A stretch of 64,000 bases of DNA from Williamsia sp. 1138 (GTDB lineage Bacteria; Actinomycetota; Actinomycetes; Mycobacteriales; Mycobacteriaceae). The stretch is taken from NCBI RefSeq assembly GCF_002095435.2, contig NZ_MJEJ02000053.1:1-64000 (forward strand), given 5' to 3'. The position numbers were made by a program, and so were the translations under genes. The number at the start of each line of letters is the position of its first letter. The first letter of the stretch is position 1. Under the pieces are notes generated by a model that was given only the letters and a program-made list of their open reading frames with translations, did not search any database and was not told where the DNA came from. Shown here one piece after another: positions 1 to 64,000 of the stretch.

Positions 1-1224
1 TCAGGGGTGGTTGGGGTTGTTGATGACGGGGATGCTGATGTTGATGGGCATGCGTAGTTCTGACATGTAGAACAGGACGAATTGGCGGAGGAATTCGTCG
101 AAGAGCCAGTAGGCTTCTTCGGGTACGCCGAGGTCGAGTCCGCCTTCGCGGACGATGACGTAGGGGCCCCAGGCGGTTTCGAGTAGTGGTGTCCATACGG
201 GTTCGGTGGGGATGTGGAGCCAGTTGGCGATGTCGTTGCCGAGCATGAAGCGGGTGAGGGCGCCGAGGATGGGTCTGCTGAGCAGGGTGAGGTCGAGGTT
301 CATGCCCAGGCTCAGGAGGATGTCGGCGAGTTTGATGCCTTCGGGGGTGGGGGCGAGGATGGGGTCGAGGACTTGTTTGGCTTGGGAGTCGGCTTCGTTC
401 CAGGAGGAGGGGATGTATTGGTCTTCGACGCCGAGTAGGTGCGCGGCCAGTTGCCAGGAGTGCAGGAACCCTTCGGATTCGTCGGCGGCGATGGGGACTT
501 TCCACTTTGTGAGGTTGCGCATCACCGTGGTGGGCAGTGAGTGCCAGGTGACCATGATGTCGGCTTGGCTGATGGGTATGTCTTCGGGTGCTGAGTTCAC
601 CCAGTGCGGCGATTGGGGTAGCAAATGGCGAACGGCGGCGTGTGCGAGGCGGGTTTTGACGCAGGTGACGACCATTTCGCCGTCGGGTTGGTAGGCGTTG
701 AGTGAGCCGATGTCGTAGCCGAGTTTGGCGGTTTTGGTGATGCGGTCTTTCATGTCCGCGCCGCCTTTGGAGTAGTAGACCGCGCGGGCTTCTTTGGGGA
801 TGACGGTGCTCATCATGCCGCTGGCGAAGCCGTAGAGGACGCCGAGGTAGGTGCCGCGTTTTTGGTTGAAGTTGACTGCGCTGACGAGTTTTTGTTCGTC
901 GGCCCAGTCGGGGAGTTGTTTGGCGTGTTCCATGAAGTCGCGGAGTTCGCTGGATAGTCCGGCGGGCAGTGGTTGGGAGTTCTTGGTCCAGTGTTTGAGG
1001 AGTTCGTTGACCTTGGGCACTTCACCTCGGTCCAGGAGTCCGGCAACGACGGGGTCGGCTTCGACGTCCCAGACGTATTTGGGGTCGGCGCCGCTGCCGA
1101 CGCCCGGGACCGAACCTGCGGGCGACCAGGTCCACGGTGTTGCCGGCGCTACCAGGGCCGCGGCCCCCGCGGCTCCTAATACTCCGCCGGCTTTCAAGGC
1201 TTTTCGTCTGTTGAAACTATCCAT
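1..1224 (-). CDS. lcp: Latex-clearing protein (rubber oxygenase), Tat-exported
   Basis: Lcp is an extracellular b-type haem enzyme that cleaves cis-1,4-polyisoprene to aldehyde/ketone oligomers. The 407-residue protein starts with a twin-arginine signal (FNRRKALKAGG followed by an Ala-rich hydrophobic stretch to about residue 30). The core carries R161, T165 and H195 in the spacing known for Lcp (R-x3-T, His 34 residues after the Arg); the His is the expected haem ligand. From memory the sequence is very close to Gordonia polyisoprenivorans Lcp (RRALKAGGVLGAAGA, YYSKGGADMKDRI). The start at 1224 is preferred because GGGGA lies about 8 bases upstream; an in-frame ATG at 1260 would add 12 residues ahead of the Tat motif. 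The gene is complete, its stop being the first three bases of the window. No oxiAB-like partners are visible on this side. Confidence 0.93.
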   Translation of the reverse strand: MDSFNRRKALKAGGVLGAAGAAALVAPATPWTWSPAGSVPGVGSGADPKYVWDVEADPVVAGLLDRGEVPKVNELLKHWTKNSQPLPAGLSSELRDFMEHAKQLPDWADEQKLVSAVNFNQKRGTYLGVLYGFASGMMSTVIPKEARAVYYSKGGADMKDRITKTAKLGYDIGSLNAYQPDGEMVVTCVKTRLAHAAVRHLLPQSPHWVNSAPEDIPISQADIMVTWHSLPTTVMRNLTKWKVPIAADESEGFLHSWQLAAHLLGVEDQYIPSSWNEADSQAKQVLDPILAPTPEGIKLADILLSLGMNLDLTLLSRPILGALTRFMLGNDIANWLHIPTEPVWTPLLETAWGPYVIVREGGLDLGVPEEAYWLFDEFLRQFVLFYMSELRMPINISIPVINNPNHP

Positions 1225-1541
1225 TTCCGTGTCCCCGTCCGTCAGTGCAGGCTGATGCAATGAAACGCAAAGCGTCTCTCTGTAACATCAATAGCACACG
1301 TGTGGTCGGGGTCACAAGGGTCACCTCAGCGCCCGCATCTGGTCAGGGTGCCACTTCCGTGGCCGTTGCAGATCGGCCCTGAGATCGTCCGTATCAGCGC
1401 AGGCAAACGGAAATATGCCCTTCATCGGCGCTCAGATGGACGATCTCAGGGTGTGTGGGTCTCTCCAGTCACGACAAGGCTCCGATCGTTGACGCTGCCG
1501 AGTATTTCTTGGCCGGGCTCGACGTCAATTGCCGTACGTCG
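1225..1541. other. Intergenic region upstream of lcp
   Basis: This 317-base stretch lies between the lcp start and the P450 stop and holds no convincing gene. It contains a perfect 10-bp palindrome CACACGTGTG at 1295-1304, about 70 bases upstream of lcp, which could be a regulator site. Nothing else stands out. Confidence 0.5.
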
Positions 1542-2735
1542 TCACGTGAATCTCGCTCGGAACGATTCGAACCCCTGGAGGCAGTTGTTGGACAACGGCA
1601 CCGGATCCGAGACCTCGATGGCCTTTACTCGGGTGAGCACTTCGTGGAGGAGGGTTTGCATCTCCAGCTTCGACAGTTGCATGCCGACGCAGGTGTGCAT
1701 GCCGTGCCCCCAGCCGAGGTTGCTGCCCCGGCGCTGCAGCGAGAATGTCTCAGGGTCGTCGAACCGGCGTTCATCCATGTTGGCGGCGGCATAGAGCAGT
1801 ACGACGCGCTCGCCGGCAGGGAGGCGAACGCCGTCGACCACGGTGTCGCGAGCTACCGTGCGGGTGAATCCGCGGACCGGTGAGCAGAGGCGGACCGCCT
1901 CCACGACAGCGGTCGGGATCAACTCGGGTTCGGCCTGCAATTGGGCGTAGACATCCGGGTTCTCTCCCAGGCTCCAGAGAAGCCGGCCGGTCGCGAGGAT
2001 GGTGGTGTCCAGACTCGGTGCCACGAAGTCGATGACCATGGTGCGCGCTTCGGACCTGCTGATCTCGCCGCGATCGGCGGCATCGAAGACGCTTCTGGCC
2101 CACCCATCAGGCGTGACCCGAGATCGGCGCAGTCGCAGTGTGTACAGCCACAGCCCGAGTGCTGTAGGGGCAGCGTCCAGCGAGCGCCGGTTCATCGGCC
2201 CGAGGATGTCGAATGTGCCTGCACCCCAGCTCAGTAGTTGCCGGGGTCCTACCTCCACCCCGACCAGGTCCGCCACCGCGGCGACCGGGAGGCGCGAGGC
2301 GAAATCGGCGATTCCGTCGAACGTGTCCCGTTCGAGCAACCGTTCCACGGTGGCACGAGCTTCATCACGCAGGACAGGCAGCGACGGCCGGATCGCACGG
2401 GAGGTCAACGACTGCATCAGGACTCGGCGACGCATCGAGTGTCGGTCGTCGTCGCTGGACAGTACGGTCTTGCGTCCGAGGAGGTTCGCCACGGGGTTGG
2501 CCGCGACCCCGCTGCCGCTGCGAAAGGTGGCGTCGTCGCGCAGCGCACTGCGGACGTCGTCGAACCTCCCCATCGCCCAGACGTTGTGCCGTGGCAGCCA
2601 GACGAGCGGACCGGCGTCGCGGATCTGCCGGTACACCGGCTGGGGATTGACCAGCGCGTCGTGTCCGTACAGGTCGATGTCGACCGTCGGGGCCTGTCGT
2701 CGTGCGGAGCGTCGGGTGGCGAGATCGAGTGTCAT
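1542..2735 (-). CDS. Cytochrome P450, last gene of the ring-cleavage operon
   Basis: A 397-residue soluble class I P450. The I-helix reads APSLDTT (in place of the usual AGxDT), the ExxR motif is EAVR, and the haem loop is WGHGMHTCVG with the Cys thiolate. The start at 2735 gives a normal P450 N-terminus, and its ATG overlaps the stop of the upstream flavin hydroxylase (ATGA), so translation is coupled. An open frame extends further upstream but only antisense to the hydroxylase. No ferredoxin is encoded here, so electrons must come from elsewhere. The operon suggests it hydroxylates or dealkylates an aromatic substrate or intermediate; the substrate cannot be read from the sequence. Confidence 0.9.
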   Translation of the reverse strand: MTLDLATRRSARRQAPTVDIDLYGHDALVNPQPVYRQIRDAGPLVWLPRHNVWAMGRFDDVRSALRDDATFRSGSGVAANPVANLLGRKTVLSSDDDRHSMRRRVLMQSLTSRAIRPSLPVLRDEARATVERLLERDTFDGIADFASRLPVAAVADLVGVEVGPRQLLSWGAGTFDILGPMNRRSLDAAPTALGLWLYTLRLRRSRVTPDGWARSVFDAADRGEISRSEARTMVIDFVAPSLDTTILATGRLLWSLGENPDVYAQLQAEPELIPTAVVEAVRLCSPVRGFTRTVARDTVVDGVRLPAGERVVLLYAAANMDERRFDDPETFSLQRRGSNLGWGHGMHTCVGMQLSKLEMQTLLHEVLTRVKAIEVSDPVPLSNNCLQGFESFRARFT

Positions 2736-4297
2736 ACCGGTGTTTCTTCGAGGTCGGTGCGGTGTACACGCTGGTAGGCGGAGAGCAGTCCGCCTACGTC
2801 CGCGCTGGTGCGGGCAGATGCCATCACGACACGATCGGGGCGCAGCAGTACTGCGTGGGTGTGCCGCGAGCGCATCACGGCAGACGGCGACGGGTTGCTC
2901 GAGGGCACGCACGTCAGGGCATCCACGTCGACATGCGTCAGGCCGTTCGCCGCTGGTCGGTAGGCGGTGTGGTCACGCAGGGGGCCGCGAGTGATCAGCG
3001 CGTAGCCCGTTCCCAGCAGGTCGTCGAGCCGGCGGGCGCCGTCGGGTGTCCGCAGCCACGGTTGCGGGAAAAGGGTCCCGTTGAGGCGCGACCGAAACCC
3101 GCGGCGTCGGACCAGCGGCCCGCGACGCAGTGCGGGGCTGGCGTCGGGCACCGCACTCGTGATCCGGGGGATGTGGCACGCCGCTGCGACCAGTGCCCTG
3201 CGAATGGACGCGAGGCGGTCCTGGCCACCGGTCAGGCCCCATCCGACGACCAGGGCCATCACGATGATCCGGGTGGCGTGTGGTTTGCGTTCGGATTCGT
3301 AGGTATCGAGGAGCGAGTCCTGCGCGACGCCGTCGAGGACGTCGGCCAGCTTCCAGGTCAGGTTGAAGGCATCGCGCAGTCCCGATCCGAGCCCCTGGCC
3401 CACGAACGGCGGAGTCTGATGGGCCGCGTCGCCGGCGAGGAACACCCTGCCGTCGCGCCAGGTATGTGCCACTCGCGCCCGGAAGGTGTACGACGCGTGT
3501 CGCATGATCTCGGACTCGGCCAGTGCGGTCGGGGACAGCCACGGCGACAACAGCTGTCGCAGGGAATCCTCTGCTCGCAGTGCGTCCAGGTCTTCGTCCC
3601 CGTGAACTCGGAACTCCCAGCGGTACCGGTTGCCGGTGACCGGCATGAACGTGGCGGCGCGGTGGGCGTCGCAGATCTGGTGAACGCCACTCCACACGTC
3701 CAGCGGTGCCGGGGTGAGCACGTCGACCACCAGCCATCGCTCGTCGAACCTGAAGTCGCGCATGGTGATACCGAGTTGCTCGCGCACAGCGCTGTTGGCC
3801 CCATCGCAACCGATCACAGCGACCGCATCGACGGCCGCGGTAGTACCGGCGAGGTCTCGATAGCACACCACCGGCCGCGCACCGCCGCTCACTTTGGTGA
3901 CCTGGCAGCCGCGTCTCACGTCGATCAGGTCGACCTCCGCTGCCTTGTGCAGAAGAATGCGTTCGAGATCGGGTTGGTCGAACATGCTGTCCGGCGGGAA
4001 ACCGTTGCGACCGTCACCGGTGTCGCGCGTGAACTCCGTCATCACCCGCCCCCGTCCGTCGACCAACCTCATACCCGGCATCGGTCGGGTCTTCGGCGCG
4101 AACTCGTCGGCGATGCCGATGGCCTGCAGAATGCGAAACACCTCGTCGTCGAGGTGCACCGCACGCGGCAGCGCATACGGTTCGCGGTGACGCTCGAGGA
4201 TCACGCTCGCGATGCCGCGTTGGGCAAGGAGTAGGGCGCAGGCGACCCCCACGGGGCCTGCGCCGATGATGACGACGGGGTCGATCGGGGTGGTCAT
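2732..4297 (-). CDS. FAD-dependent aromatic hydroxylase, MhpA-like
   Basis: A 521-residue class A flavoprotein monooxygenase (PheA/MhpA-type, about 500-600 residues). Near the N-terminus is the dinucleotide fold VVIIGAGPVGVACALLLA; further on are the DG motif (VIGCDGANSAVR) and GD motif (FLAGDAAHQTPPFVGQG) that bind FAD. MhpA-type enzymes ortho-hydroxylate a phenol to a catechol using NAD(P)H and O2. The ATG at 4297 overlaps the stop of the FAH gene (ATGA) and the stop overlaps the P450 start. Together with the extradiol dioxygenase two genes upstream, it implies phenol to catechol to ring fission. Substrate specificity is unknown. Confidence 0.9.
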   Translation of the reverse strand: MTTPIDPVVIIGAGPVGVACALLLAQRGIASVILERHREPYALPRAVHLDDEVFRILQAIGIADEFAPKTRPMPGMRLVDGRGRVMTEFTRDTGDGRNGFPPDSMFDQPDLERILLHKAAEVDLIDVRRGCQVTKVSGGARPVVCYRDLAGTTAAVDAVAVIGCDGANSAVREQLGITMRDFRFDERWLVVDVLTPAPLDVWSGVHQICDAHRAATFMPVTGNRYRWEFRVHGDEDLDALRAEDSLRQLLSPWLSPTALAESEIMRHASYTFRARVAHTWRDGRVFLAGDAAHQTPPFVGQGLGSGLRDAFNLTWKLADVLDGVAQDSLLDTYESERKPHATRIIVMALVVGWGLTGGQDRLASIRRALVAAACHIPRITSAVPDASPALRRGPLVRRRGFRSRLNGTLFPQPWLRTPDGARRLDDLLGTGYALITRGPLRDHTAYRPAANGLTHVDVDALTCVPSSNPSPSAVMRSRHTHAVLLRPDRVVMASARTSADVGGLLSAYQRVHRTDLEETPV

Positions 4298-5238
4298 GAA
4301 AATCTGACCCGGCAACGTTGACGCCCCAGGTCGATTGCGCCGTCATCTGTCGCGATACGAACCTCGACGACGTCACCGTCGTTGAGGTACTTGGGGTTCG
4401 AGGCCTGACGCCTGAAGAAGGTCTTCCACTTGATGTGCGGTGGGATGAGCGCCCCGATGATCTCGATCGGCTTGGGCGGCGCGGACAGCGCAGTGCCGCC
4501 CGGGGTGCCGGTCAGCAGCAGATCTCCGGCGTCGAGCCGTTGGAAACCGGTCAGCACGGCCAATGCGCTGACCGGGTCGATGATCATGTCGCCCCCGACG
4601 CGCCCGTTCTGACGTCGTTCGCCGTTGACCCAGAGCTGCAGGCGGAGCTGATCGAACCGGCGCCATTCTTCGTGGGTGAGCAGCACCAGACGGGGCCCGG
4701 CCGGAGTGAATGTGGGATACGACTTCGACTCGTAGAACTGGGTTTTCGGCAGCTGGAGGTCGCGAGCGCTGACGTCGTTGGTGATCACCACGCCGGCGAA
4801 GTACTCGCTGAGGTTATCGGCGGTGATGGTCGTGCCGACCCCGATGGTGGCGCCGGCAACCATGCCGATCTCGACTTCGTAGTCGAGCAGCTGGACATGT
4901 GCCGGCTTGACGATGTCGTCGAACGGTCCGGTGATCGACCCGGACGTCTTGCGAAAGAAGGTCGCCGAAACCCGGACAGGGTTGATGCCGGAATCGGTTG
5001 CGTGACTGCGGTAATTGACCATCTGCGCCACCACACGGCACGGCACGGTCACCGGGGAGAGCAGAGTCAGATCTTCCACCGGTGTCGCGTCGGATTCGTC
5101 GCCGGTGGCGGCCCCGTCGATGGCAGCGCGGTCGGCCAACAACTCGCCGGTGGTCTCTGCCGGGGTGCGGATGGGGTACGCGGTGTCGCCGCGCTGGACC
5201 CACCAGCCACTATCGGTGCGCAAGACGGTTGTGGTCAT
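4294..5238 (-). CDS. Fumarylacetoacetate hydrolase-family enzyme
   Basis: A 314-residue FAH-superfamily protein. The catalytic domain has the divalent-metal motif DYEVEIGMV (Glu-x-Glu), the later Asp in ITNDVSARDLQ, and the family's GDLLLTGTPGG turn. Such enzymes hydrolyse or decarboxylate ring-fission products (acylpyruvases, hydratases, decarboxylases). Its place directly after the extradiol dioxygenase indicates that it processes the meta-cleavage product. The start at 5238 overlaps the dioxygenase stop in an ATGA; an upstream extension would be antisense to coding sequence and is rejected. Confidence 0.85.
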   Translation of the reverse strand: MTTTVLRTDSGWWVQRGDTAYPIRTPAETTGELLADRAAIDGAATGDESDATPVEDLTLLSPVTVPCRVVAQMVNYRSHATDSGINPVRVSATFFRKTSGSITGPFDDIVKPAHVQLLDYEVEIGMVAGATIGVGTTITADNLSEYFAGVVITNDVSARDLQLPKTQFYESKSYPTFTPAGPRLVLLTHEEWRRFDQLRLQLWVNGERRQNGRVGGDMIIDPVSALAVLTGFQRLDAGDLLLTGTPGGTALSAPPKPIEIIGALIPPHIKWKTFFRRQASNPKYLNDGDVVEVRIATDDGAIDLGRQRCRVRFS

Positions 5239-6359
5239 GAACGTGCCACTTTCAGTAGGCCCAGAAGGCGATGGATATCGAACTCGTTGTCGTCTCGAAG
5301 ACCCGTGAGCATTCCCTTGATGAGCTCGGGATCGGGGTTGGCGCCGAGGAAGTCGCGGGTGACGGGCGGTCCCCACTGGGACAATCCGCTGGCGGTCATC
5401 GGCGCCCATCCCGCCTCGACGGTGCTGTCGAACATGTCCCCGTCGGCGAAATGCTCCACCATGAACCGGTCGGGATCACGCCAGTAGTCGAACAGCTGGC
5501 TGCCCTGGATGTGCCGACCGATGCCCCACGCGTGGTGGTGGCCCCGATCTGCCAGGTAGGCGCCACCGGCGGCGACCGCATCGAGATCAGCCACCTGATA
5601 TGCGCTGTGTACGTACCGCGACATCGGCCCCAGCGTCATCGCCAAGGTGTGGTGATCTGCTGCGTCGCCGCCGCGGTCGCAGCGCATGAACGCCATCGTC
5701 GGCCCTCGATCGCGTTGGCCGGGGAAGAACAGGAAGTCGCTGACGATGAGCCCGAGCATCTCCTGGTACCAGGCCAGGTTTTCGCGAAAGCGCGGAGTCT
5801 CGAGCACTACGTGCCCCAGCCGTTGAACCCGCGCCGGCTCACACGGTGGACGCTGAACTGCATTGAAGCGCTCGACCTTCCCGCTGACATTGAAGGTCAG
5901 GGGTTCTTGGTCGGGGAGCGCGGGCAGATCGGTCATATCGGCAACCACCCGGACCTGCATCCCGGAGGGGTCGGTGAGGTCTATGGCCCAGCCACCGAGA
6001 TCACCGAGCGGGTACACGCGCCGTCCGGATTCGCGGGACAGCCTGGACAGGTCATCCTTTCCGGCGGCCCGAAACGCCGGGCCGCTGAACCTCGACCGAT
6101 GCGACCGCCGGATCAGGACGCAGGGCGCGCCCGACCAGGTGCCACGTAGCGACAACTCGTCGGCGGTCCGCGAGACGGTGCTGAAGCCGAAATCGTGGCC
6201 GAAGTGTTCAGCCTGCGCGACGTTCAGTTTCTCGAACTCGAGCCACGCGAGGTCGACCACCTTGACGACGGGCGAGGCAGATCGGTCTCGGGGATCGCTC
6301 GCACGGGCGCCGTCTTCGCCATGGAGATCGCTGTGCGCTGTTCGTGCCGGAACTGTCAT
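5235..6359 (-). CDS. Type I extradiol (VOC) ring-cleavage dioxygenase
   Basis: A 374-residue protein with two vicinal-oxygen-chelate domains. The C-terminal domain has the iron triad His (RLGHVVLET), His (DHHTLAM) and Glu (FMVEHF) expected of Fe(II) extradiol dioxygenases, which split catechols next to the hydroxyls. At 374 residues it is longer than typical BphC/DmpB (about 300), with an extended N-terminus (first ~30 residues, polar) and a C-terminal tail. First gene of a four-gene minus-strand operon (dioxygenase, FAH hydrolase, flavin hydroxylase, P450), all joined by ATGA overlaps. It is divergent from a TetR regulator that probably controls it. Confidence 0.88.
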   Translation of the reverse strand: MTVPARTAHSDLHGEDGARASDPRDRSASPVVKVVDLAWLEFEKLNVAQAEHFGHDFGFSTVSRTADELSLRGTWSGAPCVLIRRSHRSRFSGPAFRAAGKDDLSRLSRESGRRVYPLGDLGGWAIDLTDPSGMQVRVVADMTDLPALPDQEPLTFNVSGKVERFNAVQRPPCEPARVQRLGHVVLETPRFRENLAWYQEMLGLIVSDFLFFPGQRDRGPTMAFMRCDRGGDAADHHTLAMTLGPMSRYVHSAYQVADLDAVAAGGAYLADRGHHHAWGIGRHIQGSQLFDYWRDPDRFMVEHFADGDMFDSTVEAGWAPMTASGLSQWGPPVTRDFLGANPDPELIKGMLTGLRDDNEFDIHRLLGLLKVARS

Positions 6360-6376
6360 GGAGGATCACCAACCTT

Positions 6377-6449
6377 TCTGAACCGATCGTCACTTGTGAC
6401 GTCTTCATCGTCAACGGTCTTCAGTCTTGGAATCAGGTTCAGAACTGAA
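6377..6449. promoter_or_regulatory. Divergent operator region between ring-cleavage operon and TetR gene
   Basis: The 107-base gap between the two divergent starts holds TCTGAACC at 6377-6384 and its exact inverse GGTTCAGA at 6436-6443. The right copy is part of a tight palindrome TTCAGAACTGAA (6438-6449), 17 bases before the TetR start. Two inverted half-sites flanking both promoters fit autoregulation and repression of the operon by the TetR protein. Binding is inferred. Confidence 0.55.
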
Positions 6450-6466
6450 TCGTTTAGGCTGGGTCG

Positions 6467-7102
6467 ATGCAGGAAGTTGCGCAGTCCCGACTCGAGCGCC
6501 GCAAGGCGCGCACCAGAGCGGCGCTCGTCGATGCCGCGTGCGATCTGTTGGCCACTCCACGAGGCACCGAGGCGAGCGTCTCCGACATCACCAACCTCGC
6601 TGACGTCGGTCTCGGGTCGTTCTACAACCACTTCACCAGTAAGTCAGAGCTGTTCGAGGTCGCCATCAGCACTGTCCTCGAACTCCACGGCCGGTTGTTC
6701 GACGAGGCGACGGCCGGCCTCGATGATCCCGCAGAGGTCTTCGCCGCCGGGGTGCGAATGACTCTGCGGATGAGGACGACTCATCCCAAGGTGGCGCACA
6801 CCATGATTCAGGTGGGCTTTCGCTACCTGGACAGCCCCGAAGGGTTGGCGCCGCGTGCCTACCGCGACCTCGAGGCGGCCACCGCGTCAGGCCGTCTCGA
6901 CATCGACAACACCGCGATGGCGGTGGCCTGCACCGCGGGCGCCCTGTTCGGCTGTATCCACCTGATCGAACAAGACCCGTCGCTCGACACCGATACTGTT
7001 GCAGATGATCTGGCCGCCAGCTTGCTCACGATGTTCGGTTTGACCAAGGCCGAAGCGCGTGAGGTGTCGCGACGCCCGCTGAATCAACCCACGCTCATCT
7101 GA
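6467..7102 (+). CDS. TetR-family transcriptional regulator
   Basis: A 211-residue TetR-type repressor. The N-terminal helix-turn-helix spans about residues 12-60 (RKARTRAALVDAACDLLA, then VSDITNLADVGLGSFYNHF, the canonical recognition helix). The rest is the variable ligand-binding/dimer domain. It is divergent from the aromatic ring-cleavage operon with inverted repeats in between, so it most likely represses that operon and responds to its substrate or an intermediate. Confidence 0.9.
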   Translation: MQEVAQSRLERRKARTRAALVDAACDLLATPRGTEASVSDITNLADVGLGSFYNHFTSKSELFEVAISTVLELHGRLFDEATAGLDDPAEVFAAGVRMTLRMRTTHPKVAHTMIQVGFRYLDSPEGLAPRAYRDLEAATASGRLDIDNTAMAVACTAGALFGCIHLIEQDPSLDTDTVADDLAASLLTMFGLTKAEAREVSRRPLNQPTLI

Positions 7103-7127
7103 GTTCGCACCGCGCGCAAGGACATCG

Positions 7128-7886
7128 ATGACTGAACACGAGCCCGCGAGGCCTGCGGCCGCCGAGAGCGACGACGATCTGCGCAGCGCCCTGTCGAGTC
7201 TGTCCCACCTGGCCACCGGGTCGTTGTCGTTGGCCGATGCGCTCACCCAGGTGACGGAGCTCGCGGTCCGGGCCATCCCTGGCGCCGACGGCGCCGGCCT
7301 TACGGTGCTTCACGATGACCGGCCCGACACGGTCGTCGCCGGCGCTGACTTCGTTCGCGAGATCGATGACATCCAATTCGGCCTCGACGAGGGGCCATGC
7401 ATCACCGCCACGCGCACCGGCGAAATCGTGCGATCAGGGTCGTTGGGAGGGGAGTCGCGGTGGCCCACGTTCGGGTCGAAGGTTGGCCGGCTGGGGGTTC
7501 ACAGTGTGCTGTCGCTGCCACTGCACACCGCCGATGGAGTCATCGGGGCCATGAACGTCTACGCCTATGCCAAGAACGCATTCGACACACGCGCTGAACA
7601 ACTAGGCGAGCTGTTCGCAGGGCCGGCAGCGGTTTCGGTGCAGAATGCGCGCGCACTGGCCGGCGCGGTGTTGCTGGCCCAACGCCTCGAGAAGGCCCTG
7701 ACGCACCGGGCGACGATCGACCACGCCATCGGAATCCTGATCAGCCGCAGCGGGTACACGCCTGCCGAGGCCTTCGACGCCTTGCGGGTCATCAGTCAAC
7801 AGGACAACCGCAAACTCAGCGACATCGCGCAGTCGCTGGTCGACGACGCCGGTCGTCGCGCCCGGGCTCGCCACAACGAGACGTGA
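7128..7886 (+). CDS. GAF-ANTAR domain RNA-binding antiterminator
   Basis: A 252-residue cytosolic protein with a GAF domain (about residues 35-180, including the LDEGPC and VLSLPLHTADGVIGAMNVYA stretches) followed by an ANTAR domain (about 185-245, IDHAIGILISRSGYTPAEAFDALR). ANTAR domains bind paired hairpins in mRNA leaders to prevent termination; GAF-ANTAR proteins are abundant in mycolate actinobacteria. AAGGA lies 7 bases before the ATG. It follows the TetR gene by 25 bases, but a functional link to it is not evident. Its RNA target is unknown. Confidence 0.88.
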   Translation: MTEHEPARPAAAESDDDLRSALSSLSHLATGSLSLADALTQVTELAVRAIPGADGAGLTVLHDDRPDTVVAGADFVREIDDIQFGLDEGPCITATRTGEIVRSGSLGGESRWPTFGSKVGRLGVHSVLSLPLHTADGVIGAMNVYAYAKNAFDTRAEQLGELFAGPAAVSVQNARALAGAVLLAQRLEKALTHRATIDHAIGILISRSGYTPAEAFDALRVISQQDNRKLSDIAQSLVDDAGRRARARHNET

Positions 7887-7955
7887 CGGGCTCGCGGACA
7901 GACATTCGCCCGAGTGATCGCCACGCCGGAGCGTCCGAAAACCTGATCCGGCAGA

Positions 7956-8846
7956 CTAATCGAGAGTTCGGTCTACAAGTGTTGTGGCCGCCAGCTCGGC
8001 GGCCACGTGGAACGCGGCATCGATGAGTGTCGCTGTGAAGGTATCTGAAGGCGCAGGCCAGCGCCCGTGTTCGACGGCGTCAAGGACCACCGGGACGGTG
8101 GGTAGCGACTGCAGGGCGGGTGTCGTCGGGCGGGCACCGTCGATGCGGGGCTGCTGGTAGTACACGTAGTCACCGGGGTCGTTCGGAATGGGCTGGGCAT
8201 AGCCATGGTCACCCTCGTAGTAGCCGAGGATGCCGTTGGCGAACTCGAGCGGGTTGACGACAGGATTGGGTGCGTTGCAAATGATGTCGTTCGAGTTGCA
8301 GACGTCGGTGACGGGAATCGGGCCGCGGTTGTCGTGTCTGTCGACCGCCAACCCGGGCACGATCGGGGGGAGCTGCCCCAGGATGCCGGACGTCCCATCT
8401 CGCTGGGGGCGGATGGGGTTGCCGACGGTGGTACACGTGGTGTTGCCGCTCATCACGCTGTCGATCTGCCAACGGTCGCAGACCGTTGACACCACCACAG
8501 CCCCCAGGCTGTATCCCTGGGCGTTGATGTGGGTGTCGGGGCAGCGGGAGCGGTAAGACCTTGCCCGAGAGTCGAGTTCATCGGTGCCCACTGAGATCGA
8601 TTCGTTGCCGGTGACTACGCCGATCGGTCGAATGGATGCGGGATAGTCGATGTTCTCGCGTGGGCCTGCCGGAACACCCGGAACGTGCTGCGAATGCGTG
8701 TCTCCGGTGCCGCCCACGGCGAACGTGACCTGGTCGGGACACGAGCCTGGTGAGGCCGGCGATGCCGCCGACAGCGAGGTGCTCACCAAGGTTCCGGCCG
8801 CGGCGACACTGAGGCATGCGGCAGCGATCGCTGATCTGTACAACAC
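7956..8846 (-). CDS. Secreted PE-PPE/cutinase-like serine hydrolase
   Basis: A 296-residue protein with a Sec signal peptide (hydrophobic stretch to about residue 28, AASPAS). The mature part fits the PE-PPE alpha/beta-hydrolase family: nucleophile elbow GYSLG (as GxSxG), candidate Asp in CNSNDIICN, and His in EGDHGYAQP. Conserved Cys pairs suggest disulphides in an exported enzyme. Relatives in mycolate actinobacteria are lipases or esterases. No operon partner. Confidence 0.75.
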   Translation of the reverse strand: MLYRSAIAAACLSVAAAGTLVSTSLSAASPASPGSCPDQVTFAVGGTGDTHSQHVPGVPAGPRENIDYPASIRPIGVVTGNESISVGTDELDSRARSYRSRCPDTHINAQGYSLGAVVVSTVCDRWQIDSVMSGNTTCTTVGNPIRPQRDGTSGILGQLPPIVPGLAVDRHDNRGPIPVTDVCNSNDIICNAPNPVVNPLEFANGILGYYEGDHGYAQPIPNDPGDYVYYQQPRIDGARPTTPALQSLPTVPVVLDAVEHGRWPAPSDTFTATLIDAAFHVAAELAATTLVDRTLD

Positions 8847-9303
8847 GGGGCCTCCAGAAGGCGGACGAATGACTGGGGATCGACTGACACCCAGTCGGCA
8901 ATCGCATCTGTTTTCACGATCACGTCTTGCTGGTGGTCACGCTAGGTGGTGACTGTTGCTCGATGAATGATTGATCGGTACTGCGGTGTGAACACCGGGC
9001 GAACATGTACCCGGACCGATTGTCCGAACATCATCTGACGCGGAAGTGACGTCTTTGCCAAGAGTAGGTACACGGGAGGTCACGCTCTGGTGTACAGGTT
9101 GACGCTAAGCGTTTAAAAAGTTTGTGCAACAGTATATTTCGAAAAGTTCCGCACGCGACATGTTCGTGCGTCGGCCATGTGCGGGGGCTAAGGAAAAGTG
9201 CCACAATCGTTTCGGATGACGGGAGGCTTGCTACACGGCCTGGCCGTCCTCGACCGTGGTCGACACTCGGCTGCGGAATACGAACACGCGAAAGGTTTTC
9301 ACG
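8847..9303. other. Intergenic region before the 28-residue peptide gene
   Basis: About 457 bases between the divergent hydrolase start and the small peptide gene. No convincing larger gene. An AT-rich patch at 9111-9140 (GTTTAAAAAG, then AGTATATTTC) stands out in high-GC DNA and is a plausible promoter area for the peptide gene, with TTGACG at 9099-9104 nearby, though no clean -35/-10 pair is visible. Confidence 0.4.
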
Positions 9304-9390
9304 ATGACTTCGACCTTCGAAATCGCTTTGCTCGACATCTTTCAGTTCCTCATCGACAACGCCGAGTCCCTGAGCGGCCTGCTCGGCTGA
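9304..9390 (+). CDS. 28-residue amphipathic peptide, possible small porin-like or membrane peptide
   Basis: ATG at 9304, GAAAGG about 9 bases upstream, stop TGA at 9388-9390. The peptide begins MTSTFEIALLDIFQFL and ends DNAESLSGLLG; it is acidic, has no Cys, and can form an amphipathic helix. A perfect 12-bp stem-loop begins 25 bases after the stop, which is what a real, separately transcribed gene would show. The ending resembles, from memory, the C-terminus of the corynebacterial cell-wall channel PorA (LIGLLG), itself a very short unprocessed peptide. That link is speculative. It could also be a toxin-like or signalling peptide. Confidence 0.55.
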   Translation: MTSTFEIALLDIFQFLIDNAESLSGLLG

Positions 9391-9414
9391 TCATTCGCTG
9401 ACGCGAACGACATT

Positions 9415-9452
9415 GCTATGCCCCGCACTCTGTTACAGAGGCGGGGCATAGC
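9415..9452 (+). terminator. Strong hairpin after the small peptide gene
   Basis: Perfect 12-bp inverted repeat GCTATGCCCCGC / GCGGGGCATAGC with a 14-base loop. No clear U-tract, as is common in actinobacteria. It may serve both the peptide gene and the converging HxlR gene. Confidence 0.75.
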
Positions 9453-9494
9453 TGGTCTCCAGCGCACCTCTTCTGATCGTTTGAACAGCAGCAA

Positions 9495-9874
9495 CTACGC
9501 GCTGTCCTCGGCAGCGTCGAAACTCGTGCGCGCCCGTTCGATAGCTGGCATGTGCGTGGTTGCCCAGTGCAGGATCACGTCGATCGGCGGACGGCGCGTT
9601 TTACCCAGTGGGGTGATCCGATACTCGACCGCGACCGGGCGGGAACTCAGTAGCACCCGCTCGATGATTCCGTTCCGTTCGAGCTTGCGAAGTGTTGCGG
9701 TCAGCGACTTCTGGGTGAGGGCCGGAATTGCCCGCCGCAGATTGTTAACCGGCAAGGCTGCTCGCAGAGTTCGTTGAGCACCGCCAACGACCACTTGTCG
9801 AGCACTTGATCGAGTAACTCGCGGTGTGGCGCGGTGATGGTGAGCTCAGCCGGCGCGCCGGGGGTATCGGTCAT
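9495..9874 (-). pseudogene. HxlR-family regulator, frameshifted
   Basis: HxlR regulators are MarR-like winged-helix proteins of about 110-130 residues. The N-terminal half reads from the ATG at 9874 (MTDTPGAPAEL to KWSLAVLNELCEQP) and then runs into a stop. The C-terminal half (LRRAIPALTQKSLTATLRKLE onward) continues in another frame to the stop at 9495. Adding one T to the TT run near 9763 restores a full HxlR protein (LCEQPLPVNNLRRAIP). This is either a young pseudogene or a homopolymer sequencing error; the divergent neighbour has the same kind of lesion. It lies divergent to the RidA gene. Confidence 0.75.
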
Positions 9875-9901
9875 GAAACCACGTCTCCTTGAAGTGCCCT
9901 T

Positions 9902-9928
9902 GGTGTACCAGGTATCCGAGATATACCT
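9902..9928. promoter_or_regulatory. Palindromic sites between the HxlR and RidA genes
   Basis: The 78-base gap between the divergent genes contains the palindrome GGTGTACC (9902-9909) and an inverted repeat AGGTAT ... ATACCT (9910-9915 with 9923-9928). HxlR regulators usually bind between themselves and a divergent target, so these are candidate operator elements. Confidence 0.4.
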
Positions 9929-9952
9929 ACCGCTTCACACCAAGGAGACAAT

Positions 9953-10362
9953 GTGCCCGTCAGTTACTCGACTCCCGATGGAATGCACAACCCACGCCGT
10001 ATCACCACCTCGCGGTGGGTACGGGATCGCGCCACGTGCACGTCAGTGGACAGATCGCCCGCCTGGCCGACGGTTCGCCTGTTGCTCCGGGTGACCTGGC
10101 GGGACAGGTCGCGCAGGCGCTGCGCAACACGGCGACCGTGCTGGTCGGCGCAGGAGCCACGTTCAGCGACGTCCTGCGGCTGACGTTCTACGTCACGCAC
10201 TGGTCGCCGGACAAGATCGGAGAGTTCATGGCCGGCGTCGAACGTGTCGCCGATGAGATAGGACTAGCGCTTCCGATGCCACCTGCCTCGTTGATCGGAG
10301 TCGACTATCTCTTCGAACCCGATGTGCTCGTGGAAGTCGAAGCCACAGCGATCATCGACTGA
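9953..10362 (+). pseudogene. RidA/YjgF-family protein, frameshifted near the N-terminus
   Basis: RidA proteins (about 130 residues) deaminate reactive enamine/imine intermediates. The GTG at 9953 has AAGGAG upstream and encodes MPVSYSTPDGMHNP. The rest (TPYHHLAVGTGSRHVHVSGQ onward, including LRNTATVLVGAGATFSDVLR) is in another frame. One missing C in the CCC run near 9988-9990 explains the shift, so the intact product would be about 136 residues. Like the divergent HxlR gene, the lesion is a single base in a homopolymer, so a sequencing artefact is possible. Confidence 0.75.
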
Positions 10363-10378
10363 TCACTACCGAACGCGG

Positions 10379-10408
10379 GACCCCGACCCGGTTTGCCGGG
10401 TCGGGGTC
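10379..10408 (+). terminator. Terminator hairpin after the RidA gene
   Basis: Perfect 13-bp stem GACCCCGACCCGG / CCGGGTCGGGGTC with a TTTG loop, followed by TCAC. It begins 16 bases after the stop codon. Confidence 0.85.
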
Positions 10409-11079
10409 TCACTGCATGGGTCCAGGCTGCAGCTGTTGGCCGGACGGTCGATTAGTGACGGTGATCTTGCTCCGGGAGTACTGCGCTAAATCCAATTAGC
10501 GCAGATGCAAGGAGCCTCAACAGCGTGTGGACCCTGAAGGTGGCTAATGGAGCTGGTGGGATCGCCCGCTGGATGATGGGAGGCGGGTCCGTTGGGCGTA
10601 TTGCGTCGAAGAACTGCTTGCGGTCGTATCTAGCGCGCGTCTGCTGCAGGGTGGAATAAGTCTGGGCTACGGCAGGTCTATCGCCGGCTGTGCTACACCG
10701 GACCTGGTCAACAGCATTGCGATCGGCCCTCGCGCTGATCGAACGCTCGATCCCTGACTTCTGCGATGGGCTGAGGGGACCTCGTCGCAGGCAGTCAATC
10801 GGTGCGCGGATCCCTCGGGATAATAAACCCGGTTTCGTATGCTAGGACAACTGCCTGGACACGGTCCAGGGGGACAACACGCCATCGACGGGCACCGCAC
10901 GTCTGCGGGACTGTTAGACGGCAGCGGTGTCCACCGCAACGAGTGCCGCGGGGCCCGCGACCAGTCCGGTGTCGAAGAATGCGGTGATCAGTGTGCTAAC
11001 CGCGACCACCGCGAACCTGCCAGCAACGGTAACCGGATGCGCTGGGATCGGTCTCATCCAGCAATCGATGATTTGAAAG
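10409..11079. other. Gene-poor stretch left of the insertion sequence
   Basis: About 670 bases without a convincing gene. It holds a perfect 9-bp inverted repeat CTGCGCTAA-ATCCAA-TTAGCGCAG (10481-10504). Near its right end a minus-strand frame has hydrophobic residues (VAGRFAVVAVSTLITAFF, about 10940-11060) and is cut by the IS, so it may be the remnant of a membrane-protein gene; this is weak. The stretch probably marks a recombination-prone boundary between the chromosomal segment and the island. Confidence 0.4.
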
Positions 11080-11082
11080 AAG

Positions 11083-11105
11083 GGGACTGCCCCCACTTTG
11101 GTTGA
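11083..11105 (+). repeat. Left terminal inverted repeat of the IS3 element
   Basis: The 23-bp left end matches the right end (12332-12354) in inverse orientation at 21 positions. It is preceded by the AAG target duplicate. Confidence 0.9.
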
Positions 11106-11150
11106 CATCTGACCTGTGAGATTTGATCTCACGGTGAAAGGATGTTCGAC

Positions 11151-11453
11151 ATGCCCAAGCCTTATCCGAAGGAGTTTCGCGCCGATGTGATCGCTGTAGC
11201 ACGCAAGGGCGAGGCGACGGTGCGTCAGGTCGCCATAGACTTCGGGATCTCAGAAACCTGTTTACAGCGCTGGCTCAAGATCGCCGACCACGAGGACGGA
11301 ATCAACCACTCCAACCGGCAGGCCGGATCGTCGGGGCTCGATGAGTCTGCTGAGCTGCGCGAGGCCCGCAAACGGATCAAACTCCTTGAGCAGGAAGCGG
11401 AGGTGATGCGCCGGGCGGTGGGCTATCTGTCGCAAAACGTCAACCCAAAATGA
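11151..11453 (+). CDS. IS3 transposase OrfA (helix-turn-helix)
   Basis: About 100 residues (MPKPYPKEFRADVIAVARKG ...). It has the IS3/IS911 OrfA layout: an N-terminal helix-turn-helix (VRQVAIDFGISETCLQRWLK) and a leucine-zipper-like tail (ELREARKRIKLLEQEAEVM). AAAGGA precedes the ATG at 11151 by 8 bases; an in-frame ATG at 11142 is also possible. Its stop overlaps the OrfB start (AAAATGATG), the region where IS3 elements normally make the OrfAB fusion by frameshifting. Confidence 0.88.
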   Translation: MPKPYPKEFRADVIAVARKGEATVRQVAIDFGISETCLQRWLKIADHEDGINHSNRQAGSSGLDESAELREARKRIKLLEQEAEVMRRAVGYLSQNVNPK

Positions 11454-12314
11454 TGTACCCGCTGGTCCTCGACCTTGCTGGCGACGGCATTCCCGTCACA
11501 GTGACCTGCCGGGTGCTTGGATTCTCTACCCAAGCCTTCTATAAGTGGCGTAAATGCCCAGTGTCCCAACGTGACTGGGACGATGCGCATCTGATCAACG
11601 CCGCCCGAAAGATCCATGCAGACGACCCCATGTTCGGCTACCGGTTCATCGCTGACGAACTACCCGAGCACGGCATCACCGCCGGCGAAAACCGCGTCGC
11701 GCGCCTGTGCAGTCAGGAGCAGATTTGGTCGGTGTTCAGCAAGAAGCGAGGGCTTAACCGCAAGTCGGGGCCGCCGGTCCACGATGACCTCGTCGGTCGT
11801 AAGTTCACTGCCGACGAACCCAACCAGGTGTGGCTGACCGATATCACCGAACACTGGACCGACGAGGGCAAGCTATACCTCTGTGCGATCAAAGACCTGT
11901 ACTCGAACTCCGATTGTCGGGTACTCGATCGACAGCCGCATGAAGGCCTCACTCGCGGTCCGGGCACTTCAAAATGCTGTCGATCAACGCAACCCGGCCG
12001 GCACCATCGTCCACTCAGATCGTGGCAGCCAGTTCCGGTCTAAGAAGTTCGTAAAGCGACTGTCACGCAATGGACTACATGGTTCAATGGGAAGGGTTGG
12101 CGCATGCGGTGACAATGCTGCGATGGAGTCGTTCTTCGCGCTCTTGCAGAAGAATGTCCTCGACCAGCAACGGTGGTCTACCCGTGAGCAGCTGCGGATG
12201 GCGATCGTGATTTGGATCGAGCGGACCTACCATCGCAAGCGCCGCCAACGCAGGCTCGGAAGACTCACTCCGATCGAGTTTGAGACAATCAACCAGACCG
12301 CAACCGCGGCCTGA
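11450..12314 (+). pseudogene. IS3 transposase OrfB (DDE integrase), frameshifted
   Basis: The first part (MMYPLVLDLAGDGIPVTVTC to LYLCAIKDLYSN) contains the HTH_21 region and the first catalytic Asp (VWLTDITEH). Close to 11909 the frame shifts by one base: the original frame reads on into junk, while the rest of the integrase (IVGYSIDSRMK, second Asp in VHSDRGSQF, Glu in NAAMESFFALLQ) continues in another frame to 12314. The DDE triad is therefore split across two frames and OrfB is inactive unless rescued. Confidence 0.85.
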
Positions 12315-12331
12315 AACGCTCGACCCACTCG

Positions 12332-12354
12332 TCAACCGGAGTGGGGGCAGTCCC
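12332..12354 (-). repeat. Right terminal inverted repeat of the IS3 element
   Basis: Inverse of the left end with two mismatches; followed directly by the AAG target duplicate at 12355-12357. Confidence 0.9.
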
Positions 12355-12411
12355 AAGTCCGCCCCCGGCCCCGCAAAGCCGTCACAACCTAGGTGCGCGC
12401 TGACTCAGTCA

Positions 12412-13191
12412 TCAGTAGAAGATGAGGCCTGGCGTACCGCCGCCGGCAACGATGCAGTCGCCAGTAATTGCAGAGCTGCGAGGAGAAGCCAAAAAGCTAA
12501 CCACCCAGGCCACCTCTTCCGGCTCCACAATTCGACCGATAATATTCGCAGATGTCCGCCCGGGCCCAAAGCCCCCGGCTTCTCCCTTCTGCTGGAGGTC
12601 AAGGTGATCTCGAGTGCGGGTCAGACCCGGGTGCACGACATTGACGTTTATTCCATGGCCGCCCAGTTCGTCGGCAATATTTTTGCTTAATGCAACAACC
12701 GACGCGTTTCGAACTGAGCCAATCAGGGAACCTGTCTGACGCGCAGCGGTTCCGCTAATATTTATGATTCGGCCCCACTGATTCTCAATCATTTGCGGAG
12801 CAACCGCTCGGATGGTCCGCAAATATCCGATCACCTTCACGTTGACCTGACGCTGAAACCGCTCGTCGTCGGCATCTAAGAAGCATGGCCCGAGCTGAGC
12901 TGGCTGTTCCGCAGCGTTGTTGACCAAGATGTCAATGCCGCCGAACGCACGAGTGACCGTGTCAACCAGAGCCCTGACGGACGCATCGTTTCCGGTATCG
13001 GATACTACACCGAATACGTCAGAATCAGTCTCTCCCGCGATCTTCTCCGCAGAGTCTTTCAGTACATCGCTTCGCCGCGAAGTGATGACCACCGACGCGC
13101 CCTGGCGAGCAAGTTCGGCCGCAATAGCGAACCCGATCCCGGTTCCGCCACCGGTGACTACAGCGCGCTTACCTGCAAGTTCAAGACTCAT
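12412..13191 (-). CDS. Short-chain dehydrogenase-like protein lacking the catalytic Tyr-Lys pair
   Basis: A 259-residue classical SDR fold: cofactor motif TGGGTGIG near residue 12, NNAAE (NNAG-type) in the middle, Ser in INISGTAA, PG motif VHPGLTR. At the position of YxxxK the sequence is GSVRNASVVALSK, so the catalytic Tyr reads Gly and the Lys reads Asn. It may still bind NAD(P)H, but ordinary alcohol/ketone oxidoreduction is unlikely; a dehydratase, isomerase, reductase with another acid, or scaffold role is possible. The start at 13191 (MSLELAGK) has AGAGG upstream. First gene right of the IS; the palindrome at 13278 lies 87 bases upstream, although the clearest promoter there points the other way. 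Confidence 0.8.
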   Translation of the reverse strand: MSLELAGKRAVVTGGGTGIGFAIAAELARQGASVVITSRRSDVLKDSAEKIAGETDSDVFGVVSDTGNDASVRALVDTVTRAFGGIDILVNNAAEQPAQLGPCFLDADDERFQRQVNVKVIGYLRTIRAVAPQMIENQWGRIINISGTAARQTGSLIGSVRNASVVALSKNIADELGGHGINVNVVHPGLTRTRDHLDLQQKGEAGGFGPGRTSANIIGRIVEPEEVAWVVSFLASPRSSAITGDCIVAGGGTPGLIFY

Positions 13192-13246
13192 GGTGTGGAA
13201 CCTCTCGGAGAGTAGCGGCATTAGCGATCGTCAGCAAACGGGAGCG

Positions 13247-13289
13247 TTGACCTACGTCGGAACGACTGATTACACTGTCAGTGTACTGA
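13247..13289 (+). promoter_or_regulatory. Promoter plus TCAGT-NN-ACTGA operator, copy 1
   Basis: Plus strand TTGACC (13247-13252), 18-bp spacer, TACACT (13271-13276), then one base and the palindrome TCAGTGTACTGA (13278-13289), which covers the likely transcription start. The nearest plus-strand gene is the MFS exporter at 13560, leaving a leader of about 270 bases. The divergent SDR could share the operator. Confidence 0.75.
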
Positions 13290-13559
13290 ACATACTAACT
13301 CGACGCGCGGTTACACGGGCGCGGCATTCTCGAAGAGTGATCGGCGGCGAACACCGCTGCAAGTGCCCTACAAACCCGAAGGCGCAGCTGTTCGTCATCA
13401 TCGCGCGACGGACTTCGGGAACTTTCCATGGCAATAGTCACTAACCGTCGCGCTGTTCTAGCGCACCACGGTTCACGTCTCTTGCCTCGCAAAATAACAC
13501 ATACGCGGGAGACGCCCCAGGGCTCGGTGCACTAGTTGCACGAGGCAGCTTTACCGACC

Positions 13560-14888
13560 ATGAGAAGGACAACAACTTTGAAGTTTAGACCTCGTAGCGA
13601 CGGGACGATGCTGCCCATAGCTCATGACGGGGAGATAGTTTCACCCCTGTCCCGCAAAAATTATCGTCCTAAATCAAGGCCCACGCTGACGGAACACGAA
13701 CCCACGTTGGCGATGATTATCGCCCTGGGATTGATGGCTACCCTTGGTCCTGTTGCTATAGACATGTACCTTCCAGCGCTACCTGACATCGGGTCGGAAA
13801 TGGGGGCATCTGCATCCACGATGCAATTGACGCTGGCCGGCACTCTCTTCGGACTCGGAATAGGACAGTTGATTGTTGGCCCGCTATCGGACTCGCTTGG
13901 ACGAAAACGGCCGTTGATAGTCGGCATCTGTGTCAATATCGCCGCATCAACCCTGGCTGTGTTCGCGCCCACCATTGGAGTACTTGGAATCGCTCGAGTT
14001 TTTCAGGGATTGGGTGCGGCGGCCGCGGCGGTCATAAGCCTCGCCATGGTACGTGACCTATATAGCGGGCGAACTGTTGCAGTGATGTTAAGCCGTCTTC
14101 TTCTCGTCATTGGGGCCGCACCATTGCTCGCCCCTAGTATTGGAGGAGCAATTCTCACAGTGGTCGACTGGCGCGGGATCTTCGTCGTTCTGGGTCTAAT
14201 CGGAATCTTAACCTTATTGGTCGCACTGTTCTATCTACCAGAGTCGTTGCCAGTGGGAAGCCGCCAACCACTGGCGTTCCGCTCTATATTGAGTACCTAT
14301 CGGGTTTTACTCGGTGATAGACAGTTCTCCGCCTTCGCACTGGCCGCAGGCTGCGGCATCGGCGCGATGTTTTCTTATGTCTCCGGCTCGTCATTTGCAT
14401 ATCAAGAAGAGTACGGACTCGGCGAGCAGAGTTTCGCGGTTGTTTTTAGTATCGGTGCACTAGCCCTCATTCTGGCGTCCCAAATCAATATTCACTTACT
14501 GCGGCGGTGGACGCCGCGGACTATTGCGACCGCTGCGGTGACTGCTGGCTCATTAATCGGAACGGCCTTGATCACTTTATCTGCCACAGATAACAGCAGT
14601 TTGATCATCTTTGGAATTGTTGTCTGGTTCTTGATCGGTACTGTTGGCTTTCTTATCCCGAATGTGCAAGCACTGGCGCTCTCGCTACACCCGGACTCGG
14701 CAGGAAGCGCATCAGCCTTGCTAGGAGCACTGCAGTTTGGATTGGGTGCGGCAATCGCCCCGGTAGTCGGCGCGATGGGCGGTACCGGTCTTGCTATCGC
14801 GATCGCTATGACCGGCTGTATTGCACTGGCCATGGGTCTGATTCTCACGCTACCAAACGATAGGAAGAATCGTAGGACGGTAAGCTAA
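13560..14888 (+). CDS. MFS exporter, Bcr/CflA type
   Basis: About 442 residues with twelve predicted membrane helices and the family's first-helix motif (LGPVAIDMYLPALPDIGSEM) and motif A loop (GPLSDSLGRKRPL). Bcr/CflA proteins are proton-driven drug or small-molecule exporters. Residues before about 45 are polar and unusually long, so the start is uncertain: ATG 13560, TTG 13578 (with GAAGGAC ahead) or an upstream TTG are options. Codon use is visibly richer in A and T (ATA, TTA, TTT) than in neighbouring genes, suggesting a different origin. The operator-bearing promoter at 13247-13289 points to it. It could export a toxic substrate or pathway intermediate. Confidence 0.85.
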   Translation: MRRTTTLKFRPRSDGTMLPIAHDGEIVSPLSRKNYRPKSRPTLTEHEPTLAMIIALGLMATLGPVAIDMYLPALPDIGSEMGASASTMQLTLAGTLFGLGIGQLIVGPLSDSLGRKRPLIVGICVNIAASTLAVFAPTIGVLGIARVFQGLGAAAAAVISLAMVRDLYSGRTVAVMLSRLLLVIGAAPLLAPSIGGAILTVVDWRGIFVVLGLIGILTLLVALFYLPESLPVGSRQPLAFRSILSTYRVLLGDRQFSAFALAAGCGIGAMFSYVSGSSFAYQEEYGLGEQSFAVVFSIGALALILASQINIHLLRRWTPRTIATAAVTAGSLIGTALITLSATDNSSLIIFGIVVWFLIGTVGFLIPNVQALALSLHPDSAGSASALLGALQFGLGAAIAPVVGAMGGTGLAIAIAMTGCIALAMGLILTLPNDRKNRRTVS

Positions 14889-15052
14889 CTCGAAACGGTG
14901 ATCGGCGTCTTCTGTACGTCCGGCTATCTCATGCGCAGCGCACAGAGCACTTCGACAGTGAAGATAGTCCGATGCCGCCAACGGTCAGATGCCGGGAAGG
15001 CCGGCGGGCTCGGCTCCACGGTGTGCAGCGAGGTCCTTAACATAACAAAGTT

Positions 15053-15259
15053 TTAGTTTGCCGAAGTTTTCACAGTTAGATGCATTTTTTCGCTCGAATC
15101 CATCGCAAGGAGACGCCAGTCAGACTCAGTAAAGTAGAAGGTCGTCCCGCGATAGAAGTCACGTCGTAGAACTCGCAGCAGTGAAACTTCGTGGCCATAT
15201 CGCAAGATCTCTCTCCTTAAGTGGTGGGGCACTACGGCTTCATCAGTTCGATCGCTCAT
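15053..15259 (-). CDS. Small hypothetical protein downstream of fprB
   Basis: A 68-residue basic protein (MSDRTDEAVVPHHLRREILR ...) starting six bases after the fprB stop on the same strand; no good ribosome site of its own, so coupled translation is likely. No signal peptide, membrane helix or Cys. I do not recognise a family. The tight spacing is the main argument that it is real; it would be part of the P450 electron-transfer operon. Confidence 0.45.
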   Translation of the reverse strand: MSDRTDEAVVPHHLRREILRYGHEVSLLRVLRRDFYRGTTFYFTESDWRLLAMDSSEKMHLTVKTSAN

Positions 15260-15265
15260 CGCTCA

Positions 15266-16984
15266 TCAGGCTTGGGCCGCGGCGATCAATGCCTCGGTTG
15301 TGACTAACTTGACACGGTGACGACCGGTACTCTTGCCGGCGTTCCTTTCGGCGAGATCGATTTTCTTCCACCCGGCGCCGTCGATTCGTTCAGCCCCCCG
15401 CTCTGCAATCAGATCGAGGACGTGCTCACAGGATTTCGCCGGCTGGGGTAGTTCGCCCTTGATGAAGTCGGTAATAACAGCCCTTGCTGACGCCTGACCA
15501 CATATGCGGTTGATGCCGATGCCACCGGTAGCGCCGCGCTTTATCCAGCCGGTGACGTACACCCCTTCCGTCCGCTCACCTCGGAGCGGATCGATGACTC
15601 GTCCTTCTTCGTTGGGCACTACGCCTCGTGCTCCATCGAATGGTAAACCGTTCAAAGGATGTCCGGTGTATCCGACTGAGCGCATGACTGCGCCGGTGAA
15701 TATATCGAACATCTGACCGGTCGGCCTGACGCTGATCAGCCCCGAGCTGGGCCTCGGGGGACGGTCAAAATTGTCGGTAGAGTCGTCTGGAGCTTCGAAA
15801 AATTCGTTGCGCGCACATCGAATCCGCTCGACGCCAGCCTCCGAACCCACGATGGCTGTGGGTGAGACCATGTAGCGTAATATAAGACGCTTATTTCCAC
15901 CGGTCAGAGGCCGGTTGGCGAACTCTTCTGCGATTCGCACCTTGGTCGCGATTGTGGATTCAAGGGAGCCGTCTTCTCGAGCCTTTTGGTTGGCTACGTC
16001 GAGCACGAGTTCCTCGGGTTCGATAACGATATCGACCCCCGTCAAATCGCCCATCGCTAAAAATTCTGCGTTGGTATAGGCCGCCTGCGCGATCCCCCGC
16101 CGGCCCAGCAGAACGACTTCCTTAATGTTGCTCGATCGGAGCTTGTCCAACGCGTGATCGGCGATGTCGGTCTTGGCCAGATTATCGGGATCGTCAAGCA
16201 GAATCCGTGCGACGTCCAAAGCCACGTTGCCGTTGCCGACGATCACCGCCCGCTCTGTGCTCAGATCGAATACATGGTCAGCGAAATCCGGATGTCCGTT
16301 GTACCAGGCCACGAAATCGCTAGCCGCGAACGAACCAGGAAGATCTTCACCTTCGATTCCCATATGCTTGGCGGTGACCGCGCCATGAGCGTATATCACT
16401 GCACCGTAGTGGTTAAGCAATTCACTATGGGTGATGTGTTTGCCGACCTCTACGTTCAGGAAGTATTGAAACGTTCGTTTCGCGGCGGTCGCGGTGAAGG
16501 CCTTTTCTACGCCTTTCGTTGATTGGTGGTCGGGGGCAACGCCAGCACGTACGAGGCCATAGGGGGTTGGGAGTCGGTCGAACATGTCGACGTGGATTGC
16601 CGAGTGCTTGACGAGCTCTTCAGCCGCGTAGAACCCGGCAGGACCGGCCCCAACGATCGCCACATGAAGTTCGACGCCGGGGGGCACATGTGCCTTCTGG
16701 TGCGGAGAAAACACTGAGCCGGAGATGGTGTGGTCGGTGTAATAGTCGGCGTTGATCTGCTGATAACGCTCCTGGGGCTCTGAGAGCGCGTCATCTGGGA
16801 AAATCGCCTCGACGGGGCACGCGTCTATGCAAGCACCACAATCGATACACGTCTCAGGATTAATGTACAACATTTCAGCATTTATGAACTCGGGCTCATT
16901 CGGCGTTGGGTGAATGCAATTGACCGGGCAGACGCTGATGCAACTGGCATCGTTGCAACACGGCTGCGTTATCACATGCGGCAC
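15266..16984 (-). CDS. fprB: Ferredoxin-NADP reductase with N-terminal 7Fe ferredoxin domain (FprB type)
   Basis: A 572-residue fusion. Residues 1-60 are a two-cluster ferredoxin with CCNDASCISVCPVNC and the 4Fe-4S motif CIDCGACIDACP. From about residue 105 follows an adrenodoxin-reductase-like flavoprotein (VAIVGAGPAGFYAAEELV, NADP site IVGNGNVALDVARIL, GWIKRGATGGIG). This architecture and the start MPHVITQPCCNDASC match mycobacterial FprB, which passes electrons from NADPH to ferredoxins and P450s. The GTG at 16984 has AGGAG six bases upstream; an open frame continues further but lacks family features. It lies downstream of the ferredoxin reductase at 17130, in one operon, supplying P450s of the island. 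Confidence 0.93.
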   Translation of the reverse strand: MPHVITQPCCNDASCISVCPVNCIHPTPNEPEFINAEMLYINPETCIDCGACIDACPVEAIFPDDALSEPQERYQQINADYYTDHTISGSVFSPHQKAHVPPGVELHVAIVGAGPAGFYAAEELVKHSAIHVDMFDRLPTPYGLVRAGVAPDHQSTKGVEKAFTATAAKRTFQYFLNVEVGKHITHSELLNHYGAVIYAHGAVTAKHMGIEGEDLPGSFAASDFVAWYNGHPDFADHVFDLSTERAVIVGNGNVALDVARILLDDPDNLAKTDIADHALDKLRSSNIKEVVLLGRRGIAQAAYTNAEFLAMGDLTGVDIVIEPEELVLDVANQKAREDGSLESTIATKVRIAEEFANRPLTGGNKRLILRYMVSPTAIVGSEAGVERIRCARNEFFEAPDDSTDNFDRPPRPSSGLISVRPTGQMFDIFTGAVMRSVGYTGHPLNGLPFDGARGVVPNEEGRVIDPLRGERTEGVYVTGWIKRGATGGIGINRICGQASARAVITDFIKGELPQPAKSCEHVLDLIAERGAERIDGAGWKKIDLAERNAGKSTGRHRVKLVTTEALIAAAQA

Positions 16985-17129
16985 AGAATCTCCTAATCTC
17001 GCAACTTGGCCCGGAACACATACCGCGAGTTGCAGCTGACGAAACGTTTGACTAACTAAGACGTGCAATGAAGCTGATGGCCGGTGCGGCGGTATTGCCC
17101 CGGCGCGAAGTTTCCGAGCTCCGAAGAGC

Positions 17130-18332
17130 TCATAGACCCGATGTAATTGGCCGTAAGGCCATGTCAGACAGCAATTCCTGGCGTAACCGAATGGTCTCTC
17201 GAGGTAAGTTCCAGGTGAGAATTGCTTCCATCCGGCCTCTATGCCTGTAGACGGCTGCGAAACGTCCCTGTGAAGGATCGCCGCGGGTAATCGACACGGT
17301 GGCGGCATTGTGCGGTATCCCGTAAACCTGGATTTTCACGTCGAATTGATCACTCCAAAAGAACGGAATTGGTGCGAATGGTTCTTTGCGCGCACTCACC
17401 AGTGCGCGTGCGGCGACAGTTGCTTGTTCGAGCGCATTGGTCTGATGTTCCAAGCGCATTCGGCGTCCGTAGACCCTATGGTGCCAGCTGGCAACGTCGC
17501 CAGCCGCGACGATTCCCGGTGCTGCGACACAGAACTCGTCGCAGTCCACTCCGTTAGTGAGCGAAAGGCCGCTGTCGGCCAGCCAGTCGATGCTGGGGGT
17601 TGATCCGATGGCCATCAGCACGAGGTCTGCGTCTATCACCGATCCGTCGTTCATCGCGACGCCCGTCACCTGACCGTGGTGGCTGCGAAGTGCTGCCACC
17701 TCACTGCCGAGAGCCATCTCTACACCATGGGACTGATGTAACGTCGCAACGTGGTCCCCGATCTCTTCGCCGAGTTGGCGCATCATTGGAGTCGTCAGGG
17801 GGTCGACGATGGTGACGTGGAGCTGCGATTTCCTTGCCACTGCGGCGACCTCGCAACCCAAGAACCCCGCCCCTATCACAACCAATCGACGTCCCGGTGC
17901 AAAGTCCTTTCGGAGCGCGCGAGCGTCACTGGTGGTCCTGAGGATGTGAACCCCGTCGATGCCGGCAGTGTCTGGGAAGCGGCGCGGATTCACGCCGGTC
18001 GCGATTATCAAGCCGTCGTATTCGATGCTGGAGCCGTCGGCCATCTCAACCCGCTGGGCTTCACGATCGAGGTGTACTGCAGCGCTTCCGAGGCGCCATT
18101 GGGCATTCAAGGCCATTAGCTTGTCGGGTGAGCGAAACTGCGCCCGGTCCTCGGTCCAGGTTCCAGCAAGGAGCTGCTTCGATAGCGGTGGCCGCATATA
18201 CGGGGCGGCGTTCTCGGCTCCAACCATCACAATGTCGCCGTTGAAGTTGTCTTTACGGAGCGTCTCGGCGGCAGTGAGGCCGGCCGCGGACGCACCGACG
18301 ATCACAATCCGGTTCGGGTGTCTCTTGTCCAT
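17130..18332 (-). CDS. FAD-dependent ferredoxin reductase, putidaredoxin/rhodocoxin reductase type
   Basis: A 400-residue class with two Rossmann folds: FAD site IVIVGASAAGLTAAETLR near the N-terminus, the PYMRPPLSKQLL motif, NAD site LVVIGAGFLGCEVAAVARK around residue 150, and the C-terminal FAD motif GIVAAGDVASWH. It takes electrons from NADH to a ferredoxin serving a class I P450. The ATG at 18332 is chosen with GGA about 7 bases upstream; a TTG three codons earlier is less likely. Its promoter carries the shared palindrome at 18403. The ferredoxin partner is probably the 3Fe-4S ferredoxin at 28934. Confidence 0.92.
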   Translation of the reverse strand: MDKRHPNRIVIVGASAAGLTAAETLRKDNFNGDIVMVGAENAAPYMRPPLSKQLLAGTWTEDRAQFRSPDKLMALNAQWRLGSAAVHLDREAQRVEMADGSSIEYDGLIIATGVNPRRFPDTAGIDGVHILRTTSDARALRKDFAPGRRLVVIGAGFLGCEVAAVARKSQLHVTIVDPLTTPMMRQLGEEIGDHVATLHQSHGVEMALGSEVAALRSHHGQVTGVAMNDGSVIDADLVLMAIGSTPSIDWLADSGLSLTNGVDCDEFCVAAPGIVAAGDVASWHHRVYGRRMRLEHQTNALEQATVAARALVSARKEPFAPIPFFWSDQFDVKIQVYGIPHNAATVSITRGDPSQGRFAAVYRHRGRMEAILTWNLPRETIRLRQELLSDMALRPITSGL

Positions 18333-18402
18333 CGGATCCAAGCTTTAGTAGTAGAGGTCTGGGCGCTGGCCCTCGAGGCGAATCGGCGACCATCAATATT
18401 GA

Positions 18403-18446
18403 TCAGTACACTGAGGAAAGGTAGTGTTCGTCACACTTGGAGTCAA
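18403..18446 (-). promoter_or_regulatory. Promoter plus TCAGT-NN-ACTGA operator, copy 2
   Basis: On the minus strand: TTGACT (18446-18441), 17-bp spacer, TACCTT (18423-18418), three bases, then TCAGTGTACTGA (18414-18403; reads TCAGTACACTGA on the plus strand). It drives the ferredoxin-reductase/fprB operon. The divergent cupin gene starts at 18533 and may also be under its influence. Confidence 0.78.
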
Positions 18447-18532
18447 GTGCGTGCTGGGCGGAGGCCCAGCATTGCGGTGTGTCCTCGGCGCCGGCGGGTG
18501 TCGGTGTCGAGCCGAATCACAAAGGAGACTAA

Positions 18533-19132
18533 GTGACTATGGATCAGAACTATGGCCGTGGCTGGCAGGCTTATTCCTTCGACAACGCGACAATGCACGA
18601 GGTCAAGGCGCATGGCGCGAAGACTGCAATCGGGGCCGCGGCTGCGTTCAATCGTGGGCCCGGGCGGTTGCAGATGAGCTTGCTCGAAATACCCGCAGGG
18701 GTGGCAGGGGATTCGATCGGGCTTCACATCCATCGCGATTTCCCGACCGGCCGAGACGTCGAGGAGATTTACATCCTCGTTGACGGCGAAGGTGTCATGA
18801 CCTTCAGTAATGGTGACGAAGTCTCGTTGTGCCCTGGGGATTTTGTCACAACGTATCCTGGGACCGGACACGCATTCCAGGTCGCCGGAGATCGCACCGC
18901 GCGCATCATAGTCATCGTTCCCGAGGGGTTCCGGTCGGACGCGCCGTCGGCGCCCTCCGACCAGTTTCCGGATGAATTTGAACCCACGATTCGTATTGTC
19001 AGCTGTCATCCAACGTCCATGACGCCGGTAGAAGCGGAGTGTCGGAAATGTCACGATGCGTGGACGGTTGACGTGGGCAGCCCCGGAGGGGAGGGTCTGT
19101 CTCACTGGGCCGCGCAGCACGTGTGCAGATGA
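18533..19132 (+). CDS. Cupin-domain protein with C-terminal Cys-rich tail
   Basis: A 199-residue single cupin. Motif 1 is present as HIHRDFPTGRDVEEIYILVDG (His, His, Glu ligands) and motif 2 as PGDFVTTYPGTGHAF (His). The last 35 residues hold C-x2-C (CRKCHD), a His and a final Cys, resembling a small zinc-binding tail. AAAGGAGA stands six bases before the GTG start. Small cupins act as dioxygenases, isomerases or ligand sensors; the function here is unknown. It forms a pair with the luciferase-like monooxygenase 90 bases downstream and is divergent from the ferredoxin reductase. Confidence 0.8.
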   Translation: MTMDQNYGRGWQAYSFDNATMHEVKAHGAKTAIGAAAAFNRGPGRLQMSLLEIPAGVAGDSIGLHIHRDFPTGRDVEEIYILVDGEGVMTFSNGDEVSLCPGDFVTTYPGTGHAFQVAGDRTARIIVIVPEGFRSDAPSAPSDQFPDEFEPTIRIVSCHPTSMTPVEAECRKCHDAWTVDVGSPGGEGLSHWAAQHVCR

Positions 19133-19221
19133 TGCGGATGGACGTAGTGCCGGAGGTCGAGGCCTGCCCGGCCCGATGATGAACGGCCAGGTGGCCATAC
19201 CGAGAGCGAGGAGTCGCAGCG

Positions 19222-20304
19222 ATGCAGATCGGGATCTTCAGCATCGGTGACGTGACAACAGACCCCACCAGTGGGGTCACTCCGACCGAACATCAACGCA
19301 TCAAGGCAACCGTCGAGATCGCAGTTAAGGCAGAAGAGGTCGGCCTCGATGTAGTAGCACTCGGCCAGCACCACGGTCCGCCTTTTGCGGCGACGTCACC
19401 GGCGACGACACTCGCGTTCATTGCGGCTAGGACGAAACGAATTATCTTGTCAACCGCAACGACACTGATCACCACGACCGATCCGGTCAAGATTGCTGAA
19501 GACTACGCTCAACTTCAGCATCTCTCGGATGGCAGGCTGGACCTCATGCTGGGTCGCGGGAACGCAGTACCGGTCTACTCCTGGTTCGGTCAAGATATTC
19601 GACACGGCATAGAACTCGCTTCCGAGAACTATGCGCTCCTTCATCAACTGTGGCGAAATGAAGGCGTTGACTGGGCCGGTCGTTTTCGAGCCCCGCTCGC
19701 TGGCTTCACCGCTACCCCTCGTCCACTCGACGGTGTACCCCCGTTCGTGTGGCACGGGTCAGTGCGCAGCCCCGAGGTGGCCGAAACGGCCGCCCGCTAC
19801 GGTGACGGCTATTTTGCGCACCATGTCTTCTGGCCGATCGCACATACTGCGCGGATGGTGGACCTCTACCGCCGCCGTTTCGAACACCACGGCCACGGCA
19901 CCTACAGTCAAGGGATCGTCGGACTCGGTGGCCAGGTGTACATGCATCGCAGCAGTCAGCGCGCGGTCAGCGAGTTTCGTCCATACTTCGACAAGGCGCC
20001 GCTGTACGGCAACGGGCGTTCCTTGGAAGAGTTCACGCAGAAGACTCCACTCACAGTAGGCTCCCCTCAGCAGGTCATCGATCGAACGCTTGGCTTCAGA
20101 GACTACGCCGGTGACTATCAACGTCAATTGTTCTTGATCGACCACGCGGGGTTGCCGCTCAAGAGGGTTCTAGCGCAACTCGATCTTCTCGGCGAGGAAG
20201 TGCTACCTGTGCTGAGGGCCGAATTTGCCTCACGAAAGTCTGCACATGTTCCGGATGCTCCTACGCATCAGTCTCTTCGTGCGGTACTGGCTCACCGCCG
20301 CTGA
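19222..20304 (+). CDS. Luciferase-like flavin monooxygenase (LLM class)
   Basis: A 360-residue TIM-barrel protein of the bacterial-luciferase superfamily: MQIGIFSIGDV at strand 1, VGLDVVALGQHH, the LSDGRLDLMLGRGN turn typical of the family, and PPFVWHGSVRSPEVAETAARYGDG. These enzymes use FMNH2 (or F420) and O2 for Baeyer-Villiger, dealkylation or hydroxylation reactions; the conserved LGQHH and long C-terminus favour the FMN type. GAGGAG lies 7 bases before the ATG. No flavin reductase is encoded next to it. Confidence 0.85.
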   Translation: MQIGIFSIGDVTTDPTSGVTPTEHQRIKATVEIAVKAEEVGLDVVALGQHHGPPFAATSPATTLAFIAARTKRIILSTATTLITTTDPVKIAEDYAQLQHLSDGRLDLMLGRGNAVPVYSWFGQDIRHGIELASENYALLHQLWRNEGVDWAGRFRAPLAGFTATPRPLDGVPPFVWHGSVRSPEVAETAARYGDGYFAHHVFWPIAHTARMVDLYRRRFEHHGHGTYSQGIVGLGGQVYMHRSSQRAVSEFRPYFDKAPLYGNGRSLEEFTQKTPLTVGSPQQVIDRTLGFRDYAGDYQRQLFLIDHAGLPLKRVLAQLDLLGEEVLPVLRAEFASRKSAHVPDAPTHQSLRAVLAHRR

Positions 20305-20500
20305 ACAGTTGACTACCTGGTGCAAATCGATTAGGACCGCATCACACCGGGCCACCATCACCATTCGGTGGGGTGCTCCTGTCGCTGAGCCTCGGTCGGA
20401 TTGTGCGGGCGGAGCCCTCGACTATGGCAGTAGTTCTGTCTGTCGCGGTCAGGACTGCCCGTCTGGGCATAGAAAACCTGCCGTATGTCAATGTCAAGGG

Positions 20501-20542
20501 TTGACAGAGTGGCATCAGACACTAAACTTGTCAGTACACTGA
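20501..20542 (+). promoter_or_regulatory. Promoter plus TCAGT-NN-ACTGA operator, copy 3
   Basis: TTGACA (20501-20506), 16-bp spacer, TAAACT (20523-20528), two bases, then TCAGTACACTGA (20531-20542), overlapping the expected start of transcription. The P450 start codon is at 20614. The rest of the 309-base gap (20305-20613) holds no gene. Confidence 0.85.
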
Positions 20543-20613
20543 GCAATACTCGACCGAGGATCGCTCAGGATGTACCAAGTTCGTCTCCCATACAACTCCT
20601 CCGGAGGAACACC

Positions 20614-21810
20614 GTGGCTGAAACTGTCGCTCCCGCCGACGACGCCCAAGCGCACTCGATTCGTTTTCGACTGACCGAGCCGGAGGTGGCTAAGGATCCA
20701 GGAGAGTTCTTTGCAGACCTGCGCTCCAAGTGTCCCGTGGCACACAGCGACAGCTTCGACGGCTTCTGGATACTGTCGCGGTACCAAGATGTATTCGACG
20801 CTGCGCTCAAGCCCCAAATCTTCAGCAGTGCTAGCGGTATGACAATCCCGGTGATTCCACAACCACCGGTCATCTGCATCGAGCAGGACGACCCTGAACA
20901 CCGGAAATACCGGAGACCTCTGCAGGGGTGGTTCACTGCAAAACGCATGCAAGAGCTAGAACCGGAGGTCCGCCGGATCGTTACGACTCTCATCGATGAG
21001 ATGGTCGACCACCGAAAGGGTGACTTGGCAGCGATTGCGGCTGCAGTTCCGCCGATGGTTATCGCACTTATTCTCGGACTTCCAGAGAAAGACTGGGACT
21101 GGTTCCGCGAACGCGAGGCGACAACACTTCGTCTCGCTCAGGTCGGTGACAAAGAAGGTGCAGGCGCTGCCGCAAATGACGTCCTGAGGTATCTCAGCGA
21201 CCGAATCGAAGAACGGCGTGCGGATCCTCAGGGAGACATGCTCTCTGACCTCGCCGCTCTAGTTATAGATGGCGAAGTTATTCCACATAAAGACGCAGTC
21301 TCACTCGCATTTCTGCTCCTCGGAGCCGGGCACGAAACAACCGTCGGCGGGATTGGAGGCCTTCTCTATCGTGTCTTTCAAGATTCTGAGGTGCGCGATC
21401 AGTTGATCGAAGACGCGTCGCTGGTTTCCGTAGCAGTTGAGGAGGCATTGCGTATCGAGACGCCACTGTTTGGCTTGGGGCGAATGGCTAAGCACGACAG
21501 TACAGTCGACGACGTGACAATCCCCGAAGGTGATCGGGTGATGCTCATGTGGGGATCTGCGAACCGAGACCCCGATGTATTCGATAACCCGGAAGACTTC
21601 CGCCTCGATCGAGAAAACAGTGAGAAGCATATTGCATTCGGTGCAGGTATTCATCGCTGCGTTGGTGCCCCACTAGCACGTCTGGAGATGCAGATCGTGC
21701 TCGAAGAGGTGCTGCTACGGATGCCCGCCCTACGGCTGACAAATCCGAGCGACGTGAACGTTGTCTGGACGGTAGGACGAGAATTCCAGGATCTCGACAG
21801 CACCTGGTGA
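20614..21810 (+). CDS. Cytochrome P450 (island, first copy)
   Basis: A 398-residue soluble P450. I-helix LLLGAGHETTVGG, ExxR as EEALR, haem loop FGAGIHRCVGAPLARLE. The start at the GTG 20614 is supported by CCGGAGG six bases upstream and by the promoter/operator lying at 20501-20542, inside a longer open frame that must therefore be untranslated. It is followed by a beta-propeller lactonase-like protein and an SDR, suggesting hydroxylation, then lactone or alcohol processing. Electrons probably come from the ferredoxin at 28934 through the reductase at 17130. Confidence 0.92.
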   Translation: MAETVAPADDAQAHSIRFRLTEPEVAKDPGEFFADLRSKCPVAHSDSFDGFWILSRYQDVFDAALKPQIFSSASGMTIPVIPQPPVICIEQDDPEHRKYRRPLQGWFTAKRMQELEPEVRRIVTTLIDEMVDHRKGDLAAIAAAVPPMVIALILGLPEKDWDWFREREATTLRLAQVGDKEGAGAAANDVLRYLSDRIEERRADPQGDMLSDLAALVIDGEVIPHKDAVSLAFLLLGAGHETTVGGIGGLLYRVFQDSEVRDQLIEDASLVSVAVEEALRIETPLFGLGRMAKHDSTVDDVTIPEGDRVMLMWGSANRDPDVFDNPEDFRLDRENSEKHIAFGAGIHRCVGAPLARLEMQIVLEEVLLRMPALRLTNPSDVNVVWTVGREFQDLDSTW

Positions 21811-21824
21811 CCGGGGGCACGATG

Positions 21825-21854
21825 CTCGGAGGGACCGATCCCGACTCCTCCGAG
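21825..21854 (+). terminator. Hairpin downstream of the first island P450
   Basis: 8-bp stem CTCGGAGG / CCTCCGAG with a 14-base loop, starting 15 bases after the stop. No U-tract. It may be a weak terminator, since the next gene starts at 22051 on the same strand. Confidence 0.45.
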
Positions 21855-22050
21855 AAAGTAGCGAGTGCCCTCACGCCTGGCCGGCCTTGCCGCGCGCCCC
21901 CATGAGCGCGCAACGCAATGGATGCCGTGAATTCAGGACGATCACAGTTCCTCGATTACAGCGCAGGACGCATGGCCCGATTCGATCTACGAATGGTCTT
22001 GAACGCATAAGTAAAGCCATTTCGCTCAAACAGTCTACGAGAGGAAGATA

Positions 22051-23070
22051 ATGTCAAAGGACGTAGCCCCGCCCGTGCAGGCATGGGGCCCGATCATCGA
22101 TTTGCCGGAGTTTCCGACGATCGGGTGCTACCCGTGCGAGGTCGAGTGGGACGATATGGGCAATATGTGGACTGCTCAGGTTAGTGGCAATAAAATCGCG
22201 AAGATCAACTTCGACACTCATGAGATAACTGAAATACCAGTCCCAAACAAATCGGCGGCGCCAGGGCCGATGGAAAAGGCACCGGACGGTACCATCTGGT
22301 ACGGGCAGGTGCACGGTAACGGGATCGGGCGTTTGGACCCCAAAACTGAAACGCTCACCAACTTCGAGCTGCCGTGGGCGCGCATCTACGATGTCGGGCC
22401 AGAGGGCCGAGGCACGCATACCTTTGGCACCGCCACCGTTTTCGACATGAGCTTCGGCAAAGATGGCCACCTGTACTTCCTAATGGCCGGCATAAACGCC
22501 ATCGGCCGCTTCGACATGGAAGAACAGACATTTACGAAATGGGATCTGGAAACGCCGCGCTCTGGTCTCTTCTGTATGCAGCCCGGCCCAGGAAACACCA
22601 TAGCGTTCAGTGCCTGGAACAGCAATGAAATTGGGCTTCTCGACGTATTCACGAAGGAAATCAAACTATATAAGGTCCCTACGCCGGACGCCTTGGTGGG
22701 GGGGCTTACGCGGTCGCCCGATGGTAAGTACCTGTGGTTTGCTGAAAGCGGAGCCCAGAAACTCGGCCGACTCGATCCCGGGACTGGCGAGATCGAGGAA
22801 TTTGTGTTGAATGGCGGCCCCACGCTGGATCCCGGCGCCATGCGGTTCGGTAGTGACGGAAAGCTTTACTTCGTGACCGGAATGTATCGGAACGGAGACA
22901 AACTCGGGCGTTTCGACACAGTCACGAAGGTGGATGACTATCTGACCACGCCGACGCCCAGTTCTGCGCCGTGTGACCTGAATTCCGCCCGTCCCGGAAT
23001 AATTGCATTCGGTCAGTTCACCGGAAACCGGTTGGCATACATCGAAATTCCATTGACACCTGAGGGATAG
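22051..23070 (+). CDS. Beta-propeller protein, Vgb/SMP-30-like lyase or lactonase
   Basis: A 339-residue cytosolic protein with repeated propeller blades (MGNMWTAQVSGNKIAKIN, DGTIWYGQVHGNGIGRLD, DGHLYFLMAGINAIGRFD, GKYLWFAESGAQKLGRLD). The blade pattern is that of streptogramin (virginiamycin B) lyase and SMP-30/gluconolactonase. Vgb opens a lactone linkage by elimination, SMP-30 proteins hydrolyse lactones; in a P450 operon the likely role is ring opening of a lactone or ester, but antibiotic resistance cannot be ruled out. GAGAGGAAG precedes the ATG. No signal peptide. Confidence 0.8.
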   Translation: MSKDVAPPVQAWGPIIDLPEFPTIGCYPCEVEWDDMGNMWTAQVSGNKIAKINFDTHEITEIPVPNKSAAPGPMEKAPDGTIWYGQVHGNGIGRLDPKTETLTNFELPWARIYDVGPEGRGTHTFGTATVFDMSFGKDGHLYFLMAGINAIGRFDMEEQTFTKWDLETPRSGLFCMQPGPGNTIAFSAWNSNEIGLLDVFTKEIKLYKVPTPDALVGGLTRSPDGKYLWFAESGAQKLGRLDPGTGEIEEFVLNGGPTLDPGAMRFGSDGKLYFVTGMYRNGDKLGRFDTVTKVDDYLTTPTPSSAPCDLNSARPGIIAFGQFTGNRLAYIEIPLTPEG

Positions 23071-23249
23071 ATGCGGAGGGGTTGGGTTGTGGGCGCTGAG
23101 CCTGGCCCACACTCGACCCCGGCCCGGCTCGCTACAGGCGAGTCGCCGGTGCGGATCATCAACAATGAGAACCTCTTGACCTGTGTCGCGTCCGGACTTG
23201 GACCGCGCACGTATTCGATTGACAAAGTCCGACCAAAGGAGAGAAGTTA

Positions 23250-24041
23250 ATGGGATTGCTCGACGGGCAGGTAGCTGCTATTACATTCGGTACCCGAAGC
23301 ATTGGGCGGGGAGTGGCGGAGGCCTTTCTCGCAGAGGGTGCGTCGGTGGTCATCAATGGCCGCAACGCGAATAAGGGTCGAACGGCGATTGAAGAAATCT
23401 CCGCAGCGGGATTCGGCGATCGAGTTCACTTCATTCAGGGCGATGCCGGGATCAAGGGTGACGTCGAGGGAGTAATCAACGGTGCTGTCAAACATTTCGG
23501 TCGCCTGGACATCGCGGTTCTCAACCAAGGCGGCCTGAGGGACACAGCGCCGCTGGCCTCGATGACGGATGAGGAGTGGGATTACGAACTCAACCTGAAT
23601 CTGACGTCGATCTTCTGGTCGATGCGGGCCGCCCTTGCACATATGCTTCCACAGAAGTCCGGTCGGATCATCAACATGTCATCCTTGGAGGGCAAACGTG
23701 GTACGCCAGGTCTGCCGGGATACGTGGCTGCCAAACACGGGATGATTGGTCTCACTAAGGGATGCGCGCATGAGGTCGGCACCGAAGGAGTTACCGTGAA
23801 TGCGATCTGCCCCGGCCTGGTGATCACTGACCTTTTGTACGAGACCGGTCCGCGGACTGCTGAGGTCCTTGGTTTGCCCGATATCGACTCCCTCATAACA
23901 GAATTGGTGAAAGATTCGGCGATTCGGCGGGCGGTTACCGTCGAAGAGGTGGCTGCAGCGGCACTCTTCCTTGCGTCGCCGGCCGGAGCCGGGGTCACTG
24001 GGACGACAATCAATGTCGACGGTGGTTCTTCCCCGTACTGA
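23250..24041 (+). CDS. Short-chain dehydrogenase/reductase
   Basis: A 263-residue classical SDR. The cofactor loop is ITFGTRSIGRG, deviating from TGxxxGIG at its first Gly. The catalytic Ser (NMSSLEG) and YxxxK (YVAAK) are intact, followed by the PG motif (ICPGLVITD). Likely oxidises a hydroxyl created by the P450 two genes upstream, or reduces the keto product. AAAGGAGAGAAG lies upstream of the ATG. Probably the last gene of the P450 unit. Confidence 0.88.
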   Translation: MGLLDGQVAAITFGTRSIGRGVAEAFLAEGASVVINGRNANKGRTAIEEISAAGFGDRVHFIQGDAGIKGDVEGVINGAVKHFGRLDIAVLNQGGLRDTAPLASMTDEEWDYELNLNLTSIFWSMRAALAHMLPQKSGRIINMSSLEGKRGTPGLPGYVAAKHGMIGLTKGCAHEVGTEGVTVNAICPGLVITDLLYETGPRTAEVLGLPDIDSLITELVKDSAIRRAVTVEEVAAAALFLASPAGAGVTGTTINVDGGSSPY

Positions 24042-25121
24042 TGACAGAGCAGACTGAACACCGGCCTAAGCTCGGTGCCTCATCATCGGTTCCACTGATG
24101 AATCTGACTTGCGGCGGGCTCGAGTAACCAGATGCGAAGAAACACTACTGAGTCGGCGCCATTGATCGAACATGAGGAACTCCGGCACATCCGCGTCGTA
24201 CTGGTGTCGGTCGTCTTCTAGTCGGGTTGCGGGATTTGCTGCGAGGCTTGCGTGGCGAGTCCTGCGTCGCAACCCCGTCTCTGCGGAGTCCTTCGCACGC
24301 GGTGATGTGGGTAGGCTCTCTTCGAGAGCGTACTCAGAGGCGTTGTGGCAACCGAAGGTCCAGTAGGGTTTTCGCGGAGCGGGCGTGGACGTGGGTGCTG
24401 CGGCGCCGGTGGCCGAGGTGGCGTACATCAGCGGCGCGGAACCAGTTAAAGGTCACCAATCCCTGGGTTCAGGGTCTTGAGCAATAGGGTGGCGTGCGGC
24501 ACCCAACGACAGCTGCGTGTCCAATTCGGAGCTCGAGTAGGGCAGTCGTGACGAGAGGCCGAACTAAGAATGGCCTGGCTGCCTTCTCCGGGTCCGCAGC
24601 ACCATTTCTTCACAGTTGGGTAAAGCCGGGGATGCCTAACGGTGATTACGATCAGTCAGCGGCCGCTGAGTGGCGCGCTGATGAGCACCGGATACACAAG
24701 AGTGGTCGATTCTGCGGGCCGCCGCCGGTGGACCCGTCCTGCACCCCGCAGAGAGCGAGAAGTGGCTAGTACTTCCCCTCATTTTACTTCCGTCGAAGGC
24801 GCGCCTCCAGCGCGGACTCGGAAGGCGCCGAGCTGAACCGCGCCAGGGGCATTGGCGGGCATCACCCTCTCCAATGGAAATCCCAAGGTTGGGTGGTTGG
24901 TAATTACACCTTCGCCGGCGTCTTGAGGGTCCTGTCGACAACTACGGACTTAAAGCGGACTCCATCTGATCCACAAGCGGGGGCTTCGACCTGGCCACGA
25001 TGGATACCTTCATGGTCGTGAACAGTGTGCTCGATCCTTTTCGCGACCAGGCTCCAGGACGAGCCGGGCGCTTTGATGTTCGAAGCTCATGAAGTAAGAC
25101 TGCACCTCGTCGCTGTGACGG
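24042..25121. other. About 1.1 kb without a supported gene
   Basis: Every frame is broken by stops within about 120 codons, ribosome sites are absent and short translations on both strands show no family motifs. A plus-strand piece near 24130-24230 (LIEHEELRHIR, then a stop) could be decayed coding sequence but I cannot assign it. Base composition is a little less GC-rich than the flanks. It separates the P450-lactonase-SDR unit from the ABC transporter and looks like degraded intergenic DNA. Confidence 0.45.
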
Positions 25122-25174
25122 TTGACACACCCCCTGGAAGGGGCTACATTTTCGTCAACTCATCAGCACACTGA
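25122..25174 (+). promoter_or_regulatory. Promoter plus TCAGC-AC-ACTGA operator, copy 4
   Basis: TTGACA (25122-25127), 17-bp spacer, TACATT (25145-25150), then 12 bases to TCAGCACACTGA (25163-25174; one change, C for T at position 5). The transporter ATPase starts at 25440, so a leader of about 280 bases would follow; no gene is evident in that leader. Confidence 0.75.
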
Positions 25175-25439
25175 GTAATTTGTTCGATGCAACCGACCAC
25201 GCAGGACTCCGACCCGTGGGTGTGTGAGAGTCCGAGAAGCGGTCCGTCTCCATACTCTTCCTGCTGCTCATGGGCTCGTCGGTATTGAGATCAGCAGCCT
25301 GGCACCGATGAAGGAGTAATCAACAAAATGTGTGCAACCCTCGGATGCGCAGTTTTCAGGCACCGTGCAGAGACCTTGGAGGGGCACTGATGCGTTACCC
25401 GAAACGTGGGTCGGACCGAATCCGGAGAGTGGCATCATA

Positions 25440-26954
25440 GTGACGAAACTTGCACTGGCAGCGAAGAGTGTGTCCATGACGTTCGGCAACGTCAAGGTCC
25501 TGCACGATGTTGATCTGTCCATCGGACAAGGTGAGATACACGGACTCGTCGGCGAAAATGGTTCTGGCAAGTCTACATTGGTCAAGATCTTAGGCGGTAT
25601 CCATACGCCGGACAGTGGTTCGGAAGTCCGGCTGCACGGCAATGCGATGAACCTGCCCGTGCGTGACCCCCAGCAACACGGATTGGCAATTGTCCATCAG
25701 GATCTGGCTCTGGTCGAGTCGATGTCGGTGGCCGACAACACCGGAATATCCACGGGCTACGAACGGCCACTCACCGCGCCCATCAGCTCCCGACGTGAAG
25801 CGGAGGTCGTCGGAAAGCTCTGTGAACAATTCGGTTTCGCGCTCGATCCTCACCGGCTCGTCGGTACGTTGTCGCCTGCGGAGCGAACGGTCGTGGCGAT
25901 CCTTCGTGCGCTGAGGCAACTCGGCGACGGAGACCAGCGCAAGGTCATCATTCTGGACGAGCCGACGGCGGCGCTGCCGCGAGGTGAGTCGCTTCGGCTC
26001 CTGGAACTGCTTAGGACGATGGCCGGCAACGGGACTGCTGTCCTCTACATCAGCCATCATATGAACGAAGTGCTCAGTGTGTGTGACCGAATCAGCGTTC
26101 TCCGCAACGGGAAAATCGTCGCAACGCGCGAGTCGTCGAGTGCCTCGGAGGCGGAGATCGTCGAACTTATGCTCGGCTATGAGATCGGTGAGTTCTATCC
26201 GGACAAACCCGAGAGCTCTGACAAGGTTGTGCGGCTCGACGTGAATCGAATGACCCACGGTCCCGTGTCGGAATTGAGTTTTCAGGCGCGCCAGGGAGAA
26301 ATCGTGGGAATAACGGGGCTGACGGGTATGGGACAGGACGATGTGCCGTATTTGCTGGCTGGGGGGCGCACGCGCCTGTCCGGTGAGGTCACCGTCGACG
26401 GCGTGGCGACCGATGGTGAACCTCGCTCGGCCAAACAGCTGGGGATGCAACTGGTCCCAGGTAATAGGCAGCGGGACGCGCTGTGGCTTGGGGGCTCGGC
26501 CTCGGAGAACTTGACGCTTCCATTCCTGAAGGACTTCTGGCGGAGATGGCGCCTGCGACGGGCGACCGAACACGGGTTCTCGGACAGTGCCCTGCACGAC
26601 TTCGGAGTACGTCCTCTGCGGCCATCGTTGGAGATCACCAAGTTCAGCGGCGGGAATCAACAGAAAGTGGTGATGGCTCGTGCCCTTCGGCAGCGGCCAG
26701 GCGTACTGCTTCTCCATGAGCCCACCCAGGGGGTTGATGTGGGGGCCAAGAAGGAGATTCTCAATGTGGTCCGGCAGGCGGCAACTGATGGTGCGGCCGT
26801 GGTCGTCTTCTCGTCGGATGCCGAGGAGGTCGCCCAGTTGTGCAACCGCGTCCACGTCATGAGGTACGGATCCATCTCGGCGACTCTTACGGGTAGCGAG
26901 GTCTCCGAGGACCGGATCCTCACACTGTCGCAACAATCATCAGTCGTCGAGTAG
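25440..26954 (+). CDS. ABC importer ATPase, ribose/CUT2 type (two ABC domains)
   Basis: A 504-residue tandem ABC ATPase as in RbsA/MglA. First domain: Walker A GENGSGKST, signature LSPAERTVV, Walker B VIILDEPTAAL, switch His in YISHHMNEV. Second domain: degenerate Walker A (GLTGMGQDD, usual for this family), signature FSGGNQQKVVMARAL, Walker B LLLHEPTQGVDVG. GTG 25440 is the family-consistent start. It works with the permease 11 bases downstream and probably with the lipoprotein at 55376. CUT2 systems import pentoses and related small molecules; in this aromatic-catabolic regulon the cargo may be the substrate or a conjugate of it. Confidence 0.92.
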   Translation: MTKLALAAKSVSMTFGNVKVLHDVDLSIGQGEIHGLVGENGSGKSTLVKILGGIHTPDSGSEVRLHGNAMNLPVRDPQQHGLAIVHQDLALVESMSVADNTGISTGYERPLTAPISSRREAEVVGKLCEQFGFALDPHRLVGTLSPAERTVVAILRALRQLGDGDQRKVIILDEPTAALPRGESLRLLELLRTMAGNGTAVLYISHHMNEVLSVCDRISVLRNGKIVATRESSSASEAEIVELMLGYEIGEFYPDKPESSDKVVRLDVNRMTHGPVSELSFQARQGEIVGITGLTGMGQDDVPYLLAGGRTRLSGEVTVDGVATDGEPRSAKQLGMQLVPGNRQRDALWLGGSASENLTLPFLKDFWRRWRLRRATEHGFSDSALHDFGVRPLRPSLEITKFSGGNQQKVVMARALRQRPGVLLLHEPTQGVDVGAKKEILNVVRQAATDGAAVVVFSSDAEEVAQLCNRVHVMRYGSISATLTGSEVSEDRILTLSQQSSVVE

Positions 26955-26965
26955 GGAAATTAGCC

Positions 26966-28003
26966 ATGATTTCTGGAAATCAATCGGAGTCGAATTCTCC
27001 GGTCCCGTCGAGCGTTGAGCCACCGCCCCCATCGGCCCCGAACAGAGACGTTCGCGTCCGGACGGGCATGCTGACATCTCTGGGCCCTTGGGCGGTGCCA
27101 TTCCTGTTCGTCGTGCTCTGTGTCGTGTTCAGCATTGCTGCACCGGACACATTCGCGACGACCACGAACGTCCGCGTCCTCATCATCGGACAGGCGACGA
27201 TTCTGCTCTTGTCGATCGCCATCGTCATTCCGCTGCGTGCCGGTGACTTCGACCTGTCGGTGTCGGCGGTGATGGTTCTGTCCGGATGCGTTCTCGGCTA
27301 TCTAACCGCCCATGGTGTTTCGGCGATCGTCGCGTGTCTGCTGGCGCTTCTGATCGGTCCGGTCATGGGCCTCCTCAACGGCTTGTTGGTTGTTCGGATC
27401 GGAATCGACAGTTTCATCGCAACTCTCGGCACCCTCACCGTCCTGGTCGGCCTTGCCAGCTTGATCAGTGGTGGCGCGCTGATGACCACGGTGCCGACGG
27501 AGCTACTGGATTTTACTCGGATGAGCTTTTTGGACTTGACGATGGCTGTCTGGATCGGCTGGGGAATCGCGCTACTCGTCTATTACGTCTTCGAGTGGAC
27601 GCCGACAGGCCGCTACCTGCTGTTCATCGGCAACAGTGCCGAAGCTGCGCGGTTGGCCGGACTGCGGGTCAACACCTATCGCCAGGGTGTTTACGTGGTG
27701 TCGGGCACGCTCAGTGCGCTCGCCGGGATCTTGGCCGCAGGTTCGCTGGGGTCGATAGACCCGACAGCGAGCGGCGCCTACCTGCTCCCTCCGATCACGG
27801 CCGCGTTCCTCGGTGCATCCGCGATCAAATTAGGCCGATTCAATGTCGTCGGAACGCTGGTCGCGATCTACCTGGTGGCTGTTGGTGTCACCGGGCTCCA
27901 GATGCTCGGTTTCGACAGCTGGATCGCGGACGTGTTCAACGGTGCATTCCTGATCTTCGCTGTGGGGTTGACGATCTTCCTGCGACGCCCCTCGTCGAAG
28001 TAG
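26966..28003 (+). CDS. ABC importer permease, ribose/CUT2 type
   Basis: A 345-residue inner-membrane protein with about 9-10 helices after a Pro/Ser-rich cytoplasmic N-terminus (about 40 residues). The family core is clear: PLRAGDFDLSVSAVMVLSG (the RbsC motif G-x-xDLSVG-type), LLNGLLVVRIGIDSFIATLGT, and AFLGASAIKLGRFNVVGT. It pairs with the preceding ATPase. The permease dimer forms the channel; specificity comes from the separate binding protein. AGGGA lies about 9 bases before the ATG. Confidence 0.92.
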   Translation: MISGNQSESNSPVPSSVEPPPPSAPNRDVRVRTGMLTSLGPWAVPFLFVVLCVVFSIAAPDTFATTTNVRVLIIGQATILLLSIAIVIPLRAGDFDLSVSAVMVLSGCVLGYLTAHGVSAIVACLLALLIGPVMGLLNGLLVVRIGIDSFIATLGTLTVLVGLASLISGGALMTTVPTELLDFTRMSFLDLTMAVWIGWGIALLVYYVFEWTPTGRYLLFIGNSAEAARLAGLRVNTYRQGVYVVSGTLSALAGILAAGSLGSIDPTASGAYLLPPITAAFLGASAIKLGRFNVVGTLVAIYLVAVGVTGLQMLGFDSWIADVFNGAFLIFAVGLTIFLRRPSSK

Positions 28004-28032
28004 AACTGTTGTTCCTCGTCGAAGTAGAGCTG
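27990..28032 (+). repeat. Short direct repeat over the permease stop codon
   Basis: CCTCGTCGAAGTAGAACTG (27990-28008) is repeated as CCTCGTCGAAGTAGAGCTG (28014-28032), period 24, one mismatch. The first copy includes the permease stop codon, the second lies in the 3' flank; a partial third copy (CTCGATCGAAGT) follows. Likely slippage duplication. Confidence 0.75.
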
Positions 28033-28201
28033 GTGCGGCTCGATCGAAGTCTGGGCTTCCGTTGCGAGCGAACAGGGCTGGCACGCCGGCAACCGGTGAA
28101 ATACTCACATGACCACAACGAGAGGAGAGTTCGAAGGTGACTCGACATATGTCTGACCTGCACTGTCGTAAGGGTGTGACGGCTCGCGGGAGGTGGCTGA
28201 G

Positions 28202-28720
28202 TTGACCGGCGATTCGCAGTCCTTGGAAGAGCGAGTTCAGCGGCTCGAGGACACCGACTCGCTCCGCGCCCTGTGGCATTCGTACATGCTCCTCTACGAC
28301 CGCGGCGGCGCCCACGAGGAACTCGGTGACATGTTCGCCGACGACGCGATCTTCGAGGCGCGAGGCGCCGACAGCGGGGATCGAGCCTGGCGGGGCCGGG
28401 ACGTCATCAAGCGTGAGTTCTTCGAGCGGGTGTCACCGCCTCGCCCTGCCGACGACGATCGGGTGTACTCCGGCCATCACGGAACGACCTGTGAAGTCGA
28501 GGTTTCCGGTGACACGGCAGTGTTGGCGGGGCGTTTCTTCGAGCTGACCGGTCGTGGTTCGGGAACACTGCTCGCAATTGGCGGCACGCATACGCTGCGG
28601 TTCCGCCGTGCGGCCTCACGGTGGATGATCGAGTCGTTCGTCCTCCAGATCACGTTCTGCGCGCAACTCGACACGGTCGAACCGCGCACTGCATTCCTCG
28701 GTAAACCGCCTGCTGGGTGA
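28202..28720 (+). CDS. SnoaL/NTF2-like polyketide-cyclase-fold protein
   Basis: About 172 residues with the SnoaL-like pattern: N-terminal helix (LEERVQRLEDTDSLRALWHSY), then DRGGAHEELGDMFADDAIFEA, and a C-terminal strand with RWMIESFVLQITF. This fold hosts isomerases, dehydratases and cyclases, and ring-hydroxylating dioxygenase beta subunits. No catalytic residues can be assigned with confidence. TTG 28202 is favoured because GGGAGG lies 8 bases ahead; GTG 28193 would overlap that site. Third gene of the ABC transporter unit. It resembles the pair at 49948 and 50637 in fold. Confidence 0.7.
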   Translation: MTGDSQSLEERVQRLEDTDSLRALWHSYMLLYDRGGAHEELGDMFADDAIFEARGADSGDRAWRGRDVIKREFFERVSPPRPADDDRVYSGHHGTTCEVEVSGDTAVLAGRFFELTGRGSGTLLAIGGTHTLRFRRAASRWMIESFVLQITFCAQLDTVEPRTAFLGKPPAG

Positions 28721-28764
28721 CGGTCGGGGTCAACCCCACTGCGCGCGGAATCGTCCCCGTTGTC

Positions 28765-28807
28765 TTGACCGCCCAGGTGTGACCCAGTACACTACTCAGT
28801 GTACTGA
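28765..28807 (+). promoter_or_regulatory. Promoter plus TCAGT-NN-ACTGA operator, copy 5
   Basis: TTGACC (28765-28770), 17-bp spacer, TACACT (28788-28793), two bases, then TCAGTGTACTGA (28796-28807). Directly abutting on the left is CCAGTACACTAC (28784-28795), which matches the same motif at nine of twelve positions, so this may be a double site covering the -10 box. It drives the ferredoxin at 28934. Confidence 0.85.
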
Positions 28808-28933
28808 ACAAATACACGGCGGAGCCCGACCACCCTGAAGCCGATGGTCAGCCCGGTTCGTCAGCGCAGCGAATGGGCGCGGTGTTCCGGTTGCGGCCGG
28901 CGCTGGTTCTGTTGCCCTGTCTAGGAGGTTTGA

Positions 28934-29131
28934 ATGCATATCGAAATCGATGAAGACGCCTGCATCGGTGCCGGCCAGTGTGTTCTGGCGGCACCCGACG
29001 TCTTCGATCAACGTGAGGACGACGGCATCGTTGTCCTCGTTTCGCCTGACGCACCCGCATCCGAGCGTGGCAATGTGGAAGAGGCAGCCAATCGTTGCCC
29101 TGCGAGCGTGATTCGCGTCGATGGCGACTGA
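28934..29131 (+). CDS. 3Fe-4S ferredoxin for P450
   Basis: A 65-residue ferredoxin with C10, C16 and C55 (CIGAGQC and RCP). The residue at position 13 is Ala instead of Cys, as in 3Fe-4S ferredoxins of actinobacterial P450 systems. A perfect AGGAGG lies seven bases upstream of the ATG. It immediately precedes a P450 and very likely accepts electrons from the putidaredoxin-reductase-like protein at 17130 or FprB at 15266, which carry the same operator. Confidence 0.93.
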   Translation: MHIEIDEDACIGAGQCVLAAPDVFDQREDDGIVVLVSPDAPASERGNVEEAANRCPASVIRVDGD

Positions 29132-29202
29132 CGATTGCTGGGCTGCCACCCTCCTTGTTCCGCGCACTTGGCGGGGAACAGTCACATCCTCGAGGAGATA
29201 CG

Positions 29203-30435
29203 TTGATTGAGAAAGCCGGAGTGGCCGAAACCGCCGCTCGAACCTCGTACCCCATCATCAGAAATGAGCCGTTCGAGCTCGCTGACGAGTTGAAGCGTGC
29301 GCGCGAGTCCGAAGGCCTCACCCGCGTGCAGACGTGGAACGGGCGGGAGCCATGGCTTCTGTGCCGGCACGCAGATGTGCGGCAGGCGCTGAGCGATCCA
29401 CGTTTCAGCACGGACATCACCGCCCACGGATATCCCAACAATGCGCCGACCCAGGTGGAGACCGAGGCGGGGCTGTTCATCCGAATGGACGGTCCCGAAC
29501 ACGCACTGCGACGCCGGACCTTGATCTCGTCGCTGACTCCGAAACAAGCCGAGCGGCACCGGCCGAGAATCATTGAGATCGTCGACGAGACCCTCGATGC
29601 GATGATCGCGCAAGGAGGTCCCGTCGATGTGGTGGAGGACTTCGCCCTGAAGATCACCACTGCAGTGATCTGCGAGATCCTCGGTGTCGAACACTCAGAT
29701 GCGGTTCGAGTCGTCGAAGCCATGGAGAACATTTTCGATCTGGGTTCAGCGCCCGAAGATCGGGTTGCGGCCAATCACTTCGTCCTCGACGTGATCAGGG
29801 AAACGGCACTCAAGAAGGTCGACAACCCGGACGAGAGCCTCCTGTCGAGATTGGTCAATGTCACTGTTGCCAGCGGCAAATTGGAGTTCGAGGAGATCGT
29901 CACCATCGGCCGGTTCGTCATCGGCGCAGGGCATGAGACGACCGCCAACATGATCGGGCTCGGAATACTCGCGTTCCTGCGAAATCCTGACCAGTTGAGT
30001 CTCCTGATGTCGGATCCGTCGGCGCTCGCGCCGTCGACCGTGGAGGAGATGTTGCGGTACCTCAGCATCGTTCAGGTCGAACCAAGCCGGATTGCCACAG
30101 CGGATATCGAGGTGGGCGGCGAGCTCATCAGCGCCGGGGACGGGGTGGTGATGTCGATCATGGCGGCAAACCGCGATCCGCAGGCGTTCGACTCGGGGGA
30201 CCGGTCGCTCGACGACCTGGATGTCACCCGCGAGGGAATCAGCCACCACGTCGCATTTGGATTCGGTCCGCACCAGTGCGTCGGACAGAACCTGGCCCGT
30301 GTGGAGCTCCAGGTCGCCTGGTGCCGGCTGTTTCAGCGGCTTCCTGGCCTTCGACTGGCGATGCCCGTTGAGGACTTGGAGTTCAAGACAACCGGACAGA
30401 ACTACGGTCTGACGCGGTTGCTGGTCGAGTGGTGA
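29203..30435 (+). CDS. Cytochrome P450 (island, second copy)
   Basis: A 410-residue P450 with I-helix FVIGAGHETTANM, ExxR as EEMLR and haem loop FGFGPHQCVGQNLARVE. The N-terminus is soluble. The TTG at 29203 is chosen because CGAGGAGA lies about five bases ahead; an earlier in-frame ATG at 29095 overlaps the ferredoxin gene and would give a poor N-terminus. Forms a transcription unit with its ferredoxin and a two-component pair downstream. Role: hydroxylation or O-dealkylation of the island's substrate (inference). Confidence 0.93.
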   Translation: MIEKAGVAETAARTSYPIIRNEPFELADELKRARESEGLTRVQTWNGREPWLLCRHADVRQALSDPRFSTDITAHGYPNNAPTQVETEAGLFIRMDGPEHALRRRTLISSLTPKQAERHRPRIIEIVDETLDAMIAQGGPVDVVEDFALKITTAVICEILGVEHSDAVRVVEAMENIFDLGSAPEDRVAANHFVLDVIRETALKKVDNPDESLLSRLVNVTVASGKLEFEEIVTIGRFVIGAGHETTANMIGLGILAFLRNPDQLSLLMSDPSALAPSTVEEMLRYLSIVQVEPSRIATADIEVGGELISAGDGVVMSIMAANRDPQAFDSGDRSLDDLDVTREGISHHVAFGFGPHQCVGQNLARVELQVAWCRLFQRLPGLRLAMPVEDLEFKTTGQNYGLTRLLVEW

Positions 30436-30527
30436 CGACGAGCTCATCTCGTTGAGCGGGCATCACGGTCGAGATGACGATTGTCGTTGTGCCGCTGGGC
30501 ACTCCGATACAGAAAGGAAGGCCGGGC

Positions 30528-31691
30528 GTGACTGCAGTCAGTGAAGCCGTTCGGATTCGTGAGCCCGAGGCCGTAACGGAGTTGCAGTTCTCAGCTCTCG
30601 GTCTCATGGAACTGGACGCCCTGGCTCAGCGCGTGACCGACTACGTCCGCTCAGATCTGGGCGTTGATCTGGTCAACATGACGATCCTGGACAAGCGGGA
30701 TCTCGTCGTCCGTGCGACTGCCGGGAACCGGACCGAAGAGATGGTCGGAATGCGCTTTCCGGTGCGAACCGGACTGGGCGGACTGGCGTTGTCGCAGCGG
30801 CGACCGGTGAATGTGGATGAATATGCTCAGGTCCAGTCGCCGCTTCCGTTCCGCGACGTCATGGTCCGCCGCGAAGGTATCAGGGCCGCAGCGGGTTTCC
30901 CCCTGTTCGTCCATGCCGAGGCCCTTGGTCTGCTGTTTGTCGGCCGACGGGGCGAGAAGACGATTTCGCAGGACGATGCGATGAGACTGAACGATATAGC
31001 CGCCACGGTCAGCCCGATGGTCGGTGCTTCGATGCAGATGGCTCAGGCCGTGGAGGCGGCGCGAGCCGATGAGCGCCAGCGATTGGTACGGGAGGTCCAC
31101 GACGAGCTCATCCCGCTACTGTTCGGTATCGGGGTCAATGCCCGCCGCGCTCGCGAGATCGCAGCGCTGGACGATCGGCGTCTGCACGACCAGCTTCGGT
31201 CGATCGAGTCCCTCGCCGGGGCCGCGAATTCGATGGCGCGAGACGCTCTCGACGCTACCGATGCGGTCCCTGATGGCCGAGATCTCGCGTTGCGACTGCG
31301 GACCGTCACCAGAAGGTTCAATGGGCGAGCCGCGACTCCCATCAGTTTTGGTGTGGCCGGCACACCGTTTCTGCTGGACCAGGCGGCTTCGGACACGCTG
31401 GGAAGTGTGGTGACCGAAGCACTCAACAACGTCATGAAACACGCCCCAGACTCCGGGGTGGCCGTGACGCTGACCTTCGGTGTGGACATGGTGACGGTCG
31501 CGGTGATGGACGATGGCGGCGGACACCGTGAGCTGAACCTCTCGCCGCTCACGACCTCGTCTGCAGGTCGAGTCAAGTTCGGCCTGAAGAGTTTGCGCCA
31601 TCGCATGTCACTGCTTGGTGGACGGTTACAGGTGTCTTCGAACGAGGATGGTGGCCTGACGGTCCGGGCTTGGGTGCCGGCGTTGCCATGA
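30528..31691 (+). CDS. Cytosolic GAF-domain sensor histidine kinase (NarL-type partner)
   Basis: About 387 residues: GAF domain (about residues 20-160; VNMTILDKRDLVVRAT, GIRAAAGFPLF), HisKA_3 dimerisation box with phospho-acceptor His (ERQRLVREVHDELIPLLFGI), and HATPase_c (EALNNVMKHA, MDDGGG). No membrane helices, so it senses a cytoplasmic ligand or redox state. GTG 30528 has AAGGAAGG upstream with good spacing; ATG 30474 is an alternative. It overlaps the response-regulator gene (ATGA) and follows the P450, so the substrate may be its signal. Confidence 0.88.
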   Translation: MTAVSEAVRIREPEAVTELQFSALGLMELDALAQRVTDYVRSDLGVDLVNMTILDKRDLVVRATAGNRTEEMVGMRFPVRTGLGGLALSQRRPVNVDEYAQVQSPLPFRDVMVRREGIRAAAGFPLFVHAEALGLLFVGRRGEKTISQDDAMRLNDIAATVSPMVGASMQMAQAVEAARADERQRLVREVHDELIPLLFGIGVNARRAREIAALDDRRLHDQLRSIESLAGAANSMARDALDATDAVPDGRDLALRLRTVTRRFNGRAATPISFGVAGTPFLLDQAASDTLGSVVTEALNNVMKHAPDSGVAVTLTFGVDMVTVAVMDDGGGHRELNLSPLTTSSAGRVKFGLKSLRHRMSLLGGRLQVSSNEDGGLTVRAWVPALP

Positions 31692-32344
31692 GCGCCCATG
31701 CGATCACATCCGATTCCGGGCTCTCGGTTGGAATCGCCGACGACCATCCGGTGGTACTGCGCGGTGTCCGCCAGCTTCTTGCCGAAACGCGTTACGAGGT
31801 CATCTGGCAGGCACTCAGCAGGCCGATGTGCGTGCAGGCCTATCGAGCGCGAGAACCGGACATCCTGATCTTGGATCTGCGCCTCGGTGACGACCTCGCG
31901 CCGGATGTCTTGCGGGAGCTACGTCTACACGGCGGCTCGATACCCCGAGTGGTGGTGTTGACGGGACACGACGACAGGCAGCTCATCAACGCTTGCCTCG
32001 ACGCCGGAGTTGCCGGCGTGCTCTTCAAAGACACCATCGAGATGGATATCGTCCAGAGTTTGGAAAAGGTCGTCGCGGGCGAGACGGTACTCGATCCACG
32101 GTTGACGAGGTCGAGTTCCGATGAGGTCAGACGTTCGGCAGGTTGTGGTGTTTCGTCGCTGACGTCCCGGGAGCACGACGTGTTGCGACTGGTCGCCCAC
32201 GGGATGACGAGCCGAGATATCGCTGGTGAACTATGCCTGTCGGTGAACACGGTCCGCAGCTATGTGCAGTCGGTGCTGTTCAAGTTGAATGCCCATACGC
32301 GCATCGAGGCAGTGACAACGGCACGACGTCTTCGCCTTCTGTAG
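31688..32344 (+). CDS. NarL/FixJ-type response regulator
   Basis: A 218-residue regulator with a receiver domain (GIADDHPVVLRGVRQLL, phospho-acceptor Asp in ILILDLRLG, Lys in LFKDT) and a C-terminal LuxR-type helix-turn-helix (LTSREHDVLRLVAHGMTSRDIA). ATG 31688 overlaps the kinase stop. Presumably activated by the kinase next to it; its binding sites are unknown, though the weak -35 box at the pyruvate carboxylase promoter downstream could need an activator. Confidence 0.9.
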   Translation: MSAHAITSDSGLSVGIADDHPVVLRGVRQLLAETRYEVIWQALSRPMCVQAYRAREPDILILDLRLGDDLAPDVLRELRLHGGSIPRVVVLTGHDDRQLINACLDAGVAGVLFKDTIEMDIVQSLEKVVAGETVLDPRLTRSSSDEVRRSAGCGVSSLTSREHDVLRLVAHGMTSRDIAGELCLSVNTVRSYVQSVLFKLNAHTRIEAVTTARRLRLL

Positions 32345-32429
32345 AGGGCGCCACGAAAGTATCTATTGCCCTGACGGTCTCGTGAGATCGGTTGTCGGAA
32401 GAACGCGGATTTCGTCGAACTTTCCAAGT

Positions 32430-32449
32430 ATACTCAGTATACTGAGTAT
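32430..32449 (+). promoter_or_regulatory. Perfect 20-bp palindrome, operator copy 6
   Basis: ATACTCAGTATACTGAGTAT is a perfect palindrome with the TCAGT-NN-ACTGA core at 32434-32445. TATACT elements lie inside it (32429-32434 and 32438-32443) and could be the -10 box, but no convincing -35 is seen. It lies 93 bases upstream of the pyruvate carboxylase start and is the most symmetrical copy of the motif, so it suggests the full operator is 20 bp. Confidence 0.85.
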
Positions 32450-32541
32450 TATTGATCGAACAGCCGTAGTCACAGCAAGACGTAGGTAGCCAGAATCCTG
32501 GCCCGGCGAAGAAAGATGGCCACTCTCTAGCAAAGGATCAC

Positions 32542-35500
32542 ATGTTTTCGAAGATGCTCGTCGCCAACCGTGGAGAGATTGCGATACGCGCCCTGCGGGC
32601 GGCCTACGAGCTCGGCGTGGCGACGGTAGCGGTCTTTCCGTTCGAGGATCGAAACTCCCTTCATCGCACGAAGGCGGACGAGGCGTACGAGATCGGAGAG
32701 CGGGGCCATCCAGTTCGGAACTATCTCTCAGTATCCCACATCGTCGATACGGCAATCCGGGCCGAGGCAGACGCGGTGTACCCGGGCTACGGGTTCTTGT
32801 CAGAGAATCCAGATCTGGCCACTGCCTGTGCCGCAGCGGGCATCACCTTCGTCGGGCCCTCCGCGCAGGTGTTGGAACTTACCGGCCACAAGGCCAGGGC
32901 CATCGAGGCGGCAAAAGCCGCAGGTTTGCCCGTCCTCGAGTCGTCGGAGCCGTCAGCCGATGTCGACGAACTGATGGATGCGGCGACATCGATGTCGTTC
33001 CCGTTGTTCGTCAAGGCAGTTGCGGGCGGCGGCGGCCGCGGGATGCGCCGCGTGCCCGACCGAGCCGCCCTGCGCGGGGCCATCGAAGCGGCCGGGCGGG
33101 AGGCCGAGTCGGCATTCGGAGACGCCACCGTGTTTCTCGAGGAGGCGGTGATCGACCCTCGCCACATCGAGGTGCAGATTCTCGCGGACACCTACGGCAA
33201 TGTCATACATCTGTTCGAGCGCGACTGCAGTGTGCAACGCAGGCATCAGAAGGTGGTCGAACTCGCACCGGCGCCAAACATCTCGGACGACTTGCGGTCG
33301 CGTTTGTGCCGGGACGCGGTCGCATTCGCCAAGGAGATCGGCTACTCCTGCGCCGGGACCGTCGAGTTCTTGGTGGACCGCGACGGCAATCACGTATTCA
33401 TCGAGATGAACCCGCGGATCCAGGTCGAACACACCGTCACCGAAGAGATCACCGACGTAGATCTTGTGCAGGCGCAGTTACGCATCGCGTCCGGTGATTC
33501 GCTGGAGGAGATCGGGCTCCGACAAGAAGAGATGTTCATTCGCGGCGCCGCCCTGCAATGCCGCATCACAACGGAAGATCCTTCGAACGGGTTCCGGCCT
33601 GATCTCGGACGTATCACCGCGTATCGAACGCCCGGAGGTGCCGGAATCCGACTGGACGGTGGAACCACGGTCGGGGCCGAGATATCGGCATACTTCGACT
33701 CGATGCTGGTGAAGATGACTTGCCGTGGAAGGACTTTCGACGATGCGGTCAGGCGAGCGCAACGTGGTATCGCGGAATTCCGTATCCGGGGCGTTGCCAC
33801 CAACATCCAGTTCTTGCAAGGTCTTCTGGCCGATCCGGCCTTTCGCGCGGGGGAGGTGACGACATCGTTCATCGAAGAGCGCCCCGAACTACTGACTGCG
33901 CGCGCATCCGGCGATCGCGGAACAAAGCTTCTCACGTACCTGGCCGACGTGACAGTGAACAAGCCGCATGGCAACCGTCCGTCGACTGTCTACCCCATCG
34001 ACAAGCTGCCCGCCGTGGACCTGACGGCGCCACCACCTCCCGGTAGCCGTCAGCGTCTGCGTGAGCTCGGGCCCGATGCGTTCGCCCAGGCACTGAGAAA
34101 CCAAAAGCCACTGGCCGTGACGGATACAACGTTTCGTGATGCCCATCAGTCGTTGCTGGCCACCAGAGTGCGAACGAGCGGGCTCCTCGGTGTCGCCGGT
34201 CATGTGGCTCGATTGACCCCGGAGTTGCTCTCGATCGAGTGTTGGGGTGGAGCGACTTACGACGTGGCGCTGCGCTTCCTGTTTGAGGACCCCTGGGAGC
34301 GGCTGGCCGCACTACGTGAGGCCGTACCGAACATCGCGTTGCAGATGCTGCTCCGTGGCCGAAACACCGTCGGGTACACCCCGTACCCGGACAAGGTCGC
34401 GCGGGCGTTCGTGTCCGAGGCAGCAGCAACCGGGGTAGACATCTTCCGGATCTTCGACGCGCTCAACAACGTCGACCAGATGCGGCCGGCCATCGACGCG
34501 GTGCGCGAAACGGGAACCGCCGTCGCCGAGGTCGCGCTTTCGTATACGGGCGACCTATCTGACCCCGGTGAGAGCCTCTACACGCTGGACTACTACCTGA
34601 AACTCGCAGAGCAGGCGGTACAGGCCGGCGCCCACATCTTGGCGATCAAAGACATGGCAGGGTTGCTTCGTCCGCCCGCAGCCGCAACCCTCGTCACCGC
34701 GTTGCGGTCGGAGTTCGATCTACCCGTTCACGTGCACACCCACGATACGCCCGGAGGCCAGCTCGCCACCTATCTCGCAGCGTGGCAAGCAGGCGCTGAC
34801 GCAGTCGACGGAGCCACCGCGGCGATGGCAGGTACCACCAGCCAACCGGCGTTGTCAGCGATCGTGGCTGCTGCAGCACATACAGACCGTGCGACCGGCC
34901 TCGATCTCCGCGCGGTCTGCGATCTGGAGCCGTACTGGGAGGCGGTACGAATGGTGTACGCACCGTTCGAGTCGGGGCTGGCGGCCCCGACAGGGCGCGT
35001 GTACACCCATGAAATTCCTGGTGGTCAACTGTCGAACTTGCGCCAGCAAGCGATCGCGCTCGGACTCGGTGACCGATTCGAAGACATCGAACAGGCCTAT
35101 GCCGATGCCGACCGCCTTCTCGGTCGCCTGATCAAGGTCACGCCGTCGTCCAAGGTCGTCGGTGATCTCGCGCTCCATCTCGTTGGTTCGGGGGTGTCTG
35201 TCGACGAGCTTGCGGCCAACGCTGCGGACTTCGACATCCCGGATTCTGTCGTCGGGTTCTTACGTGGTGACCTGGGCACGCCCGCGGCCGGCTGGCCGGA
35301 ACCGTTTCGGACGAAGGCACTCGAGGGGCGGGGCGCGGCGCGGGAAGTCGTGGCGTTGTCTCCCGACGATGAGAAGTTACTCGACGGAGACGGAACTGTC
35401 CGGCGCGCGGTGCTGAACCGATTGCTCTTTCCTGGTCCGACCAAAGCGTTTGAGGCGCACCGTGAACAATTCGGCGATCTCACGGGCTTGTCCGCCAACC

Positions 35501-35949
35501 AGTTTTTCTACGGCCTGCGCCAGGGGGAGGAGCATCGGGTGCGGCTCGAGAAAGGGGTCGAGCTACTCATCGGACTCGAGGCGATCTCCGAGCCTGACGG
35601 CGCCGGCATGAGGACGGTGATGTGTATCTTGAACGGTCAGTTGCGGCCGGTGGCAGTGCGCGACCGATCGATCGCCGCTGAGGTTCCGCTTGCGGAGAAG
35701 GCCGACCGCTCCGACCCAGCACATCTTGCTGCGCCGTTCGCAGGGGTGGTCACGCTGATCGCGGCGGAAGGTGATTCGGTGTCGATGGGTGACACGATCG
35801 CCACCATCGAGGCCATGAAGATGGAGGCGTCGATCACTGCACAGCGCAGTGGCACCATCATGCGTGCAGCTATCGCCAGCGTGGCGAAGGTCGAGGGCGG
35901 CGATCTGATCGCGGTCATCAGTGTGGGCGACGCGACGAATCTCGAATAG
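32542..35949 (+). CDS. pyc: Pyruvate carboxylase (biotin enzyme)
   Basis: A 1135-residue single-chain enzyme that makes oxaloacetate from pyruvate, bicarbonate and ATP. Order: biotin carboxylase (MFSKMLVANRGEIAIRALRA, ATP-binding AGGGGRGM, FIEMNPRIQVEHTVTE), carboxyltransferase (DTTFRDAHQSLLATRVRT, TPYPDKVARAFV), and C-terminal biotinyl domain with EAMKMEAS. AAAGGATC precedes the ATG. Length and order match bacterial PYC. Its presence behind the shared operator implies an anaplerotic job during growth on the island's substrate: gentisate breakdown yields pyruvate, which it would convert to oxaloacetate. Confidence 0.97.
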   Translation: MFSKMLVANRGEIAIRALRAAYELGVATVAVFPFEDRNSLHRTKADEAYEIGERGHPVRNYLSVSHIVDTAIRAEADAVYPGYGFLSENPDLATACAAAGITFVGPSAQVLELTGHKARAIEAAKAAGLPVLESSEPSADVDELMDAATSMSFPLFVKAVAGGGGRGMRRVPDRAALRGAIEAAGREAESAFGDATVFLEEAVIDPRHIEVQILADTYGNVIHLFERDCSVQRRHQKVVELAPAPNISDDLRSRLCRDAVAFAKEIGYSCAGTVEFLVDRDGNHVFIEMNPRIQVEHTVTEEITDVDLVQAQLRIASGDSLEEIGLRQEEMFIRGAALQCRITTEDPSNGFRPDLGRITAYRTPGGAGIRLDGGTTVGAEISAYFDSMLVKMTCRGRTFDDAVRRAQRGIAEFRIRGVATNIQFLQGLLADPAFRAGEVTTSFIEERPELLTARASGDRGTKLLTYLADVTVNKPHGNRPSTVYPIDKLPAVDLTAPPPPGSRQRLRELGPDAFAQALRNQKPLAVTDTTFRDAHQSLLATRVRTSGLLGVAGHVARLTPELLSIECWGGATYDVALRFLFEDPWERLAALREAVPNIALQMLLRGRNTVGYTPYPDKVARAFVSEAAATGVDIFRIFDALNNVDQMRPAIDAVRETGTAVAEVALSYTGDLSDPGESLYTLDYYLKLAEQAVQAGAHILAIKDMAGLLRPPAAATLVTALRSEFDLPVHVHTHDTPGGQLATYLAAWQAGADAVDGATAAMAGTTSQPALSAIVAAAAHTDRATGLDLRAVCDLEPYWEAVRMVYAPFESGLAAPTGRVYTHEIPGGQLSNLRQQAIALGLGDRFEDIEQAYADADRLLGRLIKVTPSSKVVGDLALHLVGSGVSVDELAANAADFDIPDSVVGFLRGDLGTPAAGWPEPFRTKALEGRGAAREVVALSPDDEKLLDGDGTVRRAVLNRLLFPGPTKAFEAHREQFGDLTGLSANQFFYGLRQGEEHRVRLEKGVELLIGLEAISEPDGAGMRTVMCILNGQLRPVAVRDRSIAAEVPLAEKADRSDPAHLAAPFAGVVTLIAAEGDSVSMGDTIATIEAMKMEASITAQRSGTIMRAAIASVAKVEGGDLIAVISVGDATNLE

Positions 35950-35957
35950 CGGTGATC

Positions 35958-36839
35958 ATGAACAGAGCTGAAGAACCTGCAGATACAGCCATGAGCGTCC
36001 GCACCGTTCCGACCTTCGGACCGGCGGTGTTGTTCTGTCCCGGAGACCGCCCCGATCGGTATGGCAAAGCACTTGCACGAGCAGATGCGGTCATCATCGA
36101 CCTAGAGGACGCTGTCTCGTTCGCTCGGAAGGATGCGGCTCGATCCGCGTTGCGCGAAGCGCTTCCCGACCTGCCAGTTGATCGAATACTGGTAAGGGTC
36201 AACTCGATTGACACCTTGGAGGGCCGACGAGACCTGGAGATGATCGGTGAATCAGGGGTACGCACCGTGATGGTGCCGAAGGCAGAGGATCCAGAAGCGA
36301 TCGATTCACTCTCGCAGTTCTCGGTGATCGGATTGTGCGAGTCGGCACGGGGGGTCCAGGCGGCCCACGAGATAGCCGCGGTGCACAGGTGCGTCGGTCT
36401 GATGTGGGGCGGAGAAGATCTGACTGCCGATATCGGCGGCTGGAGCAGTCGAGGGCGTGACCGCAAGTACCTTCCACACGTGGACTACGCGCGAAGCCGA
36501 ATACTGATCGCGGCCGCCGCAGCCCGTATCGGCGCATGGGACGGTGTGTTTCTGGACATCGCAGATATGGACGGCCTCGAAACAGAATGCATCGAGGCCG
36601 TCGCGATGGGGTTTGCGGCAAAGGTCGCCATCCATCCACATCAGATTCCTCTGATCCGGAAGGCATACCGTCCCAACGACGATCAGCTCAGGTGGGCGTC
36701 GGGTCTGATGGCTGCGGTCGGTGACGCAGAATCCGGGGTCATCAACTTCGAAGGACGCATGGTGGACGGGCCGATGATCACCATGGCACAGGCGATTCTC
36801 ACCGCCGGTGAAGGCGAATCCGCCGCTGAGCAGGAATAG
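35958..36839 (+). CDS. HpcH/HpaI (CitE-like) CoA-ester lyase
   Basis: About 293 residues of the citrate-lyase beta-subunit family: PAVLFCPGDRPDRYGKAL at the N-terminus, VIIDLEDAV, RVNSIDT, VMVPKAE, and MWGGEDLTADIGG. Such proteins cleave or form malyl-, citramalyl- or HMG-type CoA thioesters with Mg2+. The adjoining crotonase suggests hydration followed by retro-aldol cleavage of an acyl-CoA. ATG 35958 and ATG 35991 are both possible starts; neither has a strong ribosome site, and the gene begins nine bases after the pyc stop, so coupling is likely. Confidence 0.85.
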   Translation: MNRAEEPADTAMSVRTVPTFGPAVLFCPGDRPDRYGKALARADAVIIDLEDAVSFARKDAARSALREALPDLPVDRILVRVNSIDTLEGRRDLEMIGESGVRTVMVPKAEDPEAIDSLSQFSVIGLCESARGVQAAHEIAAVHRCVGLMWGGEDLTADIGGWSSRGRDRKYLPHVDYARSRILIAAAAARIGAWDGVFLDIADMDGLETECIEAVAMGFAAKVAIHPHQIPLIRKAYRPNDDQLRWASGLMAAVGDAESGVINFEGRMVDGPMITMAQAILTAGEGESAAEQE

Positions 36840-36866
36840 ACAAGCACACGAAGGTAGGAGTGAAAC

Positions 36867-37640
36867 ATGTCTTTGATTTTCGACGTGGATGACGGCGTGG
36901 CGACGGTGACGATCAACCGACCCGAGCGCCTCAATGCGATGGATGGCCCCACATATCAGGCACTTTCGGATGCGTGGATCCGGATACGCGACGACGTCGA
37001 CATTCGCGCTGCTGTCATCACCGGGGCCGGCAACAGATCCTTTACCGCGGGAGCCGACCTGAAATCCTTCGTCGGTTCTCCTGGCGACTTGTCGGAATTC
37101 TGGATGACGCAGAAGGACCAATTGCTGAACAAGGGTCTCGAGGTCAACAAACCTGTCGTCGCCGCCATCAACGGATACTGCATGGGAGGGGGCGTCACCC
37201 TCCTGTTGGCGACAGATCTGCGAATCGCTGCCTCCCATGCCACCTTCGCGCTGAGTGAGGTCAAAAGAGGATTGCTGCCTGCGAACGGTGGAACGCAGCG
37301 AATACTCGAGCAACTGCCCCATCCCATCGCGATGGAGATGCTGCTGCTGGGTGAGCCCATCGATGCGGAAACGGCTCTGCGGTGGGGCCTGATCAACAAG
37401 GTGGTTCCGATGGACGAATTATTGACGGCAGCAACCGATTACGCACGTCGCCTCGCCGCACTGCCGCCGTTGGCGGTGCAAGCCTGCAAGGAATTGGCGA
37501 TTCGGGCTCGCGACATGGATCGCACTTCCGGTCTTCGTTTGGAAGAGACGATGCTGCGGATGCTCAAGTTCACCGACGACGGAGCGGAAGGGATAGCCGC
37601 CTTTGCTGAGCAGCGTGACCCCGTGTGGCGAGGACGTTGA
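36867..37640 (+). CDS. Crotonase-superfamily protein (enoyl-CoA hydratase/isomerase)
   Basis: A 257-residue crotonase. The oxyanion-hole elements are present (AGADLKSF; MGGGVTLLLATDLRIA). Of the two Glu residues of classical hydratases, the second is in ALSEVKRG, while the first (normally after GGGC) reads Thr in GGGVT, so it may be an isomerase, hydrolase or lyase instead of a hydratase. GGTAGGAG lies upstream of the ATG. Works next to the CoA-ester lyase; substrate unknown. Confidence 0.85.
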   Translation: MSLIFDVDDGVATVTINRPERLNAMDGPTYQALSDAWIRIRDDVDIRAAVITGAGNRSFTAGADLKSFVGSPGDLSEFWMTQKDQLLNKGLEVNKPVVAAINGYCMGGGVTLLLATDLRIAASHATFALSEVKRGLLPANGGTQRILEQLPHPIAMEMLLLGEPIDAETALRWGLINKVVPMDELLTAATDYARRLAALPPLAVQACKELAIRARDMDRTSGLRLEETMLRMLKFTDDGAEGIAAFAEQRDPVWRGR

Positions 37641-37643
37641 GCC

Positions 37644-37661
37644 AGGGGCCTAGTGGCCCCT
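37644..37661 (+). terminator. Hairpin between the crotonase and ThDP-enzyme genes
   Basis: 7-bp stem AGGGGCC / GGCCCCT with a TAGT loop, three bases after the crotonase stop. It may end or attenuate transcription from the pyc unit; the following gene starts 107 bases further on. Confidence 0.55.
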
Positions 37662-37767
37662 TGCAAATGCAGATGTTAGACGTCGGCGAGCGACGTTACG
37701 TTCGATGTACTACGCAGTGAGCCGGTCCGGGCCACGGCGTCAAGATCAATGAATGAGGAGAGTTTCG

Positions 37768-39522
37768 ATGGCTCTTATGCGCGGCGCAGACGCGATCTTG
37801 GACACGCTCGAGGAGGGTGGTACCGATCTCCTGGTCGGTTACATTGGTCATACGACCCAGGAGCTGGCCGATGCCACCCGAGAACGAACCGGTATGCGAA
37901 CCATGTATCCGGCCACAGAATTGGGCGGCGCCCATCTCATCAACGGATACAACTACATCAAAGGCCGAGCTGCGGCCGCCGGTCTGTGGCACACGTGCGG
38001 AACGCTGCTGATCCCGATGGCGCTGTACGAGGGGATGTTCTCTCGGATTCCGTCCGTCCACCTCGGGTTCAACGTCGACGGGTCTTTCAAGGGCCGCGAT
38101 TCGATGCAGGAGATGCCGAACGTCGAATCTCTCGCTCCCACGACCCGATACGCAACGCGGGTGGAGCGGCCGGACAAGCTACCCGAGACCATAAATCGCG
38201 CGATTCAGCGAGCACATGGATCGCCGGCGGGTCCCACATTCGTCGATATCCCATTCGATCTGACGGTTGACATTGCCGAGATGGACATTCCGAAGGGGTG
38301 GTCGGCGCCGACGCACCGCCCGGGAGCCGACCCCGAGCAGATCCGAGCTGTGGTCGACCTCGCAGTGGGCGCGAAACGCCCGGTTCTCATCGTCGGTGGT
38401 GGGGCGGTGTCTTCGGGCGCCGATGCCGAGGTGAAGCAACTCGCAGAACTCCTCGGAATCCCGGTGACGACAACTCTGACGTCACAGGGCATCCTGCCCG
38501 AGTCGCATCCGTTGTCCCTCGGGACGAGCGGACCGATCGGGTGGCGGTGCGCCAACGACTGGATTGCCGATGCCGATCTCGTCATCGCTGTCGGTTCGAG
38601 GATCTCCGAATGGGGCTACTCGCAATCGTTCACCGCCCCGATGCCAGGACGACTGGTGCACATCGACACCGACTCCGATCAGCTAGGCAACTTCTATTTT
38701 CCCGAGATCGGGATTGTGGGCGATGCCCGTACCGTGCTCCGGCAGATCATCGAGGCAACGCGGCAGAACCCGGACTTCATCGAGGCCCCGTACCAGGAGC
38801 GCGCGCATCATGCCGCGGTGGTTGAGGCGAAAGAAGAGTGGGTTGTGCAGAAGCGCCGGCGTGCACAGGTCGATGAGAGCCCGATCAGCCCGTGGCGGGT
38901 AGTCGATGCCATCGAGTCGGCGCTGTCGCCGGAAGACGTGATTGTGTCCGATGCCGGGAACAACACCGGATGGATCTTCCAGGGCACCACAGCAGAGCGG
39001 TCGCGGCGGCTGGTGACGACATTCGGCGGCGGCGTACTCGGAGCGGGCTTCCCGATGGCACTAGGCGCCAAACTCGCACGCCCCGAGTCCAACGTCGTCG
39101 TCGGTGTCGGTGACGGCGGATTTGGCTATGCGCACAATGAGATTGCGCTTGCACTCCGAGAGAACATCCCGGTGACCATCGTGGTCTTCAACGATTCAGC
39201 GCTCGGCGCCAACAAGGGATTCATGACCAACCTCTACGGACAGCCGTCGTGGACTGCGCTGAACAATCCCGACTTCGTTGCCCTGGCCCGGGCCTACGGT
39301 GCGGACGGTGAGCGTGTCGAGGATGCCGGCGACCTGGATGCAGCCGTGAAGCGCGGCGTGGGGTCGGGGACGGTCTATGTGATCGATGTGCCCATCAGTT
39401 CCGCGCACGAGTACCCCGCCACCGGATCCGGCGGCAAGGTGAAGTGGCCCGCTCGGCAGTGGCCCGCCGACGCCATCGGAACTCAATCACCGGGGCGTTT
39501 CGACCGCCTCGCAGTCGGCTGA
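37768..39522 (+). CDS. Thiamine-diphosphate enzyme, acetolactate synthase/2-hydroxyacyl-CoA lyase-like
   Basis: A 584-residue ThDP enzyme with three domains: PYR domain with the catalytic Glu (MYPATELGGAHL), central domain (VDLAVGAKRPVLIVGGGAVSSGADAEV), and PP domain with the GDG...N motif (VGDGGFGYAHNEIALAL then FNDSALG). The ATG at 37768 has AGGAGA six bases ahead. The next genes, a family III CoA-transferase and an aldehyde dehydrogenase, fit a 2-hydroxyacyl-CoA lyase (aldehyde plus formyl-CoA) better than acetolactate synthesis, because no small subunit or ilv gene is present. Benzoylformate decarboxylase-type activity is another option. Confidence 0.82.
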   Translation: MALMRGADAILDTLEEGGTDLLVGYIGHTTQELADATRERTGMRTMYPATELGGAHLINGYNYIKGRAAAAGLWHTCGTLLIPMALYEGMFSRIPSVHLGFNVDGSFKGRDSMQEMPNVESLAPTTRYATRVERPDKLPETINRAIQRAHGSPAGPTFVDIPFDLTVDIAEMDIPKGWSAPTHRPGADPEQIRAVVDLAVGAKRPVLIVGGGAVSSGADAEVKQLAELLGIPVTTTLTSQGILPESHPLSLGTSGPIGWRCANDWIADADLVIAVGSRISEWGYSQSFTAPMPGRLVHIDTDSDQLGNFYFPEIGIVGDARTVLRQIIEATRQNPDFIEAPYQERAHHAAVVEAKEEWVVQKRRRAQVDESPISPWRVVDAIESALSPEDVIVSDAGNNTGWIFQGTTAERSRRLVTTFGGGVLGAGFPMALGAKLARPESNVVVGVGDGGFGYAHNEIALALRENIPVTIVVFNDSALGANKGFMTNLYGQPSWTALNNPDFVALARAYGADGERVEDAGDLDAAVKRGVGSGTVYVIDVPISSAHEYPATGSGGKVKWPARQWPADAIGTQSPGRFDRLAVG

Positions 39523-39526
39523 GTCG

Positions 39527-40750
39527 ATGAGTGACGTCCAAGCCGTCAGCCGGCGTCCGCTGGAAGGGATCACGGTCGTCGATCTGACCGTGAACATCGC
39601 TGGGCCCTCGGCCACGCTGATCCTGGCCGATCTCGGTGCGCGGGTGATCAAGGTCGAACCGCCCGGCGGCGATGTGTCCCGGTCGTGGTTCCCGCAGGAC
39701 CCAACAGGGACTTCGACGGTGTTCTCGGCGTTCAACCGCGACAAAGAGTCGATCGTTATCGACGCCAAGACTTCTCGAGGTCGCGAGCTGATCCATGGTC
39801 TGGTCGAGATGGCCGACGTGTTCGTCGAGAGTATGCGTCCGGGGAAGGCTGCCGCGCTGGGGCTGGCTTGGGAGGATCTCGAGAAGATCAACGACCGTCT
39901 CATCTACTGCAGTGTCAACGCATTCGGTACGGTCGGGCCGATGGCCGGCGTCGCCGGGTTCGACGCGGTCATCCAGGCATACTCGGGACTGATGGACCTC
40001 ACCGGCCATCCCTCCGGTGACCCGGCGCGCGTCGGCGGTGCCGTCATCGACGTCGGGTCCGGAGTATGGGCCGCGCTCGGCGTCGTGTCGGCGCTGATGC
40101 AGCGACTTCAGGATGGTAGGGGCCGTCAGATCGAGACAACGATGCTCGGTACGGCCGTCGGCTACCTGATGCATCATCTGACGTCGGTCAGGCTCGCCGG
40201 GGTGGAGCCCCAGCGTCTGGGGACCGCGCAGCACAACTTCGCGCCCTATCAAGCCATCCGGGCCGCTGACCAGATGGTCATGATCGGTGTGAACAGCGAT
40301 GCGATGTGGCAGCGCACCGCGATGGCGCTCGGTGTTCCGGAGCTGGCGGAAGACCCGCGTTATCAAACCAATCCCGACCGCAGCGCTCACCGCGACGAGC
40401 TCATCTCCGACATCGAGTCGGCGACGTCGACGATCGCGGCCTCGGAGGTTGTCGACCGGCTGGTTGCCGTATCCGTGCCGGCCTCGGTGGTACGGCCGAT
40501 CGGCGCGCTGGCTAGCGACCCACAGCTCGATGCGATGAAACTGTGGGGTACCACCCCCGCAGGTGTCTGCCTACCTCGAACGCCGGTCGCGGACCCGGCG
40601 GGCAGTATCGGCGACATCGCTCACCTTGGTGAACACACCGTCTCGGTCCTTGCCGAGATCGGTATCGGCACAGACGACGTCGACATCCTGATAGAGGCAC
40701 GCACCGTGCAGATCGATCCTTCGAGAGCAGCGAACAGGGAGCCGGCATGA
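39527..40750 (+). CDS. Family III CoA-transferase (CaiB/formyl-CoA transferase type)
   Basis: A 407-residue CaiB/BaiF protein: VDLTVNIAGPSATLILADLGARVIKVE at the N-terminus and the catalytic Asp at about residue 175 (GGAVIDVGSG). The family moves CoA between carboxylic acids through an aspartyl-CoA anhydride. It starts four bases after the ThDP enzyme stop and its own stop overlaps the aldehyde dehydrogenase start. If the ThDP enzyme releases formyl-CoA, this protein could hand that CoA to the next 2-hydroxy acid, as in oxalate metabolism; this is inference. Confidence 0.88.
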   Translation: MSDVQAVSRRPLEGITVVDLTVNIAGPSATLILADLGARVIKVEPPGGDVSRSWFPQDPTGTSTVFSAFNRDKESIVIDAKTSRGRELIHGLVEMADVFVESMRPGKAAALGLAWEDLEKINDRLIYCSVNAFGTVGPMAGVAGFDAVIQAYSGLMDLTGHPSGDPARVGGAVIDVGSGVWAALGVVSALMQRLQDGRGRQIETTMLGTAVGYLMHHLTSVRLAGVEPQRLGTAQHNFAPYQAIRAADQMVMIGVNSDAMWQRTAMALGVPELAEDPRYQTNPDRSAHRDELISDIESATSTIAASEVVDRLVAVSVPASVVRPIGALASDPQLDAMKLWGTTPAGVCLPRTPVADPAGSIGDIAHLGEHTVSVLAEIGIGTDDVDILIEARTVQIDPSRAANREPA

Positions 40751-42273
40751 CCGATCTGATGGCCGAGCCGATGCTGACCAATCCCTATTCCGGGGTGGCA
40801 CGCTACCAGCTCTACATCGACGGCTCATGGGTCGATGCCAAGGGCGGCAAAACATTTACGTCGGTCAATCCGTCGACCGGTGAGATCTGGGCGGAGGTGG
40901 CCGACGGACAGGCGGATGACATCGATGCCGCGGTCACCGCGGCCAGGCGAGCTTTCGACGGTGGGTGGCGCAACGCCGGCGCAACCGAACGCTCCGCGGT
41001 ATTGAGACGACTGGGAGATGTTCTTGCCAGGCCGGACGTGATCGAACGCCTCGCCGTCCACGAGTTGTTGGACACCGGGAAGGTTATCCGAGAGACCATA
41101 GGGCTGGCGCGTGCATTCAGTACGTGGTGCTACTACTACGCCGGTGTCGCAGAATCCCTCCGCGGCAGTACGATTCCGGTTCCGATGGAGCAGACCTTCA
41201 CTTATACGGTGCCGGGCCCGATTGGAGTCGTGGCCGCCATCACGCCGTGGAACTCGCCGATTCTGCTCATGCTGTGGAAGCTGTGCCCTGCGCTGGCCGC
41301 AGGAAACACGATCGTGATCAAGCCATCTGAAGTCGCTCCGGTGTCGACGTTGGAGTTCGCCCGCGTCCTCGACGAGGCGGGGGTGCCTCGCGGCGTGGTC
41401 AACGTGGTGTCCGGACAACGCGCCGCGGGAGCAGCGCTCTCGTCCCATCCGGGGGTGGACAAGATCGCGTTCACCGGATCGACGGCGACCGGTAAGAAGG
41501 TGATGAAGGCGGCCGCGGAGAACTTGAGCCGCGTCTCGCTCGAGCTCGGCGGAAAGTCTCCGAACATCGTGTTCGATGATGCCGACATCGACCTGGCGGT
41601 GAACGGGATCATCTCCGGCAGCTTCGCCGCCGGCGGGCAGATGTGTACCGCGGGATCACGGGTGTTGGTGCAGGATTCGATCTACGATGCGGTACTCGAG
41701 AGACTGGTCGAGCGCGTTGGTGCCGTGAAGATCGGCGACCCTTTCGACTGGTCGTCGGAGATGGGTGCGCTGACGTGGAGCGAACAGTTTGACTCGGTCC
41801 TTCGGCGAATCGACAAGGCCCGGGCGGAGGGCGCGCGTCTGGTGATCGGTGGGGGTCGACCGCTGACCCCACCGTCCCCGGGTGGATTCCATGTCGCGCC
41901 GACGGTGTTCGCCGACGTCACCTCATCCATGGAGATCGCGAGAGAGGAGATTTTCGGACCGGTGGCCGGGCTTCTGCGTTTCAGCACGGAAGAGGAGGCG
42001 ATCTCGATCGCCAATGACACGCAGTACGGTCTCGCAGCTGCTGTCTGGACGACTGATCTCGGACGGACTCAGAGGATGGTCCACGCCATCGAGGCCGGAA
42101 CGGTGTGGGTCAATTGCTATCGTCGCGTTTCGTACGCGGCACCGTTCGGTGGTGTGAAGTCCAGTGGTATCGGACTCGAGAACGGCACCGAAGTCATGCG
42201 CGAATACACAGAGGAGAAGACGGTCTGGATCGACACGAACCAGAAGGCCCGAGATCCGTTCCGCTTGGCATGA
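40747..42273 (+). CDS. Aldehyde dehydrogenase (NAD(P)-dependent)
   Basis: A 508-residue ALDH: Asn in ITPWNSP, NAD loop FTGSTATGK, catalytic Glu in LELGGKSPN, catalytic Cys in GGQMCTAGS, and EEIFGPV. Overlaps the CoA-transferase stop (ATGA), so these two genes and the ThDP enzyme are co-translated. Expected job: oxidise the aldehyde released by the ThDP enzyme to an acid. A second ALDH is encoded at 45365. Confidence 0.93.
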   Translation: MTDLMAEPMLTNPYSGVARYQLYIDGSWVDAKGGKTFTSVNPSTGEIWAEVADGQADDIDAAVTAARRAFDGGWRNAGATERSAVLRRLGDVLARPDVIERLAVHELLDTGKVIRETIGLARAFSTWCYYYAGVAESLRGSTIPVPMEQTFTYTVPGPIGVVAAITPWNSPILLMLWKLCPALAAGNTIVIKPSEVAPVSTLEFARVLDEAGVPRGVVNVVSGQRAAGAALSSHPGVDKIAFTGSTATGKKVMKAAAENLSRVSLELGGKSPNIVFDDADIDLAVNGIISGSFAAGGQMCTAGSRVLVQDSIYDAVLERLVERVGAVKIGDPFDWSSEMGALTWSEQFDSVLRRIDKARAEGARLVIGGGRPLTPPSPGGFHVAPTVFADVTSSMEIAREEIFGPVAGLLRFSTEEEAISIANDTQYGLAAAVWTTDLGRTQRMVHAIEAGTVWVNCYRRVSYAAPFGGVKSSGIGLENGTEVMREYTEEKTVWIDTNQKARDPFRLA

Positions 42274-42357
42274 CCTTCAACGGATGACGCGGCGTGGTGA
42301 TCGGATCAGCTTCGTTCGTCATAGCTTCGTCCCGCTCGCGGACTGCGGGTTGTCAGG

Positions 42358-42822
42358 TCACGGTAGGTTCGGGTTCTCGCGGTGCGTCGCGATGATCTGA
42401 CCGAGTACCCGAACCAAGACCTCGCGGTCTTCGGGCGCAACGGCGTACAGGAATCGTTCATTGATGTCGTAGGCGCCGACAGCGGCTGTGTCGTGGACTT
42501 CGCGACCCTCGTCGGTGATCGTCACGAGATTGCGACGGCCGTCTTCGGTATCCCGGGTCCGGGCGACCAAGCCGCGCTTGGAGAGCCTGGTGACGATTTC
42601 GGCGAGAGTGGTGCGATCGAGTGAGGCCCTCTCGCCAAGGGCGGTCTGATCCAGCGGGTGGTCGTGGCTGAGTGCGTGCAACACCGCGAACTGTGGCGAT
42701 GTCAGGTTCCCCACGTCGCTGGCCGCATTCCACAGCGAATAATGGACTTGCTGCGACACGCGGATCAGGTAACCGACCATCGTGTTGAGGTTGAAGTCTG
42801 TATCAATCCGTGACTTGGTCAT
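42358..42822 (-). CDS. MarR-family regulator, candidate controller of the island
   Basis: A 154-residue winged-helix MarR protein: LTSPQFAVLHALSHDHPLDQ, recognition region GERASLDRTTLAEIVTRLSKRGLV and wing RDTEDGRRNLVTITDEG. MarR dimers bind 16-20 bp palindromes and are usually released by phenolic ligands. AGGAG sits five bases before the ATG at 42822; upstream in-frame starts have none. It is the only MarR-type gene in the island, lies in the middle of the operator-bearing units, and an imperfect copy of the motif (42980-42992) lies in its promoter region. That makes it the leading candidate to bind TCAGT-NN-ACTGA. Confidence 0.9.
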   Translation of the reverse strand: MTKSRIDTDFNLNTMVGYLIRVSQQVHYSLWNAASDVGNLTSPQFAVLHALSHDHPLDQTALGERASLDRTTLAEIVTRLSKRGLVARTRDTEDGRRNLVTITDEGREVHDTAAVGAYDINERFLYAVAPEDREVLVRVLGQIIATHRENPNLP

Positions 42823-42979
42823 GACGCTCCTGGCTTCTTCTCTGTGTATCCGGCGGCGCCAACGTTGATCATGACGCGCCCAAGTCCCCAGCAGCACAAG
42901 GAGCATTTCGTATTGCTCTTGCTGCAAGAGTCCGCACTGCCCACCTGCGATGAAGGGTAACCTACGCCGCCCGATTTCG

Positions 42980-42992
42980 TCAGTGTACGTGA
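42980..42992. promoter_or_regulatory. Degenerate copy of the island operator
   Basis: TCAGTGTACGTGA matches the shared motif except for one inserted G in the right half. It lies between the divergent MarR and hydrolase-like genes, so it could give weak autoregulation. No good promoter boxes are visible next to it. Confidence 0.35.
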
Positions 42993-43084
42993 GATCGTTC
43001 CTCCTGGTGGTGGCAGGCGAGGCCCACCGCGGGTGAATCCACTGATGAGTCGACGGGAAATCGCTTGCTACTGAAAGGAAAAGA

Positions 43085-44086
43085 ATGTCCTACATCCGTT
43101 CTTCGGTGTCGAACGGGGTCGGCGAGATCGTCCTGGATCGCCCTAAGGCACTCAACGCCTTGGACAAGACAATGGTCGACGACCTCTTCCGAATCCTGAC
43201 GAACTGGGCCGGGGACTCGACAATCGATCTCGTGCTGGTGACATCCGCACACGATCGCGCGTTCTGCGCAGGCGGTGACATCCGCGCGGTGAGTGCCGCC
43301 GCCGCAGCAGATGACGTGTCTACGATCTATCGGTACTTCGACGCCGAGTACGAACTGAACAGGCTGGTCGCCCGGTATCCGAAGCCGTACGTGGCAGTGA
43401 TCGACGGAGTGGCCATGGGCGGAGGCCTGGGCATCAGCGTGCACGGACAGTTCCGAGTGGTCACGGAAAACGCGGTATTCGCCATGCCGGAGACCGCGAT
43501 CGGCTTCTTCCCTGACGTGGGTTCGACCTACTTCCTCCCGCGCCTACCGGCAGGGGTCGGGTTGTGGCTCGGGCTGACGGGTGCACGGATTCGCGGTGTG
43601 GACATTGTGGCTTCGCGGCTGGCCACCCACTACGTTCCGAGCGTTGACCTCGGTGAGCTGACCAAAGGACTACGGCAGGGGACCGAAGTTTCGAAGCTGC
43701 TGGATCGGTGGGCCGGAAGTGGCCCACCGGCACGTCTTGATCTGGATGCGCTCGAGGAGCATTTCGGTGATATGCCCCTGACCGAGATCATCGATCGCCT
43801 GCGCAATCTGACCGGAGTCGGCTGGGCCAGCGAGGCGGTGACGCAACTGAACAGGGCCTCGCCAACGAGTTTGGCGGTGACTGCCAGGATGATCCGACTC
43901 GGCGCGAGTTCGACCTTGGAGGCGTGTTTCGAGCGGGAGCTCCGCGCCGCGCTGCAGATCACTCGTACCCACGATTTCGTCGAGGGAGTGCGTGCCGTCT
44001 TGGTGGACAAGGACGGCGCGGCGCGGTTCCGTCCCCACCGCCTGGCCGATGTCGATCGGGATCTGGTCGCCCGTATCGCAGGGTGA
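43085..44086 (+). CDS. 3-hydroxyisobutyryl-CoA hydrolase-like crotonase
   Basis: A 333-residue crotonase of the ECH_2/HIBCH type: CAGGDIRAV, DGVAMGGGLGISVHG, and the HIBCH-specific MPETAIGFFPDVGSTYFLPRL, followed by the longer C-terminal part (DFVEGVRAVLVDKD). HIBCH frees CoA from 3-hydroxyisobutyryl- or 3-hydroxypropionyl-CoA in valine and isobutyrate-type breakdown. Ribosome site GAAAGGAAAAG. It is divergent from MarR, which may control it. In this cluster it suggests breakdown of a branched side chain. Confidence 0.87.
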   Translation: MSYIRSSVSNGVGEIVLDRPKALNALDKTMVDDLFRILTNWAGDSTIDLVLVTSAHDRAFCAGGDIRAVSAAAAADDVSTIYRYFDAEYELNRLVARYPKPYVAVIDGVAMGGGLGISVHGQFRVVTENAVFAMPETAIGFFPDVGSTYFLPRLPAGVGLWLGLTGARIRGVDIVASRLATHYVPSVDLGELTKGLRQGTEVSKLLDRWAGSGPPARLDLDALEEHFGDMPLTEIIDRLRNLTGVGWASEAVTQLNRASPTSLAVTARMIRLGASSTLEACFERELRAALQITRTHDFVEGVRAVLVDKDGAARFRPHRLADVDRDLVARIAG

Positions 44087-44129
44087 CGGCCCACCGCGGC
44101 TCGCCGCAGCTGCGTGGTCACCTCGGCTC

Positions 44130-44180
44130 TTGACGCGCGAAGTGACCGACATTACACTCAAATTATAATCAGTACACTGA
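44130..44180 (+). promoter_or_regulatory. Promoter plus TCAGT-NN-ACTGA operator, copy 7
   Basis: TTGACG (44130-44135), 17-bp spacer, TACACT (44153-44158), then TCAGTACACTGA (44169-44180), 10 bases after the -10 box. A TATAAT at 44164-44169 abutting the palindrome is an alternative -10. It drives the alcohol dehydrogenase at 44216. Confidence 0.8.
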
Positions 44181-44215
44181 CGAAATGAATATTTGAACCG
44201 AGGAGATTCCGGTCG

Positions 44216-45328
44216 ATGCCCGACATACTTGCCGCAGTCGCACGAGAGCCACATCAACCCCTTGACTTCGCACACTTGCAACTTGCCGAACCGCGACCGA
44301 ACGAGTTGGTCGTCGAGGTGCGTGCGGCCGGAATCTGCCATTCCGACCTATCGGGTCGAGACCAGCTCTATCCTTTTCCGCTTCCCGGGGTCCTCGGACA
44401 CGAAGGAGTTGGGATCGTCCGGGCCATCGGCTCCGAGGTGACCGCAGCCAAGGTCGGAGACCGGGTCGTGATGAGTCAGGCGTTCTGTGGCGAATGCGAT
44501 TCATGCCTGGCGGGTTCGGTCACTGCCTGCCGATACACCACCGAGCTCGCGCTGAAGGGCTCGCGAAAAGATGGGTCCTCGATCATCTCGGACGGATCAG
44601 GGGCGCAGGTGTCAGGTGCGTTCTTGGGTCAGTCCTCGTGGGCGACCCACGCGATCGTGCGAGAGCCCAATCTGGCCCTTTTGCCGGAGGGTATCCCGTG
44701 GGAAGTTGCAGCGCCGATGGCGTGTGGGGTGCAGACAGGTGCGGGTGCGATCCTGAATGTGCTGCAACCGAAAGCATCTGAATCGGTTGTTGTGTTCGGG
44801 GCCGGTACAGTTGGATTGAGCGCTGTCATGGCAGCCAAACACATTGGCTGTGAACAGATTGTAGTTGTCGACATGCTCGAGGGTCGATTGGACCTGGCGC
44901 GCGAGCTCGGCGCGACGCACACCGTGAATCCGTCCACCGACGACGTGGTGGCAGCGGTCCACGATGCCACCGGCAGTGGTGCTGACTTCTCCGTCGAGGC
45001 CAGCGGTGCACGAGCCGCCGGGCCGCTGGCGGTTGACAGCCTGCACGGTCAGGGCACCTGCATACTGCTCGGTACCCCGCCCTTCGGCACGAAGATCGAG
45101 CTTGATTGGATCGGCATCGTCAGTGGCCGAACGGTCTTGGGCGCGCCTTTCGGCGGCGGGACGCCGACAGTGACCATCGGAAAGCTCCTGGACCTGCGAG
45201 CGGCCGGGGCCTTGCCGGTCGAGAAGCTCGTGCGCACCTATCCATTCGCCGACATCGAGAAGGCGATCGCCGACATGGAATCCGGCGCGACGATCAAACC
45301 AGTTCTGCTCTTCGACGAGCTCGACTGA
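44216..45328 (+). CDS. Zinc-dependent aryl/benzyl-type alcohol dehydrogenase
   Basis: A 370-residue MDR family enzyme: catalytic zinc ligands in GICHSD and GHEGVG, structural zinc loop CGECDSCLAGSVTAC, and NAD fold VVVFGAGTVGLSAVMAAK. The length and layout match benzyl/aryl-alcohol dehydrogenases such as XylB. It is followed within 40 bases by an aldehyde dehydrogenase, giving an alcohol-to-acid pair. In view of the gentisate operon at 51 kb, a hydroxybenzyl alcohol is a plausible substrate. GAGGAG lies upstream of the ATG. Confidence 0.9.
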   Translation: MPDILAAVAREPHQPLDFAHLQLAEPRPNELVVEVRAAGICHSDLSGRDQLYPFPLPGVLGHEGVGIVRAIGSEVTAAKVGDRVVMSQAFCGECDSCLAGSVTACRYTTELALKGSRKDGSSIISDGSGAQVSGAFLGQSSWATHAIVREPNLALLPEGIPWEVAAPMACGVQTGAGAILNVLQPKASESVVVFGAGTVGLSAVMAAKHIGCEQIVVVDMLEGRLDLARELGATHTVNPSTDDVVAAVHDATGSGADFSVEASGARAAGPLAVDSLHGQGTCILLGTPPFGTKIELDWIGIVSGRTVLGAPFGGGTPTVTIGKLLDLRAAGALPVEKLVRTYPFADIEKAIADMESGATIKPVLLFDELD

Positions 45329-45364
45329 CCAATCGCGTCCCAATTTTTGAAAAGAGGAACTTCG

Positions 45365-46807
45365 TTGAAATCGTATGACTCGTTTTTCTACGATGGAGTG
45401 TGGAATCGGCCGGCCGCCGGAGGCGGTGTCATCGAGGTGCTCTCAGCAAGCACCGAGGAGTCGATCGGATCGGTACCCGACCCCACCGAAACCGATATGG
45501 ATGCCGCCGTGAGGGCAGCGCGCAAGGCATTCGATGACCCGACGGGCTGGTCTGGATGGCCGGCCGAGAAGCGCGCTGAACTGATGGAGAAGCTCGCCGG
45601 AATTCTGGAATCGCACCACGAGGCTTTCGGTCGTCTGGTGAGTGCGCAGAACGGTATGCCGATCTCGCAGAGCGCACCCGGCGAAGCGTGGTCCGGACCT
45701 TACATGCTCCGCTACTACGCATCGTTGATACGGGAGCATCCACTCGAAGAACGGCGACCGGCCGGCGATCGTACGATTCTGGTCCGTCGTGAGCCGGCGG
45801 GCGTTGTTGCGGCGATCATCCCTTGGAACTTTCCGCTGGGCATCCTGTTCATGAAGCTTGCGCCGGCGCTGGCGGCTGGTTGCACGGTAGTCGCCAAGCC
45901 GTCGCGGGAAACGGTCTTGGACGCCTACTTGCTTGCCGAATGCGTGGCCGAGGCGGGTTTCCCTCCCGGCGTGATCAACATCCTGCCCGGTGGCCGCGAG
46001 ATCGGTGCCTATCTCGTGAGCCACCCTGACGTCGACCTGGTGTCGTTCACGGGTTCGACGGTCGGTGGACGTCAGGTTGCGCGTTCGTGCGCCGAGTTGA
46101 TCCGACCGGTGCAACTCGAACTCGGTGGAAAGTCAGCCGCAATTGTGCTGGAGGATGCCGACCTCGCGGGACTCAGCAATGAGTTCATCTATGCCACGAT
46201 GAACAACAACGGGCAGACGTGCTGGCTGAGCACACGAATCCTGGTGCCAAAGCAACGTTTTGGTGAGTTCACGGACATCATCACCGATATCGTGGCCAAT
46301 CAGGTCATCGGCGACGCCATGGACGAGAAGACGTCCATCGGGCCGATGACCTCGGCCGCCCACCGCGACCGGGTCGAGGGATACATCCAGGGTGCGCTCG
46401 CGAACGGAGCCCGGGCCACGGTCGGTTCCGGCCGGCCGGTCGGGCAGGATCGGGGGTGGTTCGTCGAACCCACAGTGTTCGTTGACATCGACAACAAGTC
46501 GGTGATCGCCCGTGAAGAGGTGTTCGGTCCCGTTCTTTGTGTAATTCCCTACGATGGGATAGACGATGCTCTCGCCCAGGCGAATGATTCCGATTATGGT
46601 CTCGGCGGTACTGTCTGGACCGCTGATGAAGACCGTGGTCTGGATGTCGCTCGGCGAATCCATACCGGGACAGTAGGAATCAACGGCTTCCAAGGAGATT
46701 TGGGCGCTCCCTTCGGTGGAGTGAAAGCCAGCGGCATCGGCCGCGCTCTGGGGCCTGAGGGGTTGCAGACCTACCAGGTTCTGAAGTCGCTGTTCCCAGC
46801 GGCGTAG
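45365..46807 (+). CDS. Aldehyde dehydrogenase, possibly aryl aldehyde-specific
   Basis: A 480-residue ALDH: IIPWNFPLGI, NAD loop FTGSTVGGR, catalytic Glu in LELGGKSAA, catalytic Cys in NNGQTCWLST, EEVFGPV. TTG 45365 follows AAGAGGA by six bases and is preferred over TTG 45347. Pairs with the preceding alcohol dehydrogenase to give a carboxylic acid from an alcohol. Distinct from the ALDH at 40747. Confidence 0.92.
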   Translation: MKSYDSFFYDGVWNRPAAGGGVIEVLSASTEESIGSVPDPTETDMDAAVRAARKAFDDPTGWSGWPAEKRAELMEKLAGILESHHEAFGRLVSAQNGMPISQSAPGEAWSGPYMLRYYASLIREHPLEERRPAGDRTILVRREPAGVVAAIIPWNFPLGILFMKLAPALAAGCTVVAKPSRETVLDAYLLAECVAEAGFPPGVINILPGGREIGAYLVSHPDVDLVSFTGSTVGGRQVARSCAELIRPVQLELGGKSAAIVLEDADLAGLSNEFIYATMNNNGQTCWLSTRILVPKQRFGEFTDIITDIVANQVIGDAMDEKTSIGPMTSAAHRDRVEGYIQGALANGARATVGSGRPVGQDRGWFVEPTVFVDIDNKSVIAREEVFGPVLCVIPYDGIDDALAQANDSDYGLGGTVWTADEDRGLDVARRIHTGTVGINGFQGDLGAPFGGVKASGIGRALGPEGLQTYQVLKSLFPAA

Positions 46808-46859
46808 GGCCGATCTTTCCCGGCTCGGTTTTCCGCACCGGCTTTACTAGGAGAATTCA

Positions 46860-47843
46860 ATGCGCTTATCTGTCTCGGTACCTATGAACATCACAGAAAA
46901 TGTGAACGATTGGCGGTTCGTCCTTGATTTCGCCCGTATCTGCGATGAGGCCGGTGTGGACCGGATCGTTGCCCCCGATCACGTGGTCTTCGGCGAGCGA
47001 CTCGAAGCGTATTCGAATCCGCAGATGGGGGGAGTCGCGAACGGATCCCAACCCACAGGATCGGACGGCAACTACTTCGAGCCAATGTCGCTCCTCGCCT
47101 CGATCTCCGCTGTGACACAGAATGTTCGACTCGGGACCAACATCCTGCTAGCTGCACTGCGCCGTCCGATCGTGTTGGCAAAAGCGGCAGCCACTATCGA
47201 CGTAATTTCGGACGGTCGGCTGGATCTGGGTGTTGGCGTCGGATGGCAACAGGAAGAGTACGAAGCAGCAGGTCTGAACTTTAAGCAACGAGGTCGGCTC
47301 CTCGATCACACGCTTGAGATCTGTCAGCTACTGTGGTCCGAAGTGCGGGCGGACTATGCCAGTCCGGAACTCAAGTTCTCCGACATCCACTCCATGCCGA
47401 AGCCGCTACAAGCTGGTGGTGTCCCCATCTGGTGTGGAGGGCGGGCGAATGCGAATGTCGCGCGTCGGATCGCACGGTATGGACACGGCTGGATAACCTG
47501 GGATATCAATGCCGACGCCATGGCGGGCAGCATCACGCGGATGCGCGACCTCGTTGAATCGGAAGGGGGATCCGACCAGCCATTCCCGGTGCAGGTCGGA
47601 TTGTTCGTCGACAATGACGAGCAGGGGAAGCCGAACTTTCCCAAGACTCTGGAATCCATCCCGAAACTCGCGGACGCCGGGGTAACCGACGTCACCCTGT
47701 ATCGACTACGCCCCCCGTTGAATATCGACGGCACCACCGAAGTCATCGGCACCCTGGTATCGAACTTTCGAGAGGCGGCAGGCATCGAGCGGGCAAGCGG
47801 AAGCAAAACCGATACTTCGATGGCTCATACCGTCGGGCAGTAG
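46860..47843 (+). CDS. Luciferase-like F420- or FMN-dependent oxidoreductase
   Basis: A 327-residue LLM protein: VDRIVAPDHVVFGE, NVRLGTNILLAALRRP, ISDGRLDLGVGVGWQQEEYEAAG and PIWCGGRANANVARRIARYGHGW. The G-x-GWxxxEY pattern and length are those of the F420-dependent LLM subgroup common in mycobacteria and rhodococci. Likely oxidises or reduces a cyclic intermediate. TAGGAG precedes the ATG. Third gene of the unit started by the alcohol dehydrogenase. Confidence 0.85.
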   Translation: MRLSVSVPMNITENVNDWRFVLDFARICDEAGVDRIVAPDHVVFGERLEAYSNPQMGGVANGSQPTGSDGNYFEPMSLLASISAVTQNVRLGTNILLAALRRPIVLAKAAATIDVISDGRLDLGVGVGWQQEEYEAAGLNFKQRGRLLDHTLEICQLLWSEVRADYASPELKFSDIHSMPKPLQAGGVPIWCGGRANANVARRIARYGHGWITWDINADAMAGSITRMRDLVESEGGSDQPFPVQVGLFVDNDEQGKPNFPKTLESIPKLADAGVTDVTLYRLRPPLNIDGTTEVIGTLVSNFREAAGIERASGSKTDTSMAHTVGQ

Positions 47844-48049
47844 CGGCGCACCGCGGAGTGGAGGCGAACCGGTGAAAGGTTGAACGTGAATCGTCCTGCA
47901 TCATGAGGTAATGCACTCCAGTCGAGTGATTTTCGAGGTAGTTGACAATGTGGCGCCGATTAAGAACACGTGTGCCAACAAGTGACGTGGCCAGCCGCCG
48001 TGATCGCTTGCCGGCAGGTGTTTCGCGTGCCGACTAGGAGGATCTGAGA

Positions 48050-48892
48050 ATGGAACGACTGTCCGGAAGGGTGGCGTTGATCACCGGTGCTGCGCGAGGC
48101 CAAGGGCGTGCGCACGCAGTCAGGTTGGCGAGTGAGGGCGCTGACATCATCGCGTTCGACTCTTGCGCCACATTCGCCAGCACGAATTACGATCCGTCGA
48201 CTCTCGCGGATCTGGAAGAGACCGCGAGACTCGTAAAGGCCCAGGGGCGAAGGATACTGTGGCGACAAATCGATGCCCGCAACTTCGCCGACGTCGAAAA
48301 CTTGGTCTCCGCCGGTACGGAAGAATTCGGTCGTCTGGACATAGTGGTCGTCAATCACGCCATCTGTCATTACTCCAACACCTGGGAAGTCACGGAGGAG
48401 AACTGGGATGAAGTGATCTCGGTCAACCTCACCAGCGTATGGAAGGTCCTGAAAGCCGTTGCCCCGTACATGATCGAGCAACGAACAGGTGGTTCGATCA
48501 TCGTCACGAGTTCAGTGGCAGGTGTGAAAGGCCAGCCGTTCCTAGCGCCGTACGTCGCATCCAAACACGGCGTGGTGGGGTTGGCGAAGACCCTGGCGAA
48601 TGAACTGGGGCGGCATCGAATCCGCGTCAACGTCGTCCTCCCGGGTGGCGTCCAGACGCCGATGGCCGGTTACGACTGGAACGGCGAGAAGGGTGAGTCG
48701 AACCCGTTCGCCGGCGAGCTGAACAAACCTGAGGTGGCAGCGACACTCGGCCCCATCTTCATGAATGCACTCGGCGAGAAGTGGATGACACCAGAGGACG
48801 TCGCGAATACGGTTGCCTTCTTGGCCAGCGATGAGGCGCACTTCATCACGGGTGCTGAGTTTCCGGTCGATGCCGGGGCGACTGCTCGCTAG
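48050..48892 (+). CDS. Mycofactocin-coupled-type short-chain dehydrogenase
   Basis: A 280-residue SDR with TGAARGQGRAHA, NHAI, Ser in VTSSVAG and YVASK. After strand 2 it carries the insert DSCATFASTNYDPSTLADLE, then ETARLVKAQGRR, the hallmark of SDRs that hold NAD tightly and pass electrons to mycofactocin (as in carveol dehydrogenase). AGGAGG upstream of the ATG. A second one is at 54495. No mycofactocin biosynthesis genes are in the window. Confidence 0.87.
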   Translation: MERLSGRVALITGAARGQGRAHAVRLASEGADIIAFDSCATFASTNYDPSTLADLEETARLVKAQGRRILWRQIDARNFADVENLVSAGTEEFGRLDIVVVNHAICHYSNTWEVTEENWDEVISVNLTSVWKVLKAVAPYMIEQRTGGSIIVTSSVAGVKGQPFLAPYVASKHGVVGLAKTLANELGRHRIRVNVVLPGGVQTPMAGYDWNGEKGESNPFAGELNKPEVAATLGPIFMNALGEKWMTPEDVANTVAFLASDEAHFITGAEFPVDAGATAR

Positions 48893-48948
48893 AAATCGGC
48901 TGACAACTCTCACGTAGCAGCTACGTCTCACAGAAGGAGATATGCAAA

Positions 48949-49833
48949 ATGGTGGAACGCCAGTTCGAAGGTCGTGTTGCACTCGTAACCGGGGCAGGGA
49001 GCGGCATCGGTTATGAGGAGGCAACAACTCTGGCACGCCTGGGAGCCAAAGTTGTTCTCAACGACGTCCGGACGACGCACGGTGCACGGCCCGAGGAGGC
49101 AACCGCGGAAGAGGTCGCCGCCGAGTTGGTCGCGGAAGGGCTGACCGCAGTGGCCGACACCGGCAGCATCGGCGATGAGGAGTACGCAACCGGGCTCGTA
49201 GACCGCACCATCGAACGCTTTGGAACGATCGATGTCCTGATCAACAACGCCGGGATCATCGCGCGCGGGACCTCCCACGATACCGAGACGAAGTTCCTCA
49301 TGGATACGTTCAGCGTCAACTTCCTCGGTTCCTTCTGGACGCAGCGCGCCGCGCTGCGTCAGATGAGGAAGCAGGGCTACGGCCGGATCCTCAATACATC
49401 CTCCGGGGCAGCTGCTTTCGGTGCCCCAGGCTTCTTTCCCTACATTGTGAGCAAGACGGCAATCCTCGGACTGAGTCGATCGGCTGCCCTCGACAACGCA
49501 GACCTGGACATCAAGATCAACTCGATCTGCCCCGTTGCTCGGACGATGATGGATCCTGACCATTTCGATTCCAGATCGCATGTCGACAAGGACGTCGTGC
49601 ATCCCAAGTGGGTGACACCGGTTGCGATGTACCTGGTGGGCGACGACTGCAAGTTCAGTGGCGAGACCCTCAGCGCCGGCGTCGGGGTGTGGGCACGGGT
49701 ATTCACCGGCAAGACACACGGTCTCACGCCGACCGGGCTGACCTCGGACGATGTGGCCGAGGCCATCGACCGCATCCTGGATGTCTCTGAGTTCAGAGTC
49801 CTCCGATCAGCTCAAGCGCAGTACGATGACTAG
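48949..49833 (+). CDS. Short-chain dehydrogenase/reductase
   Basis: A 294-residue SDR: TGAGSGIGYEEA, NNAGII, Ser in NTSSGAAAF, YIVSK and an unusual ICPVAR in place of the PG motif. The C-terminal part (KWVTPVAMYLVGDD, then VWARVFTGKTHGL) resembles SDRs fused or related to peroxisomal-type multifunctional 3-hydroxyacyl-CoA dehydrogenases, so an acyl-CoA substrate is possible. AGAAGGAGA upstream. Lies 56 bases after the mycofactocin-type SDR in the same unit. Confidence 0.86.
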   Translation: MVERQFEGRVALVTGAGSGIGYEEATTLARLGAKVVLNDVRTTHGARPEEATAEEVAAELVAEGLTAVADTGSIGDEEYATGLVDRTIERFGTIDVLINNAGIIARGTSHDTETKFLMDTFSVNFLGSFWTQRAALRQMRKQGYGRILNTSSGAAAFGAPGFFPYIVSKTAILGLSRSAALDNADLDIKINSICPVARTMMDPDHFDSRSHVDKDVVHPKWVTPVAMYLVGDDCKFSGETLSAGVGVWARVFTGKTHGLTPTGLTSDDVAEAIDRILDVSEFRVLRSAQAQYDD

Positions 49834-49947
49834 CCCTCCTCGTCGCCGCCCCGTACTTCGAGGCTTGATCGCCGGTCGGTGCTTCGGGCCCGCAGCAAGC
49901 TGAGAATTTTCACATCAAACTGACACCACCTCGACGAAGGGCGCACC

Positions 49948-50529
49948 ATGTCCGTTCACCAGACCGAACAAGTCTCGCAGGATCTCACGATCGAGCAACG
50001 CATCACCATGTTGGAGGTCGAACGCGAGTGTCGCGAGATACTCGCACGCTACGGGTTTTATGCCGACCACATGCTCCACGACGAATGGGTGAATCTGTTC
50101 ACGACTGATGCCGTGATGGACTTTACTTTCTACGACGATTCCAACTATTTCGACGACGACATGAAACCGAGTTCGGCCGATCCGACCACCATCGAATTCC
50201 CGCTGAAACGTTCGGTGTTCACGGGCAGTGACGAACTACAGGTGTGCATCAGGGCGCCTCGTCACGAGCGACTGATGGGTCGGGCGCAGCATCGGATGGA
50301 TGCCCAACCGGCGATCTTCCGTTTGCTCGACGACGACTCTGCCATCATCGTGAGCGATTCGGTTGTGCTGGCGAGGCAGCGAGCGAACTTTTCGCCCACG
50401 CTTCAGTATCAGCACTATTGCCTCAATCGCTGGACCTTCCGAAAGGTCGACGGTGTGTGGAAGATCGCTGAGAACATCAGGCGGACGATGGGTAGCGATG
50501 ACGCCGCGGAATTGATCTCCGGGCTCTGA
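49948..50529 (+). CDS. SnoaL-like protein (first of a pair)
   Basis: A 193-residue SnoaL_4-type alpha+beta-barrel protein (ECREILARYGFYADHMLHDE, then WVNLFTTDAVMDFTFYDD; C-terminal LNRWTFRKVDGVWKIAEN). This fold hosts dehydratases, hydratases and epoxide hydrolases, and resembles the small subunit of ring-hydroxylating oxygenases. AAGGG precedes the ATG. The next gene encodes another family member, so they may form a heteromeric enzyme. Function unknown. Confidence 0.72.
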   Translation: MSVHQTEQVSQDLTIEQRITMLEVERECREILARYGFYADHMLHDEWVNLFTTDAVMDFTFYDDSNYFDDDMKPSSADPTTIEFPLKRSVFTGSDELQVCIRAPRHERLMGRAQHRMDAQPAIFRLLDDDSAIIVSDSVVLARQRANFSPTLQYQHYCLNRWTFRKVDGVWKIAENIRRTMGSDDAAELISGL

Positions 50530-50636
50530 CGTCACGAGGATCAGGCGCGTCCACCGGAAGGTCGGGGACGTGCCTGATCTGCTTCCTGGGCAACACAATC
50601 CTGATAGGACAGCGGGCGACGGCGAGCGGAGTGGTC

Positions 50637-51131
50637 ATGGATGTTGACGAAGTGTGTTCGAGGCACGAGATTCTGGATCTGATCAGTGAATACACGCTGA
50701 GTAATGACAGGGCGGAATGGGAACGGATGGATCGTATCTGGGCCGATGACGCCGTGATGTTGGTCCCTGGGGTCGGCGTCGGTAGATACGACGGGCGGGA
50801 GACGATCATGTCCCGCTATCGCAGCCTCGCTGCCCGGGCGAAGCAGGCAGAGTCGGCGAGAGACGAGGGGAAGACGGCAATGACCTTCTCCCGCCACCAT
50901 TTGACCAGCACCCGGCTGTCATTTCTGGACAGCTCGCACGCGGTGGGCGTCAGTTACTACTTTGTGATCACCGACGTCGGATACGACCACAGCGGTTGCT
51001 ACGAAGACAGGTTCACGCGGACCGCCGGGCGATGGCTGATCTCGGAACGAAAGACCTTGGTCGAGCATGTCGCGAGTGAGTCGTTTTATGGCTTCTTGAG
51101 GGCAGCGGCAGCGCAGAACAATAAGCAATAG
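50637..51131 (+). CDS. SnoaL-like protein (second of a pair)
   Basis: A 164-residue SnoaL-like protein (VCSRHEILDLISEYTLSNDR, then MDRIWADDAVMLVPGVGVG; GYDHSGCYEDRFTRTAGRWL). Same fold as the preceding 193-residue protein but clearly diverged. ATG 50637 has GGAG five bases ahead; GTG 50631 is an alternative. Last gene before the gentisate operon, which has its own promoter. Confidence 0.72.
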   Translation: MDVDEVCSRHEILDLISEYTLSNDRAEWERMDRIWADDAVMLVPGVGVGRYDGRETIMSRYRSLAARAKQAESARDEGKTAMTFSRHHLTSTRLSFLDSSHAVGVSYYFVITDVGYDHSGCYEDRFTRTAGRWLISERKTLVEHVASESFYGFLRAAAAQNNKQ

Positions 51132-51210
51132 CAAGGTAGAACGGTGGGCGGGGTTCACGATTTAGAATGGGCGTCGAAACCTTGAAAGTGCTCGAGAACC
51201 CTGAAGTCGA

Positions 51211-51258
51211 TTGACGGAGAGTCTGCCCACACCTATGATTACTCAGTGTACTGAGTAA
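51211..51258 (+). promoter_or_regulatory. Promoter plus 20-bp palindromic operator, copy 8
   Basis: TTGACG (51211-51216), 17-bp spacer, TATGAT (51234-51239), then TTACTCAGTGTACTGAGTAA (51239-51258; core 51243-51254), overlapping the -10 end and the transcription start. The hydroxylase starts at 51277, right after it, leaving little room for a leader. Best promoter/operator pair of the set. Confidence 0.9.
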
Positions 51259-51276
51259 AGGGTGGTTGGCTACAAG

Positions 51277-52461
51277 ATGAAATCTCACAAACCAGACGTC
51301 GTAATCGTCGGCGGCGGAATCGGTGGCCTCGCGGCGGCACTTCAGTTGGCTCGTCACGGGATTCAGAACGTCACCGTGCTGGAGCGGGCAGAGGAGTTCG
51401 GCGAAGTCGGTGCCGGCTTGCAATTGGCGCCCAACGCATCGAGGGTGCTCGACGAACTCGGCCTCCTCGACAGCGTCGCACGAACGGCGTTCTGTCCCTC
51501 GCGACTCGTTCTACGGGACGCCATCGGCGGCGACGAGATCACCGCTTTGAGGACAGACGATCACTTCACGGCGCGCTACGGATACCCCTACCTGGTCGCG
51601 CACCGGGTCGATCTGCATCGCGCTCTCCTAGACGCCTGCACCGAGTCGGAGAACATTACCCTGGTGGCGGGCGTGACGGTCACCCACATCAAGCAGAACT
51701 CGACCGGCGTTCAGGTGCGATGCGCCGACGGCACGGCCTACGACGGCGGTGTTGCGATCGGCGCCGACGGTATCAACTCCGCGGTCAGGCAACAGCTCAT
51801 CGGGGATGGTGTGCCGAAGGGCGCTGGGTACGTGGCCTACCGCGGTACCGTTCCGGTTGACGAAGTCATCGAATCGACTGGAGCGCGCGAGCTCACTGAC
51901 ATGGTGATCTGGATCGGGCCGTCCATGCACCTGGTCCAGTACCCCGTACGCGGTGGCCAACTGTGCAACCAGGTAGCTGTCTTCCGCAGCGACAACTATG
52001 GCGGCGACGCCCACGAGTGGGGAACGCCGGCGGAATTGGAAGCGCGTTTCGAGATGGCCGCGGCCCCCGTGCGGCGCAGCGTGACGTTGATCGACACGTC
52101 GCGCCGGTGGGAGATGTTCGACCGCGAGCCGACGGCCGGATGGGTGGATGGCCGGATTGCTCTACTCGGTGATGCTGCACACCCGATGTTCCAGTATCTC
52201 GCACAGGGCGCGTGTCAGGCCCTTGAGGACGCGCAGATACTCGGACGCAGCGTGGGTGATCCGCAGGGCATCGAACACGGACTGAAACAGTACGAGGAGC
52301 AGCGCTTCGCTCGCGCTTCGACAGTGCAGACGAGGGCACGAATGTTCGGGGAAGTACTGCATACCGGCGGTTCGATGGCCGCCATGCGCGACTACATGCT
52401 CCGCCGCCGAAGTGAACTCGATTACGAGCCCGTGGACTGGCTCTATCTAGCAAATCCCTGA
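51277..52461 (+). CDS. 3-hydroxybenzoate 6-hydroxylase-like flavoprotein
   Basis: A 394-residue class A flavin monooxygenase: VVIVGGGIGGLAAALQLA, EVGAGLQLAPNASRVLDELG, DG motif IGADGINSAVR and GD motif LLGDAAHPMFQYLAQG. H218, Y222 (IGPSMHLVQYP) and Q306 (MFQYLA) occupy, at a constant five-residue offset, the positions remembered as substrate-binding in Rhodococcus jostii 3-hydroxybenzoate 6-hydroxylase (H213, Y217, Q301). That enzyme turns 3-hydroxybenzoate plus NADH and O2 into gentisate, matching the gentisate dioxygenase next door. Salicylate hydroxylase is less likely. ATG 51277 is chosen; GTG 51262 would add five residues. Confidence 0.88.
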   Translation: MKSHKPDVVIVGGGIGGLAAALQLARHGIQNVTVLERAEEFGEVGAGLQLAPNASRVLDELGLLDSVARTAFCPSRLVLRDAIGGDEITALRTDDHFTARYGYPYLVAHRVDLHRALLDACTESENITLVAGVTVTHIKQNSTGVQVRCADGTAYDGGVAIGADGINSAVRQQLIGDGVPKGAGYVAYRGTVPVDEVIESTGARELTDMVIWIGPSMHLVQYPVRGGQLCNQVAVFRSDNYGGDAHEWGTPAELEARFEMAAAPVRRSVTLIDTSRRWEMFDREPTAGWVDGRIALLGDAAHPMFQYLAQGACQALEDAQILGRSVGDPQGIEHGLKQYEEQRFARASTVQTRARMFGEVLHTGGSMAAMRDYMLRRRSELDYEPVDWLYLANP

Positions 52462-52495
52462 TTGTGAACCGCTACGTGGATAAGGAAGTAGATTG

Positions 52496-53530
52496 ATGGC
52501 GATTGCGAACGATGACGATGCCTACAGCGGGCTGACCAAACTTGACGCTGCACCACTGTGGAGGTATCTCGGCGACCTATTTAGACCGGAGCCGAAATCT
52601 GTTGCAATTCCGACAATTTGGCACTATCAGGCGTTGCGCGAATACGCGATGTACTTCGCCGAGCACCTGCCGATCGAGGACGCACAGCGCAGGGTGTTGA
52701 TGCTGGTGAATCCAGGCCTGCAAGAACCGCCCGCGACCGTCAACACCCTGTACGCGGGTATTCAGATCCTGTTGCCGGGGGAACAAGCGCCGGCGCACCG
52801 GCACACGTCCAATGCTTTCCGGTTCGTCATCGAAGGGTCGGGGGTGTACACCACTGTGGACGGCGAGCGCGTCCATATGCGTCCCGGCGACCTGTTGATG
52901 ACGGCCGGTATGCAGTGGCACGATCACTTCCACCCCGCGGACGAGCCGATGATGTGGCTCGATGGGCTCGACTACCCCCTGATCAACTCGCTGGAAGCGG
53001 GCTTCTACGAGAAGTTCCCCGACACCTATCAAAAGTCGACTGCGCCCGATGACATCTCGACTCGCCAGTTCATCCACGGGCGACTGAATCCCACCTGGAT
53101 CCCTCGAACGTCGCCGAACACTCCCGTAGGGAACTATCCATGGAGCGAGACCGAGCGTGCGCTGTCGGCGATCGGCGACGATGTCGACGGCTGCGAACAC
53201 GACGGCATCGCCCTTGAGTACACGAATCCGCTCAACGGTGGTCCCGTACTTCCGACGATCGGCTGCCGGGTCCAGCGGTTGAAGCCAGGATTCAGTGGAC
53301 GCCCTCGCCGCCAGACCCCCAGTGTGATCTGCCACGTGGTACGGGGGCATGGGACGACGCAGGTCGGCGAAACGCTACTTCAATGGCATCCGAACGATGT
53401 GTTCGTCATACCGGGTTGGTCCACCTATCAGCACAAGAACGCCGCAACCGATGACGATGCGGTGCTGTTCACGTACTCGAATGAACCGGTCATGAAGTCT
53501 CTCAATCTGTATCGCGAAGAGTCGCTCTGA
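52496..53530 (+). CDS. Gentisate 1,2-dioxygenase-family bicupin
   Basis: About 344 residues with two cupin domains. The N-terminal domain has the iron ligands in PAHRHTSNAFRFVIEG and QWHDHFHP, with LYAGIQILLPGE and MMWLDGLDYPL, all typical of gentisate dioxygenases. The reaction is gentisate plus O2 to maleylpyruvate. The same family includes salicylate and 1-hydroxy-2-naphthoate dioxygenases, but the preceding hydroxylase and following hydrolase fit gentisate. AAGGAAG lies upstream; ATG 52496 follows a TTG at 52493. Confidence 0.9.
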   Translation: MAIANDDDAYSGLTKLDAAPLWRYLGDLFRPEPKSVAIPTIWHYQALREYAMYFAEHLPIEDAQRRVLMLVNPGLQEPPATVNTLYAGIQILLPGEQAPAHRHTSNAFRFVIEGSGVYTTVDGERVHMRPGDLLMTAGMQWHDHFHPADEPMMWLDGLDYPLINSLEAGFYEKFPDTYQKSTAPDDISTRQFIHGRLNPTWIPRTSPNTPVGNYPWSETERALSAIGDDVDGCEHDGIALEYTNPLNGGPVLPTIGCRVQRLKPGFSGRPRRQTPSVICHVVRGHGTTQVGETLLQWHPNDVFVIPGWSTYQHKNAATDDDAVLFTYSNEPVMKSLNLYREESL

Positions 53531-53596
53531 TCGACGGAGATCAGCAGGGAGTGGACAGTCGCAACTCAACTTCGGTATCAAGGGAAGAAGGATCTG

Positions 53597-54448
53597 GTGC
53601 GTATAGCTAGTTTCAACGACGGTCGAGTCGGCTTCGTCAAAGACGATCACGTTTATGAGATACCAGGATTCGGAGGCACCAGGCCGGGTCAGTTGAGTGC
53701 GATGCGCCGACTGATAGAAGGCTGGGACACCGGAGGCTGGAGCGACGGCCTGCCACTCCTGGACCCCGTGCCCCTCGCTGACGTCACGCTCATGCCCCCG
53801 GTTCCCGACCCGACGAAGATCTTCGCGGCACCGGTGAACTATCGCGACCATCAGGTGGAGATGAACGAAAGCGTCCAGGTCTCCGGGTTGGGGCTGTTTC
53901 TGAAGGCTCCGTCGTCACTGGTCGGCCACGGGGACATCGTCCGTCTTCCCTATCAGGACAGACGGTTTGACCACGAGGGTGAAGTCGCTGTTGTGATCGG
54001 TCGGCAGGCGAGAAATGTCAGTAAGGCGGACGCGCTCGGCTACGTTTTCGGGTACACGGCGTTGCTGGACATGACGATGCGGGGTAAGGAGGATCGGTCG
54101 ACGCGCAAGTCCTTCGAGACGTTCACCCCGATGGGTCCGTGGATCGTGACCCTCGACCGAGACGATGCCAATGATGTGGAGAACTTGGCTTTCACATGCC
54201 GCCTGAACGATGAGGTCCGGCAGGACGCGGTGACGTCTGATCTGATCTGGGGTATCGCAGATCTGGTGGCCTACGCGTCGACGATCACCACGCTCCACCC
54301 CGGCGATGTGATCACCTCCGGTACTCCCGCGGGAGTAGGTCCGGTCGCGACCGGGGACTCGATCGACGTCGAGATCCAGGGAATCGGAGGCTCTTTGACG
54401 GTGTCCGTATCGGATGTCGGAGCCGTTCTCTGCCCGACGAAAGCGTAG
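53597..54448 (+). CDS. Maleylpyruvate/fumarylpyruvate hydrolase (FAH family)
   Basis: A 283-residue FAH-type protein: KIFAAPVNYRDHQVEMNE, metal motif DHEGEVAVVIG (Glu-x-Glu), LLDMTMRG, and SGTPAGVGPV. It hydrolyses the ring-fission product to pyruvate and fumarate or maleate. No maleylpyruvate isomerase is visible in the window, so the enzyme may act directly on maleylpyruvate. GTG 53597 has AAGGA five to six bases ahead. Last gene of the three-gene gentisate operon and closed by the hairpin at 54454. Confidence 0.88.
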   Translation: MRIASFNDGRVGFVKDDHVYEIPGFGGTRPGQLSAMRRLIEGWDTGGWSDGLPLLDPVPLADVTLMPPVPDPTKIFAAPVNYRDHQVEMNESVQVSGLGLFLKAPSSLVGHGDIVRLPYQDRRFDHEGEVAVVIGRQARNVSKADALGYVFGYTALLDMTMRGKEDRSTRKSFETFTPMGPWIVTLDRDDANDVENLAFTCRLNDEVRQDAVTSDLIWGIADLVAYASTITTLHPGDVITSGTPAGVGPVATGDSIDVEIQGIGGSLTVSVSDVGAVLCPTKA

Positions 54449-54453
54449 CGAGA

Positions 54454-54485
54454 CGCCTTGCTACGGGCGGTTCCGTAGCAAGGCG
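54454..54485. terminator. Bidirectional terminator between converging operons
   Basis: Perfect 13-bp stem CGCCTTGCTACGG / CCGTAGCAAGGCG with a six-base loop, lying between the converging gentisate operon (plus) and SDR/binding-protein operon (minus). Confidence 0.88.
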
Positions 54486-54494
54486 CTCGGCGAC

Positions 54495-55337
54495 CTACTT
54501 TGCCATCTGGCCGGCATCGACCGGCAGTGCTACGCCTGTGACGTATCGGGACTCGTCGGATGCCAGCCACAGGACCGCGTTGGAGATGTCTCGCGACTCC
54601 ATCCAGGGGATCGGGATCGCGTTGACTGACTGAAATCTGATCGCAAGGCTTTCGCGAGTTCGCGCGCTATGGTGCACTTCTGGTGCGAAGACAGCGTATG
54701 TCGCCGCGTTCTGGATCATGTCTGTGTCGACACTGCCTGGATGCACTGAGTTGACCCGAATGAAGTCGGTGGCCAGCTCCAGCGCGAATGAACGCATCAG
54801 GCCGACCAGCCCGTGCTTCGCGGCGACGTAGTGGCCGATGTTCTCCACTCCCTTGAGCCCACCGGTCGAGTTGGTGAAGATGATCGATCCGCCGCGGCCG
54901 GTCTTCCGGAGATGCGGTATGGATACCGCAGCCGTGTTCCATGCGCCTGTCAGGTTGACGTCGAGCATGTCTTGCCAGGTCGTCGTCGGCAGGTTTTCGA
55001 GTCGACCAAGGCTATAGATACCCGCATTGGCTGCGACGATGTCGAGTCCCCCGAGTTCGGCTACACCTTGGGCCAGTGCGGCGTCGAGTGAGGCCGCACT
55101 GCGAACGTCGGCCTCCGCTGCGTAGATCCGCCGTCCAAGTGCCTCAACTTGTCTGACTGTCTCTTCTAGATCGGCCCGGGTCGCCATGGCGTAGGGCACC
55201 GAATCGATCTGGTCACATAGATCGATGGCAATGATGTCGGCGCCTTCCTCGGCCAGTCGGACGGCGTGGCTACGCCCTTGGCCGCGGGCCGCTCCGGTGA
55301 CGAAGGCAACTTTGTCTTGTACTCGCCCGTTCGTCAC
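54495..55337 (-). CDS. Mycofactocin-coupled-type short-chain dehydrogenase
   Basis: A 280-residue SDR with TGAARGQGRSHA, NAGIYS, Ser in FTNSTGG and YVAAK. It carries the insert IDLCDQIDSVPYAMATRADL followed by ETVRQVEALGRR, the diagnostic feature of mycofactocin-dependent SDRs with tightly bound NAD. GTG 55337 follows GGAGGGG by about seven bases; a longer open frame upstream is not needed. Second gene of the unit led by the ABC binding protein. Confidence 0.89.
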   Translation of the reverse strand: MTNGRVQDKVAFVTGAARGQGRSHAVRLAEEGADIIAIDLCDQIDSVPYAMATRADLEETVRQVEALGRRIYAAEADVRSAASLDAALAQGVAELGGLDIVAANAGIYSLGRLENLPTTTWQDMLDVNLTGAWNTAAVSIPHLRKTGRGGSIIFTNSTGGLKGVENIGHYVAAKHGLVGLMRSFALELATDFIRVNSVHPGSVDTDMIQNAATYAVFAPEVHHSARTRESLAIRFQSVNAIPIPWMESRDISNAVLWLASDESRYVTGVALPVDAGQMAK

Positions 55338-55375
55338 CGAAGCGCCCCTCCCATGTTTTGACTGGCCTGGTGTGG

Positions 55376-56548
55376 CTATTTGACGCCCCAAACAGTTTGG
55401 AAGTTGGTTGGTATCTCGTCTGAGCCCGGGAATTGTGCGCTGATGGCCGGGTCATCACCCCAATTGGTGGAGTCCACGAGCCGAACCGGGACCTCTACGG
55501 TCAGTGGCTGTTTAAGCGCAGCCCGCATTATTCCGTCGGCCGCGTAGTAGCCCAATGTCTGAGATGGAGGCCATACCACATCCGCCTTGAGGGGTGTGCC
55601 TTTGAGTGCGTCGACCAATCCGTCACCCTGCGCGCCGATGACTATGGCATTGGAGTTGACTGCCTGGACTCCGGCGGTGACGTAGGGCGTGGTGACGTCA
55701 CCTGAACTCAGCACGACGGCGTTGATGCTTGGATCTCGTTGCAGCGCTGTCCGTAGCTGGGGTTCTAGGCTCGTCGGGTAGGTGGCTGCGTTGAACTCCA
55801 GTTTGATCACTTTGCAGTCGTCCGGGCAGAGACGCTTGACTTCCTTGTCGAAGCCTTCCGCTGCATCGACGGTCAGCTTTGCCGCCGTTGTGTAGACGTC
55901 CACAGCTGTCAGTTTGCAATCTGTCTTAGCCAGGGCGTAGTCAGCCTGAAGGGTTCCTGTTTTGAAGATTCCCGGCGCGATGTTCGCGGCGATCCCTTTA
56001 GGTAACGTGGTACTGGGGTCGCCGGCGTTGGTGTTGATGACAGGAATACCGGCCGCGTTGGCGTCGTCGACTGCTGAACCTGCCAGAGCGGCCGCGTCGA
56101 TACCGTCGGCGACGATACCGGAGACTCTCTGTGCGATTGCCGACTGAATTGCTGCGGTGATCACGTCGGGTCGGCCTTTGCCGTCAAAGTAGATAGCCTC
56201 GGCTCCAACAGATTTGAGAGCAGCGGCAAAGGCGTCGTACTTCTCTTGGATGATCGAGTTCGTGATGATCGAGACGTAGGCGAACTTCTTCCCGGTCATC
56301 GAAGTGGTGTCGAAGGCAGGGGGTAGCTCGAACTCCGGCGGAGCCATCGCGCTTTCGTATGCTGACTGCGCTGCTTTCCCGCACTCTGACTGGGGCTCAC
56401 TCTGGGTGCCTCCGGTAGTGCCCGATGAACCGGATGAGCAAGCGGCGGTGACGGTTATCGCCGCCAGGCAAGCGAGAACGAGGGAGCGTCGGCGCAGCCC
56501 GCGCGATCGTTCGATCCCCGGAAGTCTCGGTTTGATGACTCTGATCAT
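55376..56548 (-). CDS. ABC importer substrate-binding lipoprotein, CUT2 type
   Basis: About 390 residues: basic N-terminus, hydrophobic stretch and lipobox ending at C37 (TVTAACSSG), then a Ser/Gly/Thr-rich linker and a periplasmic-binding-protein type I fold (FAYVSIITNSIIQEKYDAFA, GIVADGIDAAALAG). It captures a small molecule outside the membrane. No ATPase or permease is nearby; the cognate pair is probably at 25440-28003, because all three are of the ribose type and both units carry the same operator. ATG 56548 has AAGGG about 10 bases ahead; ATG 56575 is an alternative. Confidence 0.88.
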   Translation of the reverse strand: MIRVIKPRLPGIERSRGLRRRSLVLACLAAITVTAACSSGSSGTTGGTQSEPQSECGKAAQSAYESAMAPPEFELPPAFDTTSMTGKKFAYVSIITNSIIQEKYDAFAAALKSVGAEAIYFDGKGRPDVITAAIQSAIAQRVSGIVADGIDAAALAGSAVDDANAAGIPVINTNAGDPSTTLPKGIAANIAPGIFKTGTLQADYALAKTDCKLTAVDVYTTAAKLTVDAAEGFDKEVKRLCPDDCKVIKLEFNAATYPTSLEPQLRTALQRDPSINAVVLSSGDVTTPYVTAGVQAVNSNAIVIGAQGDGLVDALKGTPLKADVVWPPSQTLGYYAADGIMRAALKQPLTVEVPVRLVDSTNWGDDPAISAQFPGSDEIPTNFQTVWGVK

Positions 56549-56612
56549 TGAATTGCAACCCTTCTGGCCGTACATGTTTCGCGGGGCGGAGGACCGAAAC
56601 CCGCTACATTAC

Positions 56613-56666
56613 TCAGTGTACTGAGGACTGGCTGGGAGCGTAACGGAGATCACATATTGCTGTCAA
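56613..56666 (-). promoter_or_regulatory. Promoter plus TCAGT-NN-ACTGA operator, copy 9
   Basis: On the minus strand TTGACA (56666-56661), 18-bp spacer, TACGCT (56642-56637), then TCAGTACACTGA (56624-56613), 12 bases after the -10 box. It drives the binding-protein/SDR unit, which starts at 56548. Confidence 0.8.
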
Positions 56667-56757
56667 CATGTTTCAGGCAACTGCGCCAGGCTGCGAATTC
56701 GGAGATGAGTGCAAACCGCGTCCTTGCGCCGTCACAGGCGTTTCGGCCGGTGCGCAC

Positions 56758-56849
56758 CTCAGATCAGATGCGGGCGCGGCCCGTAACAACTCAGATCAGA
56801 TGCGGGTGGCCCGCGACAACTCAGATCAGATGCGGGTGGCCCGCGATTG
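56758..56849. repeat. Three tandem 30-32 bp repeats with internal hairpins
   Basis: Units start at 56758, 56790 and 56820 with CTCAGATCAGATGCGGG and contain GCGGGTGGCCCGC (units 2 and 3) or GCGGGCGCGGCCCGT (unit 1), each able to fold into a short hairpin. They lie between the flavoprotein stop (56874, minus strand) and the binding-protein promoter. The 325-base gap 56549-56873 holds no gene. They may act as a terminator array for the flavoprotein gene or be a slippage product. Confidence 0.8.
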
Positions 56850-56873
56850 CCGAAAACCTAGAGAGGGTCGCAC

Positions 56874-58271
56874 TTAGTGGATCAATGACGCGGCTGTTCG
56901 GGCAATGATTCGCCCGAAGACTGCGCCTTTACCGAGGGACGTGCCCGTCATGTACGCCGCGCCGTGAAAACCTCCGGTGACCTCGCCGACGGCAAAGAGG
57001 CCGTCGATGACCTCACCGTTCACGTCGGTGACGAGTCCCTGCGGATTGATCGTGATGCCGCAGTATGTTGTGGTCAGCAGTGTCCGTGCCGGGTAGGCGA
57101 AGTAGGGCGGAGCGTCGATGGGCAATAGGTGGCCGACACCGTTGCAGAGGCGAGTTCTGCCCATGTCGTCGGATCTATCACCGCGGACAACTTCGTTGTA
57201 GCGGTCGACGGTGTCTTCGAGTTCCTGTGTCGGGATATTCACCTCGCCGGCGAGCGCACCGAGGGTCTCAGCGCGGTGCACATGCCCAATATTTTCCAAC
57301 GCATCGATGTCCTTCAGCGGCACTCCCGGACGTGACATGGCCCGGACGCGAGAATCGAAGATTTGAATCCCAATTCCGCCGGGCTGTCTGAGCACGGCCG
57401 TGCCGAGAGTCTTGTAGTCCTGAGACTCATCGGTGAATCGACGCGCCTCCTTGTTGACCACGATGGCGCCGAGGTAGTACGCAGTGAGAAGCTCGTGGAA
57501 GTCCTCGTTCGTGTCCGGGTGAGAACCGTAGCTCCCATTAATGTGCGACATGTCGGCCAGGCCTGCACCGAGCTTCCACGCCATCCGTAGGCCGTCGCCG
57601 GTATTTCCTTTGGCGCCGTACGGCATCGCCGCGAGCTGTTCGGGAGCAAAAATCTTGAGCAGGTCGGTGCCCCGACTGAAACCTCCGGTCGCGAGAACCA
57701 CACCAACATGAGCGCGAAATTCGTACTGCCCATCAGGCAAGTCGACAATGACTCCGCACACTTGGCCCTCGGAATCACGGGTCAAGCGAATTACCTGATG
57801 CCCCAGTCTAATGTCCCCGCCGACCTCCACGAATCGATTCTGCAGCTTCGAGAGCAGTGGGCCTATTGGTGTCAGGTGACTCCGGCTGATGGTTTGGCCG
57901 CTACTTATGGAGAGCTCACCGAACTCCGCCCCATGGCTCTTAAGCCAACGATAAGTGTTCTGTTGTTCGTCGAGAAACGCGCGAACCAGCGCAACGTCAT
58001 TCTCCTGGTTGCCAACGGAGAGCAGGTCGTCGTAGAACTGGCTATCGGAGTCATGCACGCCCGCAGCTGCTTGCTCATCAGTGCCGCTAAAGGCGAACCA
58101 CCCTCCGCTCATGGCGGAGGATCCGCCGACTCGGTCTGTCTTTTCTAGAAGCAGGACAGTCAAACCTCGTTCAGCCGCCGAGAGCGCGGTGACTTGGCCC
58201 GCGATCCCGCTGCCGACGACGATCAGGTCGAACTGTCCACCGAATGCTGCGGCGAGACTTTCGTTATCCAC
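56874..58271 (-). CDS. FAD-dependent dehydrogenase, fumarate reductase/TcuA-like
   Basis: About 465 residues: FAD site LIVVGSGIAGQVTALSAAERG, GGSSAMSGG, VVLATGGFSRG and C-terminal LFAVGEVTGGFHGAAYMTG, the pattern of flavin subunits of soluble fumarate reductases, tricarballylate dehydrogenase and 3-ketosteroid dehydrogenases. It introduces or removes a C=C bond next to a carbonyl or carboxyl. GTG 58271 is favoured because GAGGAG lies nine bases ahead; TTG 58280 sits directly on that site. Divergent from the GlcG-aconitase unit, which suggests that it supplies an unsaturated di- or tricarboxylate to the isomerase. Confidence 0.85.
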   Translation of the reverse strand: MDNESLAAAFGGQFDLIVVGSGIAGQVTALSAAERGLTVLLLEKTDRVGGSSAMSGGWFAFSGTDEQAAAGVHDSDSQFYDDLLSVGNQENDVALVRAFLDEQQNTYRWLKSHGAEFGELSISSGQTISRSHLTPIGPLLSKLQNRFVEVGGDIRLGHQVIRLTRDSEGQVCGVIVDLPDGQYEFRAHVGVVLATGGFSRGTDLLKIFAPEQLAAMPYGAKGNTGDGLRMAWKLGAGLADMSHINGSYGSHPDTNEDFHELLTAYYLGAIVVNKEARRFTDESQDYKTLGTAVLRQPGGIGIQIFDSRVRAMSRPGVPLKDIDALENIGHVHRAETLGALAGEVNIPTQELEDTVDRYNEVVRGDRSDDMGRTRLCNGVGHLLPIDAPPYFAYPARTLLTTTYCGITINPQGLVTDVNGEVIDGLFAVGEVTGGFHGAAYMTGTSLGKGAVFGRIIARTAASLIH

Positions 58272-58482
58272 ACGAACCAACTCCTCGTGTTCGTTGTCAG
58301 TCTGTGAAAACCTCGCAGACGTCTAGCGAGTAAGTACAAGCCCGCGCTCTCGGTACCGGCGGTCCGGGGACGCAGACGTCAAGTGCATCGGTCGCATCGC
58401 GTCGTTGTCAACCCTGCATTCGCGGGTGGCGTGCGGAGCAAGTCCCGACCACCATGGTTCTTCGGACTCGAAATGGAGAGAC

Positions 58483-58971
58483 ATGAACACAGTGACTCGC
58501 GCGACGGCCGAAATTACCTGTACAACGGCCCTGCAGATTCTACAAGCTGCGGTGGCGCGCGCTTCTGAGGTGAGGAAGCCGATGGGAATCTGCGTGGTGG
58601 ACCCAGCCGGGAACCAGAAAGCGTTCGTGCGCATGGACGGTGCCCCTTTGCTCGCCAGCGATGTCGCATTCCGCAAAGCGTGGTCGGCAGTTGCGTGGAA
58701 CATGCCAACCCGTGACTGGATCCCTTTTATAGTCAAAGATCGGGTGCTGTTGGAAGGGGTGCCGCGGATCGACGGACTTAGTCTGCTTCCCGGCGGCATT
58801 CCGATCTATGTAGACGGGGTCGTCGTTGGAGGTCTCGGCGTCTCGGGTTCGCATTACAGCGAGGATGACGATATTGCTGTGTATGCACTTGCCTCGGTTG
58901 CGGGCATCGACTCTCCTGTATCCGCAGAACCGGCCCGTGCATGGTCGGACGTGGATCCCGCCAGAACGTGA
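58483..58971 (+). CDS. GlcG/HbpS-type heme-binding protein
   Basis: A 162-residue GlcG/HbpS domain (ALQILQAAVARASEVRKPMG, VVDPAGNQKAFVRMDGAPLL, GGIPIYVDGVVVGGLGVSG). These octameric proteins bind haem or cobalamin, or stabilise dioxygenases and glycolate-pathway enzymes. GGAGAG lies just before ATG 58483. It leads the unit with the aconitase-like isomerase, CoA-transferase and lyase. Its role here is unknown. Confidence 0.85.
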   Translation: MNTVTRATAEITCTTALQILQAAVARASEVRKPMGICVVDPAGNQKAFVRMDGAPLLASDVAFRKAWSAVAWNMPTRDWIPFIVKDRVLLEGVPRIDGLSLLPGGIPIYVDGVVVGGLGVSGSHYSEDDDIAVYALASVAGIDSPVSAEPARAWSDVDPART

Positions 58972-59044
58972 TGGCCGGATGCGGTCGAGGCGTAGCTTCG
59001 GCGGCAACCATGGAGCACCTCTACTCAACGAACAGGCGAACTCG

Positions 59045-61003
59045 ATGGCAGACAATCTGACGTACAAAATTCTGCGGGCACACCTTGTGGCCGGTGACCT
59101 TCGACCCGGCAGCGACATCACAGTCCGCACGGACCAGGTGCTGCTCGAGGACGCCACCGGCACCATGGCCGCCATGCAGTTCGAGGAACTGGGTATTGAC
59201 TCGGTCCGCGTGCCGCTAGCGGTGATGTATGTCGACCACAATGTGCTGCAGATCGACGACAAGAACATGCAGGACCACACATACCTTCGCACTTTCAGTG
59301 CCCGATACGGACTGAGATATTCACCTGCAGGACACGGAATCTCGCATTACATCCACTTGGAACGCTTCAGCAAGCCAGGCGCCCTGATCCTTGGCGCCGA
59401 TTCGCACACTTCGACTGCGGGCGCCGCCGGGATGTTCGCCACCGGCGCGGGCGGACTGGAAGTTGCAGTCGCCATGGGCGGGTACGGGTTCGACTTCCCG
59501 TGCCCACGTGTCATCGGTGTCGAATTGACCGGTCGACTGCGCGACGCTGTCGAACCGAAGGACGTCGTACTGGAGATTTTGCGCCAGTACGGGGTTCGCG
59601 GCGGTCGGGGGTCAGTGTTCGAGTTTCACGGCGACGGTGTTCGCACCTTGACGACTTCGGGACGCGCGACGATCGCGAACATGATCATCGAAACCGGCGC
59701 CACCACAGCGGTATTTCCGTCCGATCGCGAGACTGAGAAATGGCTGGTAGCGCAGGGGAGACCCCAAGATTTCACCGCGCTCGAGGCCGACGACGGTGCG
59801 GCCTATGACGAGCGGATCACGATCGATCTCGCAAAACTCGCTCCACTGGTGGCGGTACCGCACTCGCCTGGAAACGTACTGCCGGTGTCGGAATTGCCGG
59901 ACACCCCGCTCGCGCAGGTCTGTGTGGGTTCCTCGGTGAACAGTTCCTACGACGATCTCGCGACGGTTGCCGCCGCGCTCCGTGGCAAGACTATCCATCC
60001 CCGGATCCAGCTGACCGTGACCCCAGGGTCACGTCAGATCCTGACGACCATCATCGAATCTGGCGTCTACCAGGACCTCATGGCAGCAGGGGCTCGCATG
60101 CTCGAACCGATCTGCGGCCCGTGCGTCGGTATCGGCCAGGCGCCGCTGCAGGGCGCACCGTCTCTGCGGACGTTCAACCGGAACTTTCCTGGGCGTAGCG
60201 GCACCGCGGAGGACCAGGTCTACCTCTGCAGTCCATCGACGGCGGCTGCCAGCGCGCTGACCGGCCGGATCACGGACCCGTCGGGGAGATCGCCGATCCA
60301 GCCCCGGCCCGCCGGTGCACCCGACCCCGCCATCCACGACCGGCACATCTCGTCGCCGCTGCCGGTCGGTGATCGAACCGCGATCGCGGTCGAGCGTGGT
60401 CCTAACCTGGTCTCACCGCAGTTGCCCGAACCGCTGGGTGACGACTTCGTTTCGCGAGTTCTCATCACGGTCGGCGACGACGTGTCCACCGGCGACATGG
60501 CGCCGGACGGTGCGATCGCGATGTCGGTGTGGTCGAACATCGCACTGTGCGCGCGGTTCATGTTCAACCGATTCGACCCGGCGTTCTTTGACCGTGCCCA
60601 GGAGTGGGGTGGTGGAGTGATCGTGGCTGGTGACAATTACGGGCAGGGCTCTTCCCGCGAGCATGCCGCCCTCATCCCGGTATACCTCGGCATTCGGGTG
60701 ATCGCCGCTCGCAGCTATGCGCGTATCCACCGCCGCAATCTGATTGCCGCAGGCATCGTGCCATTGGTGCGTTCCGGCGGCAACGACGCCGCAGTGGGAC
60801 AGACCTGGAATGTGATCGGCCTCCGGCAGGCACTGATTGAGGGTGCATCGACCATCGATATCACCAGCGAAGACGGCGAAAGCGCTTTGAAGCTGACACT
60901 CGACCTGACCGATGGCGAGAGGTCGGTTCTGTTGGCAGGTGGCCTACTTGCCCACATTCGAGACGGCGGCCGCAAGCGGATCCCCGAGCCGGCGCTCGTC
61001 TGA
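59045..61003 (+). CDS. Aconitase-superfamily isomerase (hydro-lyase)
   Basis: A 652-residue protein joining an IPMI/aconitase catalytic part and a swivel domain: ILGADSHTSTAGAAGMFATG, Fe-S ligands in CVGSSVNSS and ICGPCVG, and swivel motif GDNYGQGSSREHAAL. It would interconvert hydroxy di/tricarboxylates through an unsaturated intermediate (citrate-type, isopropylmalate-type or a methyl-substituted analogue). Shorter than AcnA (about 900), similar to the compact aconitases of some bacteria. ATG 59045 lacks a strong ribosome site. Neighbours: CoA-transferase and HMG-CoA-lyase-like enzyme, so the 3-hydroxy acid made here is probably activated and cleaved. Confidence 0.9.
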   Translation: MADNLTYKILRAHLVAGDLRPGSDITVRTDQVLLEDATGTMAAMQFEELGIDSVRVPLAVMYVDHNVLQIDDKNMQDHTYLRTFSARYGLRYSPAGHGISHYIHLERFSKPGALILGADSHTSTAGAAGMFATGAGGLEVAVAMGGYGFDFPCPRVIGVELTGRLRDAVEPKDVVLEILRQYGVRGGRGSVFEFHGDGVRTLTTSGRATIANMIIETGATTAVFPSDRETEKWLVAQGRPQDFTALEADDGAAYDERITIDLAKLAPLVAVPHSPGNVLPVSELPDTPLAQVCVGSSVNSSYDDLATVAAALRGKTIHPRIQLTVTPGSRQILTTIIESGVYQDLMAAGARMLEPICGPCVGIGQAPLQGAPSLRTFNRNFPGRSGTAEDQVYLCSPSTAAASALTGRITDPSGRSPIQPRPAGAPDPAIHDRHISSPLPVGDRTAIAVERGPNLVSPQLPEPLGDDFVSRVLITVGDDVSTGDMAPDGAIAMSVWSNIALCARFMFNRFDPAFFDRAQEWGGGVIVAGDNYGQGSSREHAALIPVYLGIRVIAARSYARIHRRNLIAAGIVPLVRSGGNDAAVGQTWNVIGLRQALIEGASTIDITSEDGESALKLTLDLTDGERSVLLAGGLLAHIRDGGRKRIPEPALV

Positions 61004-61078
61004 GGGAATGGAGCAACATATGGTGCTGGTCGTCGACAACCGCCGACGCGGACTGCAGCGTCATACGGAAAGGACAAC

Positions 61079-62284
61079 ATGACCGAGAAGACACTGCCCC
61101 TCAGTGGTATTCGAGTGCTCGAGCTAGGCAACTACATCGCCGCACCGACGGCCTCGCGCATGCTCGCAGATTTCGGCGCGGAGGTGATCAAGGTCGAACG
61201 TCCCGGAACCGGCGACGAGCTGCGCAATTGGCGCCTATATTCGGGCACGACCTCGATGCTGTACCGCACGATCAATCGCAACAAGAAGTCGATTGTTCTC
61301 GATCTCCGTACCGATCAAGGCCGCAAGGATGTTGTTGATCTCGCCGCGAAATGTGACATTGTTCTGGAGAATTTCCGGCCGGGCACACTAGAAAAGTGGG
61401 GCATCTCGCCAGAGGTTCTCAGTCGGGCGAATCCGGACCTGATCATCACCAGGATCTCCGCGTTCGGGCAAACTGGTCCGATGTCGGAGCGGCCCGGATT
61501 CGCAGCCGTCGCAGAAGCGTATGGCGGATTCCGAAATCTGGTCGGTGACCCGGACCGCCCGCCGGTGCGTGTAGGAGTGTCGATCGGCGACTCGATTGCC
61601 GGTCTGTATGCAGCATTCGGGTGTGTCATGGCGCTGTTCCAGCGTGAGACGACGAATACGGCGCTGTCGTTGCCCGAGCGTTCCATCGACGTGGCACTCA
61701 ATGAGTCGGTGTTGTCGATGATGGAATCTCTGATCCCGGACTATCTCGCGTATGGGGTCGAGCGCGAGCGCGTCGGCGGTCGAATGGAAGGCATTGCACC
61801 GTCGAATGCATACCCGTGCAACGACGGTCACTCGATCATCATCGCCGGCAATAGCGATTCGATCTTCCAGAGGTATATGGAGATCATCGAGCGACCCGAC
61901 CTGGGGTCGGAGCCGGATTTGGCGACCAACGCCGGCCGCTGGAAGCGCCGCGACGAACTCGACGCCGCGATCAGTGCGTGGACCGGATTACGTTCGCGAG
62001 AACAGGCTTTGAAGATTCTCGACGCCGCGGGTGTGCCGTCGGGCCCGATTTATACCGCCGCTGACATCGTGGCAGACGAACAGTACGCCGCACGAGGGAT
62101 GATCCAGCATTTCCAGGTCGACACCGGGAGCGACGAGCCATCTGAAGTTGGCTTCGTCGGAGTGGTACCGGTCATCGGCGACAAGTCCGTCCCGATCAGG
62201 TCGGTCGGACCCGACCTCGGTGAGCACACCTACGAAGTGCTGTCGGGTCTGCTCGGCCGGTCCGACGAGGAAATGAACCGCTGA
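61079..62284 (+). CDS. Family III CoA-transferase (second copy)
   Basis: A 401-residue CaiB/BaiF protein: LELGNYIAAPTASRMLADFG, AEVIKVERPG, and catalytic Asp at about residue 171 (VGVSIGDSIAG). It would move CoA (for example from succinyl- or acetyl-CoA) onto the hydroxy acid made by the aconitase-like enzyme. AAAGGA precedes the ATG. Its TGA shares a base with the ATG of the next gene (TGATG). Distinct from the copy at 39527. Confidence 0.9.
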   Translation: MTEKTLPLSGIRVLELGNYIAAPTASRMLADFGAEVIKVERPGTGDELRNWRLYSGTTSMLYRTINRNKKSIVLDLRTDQGRKDVVDLAAKCDIVLENFRPGTLEKWGISPEVLSRANPDLIITRISAFGQTGPMSERPGFAAVAEAYGGFRNLVGDPDRPPVRVGVSIGDSIAGLYAAFGCVMALFQRETTNTALSLPERSIDVALNESVLSMMESLIPDYLAYGVERERVGGRMEGIAPSNAYPCNDGHSIIIAGNSDSIFQRYMEIIERPDLGSEPDLATNAGRWKRRDELDAAISAWTGLRSREQALKILDAAGVPSGPIYTAADIVADEQYAARGMIQHFQVDTGSDEPSEVGFVGVVPVIGDKSVPIRSVGPDLGEHTYEVLSGLLGRSDEEMNR

Positions 62285-63207
62285 TGTATGAGTTCACGCC
62301 GACAGCGCAGCTCAGGGACGTCACCATGCGTGACGGTCTCCAACTCACCGGCAAAATGCTTTCCACCGACCGGAAACTCGAAGTGATCCGGCGGATGATC
62401 GCACTCGGTGTACCGTCGCTGGAGATCGGATCAATGGCCCGTCCCGACGTGGTGCCACCGATGGCCAACACCCTCGAAGTCATCGGCGAACTCACCGCCG
62501 CCGAACTCGAGAAATGCTGGGTCTGGGTCGCCACACCACGGCACGTCGACAAGGCAGCCGCAGCCGGCGCCCGCAACTTCCAATACTGCTTCTCGGCGTC
62601 CGACTCCCACAACAAGGCCAACATTGGCAGAACCACAGAAGTCAGCCTCGCGGCGATGCCTGACGCGGCGGACATCGCCCGATCGGTCGGCGGCGAGATG
62701 CAACTCTGTATCGCAACGTCTTTCACGTGTCCATTCGAAGGCCACATCCCAGAGCAGAAGGTCCTGGCGATCGCAAACGACGCGCGCGCCTCAGGTGCAA
62801 CCGATATCGTCCTCTGCGACACACTGGGACAGGCCGTGCCCGCACAGGTGTCGTCACTGCTGTCACGTGTAGCCGCGGAATCACCGAAGCGGCGCATTGT
62901 CTTTCACGGGCACGATACCTGGGGCCTGGGCGTGGCGAACACACTCGCGGCGATCTCCGCGGGAGCCACGATGGTCGATGGCTCACTCGGTGGGCTGGGC
63001 GGATGCCCATTTGCGCCCGGTGCCAGCGGAAACACCTCGAGCGAGGACATCCTTTTCGCGACCCGGCCGCAATGGTTCGGGCCAGAGTCACTGGCGTCGA
63101 TGGTCGAGATCTCCGAGAAGCTGTTGGCCGAGTTGGGAGAACCGATACGGTCAAAAACCGTTCAGGGCGCACGGTCAAATGCAAAGGCGTTCGACTGGGT
63201 CATCTGA
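62284..63207 (+). CDS. Hydroxymethylglutaryl-CoA lyase-like enzyme
   Basis: A 307-residue HMGL-family TIM barrel: LRDVTMRDGLQLTGKML, ATSFTCPFEG, metal ligands in FHGHDTWGLGVAN, and GGLGGCPFAPGASGN with the catalytic Cys. It cleaves 3-hydroxy-3-substituted acyl-CoA to acetyl-CoA and a keto acid (HMG-CoA to acetoacetate, citramalyl-like to pyruvate). The gene is translationally coupled to the CoA-transferase. It ends the aconitase unit. Confidence 0.92.
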   Translation: MYEFTPTAQLRDVTMRDGLQLTGKMLSTDRKLEVIRRMIALGVPSLEIGSMARPDVVPPMANTLEVIGELTAAELEKCWVWVATPRHVDKAAAAGARNFQYCFSASDSHNKANIGRTTEVSLAAMPDAADIARSVGGEMQLCIATSFTCPFEGHIPEQKVLAIANDARASGATDIVLCDTLGQAVPAQVSSLLSRVAAESPKRRIVFHGHDTWGLGVANTLAAISAGATMVDGSLGGLGGCPFAPGASGNTSSEDILFATRPQWFGPESLASMVEISEKLLAELGEPIRSKTVQGARSNAKAFDWVI

Positions 63208-63357
63208 GGCTGTAGAGGCGACATTGCGCCGCTCCATCGTCGAGCCATCAGCTGAGCTGCAGTCAGACGGGTCAGCTCACGACGATGGGCTGATGTCGGA
63301 CCCGTGGCTGAATCACGCGTGAGCGCGGCGCCCTAATCAGTGCGGGTCTCGATCGGA

Positions 63358-64000
63358 TCAACGGTAGATCGCGCGATAAATCTCGCAGATCTGGTCTGCG
63401 TCGGGTACGAGCGGGTTGTTGCCCGGGGATCCCGATGCCAGTGCTTGCTCGGCCATCAGGGGGATTCGTGTCTCCCAATCATGTTGCGCAATACCGTATA
63501 CCGAGGGTGTCGGGACGTCGACGTCGATGCACAGCGCTTTGAGTGCATCCACCAGAGCGCCAGCAGCGACCGGGTCAGGGGTCGCATCGCTGGACACGCC
63601 CAACGCGCGAGCACAGTCGGCGTAGCGCTGTAGTGCTCCCGAGATTGAGAACGCGGTGACTGCCGGAAAGAGCATCGCGTTCGACAAGCCATGCGCCACA
63701 TGAAAGTGCCCGCCGATCGGCCGACTCATGCCATGCACCAACGCGACGCTGGAGTTTGAGAAGGCCATCCCGGCCTGCATCGACGCCAACATCATCGCCT
63801 CGCGTGCCGACCGGTCTCCTCCGTCGCGATACGCGACGCGGAGGTGTTTACCGATGGTGTTGATCGCAGTGAGACACAGGCCGTCCGTAAAGGGGTTGGC
63901 CTTGCGGCTCACATACGCCTCGACCGCGTGGGTGAGTGCATCCACACCGGTGTCGGCGGTGAGTCGCGGCGGCATGCTCAGGGTCAGTTCGTAGTCGACC
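63358..64000 (-). CDS. Iron-containing alcohol dehydrogenase, 5' end beyond the window
   Basis: The visible C-terminal 213 residues belong to the Fe-ADH family: DYELTLSMPPRLTADTGVDA (typically residues 180-200), THAVEAYVS, ALVHGMSRPIGGHFHVAHG with the Fe-binding His residues, and SNAMLFPAV. The reading frame continues past 64000, so the N-terminal NAD-binding half is missing here. Maleylacetate reductases belong to the same superfamily but the HGMS... region fits an alcohol dehydrogenase. Converges with the lyase gene; the 150-base gap shows no hairpin. Confidence 0.9.
   Translation of the reverse strand, partial: VDYELTLSMPPRLTADTGVDALTHAVEAYVSRKANPFTDGLCLTAINTIGKHLRVAYRDGGDRSAREAMMLASMQAGMAFSNSSVALVHGMSRPIGGHFHVAHGLSNAMLFPAVTAFSISGALQRYADCARALGVSSDATPDPVAAGALVDALKALCIDVDVPTPSVYGIAQHDWETRIPLMAEQALASGSPGNNPLVPDADQICEIYRAIYR

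Follow-up and report, generated by a model that had tools for sequence, protein, structure and literature searches.

Does the short palindrome that recurs across a 43-kb cluster, whose contents are apparently for ring-compound breakdown, place these genes under one regulator, and which protein would bind it? In the window, by which we mean the whole stretch of 64,000 nucleotides of Williamsia sp. 1138 analysed here, TCAGT-NN-ACTGA occurs in eight exact copies (13278, 18403, 20531, 28796, 32434, 44169, 51243 and 56613), with a ninth at 25163 that carries one change. The nine coordinates listed in an earlier note on this DNA are therefore all correct, and the window count also bears out its statement that there is no other exact copy. 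The number exceeds chance, as the note had argued: 0.02 exact copies are expected in the window, and none of 100 shuffled controls reached eight. In the whole genome (6.08 Mb) there are 10 exact places, against one for the reversed pattern; eight of them lie in the window and the other two both fall within long open frames, so the exact motif is almost restricted to this locus.

The full operator consensus is TTACTCAGTRYACTGAGTAA (20 bp), for which a text search of the literature with the palindrome TCAGTGTACTGA gave no match. The conservation profile yields a site of about 20-22 bp, in agreement with the length of about 20 bp proposed earlier, and the centre is purine-pyrimidine in all nine copies. 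On the stricter of two window matrices the nine sites score 20.6-33.2 bits, and non-overlapping positions elsewhere in the window remain below 8 bits (at most 11.1 bits on the softer matrix); the single exception above 8 bits on the stricter matrix is a frame overlapping the site at 32434. One box type is thus found at several promoters, with 9/9 sites upstream of a predicted unit across the 43 kb (Table 1), those at 18403 and 56613 being minus-strand units; the claim that every site precedes a transcription unit holds at this level. The same applies to the TTGAC-type promoters reported ahead of eight of the nine: the promoter scan settled on a TTGAC -35 and a spacer of 16-18 bp at seven units, and at 44169, where it favoured an overlapping pair, TTGACG-17-TACACT is visible. 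None of 20000 draws of random window positions equalled the average promoter score of the nine sites. Location on or just after predicted promoters is as expected for a repressor. Operator 2 may in addition cover a divergent promoter (TTGATC-17-TAGTGT, read by eye beyond the promoter-scanned stretch) for a cupin (18533-19132) and a luciferase-like monooxygenase (19222-20304).

Table 1. Operators, associated genes and the proposed regulator (positions in the window)
Feature	Position	Strand	Site or promoter	Associated genes and remarks
SDR gene	12412-13221	-		divergent, adjoins operator 1
Operator 1	13274-13293	+	TTGACC-18-TACACT on + strand	Bcr/CflA-type MFS transporter, ORF 13536-14888, ~250 bases downstream (family search)
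Operator 2	18399-18418	-	TTGACT-17-TACCTT on minus strand	ferredoxin reductase 17130-18341 (-); second Fe-S/FAD reductase 15266-17308 (-) (family search)
Operator 3	20527-20546	+		cytochrome P450 (start likely GTG 20614, end 21810); Vgb-lyase-like protein 22051-23070; SDR 23250-24041
Operator 4	25159-25178	+	one change, TCAGCACACTGA	sugar-type ABC ATPase 25332-26954; permease 26966-28003; SnoaL-like protein 28193-28720
Operator 5	28792-28811	+		65-aa ferredoxin-like protein 28934-29131 (label from reading the translation, not from family search); P450 29095-30435 (ORF limits); histidine kinase 30474-31691; LuxR-type response regulator 31670-32344
Operator 6	32430-32449	+	most symmetrical together with 51239; without clear -35	pyruvate carboxylase 32542-35949; CitE-like lyase 35952-36839; enoyl-CoA hydratase 36867-37640; cyclohexane-1,2-dione-hydrolase-like ThDP enzyme 37753-39522; CoA-transferase 39527-40750; aldehyde dehydrogenase 40747-42273
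MarR-family regulator, PcaV-like	42358-42822	-		proposed repressor of all nine sites
Degenerate copy	42976-42995		TTCGTCAGTGTACGTGAGAT	upstream of MarR gene
Operator 7	44165-44184	+		alcohol dehydrogenase 44216-45328; aldehyde dehydrogenase 45347-46807; luciferase-like oxidoreductase 46860-47843; SDRs 48050-48892, 48949-49833; SnoaL-like 49948-50529, 50631-51131
Operator 8	51239-51258	+		3-hydroxybenzoate-6-monooxygenase-like protein (ATG 51277, end 52461); gentisate 1,2-dioxygenase-like 52493-53530; FAA hydrolase 53597-54448
Operator 9	56609-56628	-	TTGACA-18-TACGCT on minus strand	sugar-type periplasmic binding protein 55376-56575 (-); SDR 54495-55391 (-)

The candidate repressor contains a winged-helix MarR domain (PF01047, 52.6 bits against a cut-off of 24.6), and among proteins of solved structure its nearest relative is Streptomyces coelicolor PcaV (4fht; E 1e-29, next 5.7e-18). 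With a PcaV-like protein as query against the Williamsia genome, this MarR protein is the top match (E 1.9e-28; next 3.1e-5). The recognition helices are very similar, LDRTTLAEIVTRL against LDRSTIAEVVSRL, with 9 of 13 residues identical. The published PcaV probe, for which a Kd of about 5 nM is given (PV probe), holds the palindrome ATACTCAGTGCCCTGACTAT (PMC6882365). This palindrome scores 22 bits on the softer matrix derived from the window itself, a value reached in the window by eight of the nine sites only and by none of 20000 letter shuffles; by plain identity it is less telling, with 13-16 of 20 positions matching across the nine sites and 14 at an unrelated place, 61725. The operator type TCAGT-NN-(A/C)CTGA therefore appears, from sequence comparison, to be common to the PcaV probe and the window sites. 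Kinship with PcaV and the match of its probe tie the idea of one repressor to a specific protein, independently of the motif count. We conclude that the nine palindromes are likely the operators of this PcaV-like MarR repressor (probability about 0.84); the earlier reading of a coordinated catabolic regulon under one repressor is supported, not proven.

The proposed system departs from PcaV in several respects. PcaV (PDB 4fht, 4g9y) controls the pca operon, whereas the protein described here is proposed to act at nine promoters scattered over a cluster of gentisate/alicyclic type; among the main genes of the regulon, family searches identified gentisate-pathway genes and no pca set, so that the pca operon neighbour expected of a PcaV ortholog was not found beside the MarR gene. 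Such regulators are described as frequently autoregulatory (PMC5487221). In contrast to what would be expected of a PcaV ortholog, the matrix scan found no strong operator ahead of the MarR gene, only the degenerate copy at 42976-42995, which has 11.1 bits on the softer matrix (the top place apart from the nine sites and their overlap) and 7.0 bits, third-ranked, on the stricter one, and is possibly a weak autoregulatory site. Of the 13 ligand-pocket residues named for PcaV (PMC6882365), eight, including R15, are identical and five differ (H9M, H12Y, Y38F, I110A and M113I), as judged from a structure-relative alignment and the residue list of that paper with a numbering offset of 3 set by hand; given these five differences, the inducer may not be that of PcaV.

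Analysis of 38 homologue loci showed the same AE recognition-helix pair as in our MarR protein in 16, and all 16 have such a site (21.1-27.5 bits) no more than 330 nt upstream, although one genus supplies 15 of the 16, which confounds the link between AE and site with kinship. Among the 22 non-AE loci none reaches 17 bits upstream and 14 remain below 2 bits, indicating that the motif is not predicted by homology alone. The MarR protein itself has at most 45% identity to homologues in the genomes searched; the 812 matching plasmid records are all below 60%, and a genome-contig scan requiring exact short peptides gave no match. No orthologous nine-site cluster was found among the genomes searched.

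Two other binders have to be weighed, both of them improbable. A regulator encoded elsewhere, for instance of the GntR or TetR family, could bind the palindrome while the local MarR protein controls something else, which would fit the lack of a strong site copy at the MarR gene's own promoter. The presence at this locus of 8 of the 10 exact genome copies favours a local regulator, however, and the match of the PcaV probe to the sites and the low score of the next PcaV-like protein in the genome (E 3.1e-5) argue in the same direction. A second regulator is encoded among the sites, the LuxR-type response regulator, which together with its GAF histidine kinase could coordinate the units in place of the MarR protein; the pair recurs beside a dione-hydrolase module in an Arthrobacter metagenome-assembled genome (44% and 57% identity). 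That locus, with its 57% identical regulator, keeps the two-component pair without the site (no exact copy, at most 8.3 bits throughout 18.9 kb), which disfavours the response regulator as the binder, as does the match of the published PcaV probe.

Looser searches are less specific. A genome-wide search with one mismatch is too unspecific (112 places versus 47 in the control); the five of these single-change places that were scored outside the window have 4-11 bits. With two changes allowed, the window holds 32 matches versus 20.8 expected, a weak excess. Across 200 related genomes there are 0-6 exact copies per genome, and the sum over 199 of these (212, against 133 for the reversed control) puts the background somewhat above the control. 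A further single-change copy, absent from the earlier list, lies at 10043 (4.2 bits). That the palindrome is a repeated structural element or a product of chance, as the common one-mismatch and weak two-mismatch matches might suggest, is hardly credible against eight exact copies where 0.02 are expected, placement at predicted promoters (9/9, with a clear -35 missing at 32434) and conservation that, 6-8 bases beyond the core, has dropped to at most 0.5 bit.

For the PcaV-like repressor we infer binding to the sites, repression, induction and co-expression along the following lines. Without inducer, a MarR dimer would occupy the site of about 20 bp, overlapping or closely following the -10 box, and keep the genes for the catabolic enzymes, redox partners, ABC transporter and MFS transporter from being transcribed. 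The release signal would be an aromatic carboxylate that the pathway makes or imports, most likely 3-hydroxybenzoate or one of its near derivatives; on entering the pocket it would free the dimer from the DNA, so that all units are turned on together. This explanation is supported by a PcaV sensor in E. coli that is described as responding to 3-hydroxybenzoate (PMC6882365), together with the 3-hydroxybenzoate/gentisate-type enzymes of unit 8 (the 3-hydroxybenzoate-6-monooxygenase-like and gentisate 1,2-dioxygenase-like matches are both below NCBIfam cut-offs); the inducer is probably a hydroxybenzoate.

The shared operator suggests that the nine units probably serve one pathway. More tentatively, and with the odds against it, the 43 kb might be a strain-specific island encoding one complete, undescribed oxygen-dependent pathway for a two-ring substrate, under a single PcaV-type repressor and one signal acid. 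If so, the substrate would combine an aromatic ring, leading to 3-hydroxybenzoate and gentisate, with a saturated ring that an enzyme of the cyclohexane-1,2-dione-hydrolase type opens; all nine units would respond to a single acid derived from a ring, and the PcaV switch would have expanded from a single operon to control nine promoters. The kind of system, a PcaV-like repressor with its operator, is already known, and our data support a new, broad member with nine promoters. It suggests a route by which a switch of the PcaV type, described at one operon, could spread over many promoters, and gives an entire orphan catabolic cluster a regulator-operator pair that can be tested, with regulation rather than guesswork delimiting a pathway and nine natural operator variants on offer for measurement.

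Among other known systems, CouR of Rhodococcus jostii RHA1 is likewise a MarR repressor with one box type, reported from four promoters within a local regulon for aromatic catabolism; its box, cATTGA-N5-TCAATg, lies over the -35 and its ligand is a CoA thioester (PMC4737184). CouR (PDB 5cyv) is a weaker sequence match to our MarR protein (E 6.2e-7). MobR, a MarR-type regulator, is described as binding 3-hydroxybenzoate (PMC4737184), which likens it to the proposed system.

Searches for the dione-hydrolase-like enzyme of unit 6 gave no match among 8 congeners at E 1e-60, among 297 further genomes of the order at E 1e-150 or among 393 further genomes of the class at E 1e-170, strict limits that would miss distant relatives. 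The 1560 matching plasmid records are all below 60% identity (about 30% among the 15 matches listed), and our literature search found no paper joining dione hydrolase with Rhodococcus and gentisate; the genome-contig scan gave one relative of 66%. The protein matches cyclohexane-1,2-dione hydrolase (PDB 2pgn) over near full length with 504 bits, against 201 for the best other enzyme, and, unlike the 2pgn enzyme, this predicted homologue is found in an actinobacterium, next to genes for P450 and other oxygenases.

The earlier note had listed nine copies of the palindrome TCAGT-NN-ACTGA, and all were recovered in the window, eight exact and one with a single change (see table). Their number is beyond chance, with 0.02 exact copies per shuffled window on average and none of 100 shuffles reaching eight. 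Eight of the 10 exact places in the 6.08-Mb genome lie in the window, and the pattern read backwards occurs once. The other two (16.4 and 18.7 bits on the softer version of the 20-bp matrix) do not look like promoters, since each sits within a long stop-to-stop frame (263 and 302 residues), though a long frame alone is no proof of a gene. With one mismatch allowed the genome holds 112 motif places against 47 in the control, so that weaker, distant members of the regulon may exist elsewhere; two mismatches give 32 matches in the window against 20.8 expected. Among 200 related genomes the exact count was 0-6 per genome, and a manual recount over 199 of these gave 212 in total against 133 for the reversed control, indicating a general motif background a little above control.

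Alignment of the nine sites yields a 20-bp palindrome close to TTACTCAGTRYACTGAGTAA, with a purine-pyrimidine centre in every site and, beyond the 20 bp, one more position that is almost invariably A or T. On the matrix built from them the sites score 20.6-33.2 bits; second to them comes a frame that overlaps site 32434 (13.1), and all remaining window positions stay below 8. When each site was left out in turn, it still ranked within the top nine.

Each site precedes a predicted transcription unit, as had been claimed. A -35/-10 pair ahead of eight of them is likewise borne out: in a scan of the 60 bases leading up to each site, seven gave as best choice a TTGAC -35 with a spacing of 16-18, and at 44169 TTGACG-17-TACACT is present, although the scan favours an overlapping pair. 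No clear -35 was found in the 60 bases before 32434. The chosen -10 ends 1-13 bases ahead of the 12-bp core, except at 44169, where the two share one base. None of 20000 draws at random positions of the window, for the most part coding DNA, equalled the mean promoter score of the nine. Site 18403 is also spanned by a second promoter, a divergent one (TTGATC-17-TAGTGT) read by eye beyond the scanned stretch. Relative to these predicted promoters, the arrangement is the repressor geometry described in general terms in PMC5487221.

The closest solved relative of the MarR protein encoded inside the regulon locus is PcaV of Streptomyces coelicolor (E 1e-29). PMC6882365 prints a 32-base PcaV probe, one palindromic sequence with six flanking bases, and gives a Kd of about 5 nM for the PV probe. 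Without its flanks the probe reads ATACTCAGTGCCCTGACTAT, which scores 22 bits on the matrix made solely from the window sites; only eight window positions, all among the nine sites, score as high, and none of 20000 letter shuffles does. In plain identity ATACTCAGTGCCCTGACTAT agrees with the nine sites at 13-16 of 20 positions, and with an unrelated place at 61725 at 14. The same palindrome occurs letter for letter upstream of a PcaV-like gene in another genome (L036, among the homologue loci described next), whose protein, searched against the window's own genome, matches the window MarR best (1.9e-28; next 3.1e-5).

We assembled 38 loci with MarR homologues from other genomes, nine of nine from one search and, from another, the 29 of 54 non-self matches with loci. 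All 16 homologues that share the alanine-glutamate (AE) pair of the window protein at the equivalent recognition-helix position have a site of 21.1-27.5 bits at most 330 nt upstream; 15 belong to one genus, so these loci are not independent. None of the 22 non-AE homologues has an upstream site reaching 17 bits (five at 12-16.3, three at 3-5, fourteen below 2), and a score of at least 15 outside the upstream stretch occurs at 2 of 38 loci. Two of the five carry a related palindrome, TCCGTRYACGGA, both from one genus. At loci L018 and L019, TCCGTRYACGGA palindromes occur in pairs upstream of MarR genes related to PcaV whose recognition helix carries AD in place of AE, which hints at a specificity switch; these two loci look alike and belong to one genus.

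Upstream of the window MarR gene itself lies only a degenerate site, TTCGTCAGTGTACGTGAGAT, possibly a weak autoregulatory one; with the nine sites and the overlapping frame set aside, it is the top window place under the softer matrix (11.1 bits).

A rival binder is the response regulator of the two-component pair encoded just before site 32434. The pair recurs in an Arthrobacter MAG (L056), where lyase (CitE-like), hydratase, two-component, ThDP, CoA-transferase and aldehyde-dehydrogenase genes lie together at 44-73% identity and no operator was found within the 18.9 kb examined; the module thus occurs without such control, which makes this regulator an unlikely binder. The coordinated regulon under one repressor proposed earlier is supported by the PcaV probe match, the sites of the AE homologues and the promoter placement. 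We consider an unusually broad MarR regulon of the PcaV type the probable reading (roughly 0.84), marginally lowered because the plain-identity comparison with the PcaV palindrome and the 14 homologues lacking a site speak a little less in its favour. Such a system is of a known kind; the member is new.

The inducer is likely a hydroxybenzoate, given the partly matching pocket, the response of the PcaV sensor to 3-hydroxybenzoate too (PMC6882365) and the enzymes of unit 8, the genes after site 51243. Eight of the 13 pocket residues given there for PcaV are identical in the window MarR (L6, G11, R15, H21, W25, S35, A39, N114), Y38 is replaced by F, and H9, H12, I110 and M113 differ, with the numbering offset derived by hand from the alignment. 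Besides an FAA hydrolase, unit 8 encodes 3-hydroxybenzoate-6-monooxygenase-like and gentisate 1,2-dioxygenase-like proteins, both labels being best family matches that fall short of the NCBIfam cut-offs.

Of greatest interest is the catabolic pathway itself. The units encode two P450s, a small ferredoxin-like protein, two reductases, SDRs, SnoaL-like proteins, alcohol and aldehyde dehydrogenases, one or two luciferase-like oxidoreductases, an MFS transporter and a sugar-type ABC transporter with binding protein. They also hold the gentisate branch and, in a branch for carbon-carbon cleavage, the ThDP enzyme. This enzyme closely resembles cyclohexane-1,2-dione hydrolase (504 bits, against 201 for the next enzyme). 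It had no match in the 8 congeners searched, and among the members of the genus sampled the 43-kb island therefore seems particular to this strain. Similar ThDP enzymes are seen in the window, from an actinobacterium, and at L056:9971-11752. An exact motif search found no operator copy in the gene groups at 1-7886 and 58826-62284.

Positions of the proposed operators, regulators and other features in the window
Feature	Position	Remarks
Operators, exact	13278, 18403, 20531, 28796, 32434, 44169, 51243, 56613
Operator, one change	25163
Further single-change copy	10043	4.2 bits; absent from the earlier list
MarR gene	42358-42822(-)
Histidine kinase	30474-31691
LuxR-type response regulator	31670-32344
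Bcr/CflA-type efflux MFS transporter	13536-14888	~250 bases past first operator; intervening frames all short
Pyruvate carboxylase, full-length	32542-35949	first gene of catabolic operon under operator
ThDP enzyme	37753-39522	cyclohexane-1,2-dione-hydrolase-like
Partial insertion-sequence transposase	11450-12043	HTH_21 match, weak rve match; just beyond regulon
Second catabolic-looking cluster	1-7886	P450, FAD monooxygenase, FAA hydrolase, weak glyoxalase/dioxygenase match; TetR regulator, GAF-ANTAR protein
Aconitase-like protein and second class III CoA-transferase-like protein	58826-62284	adjoining regulon
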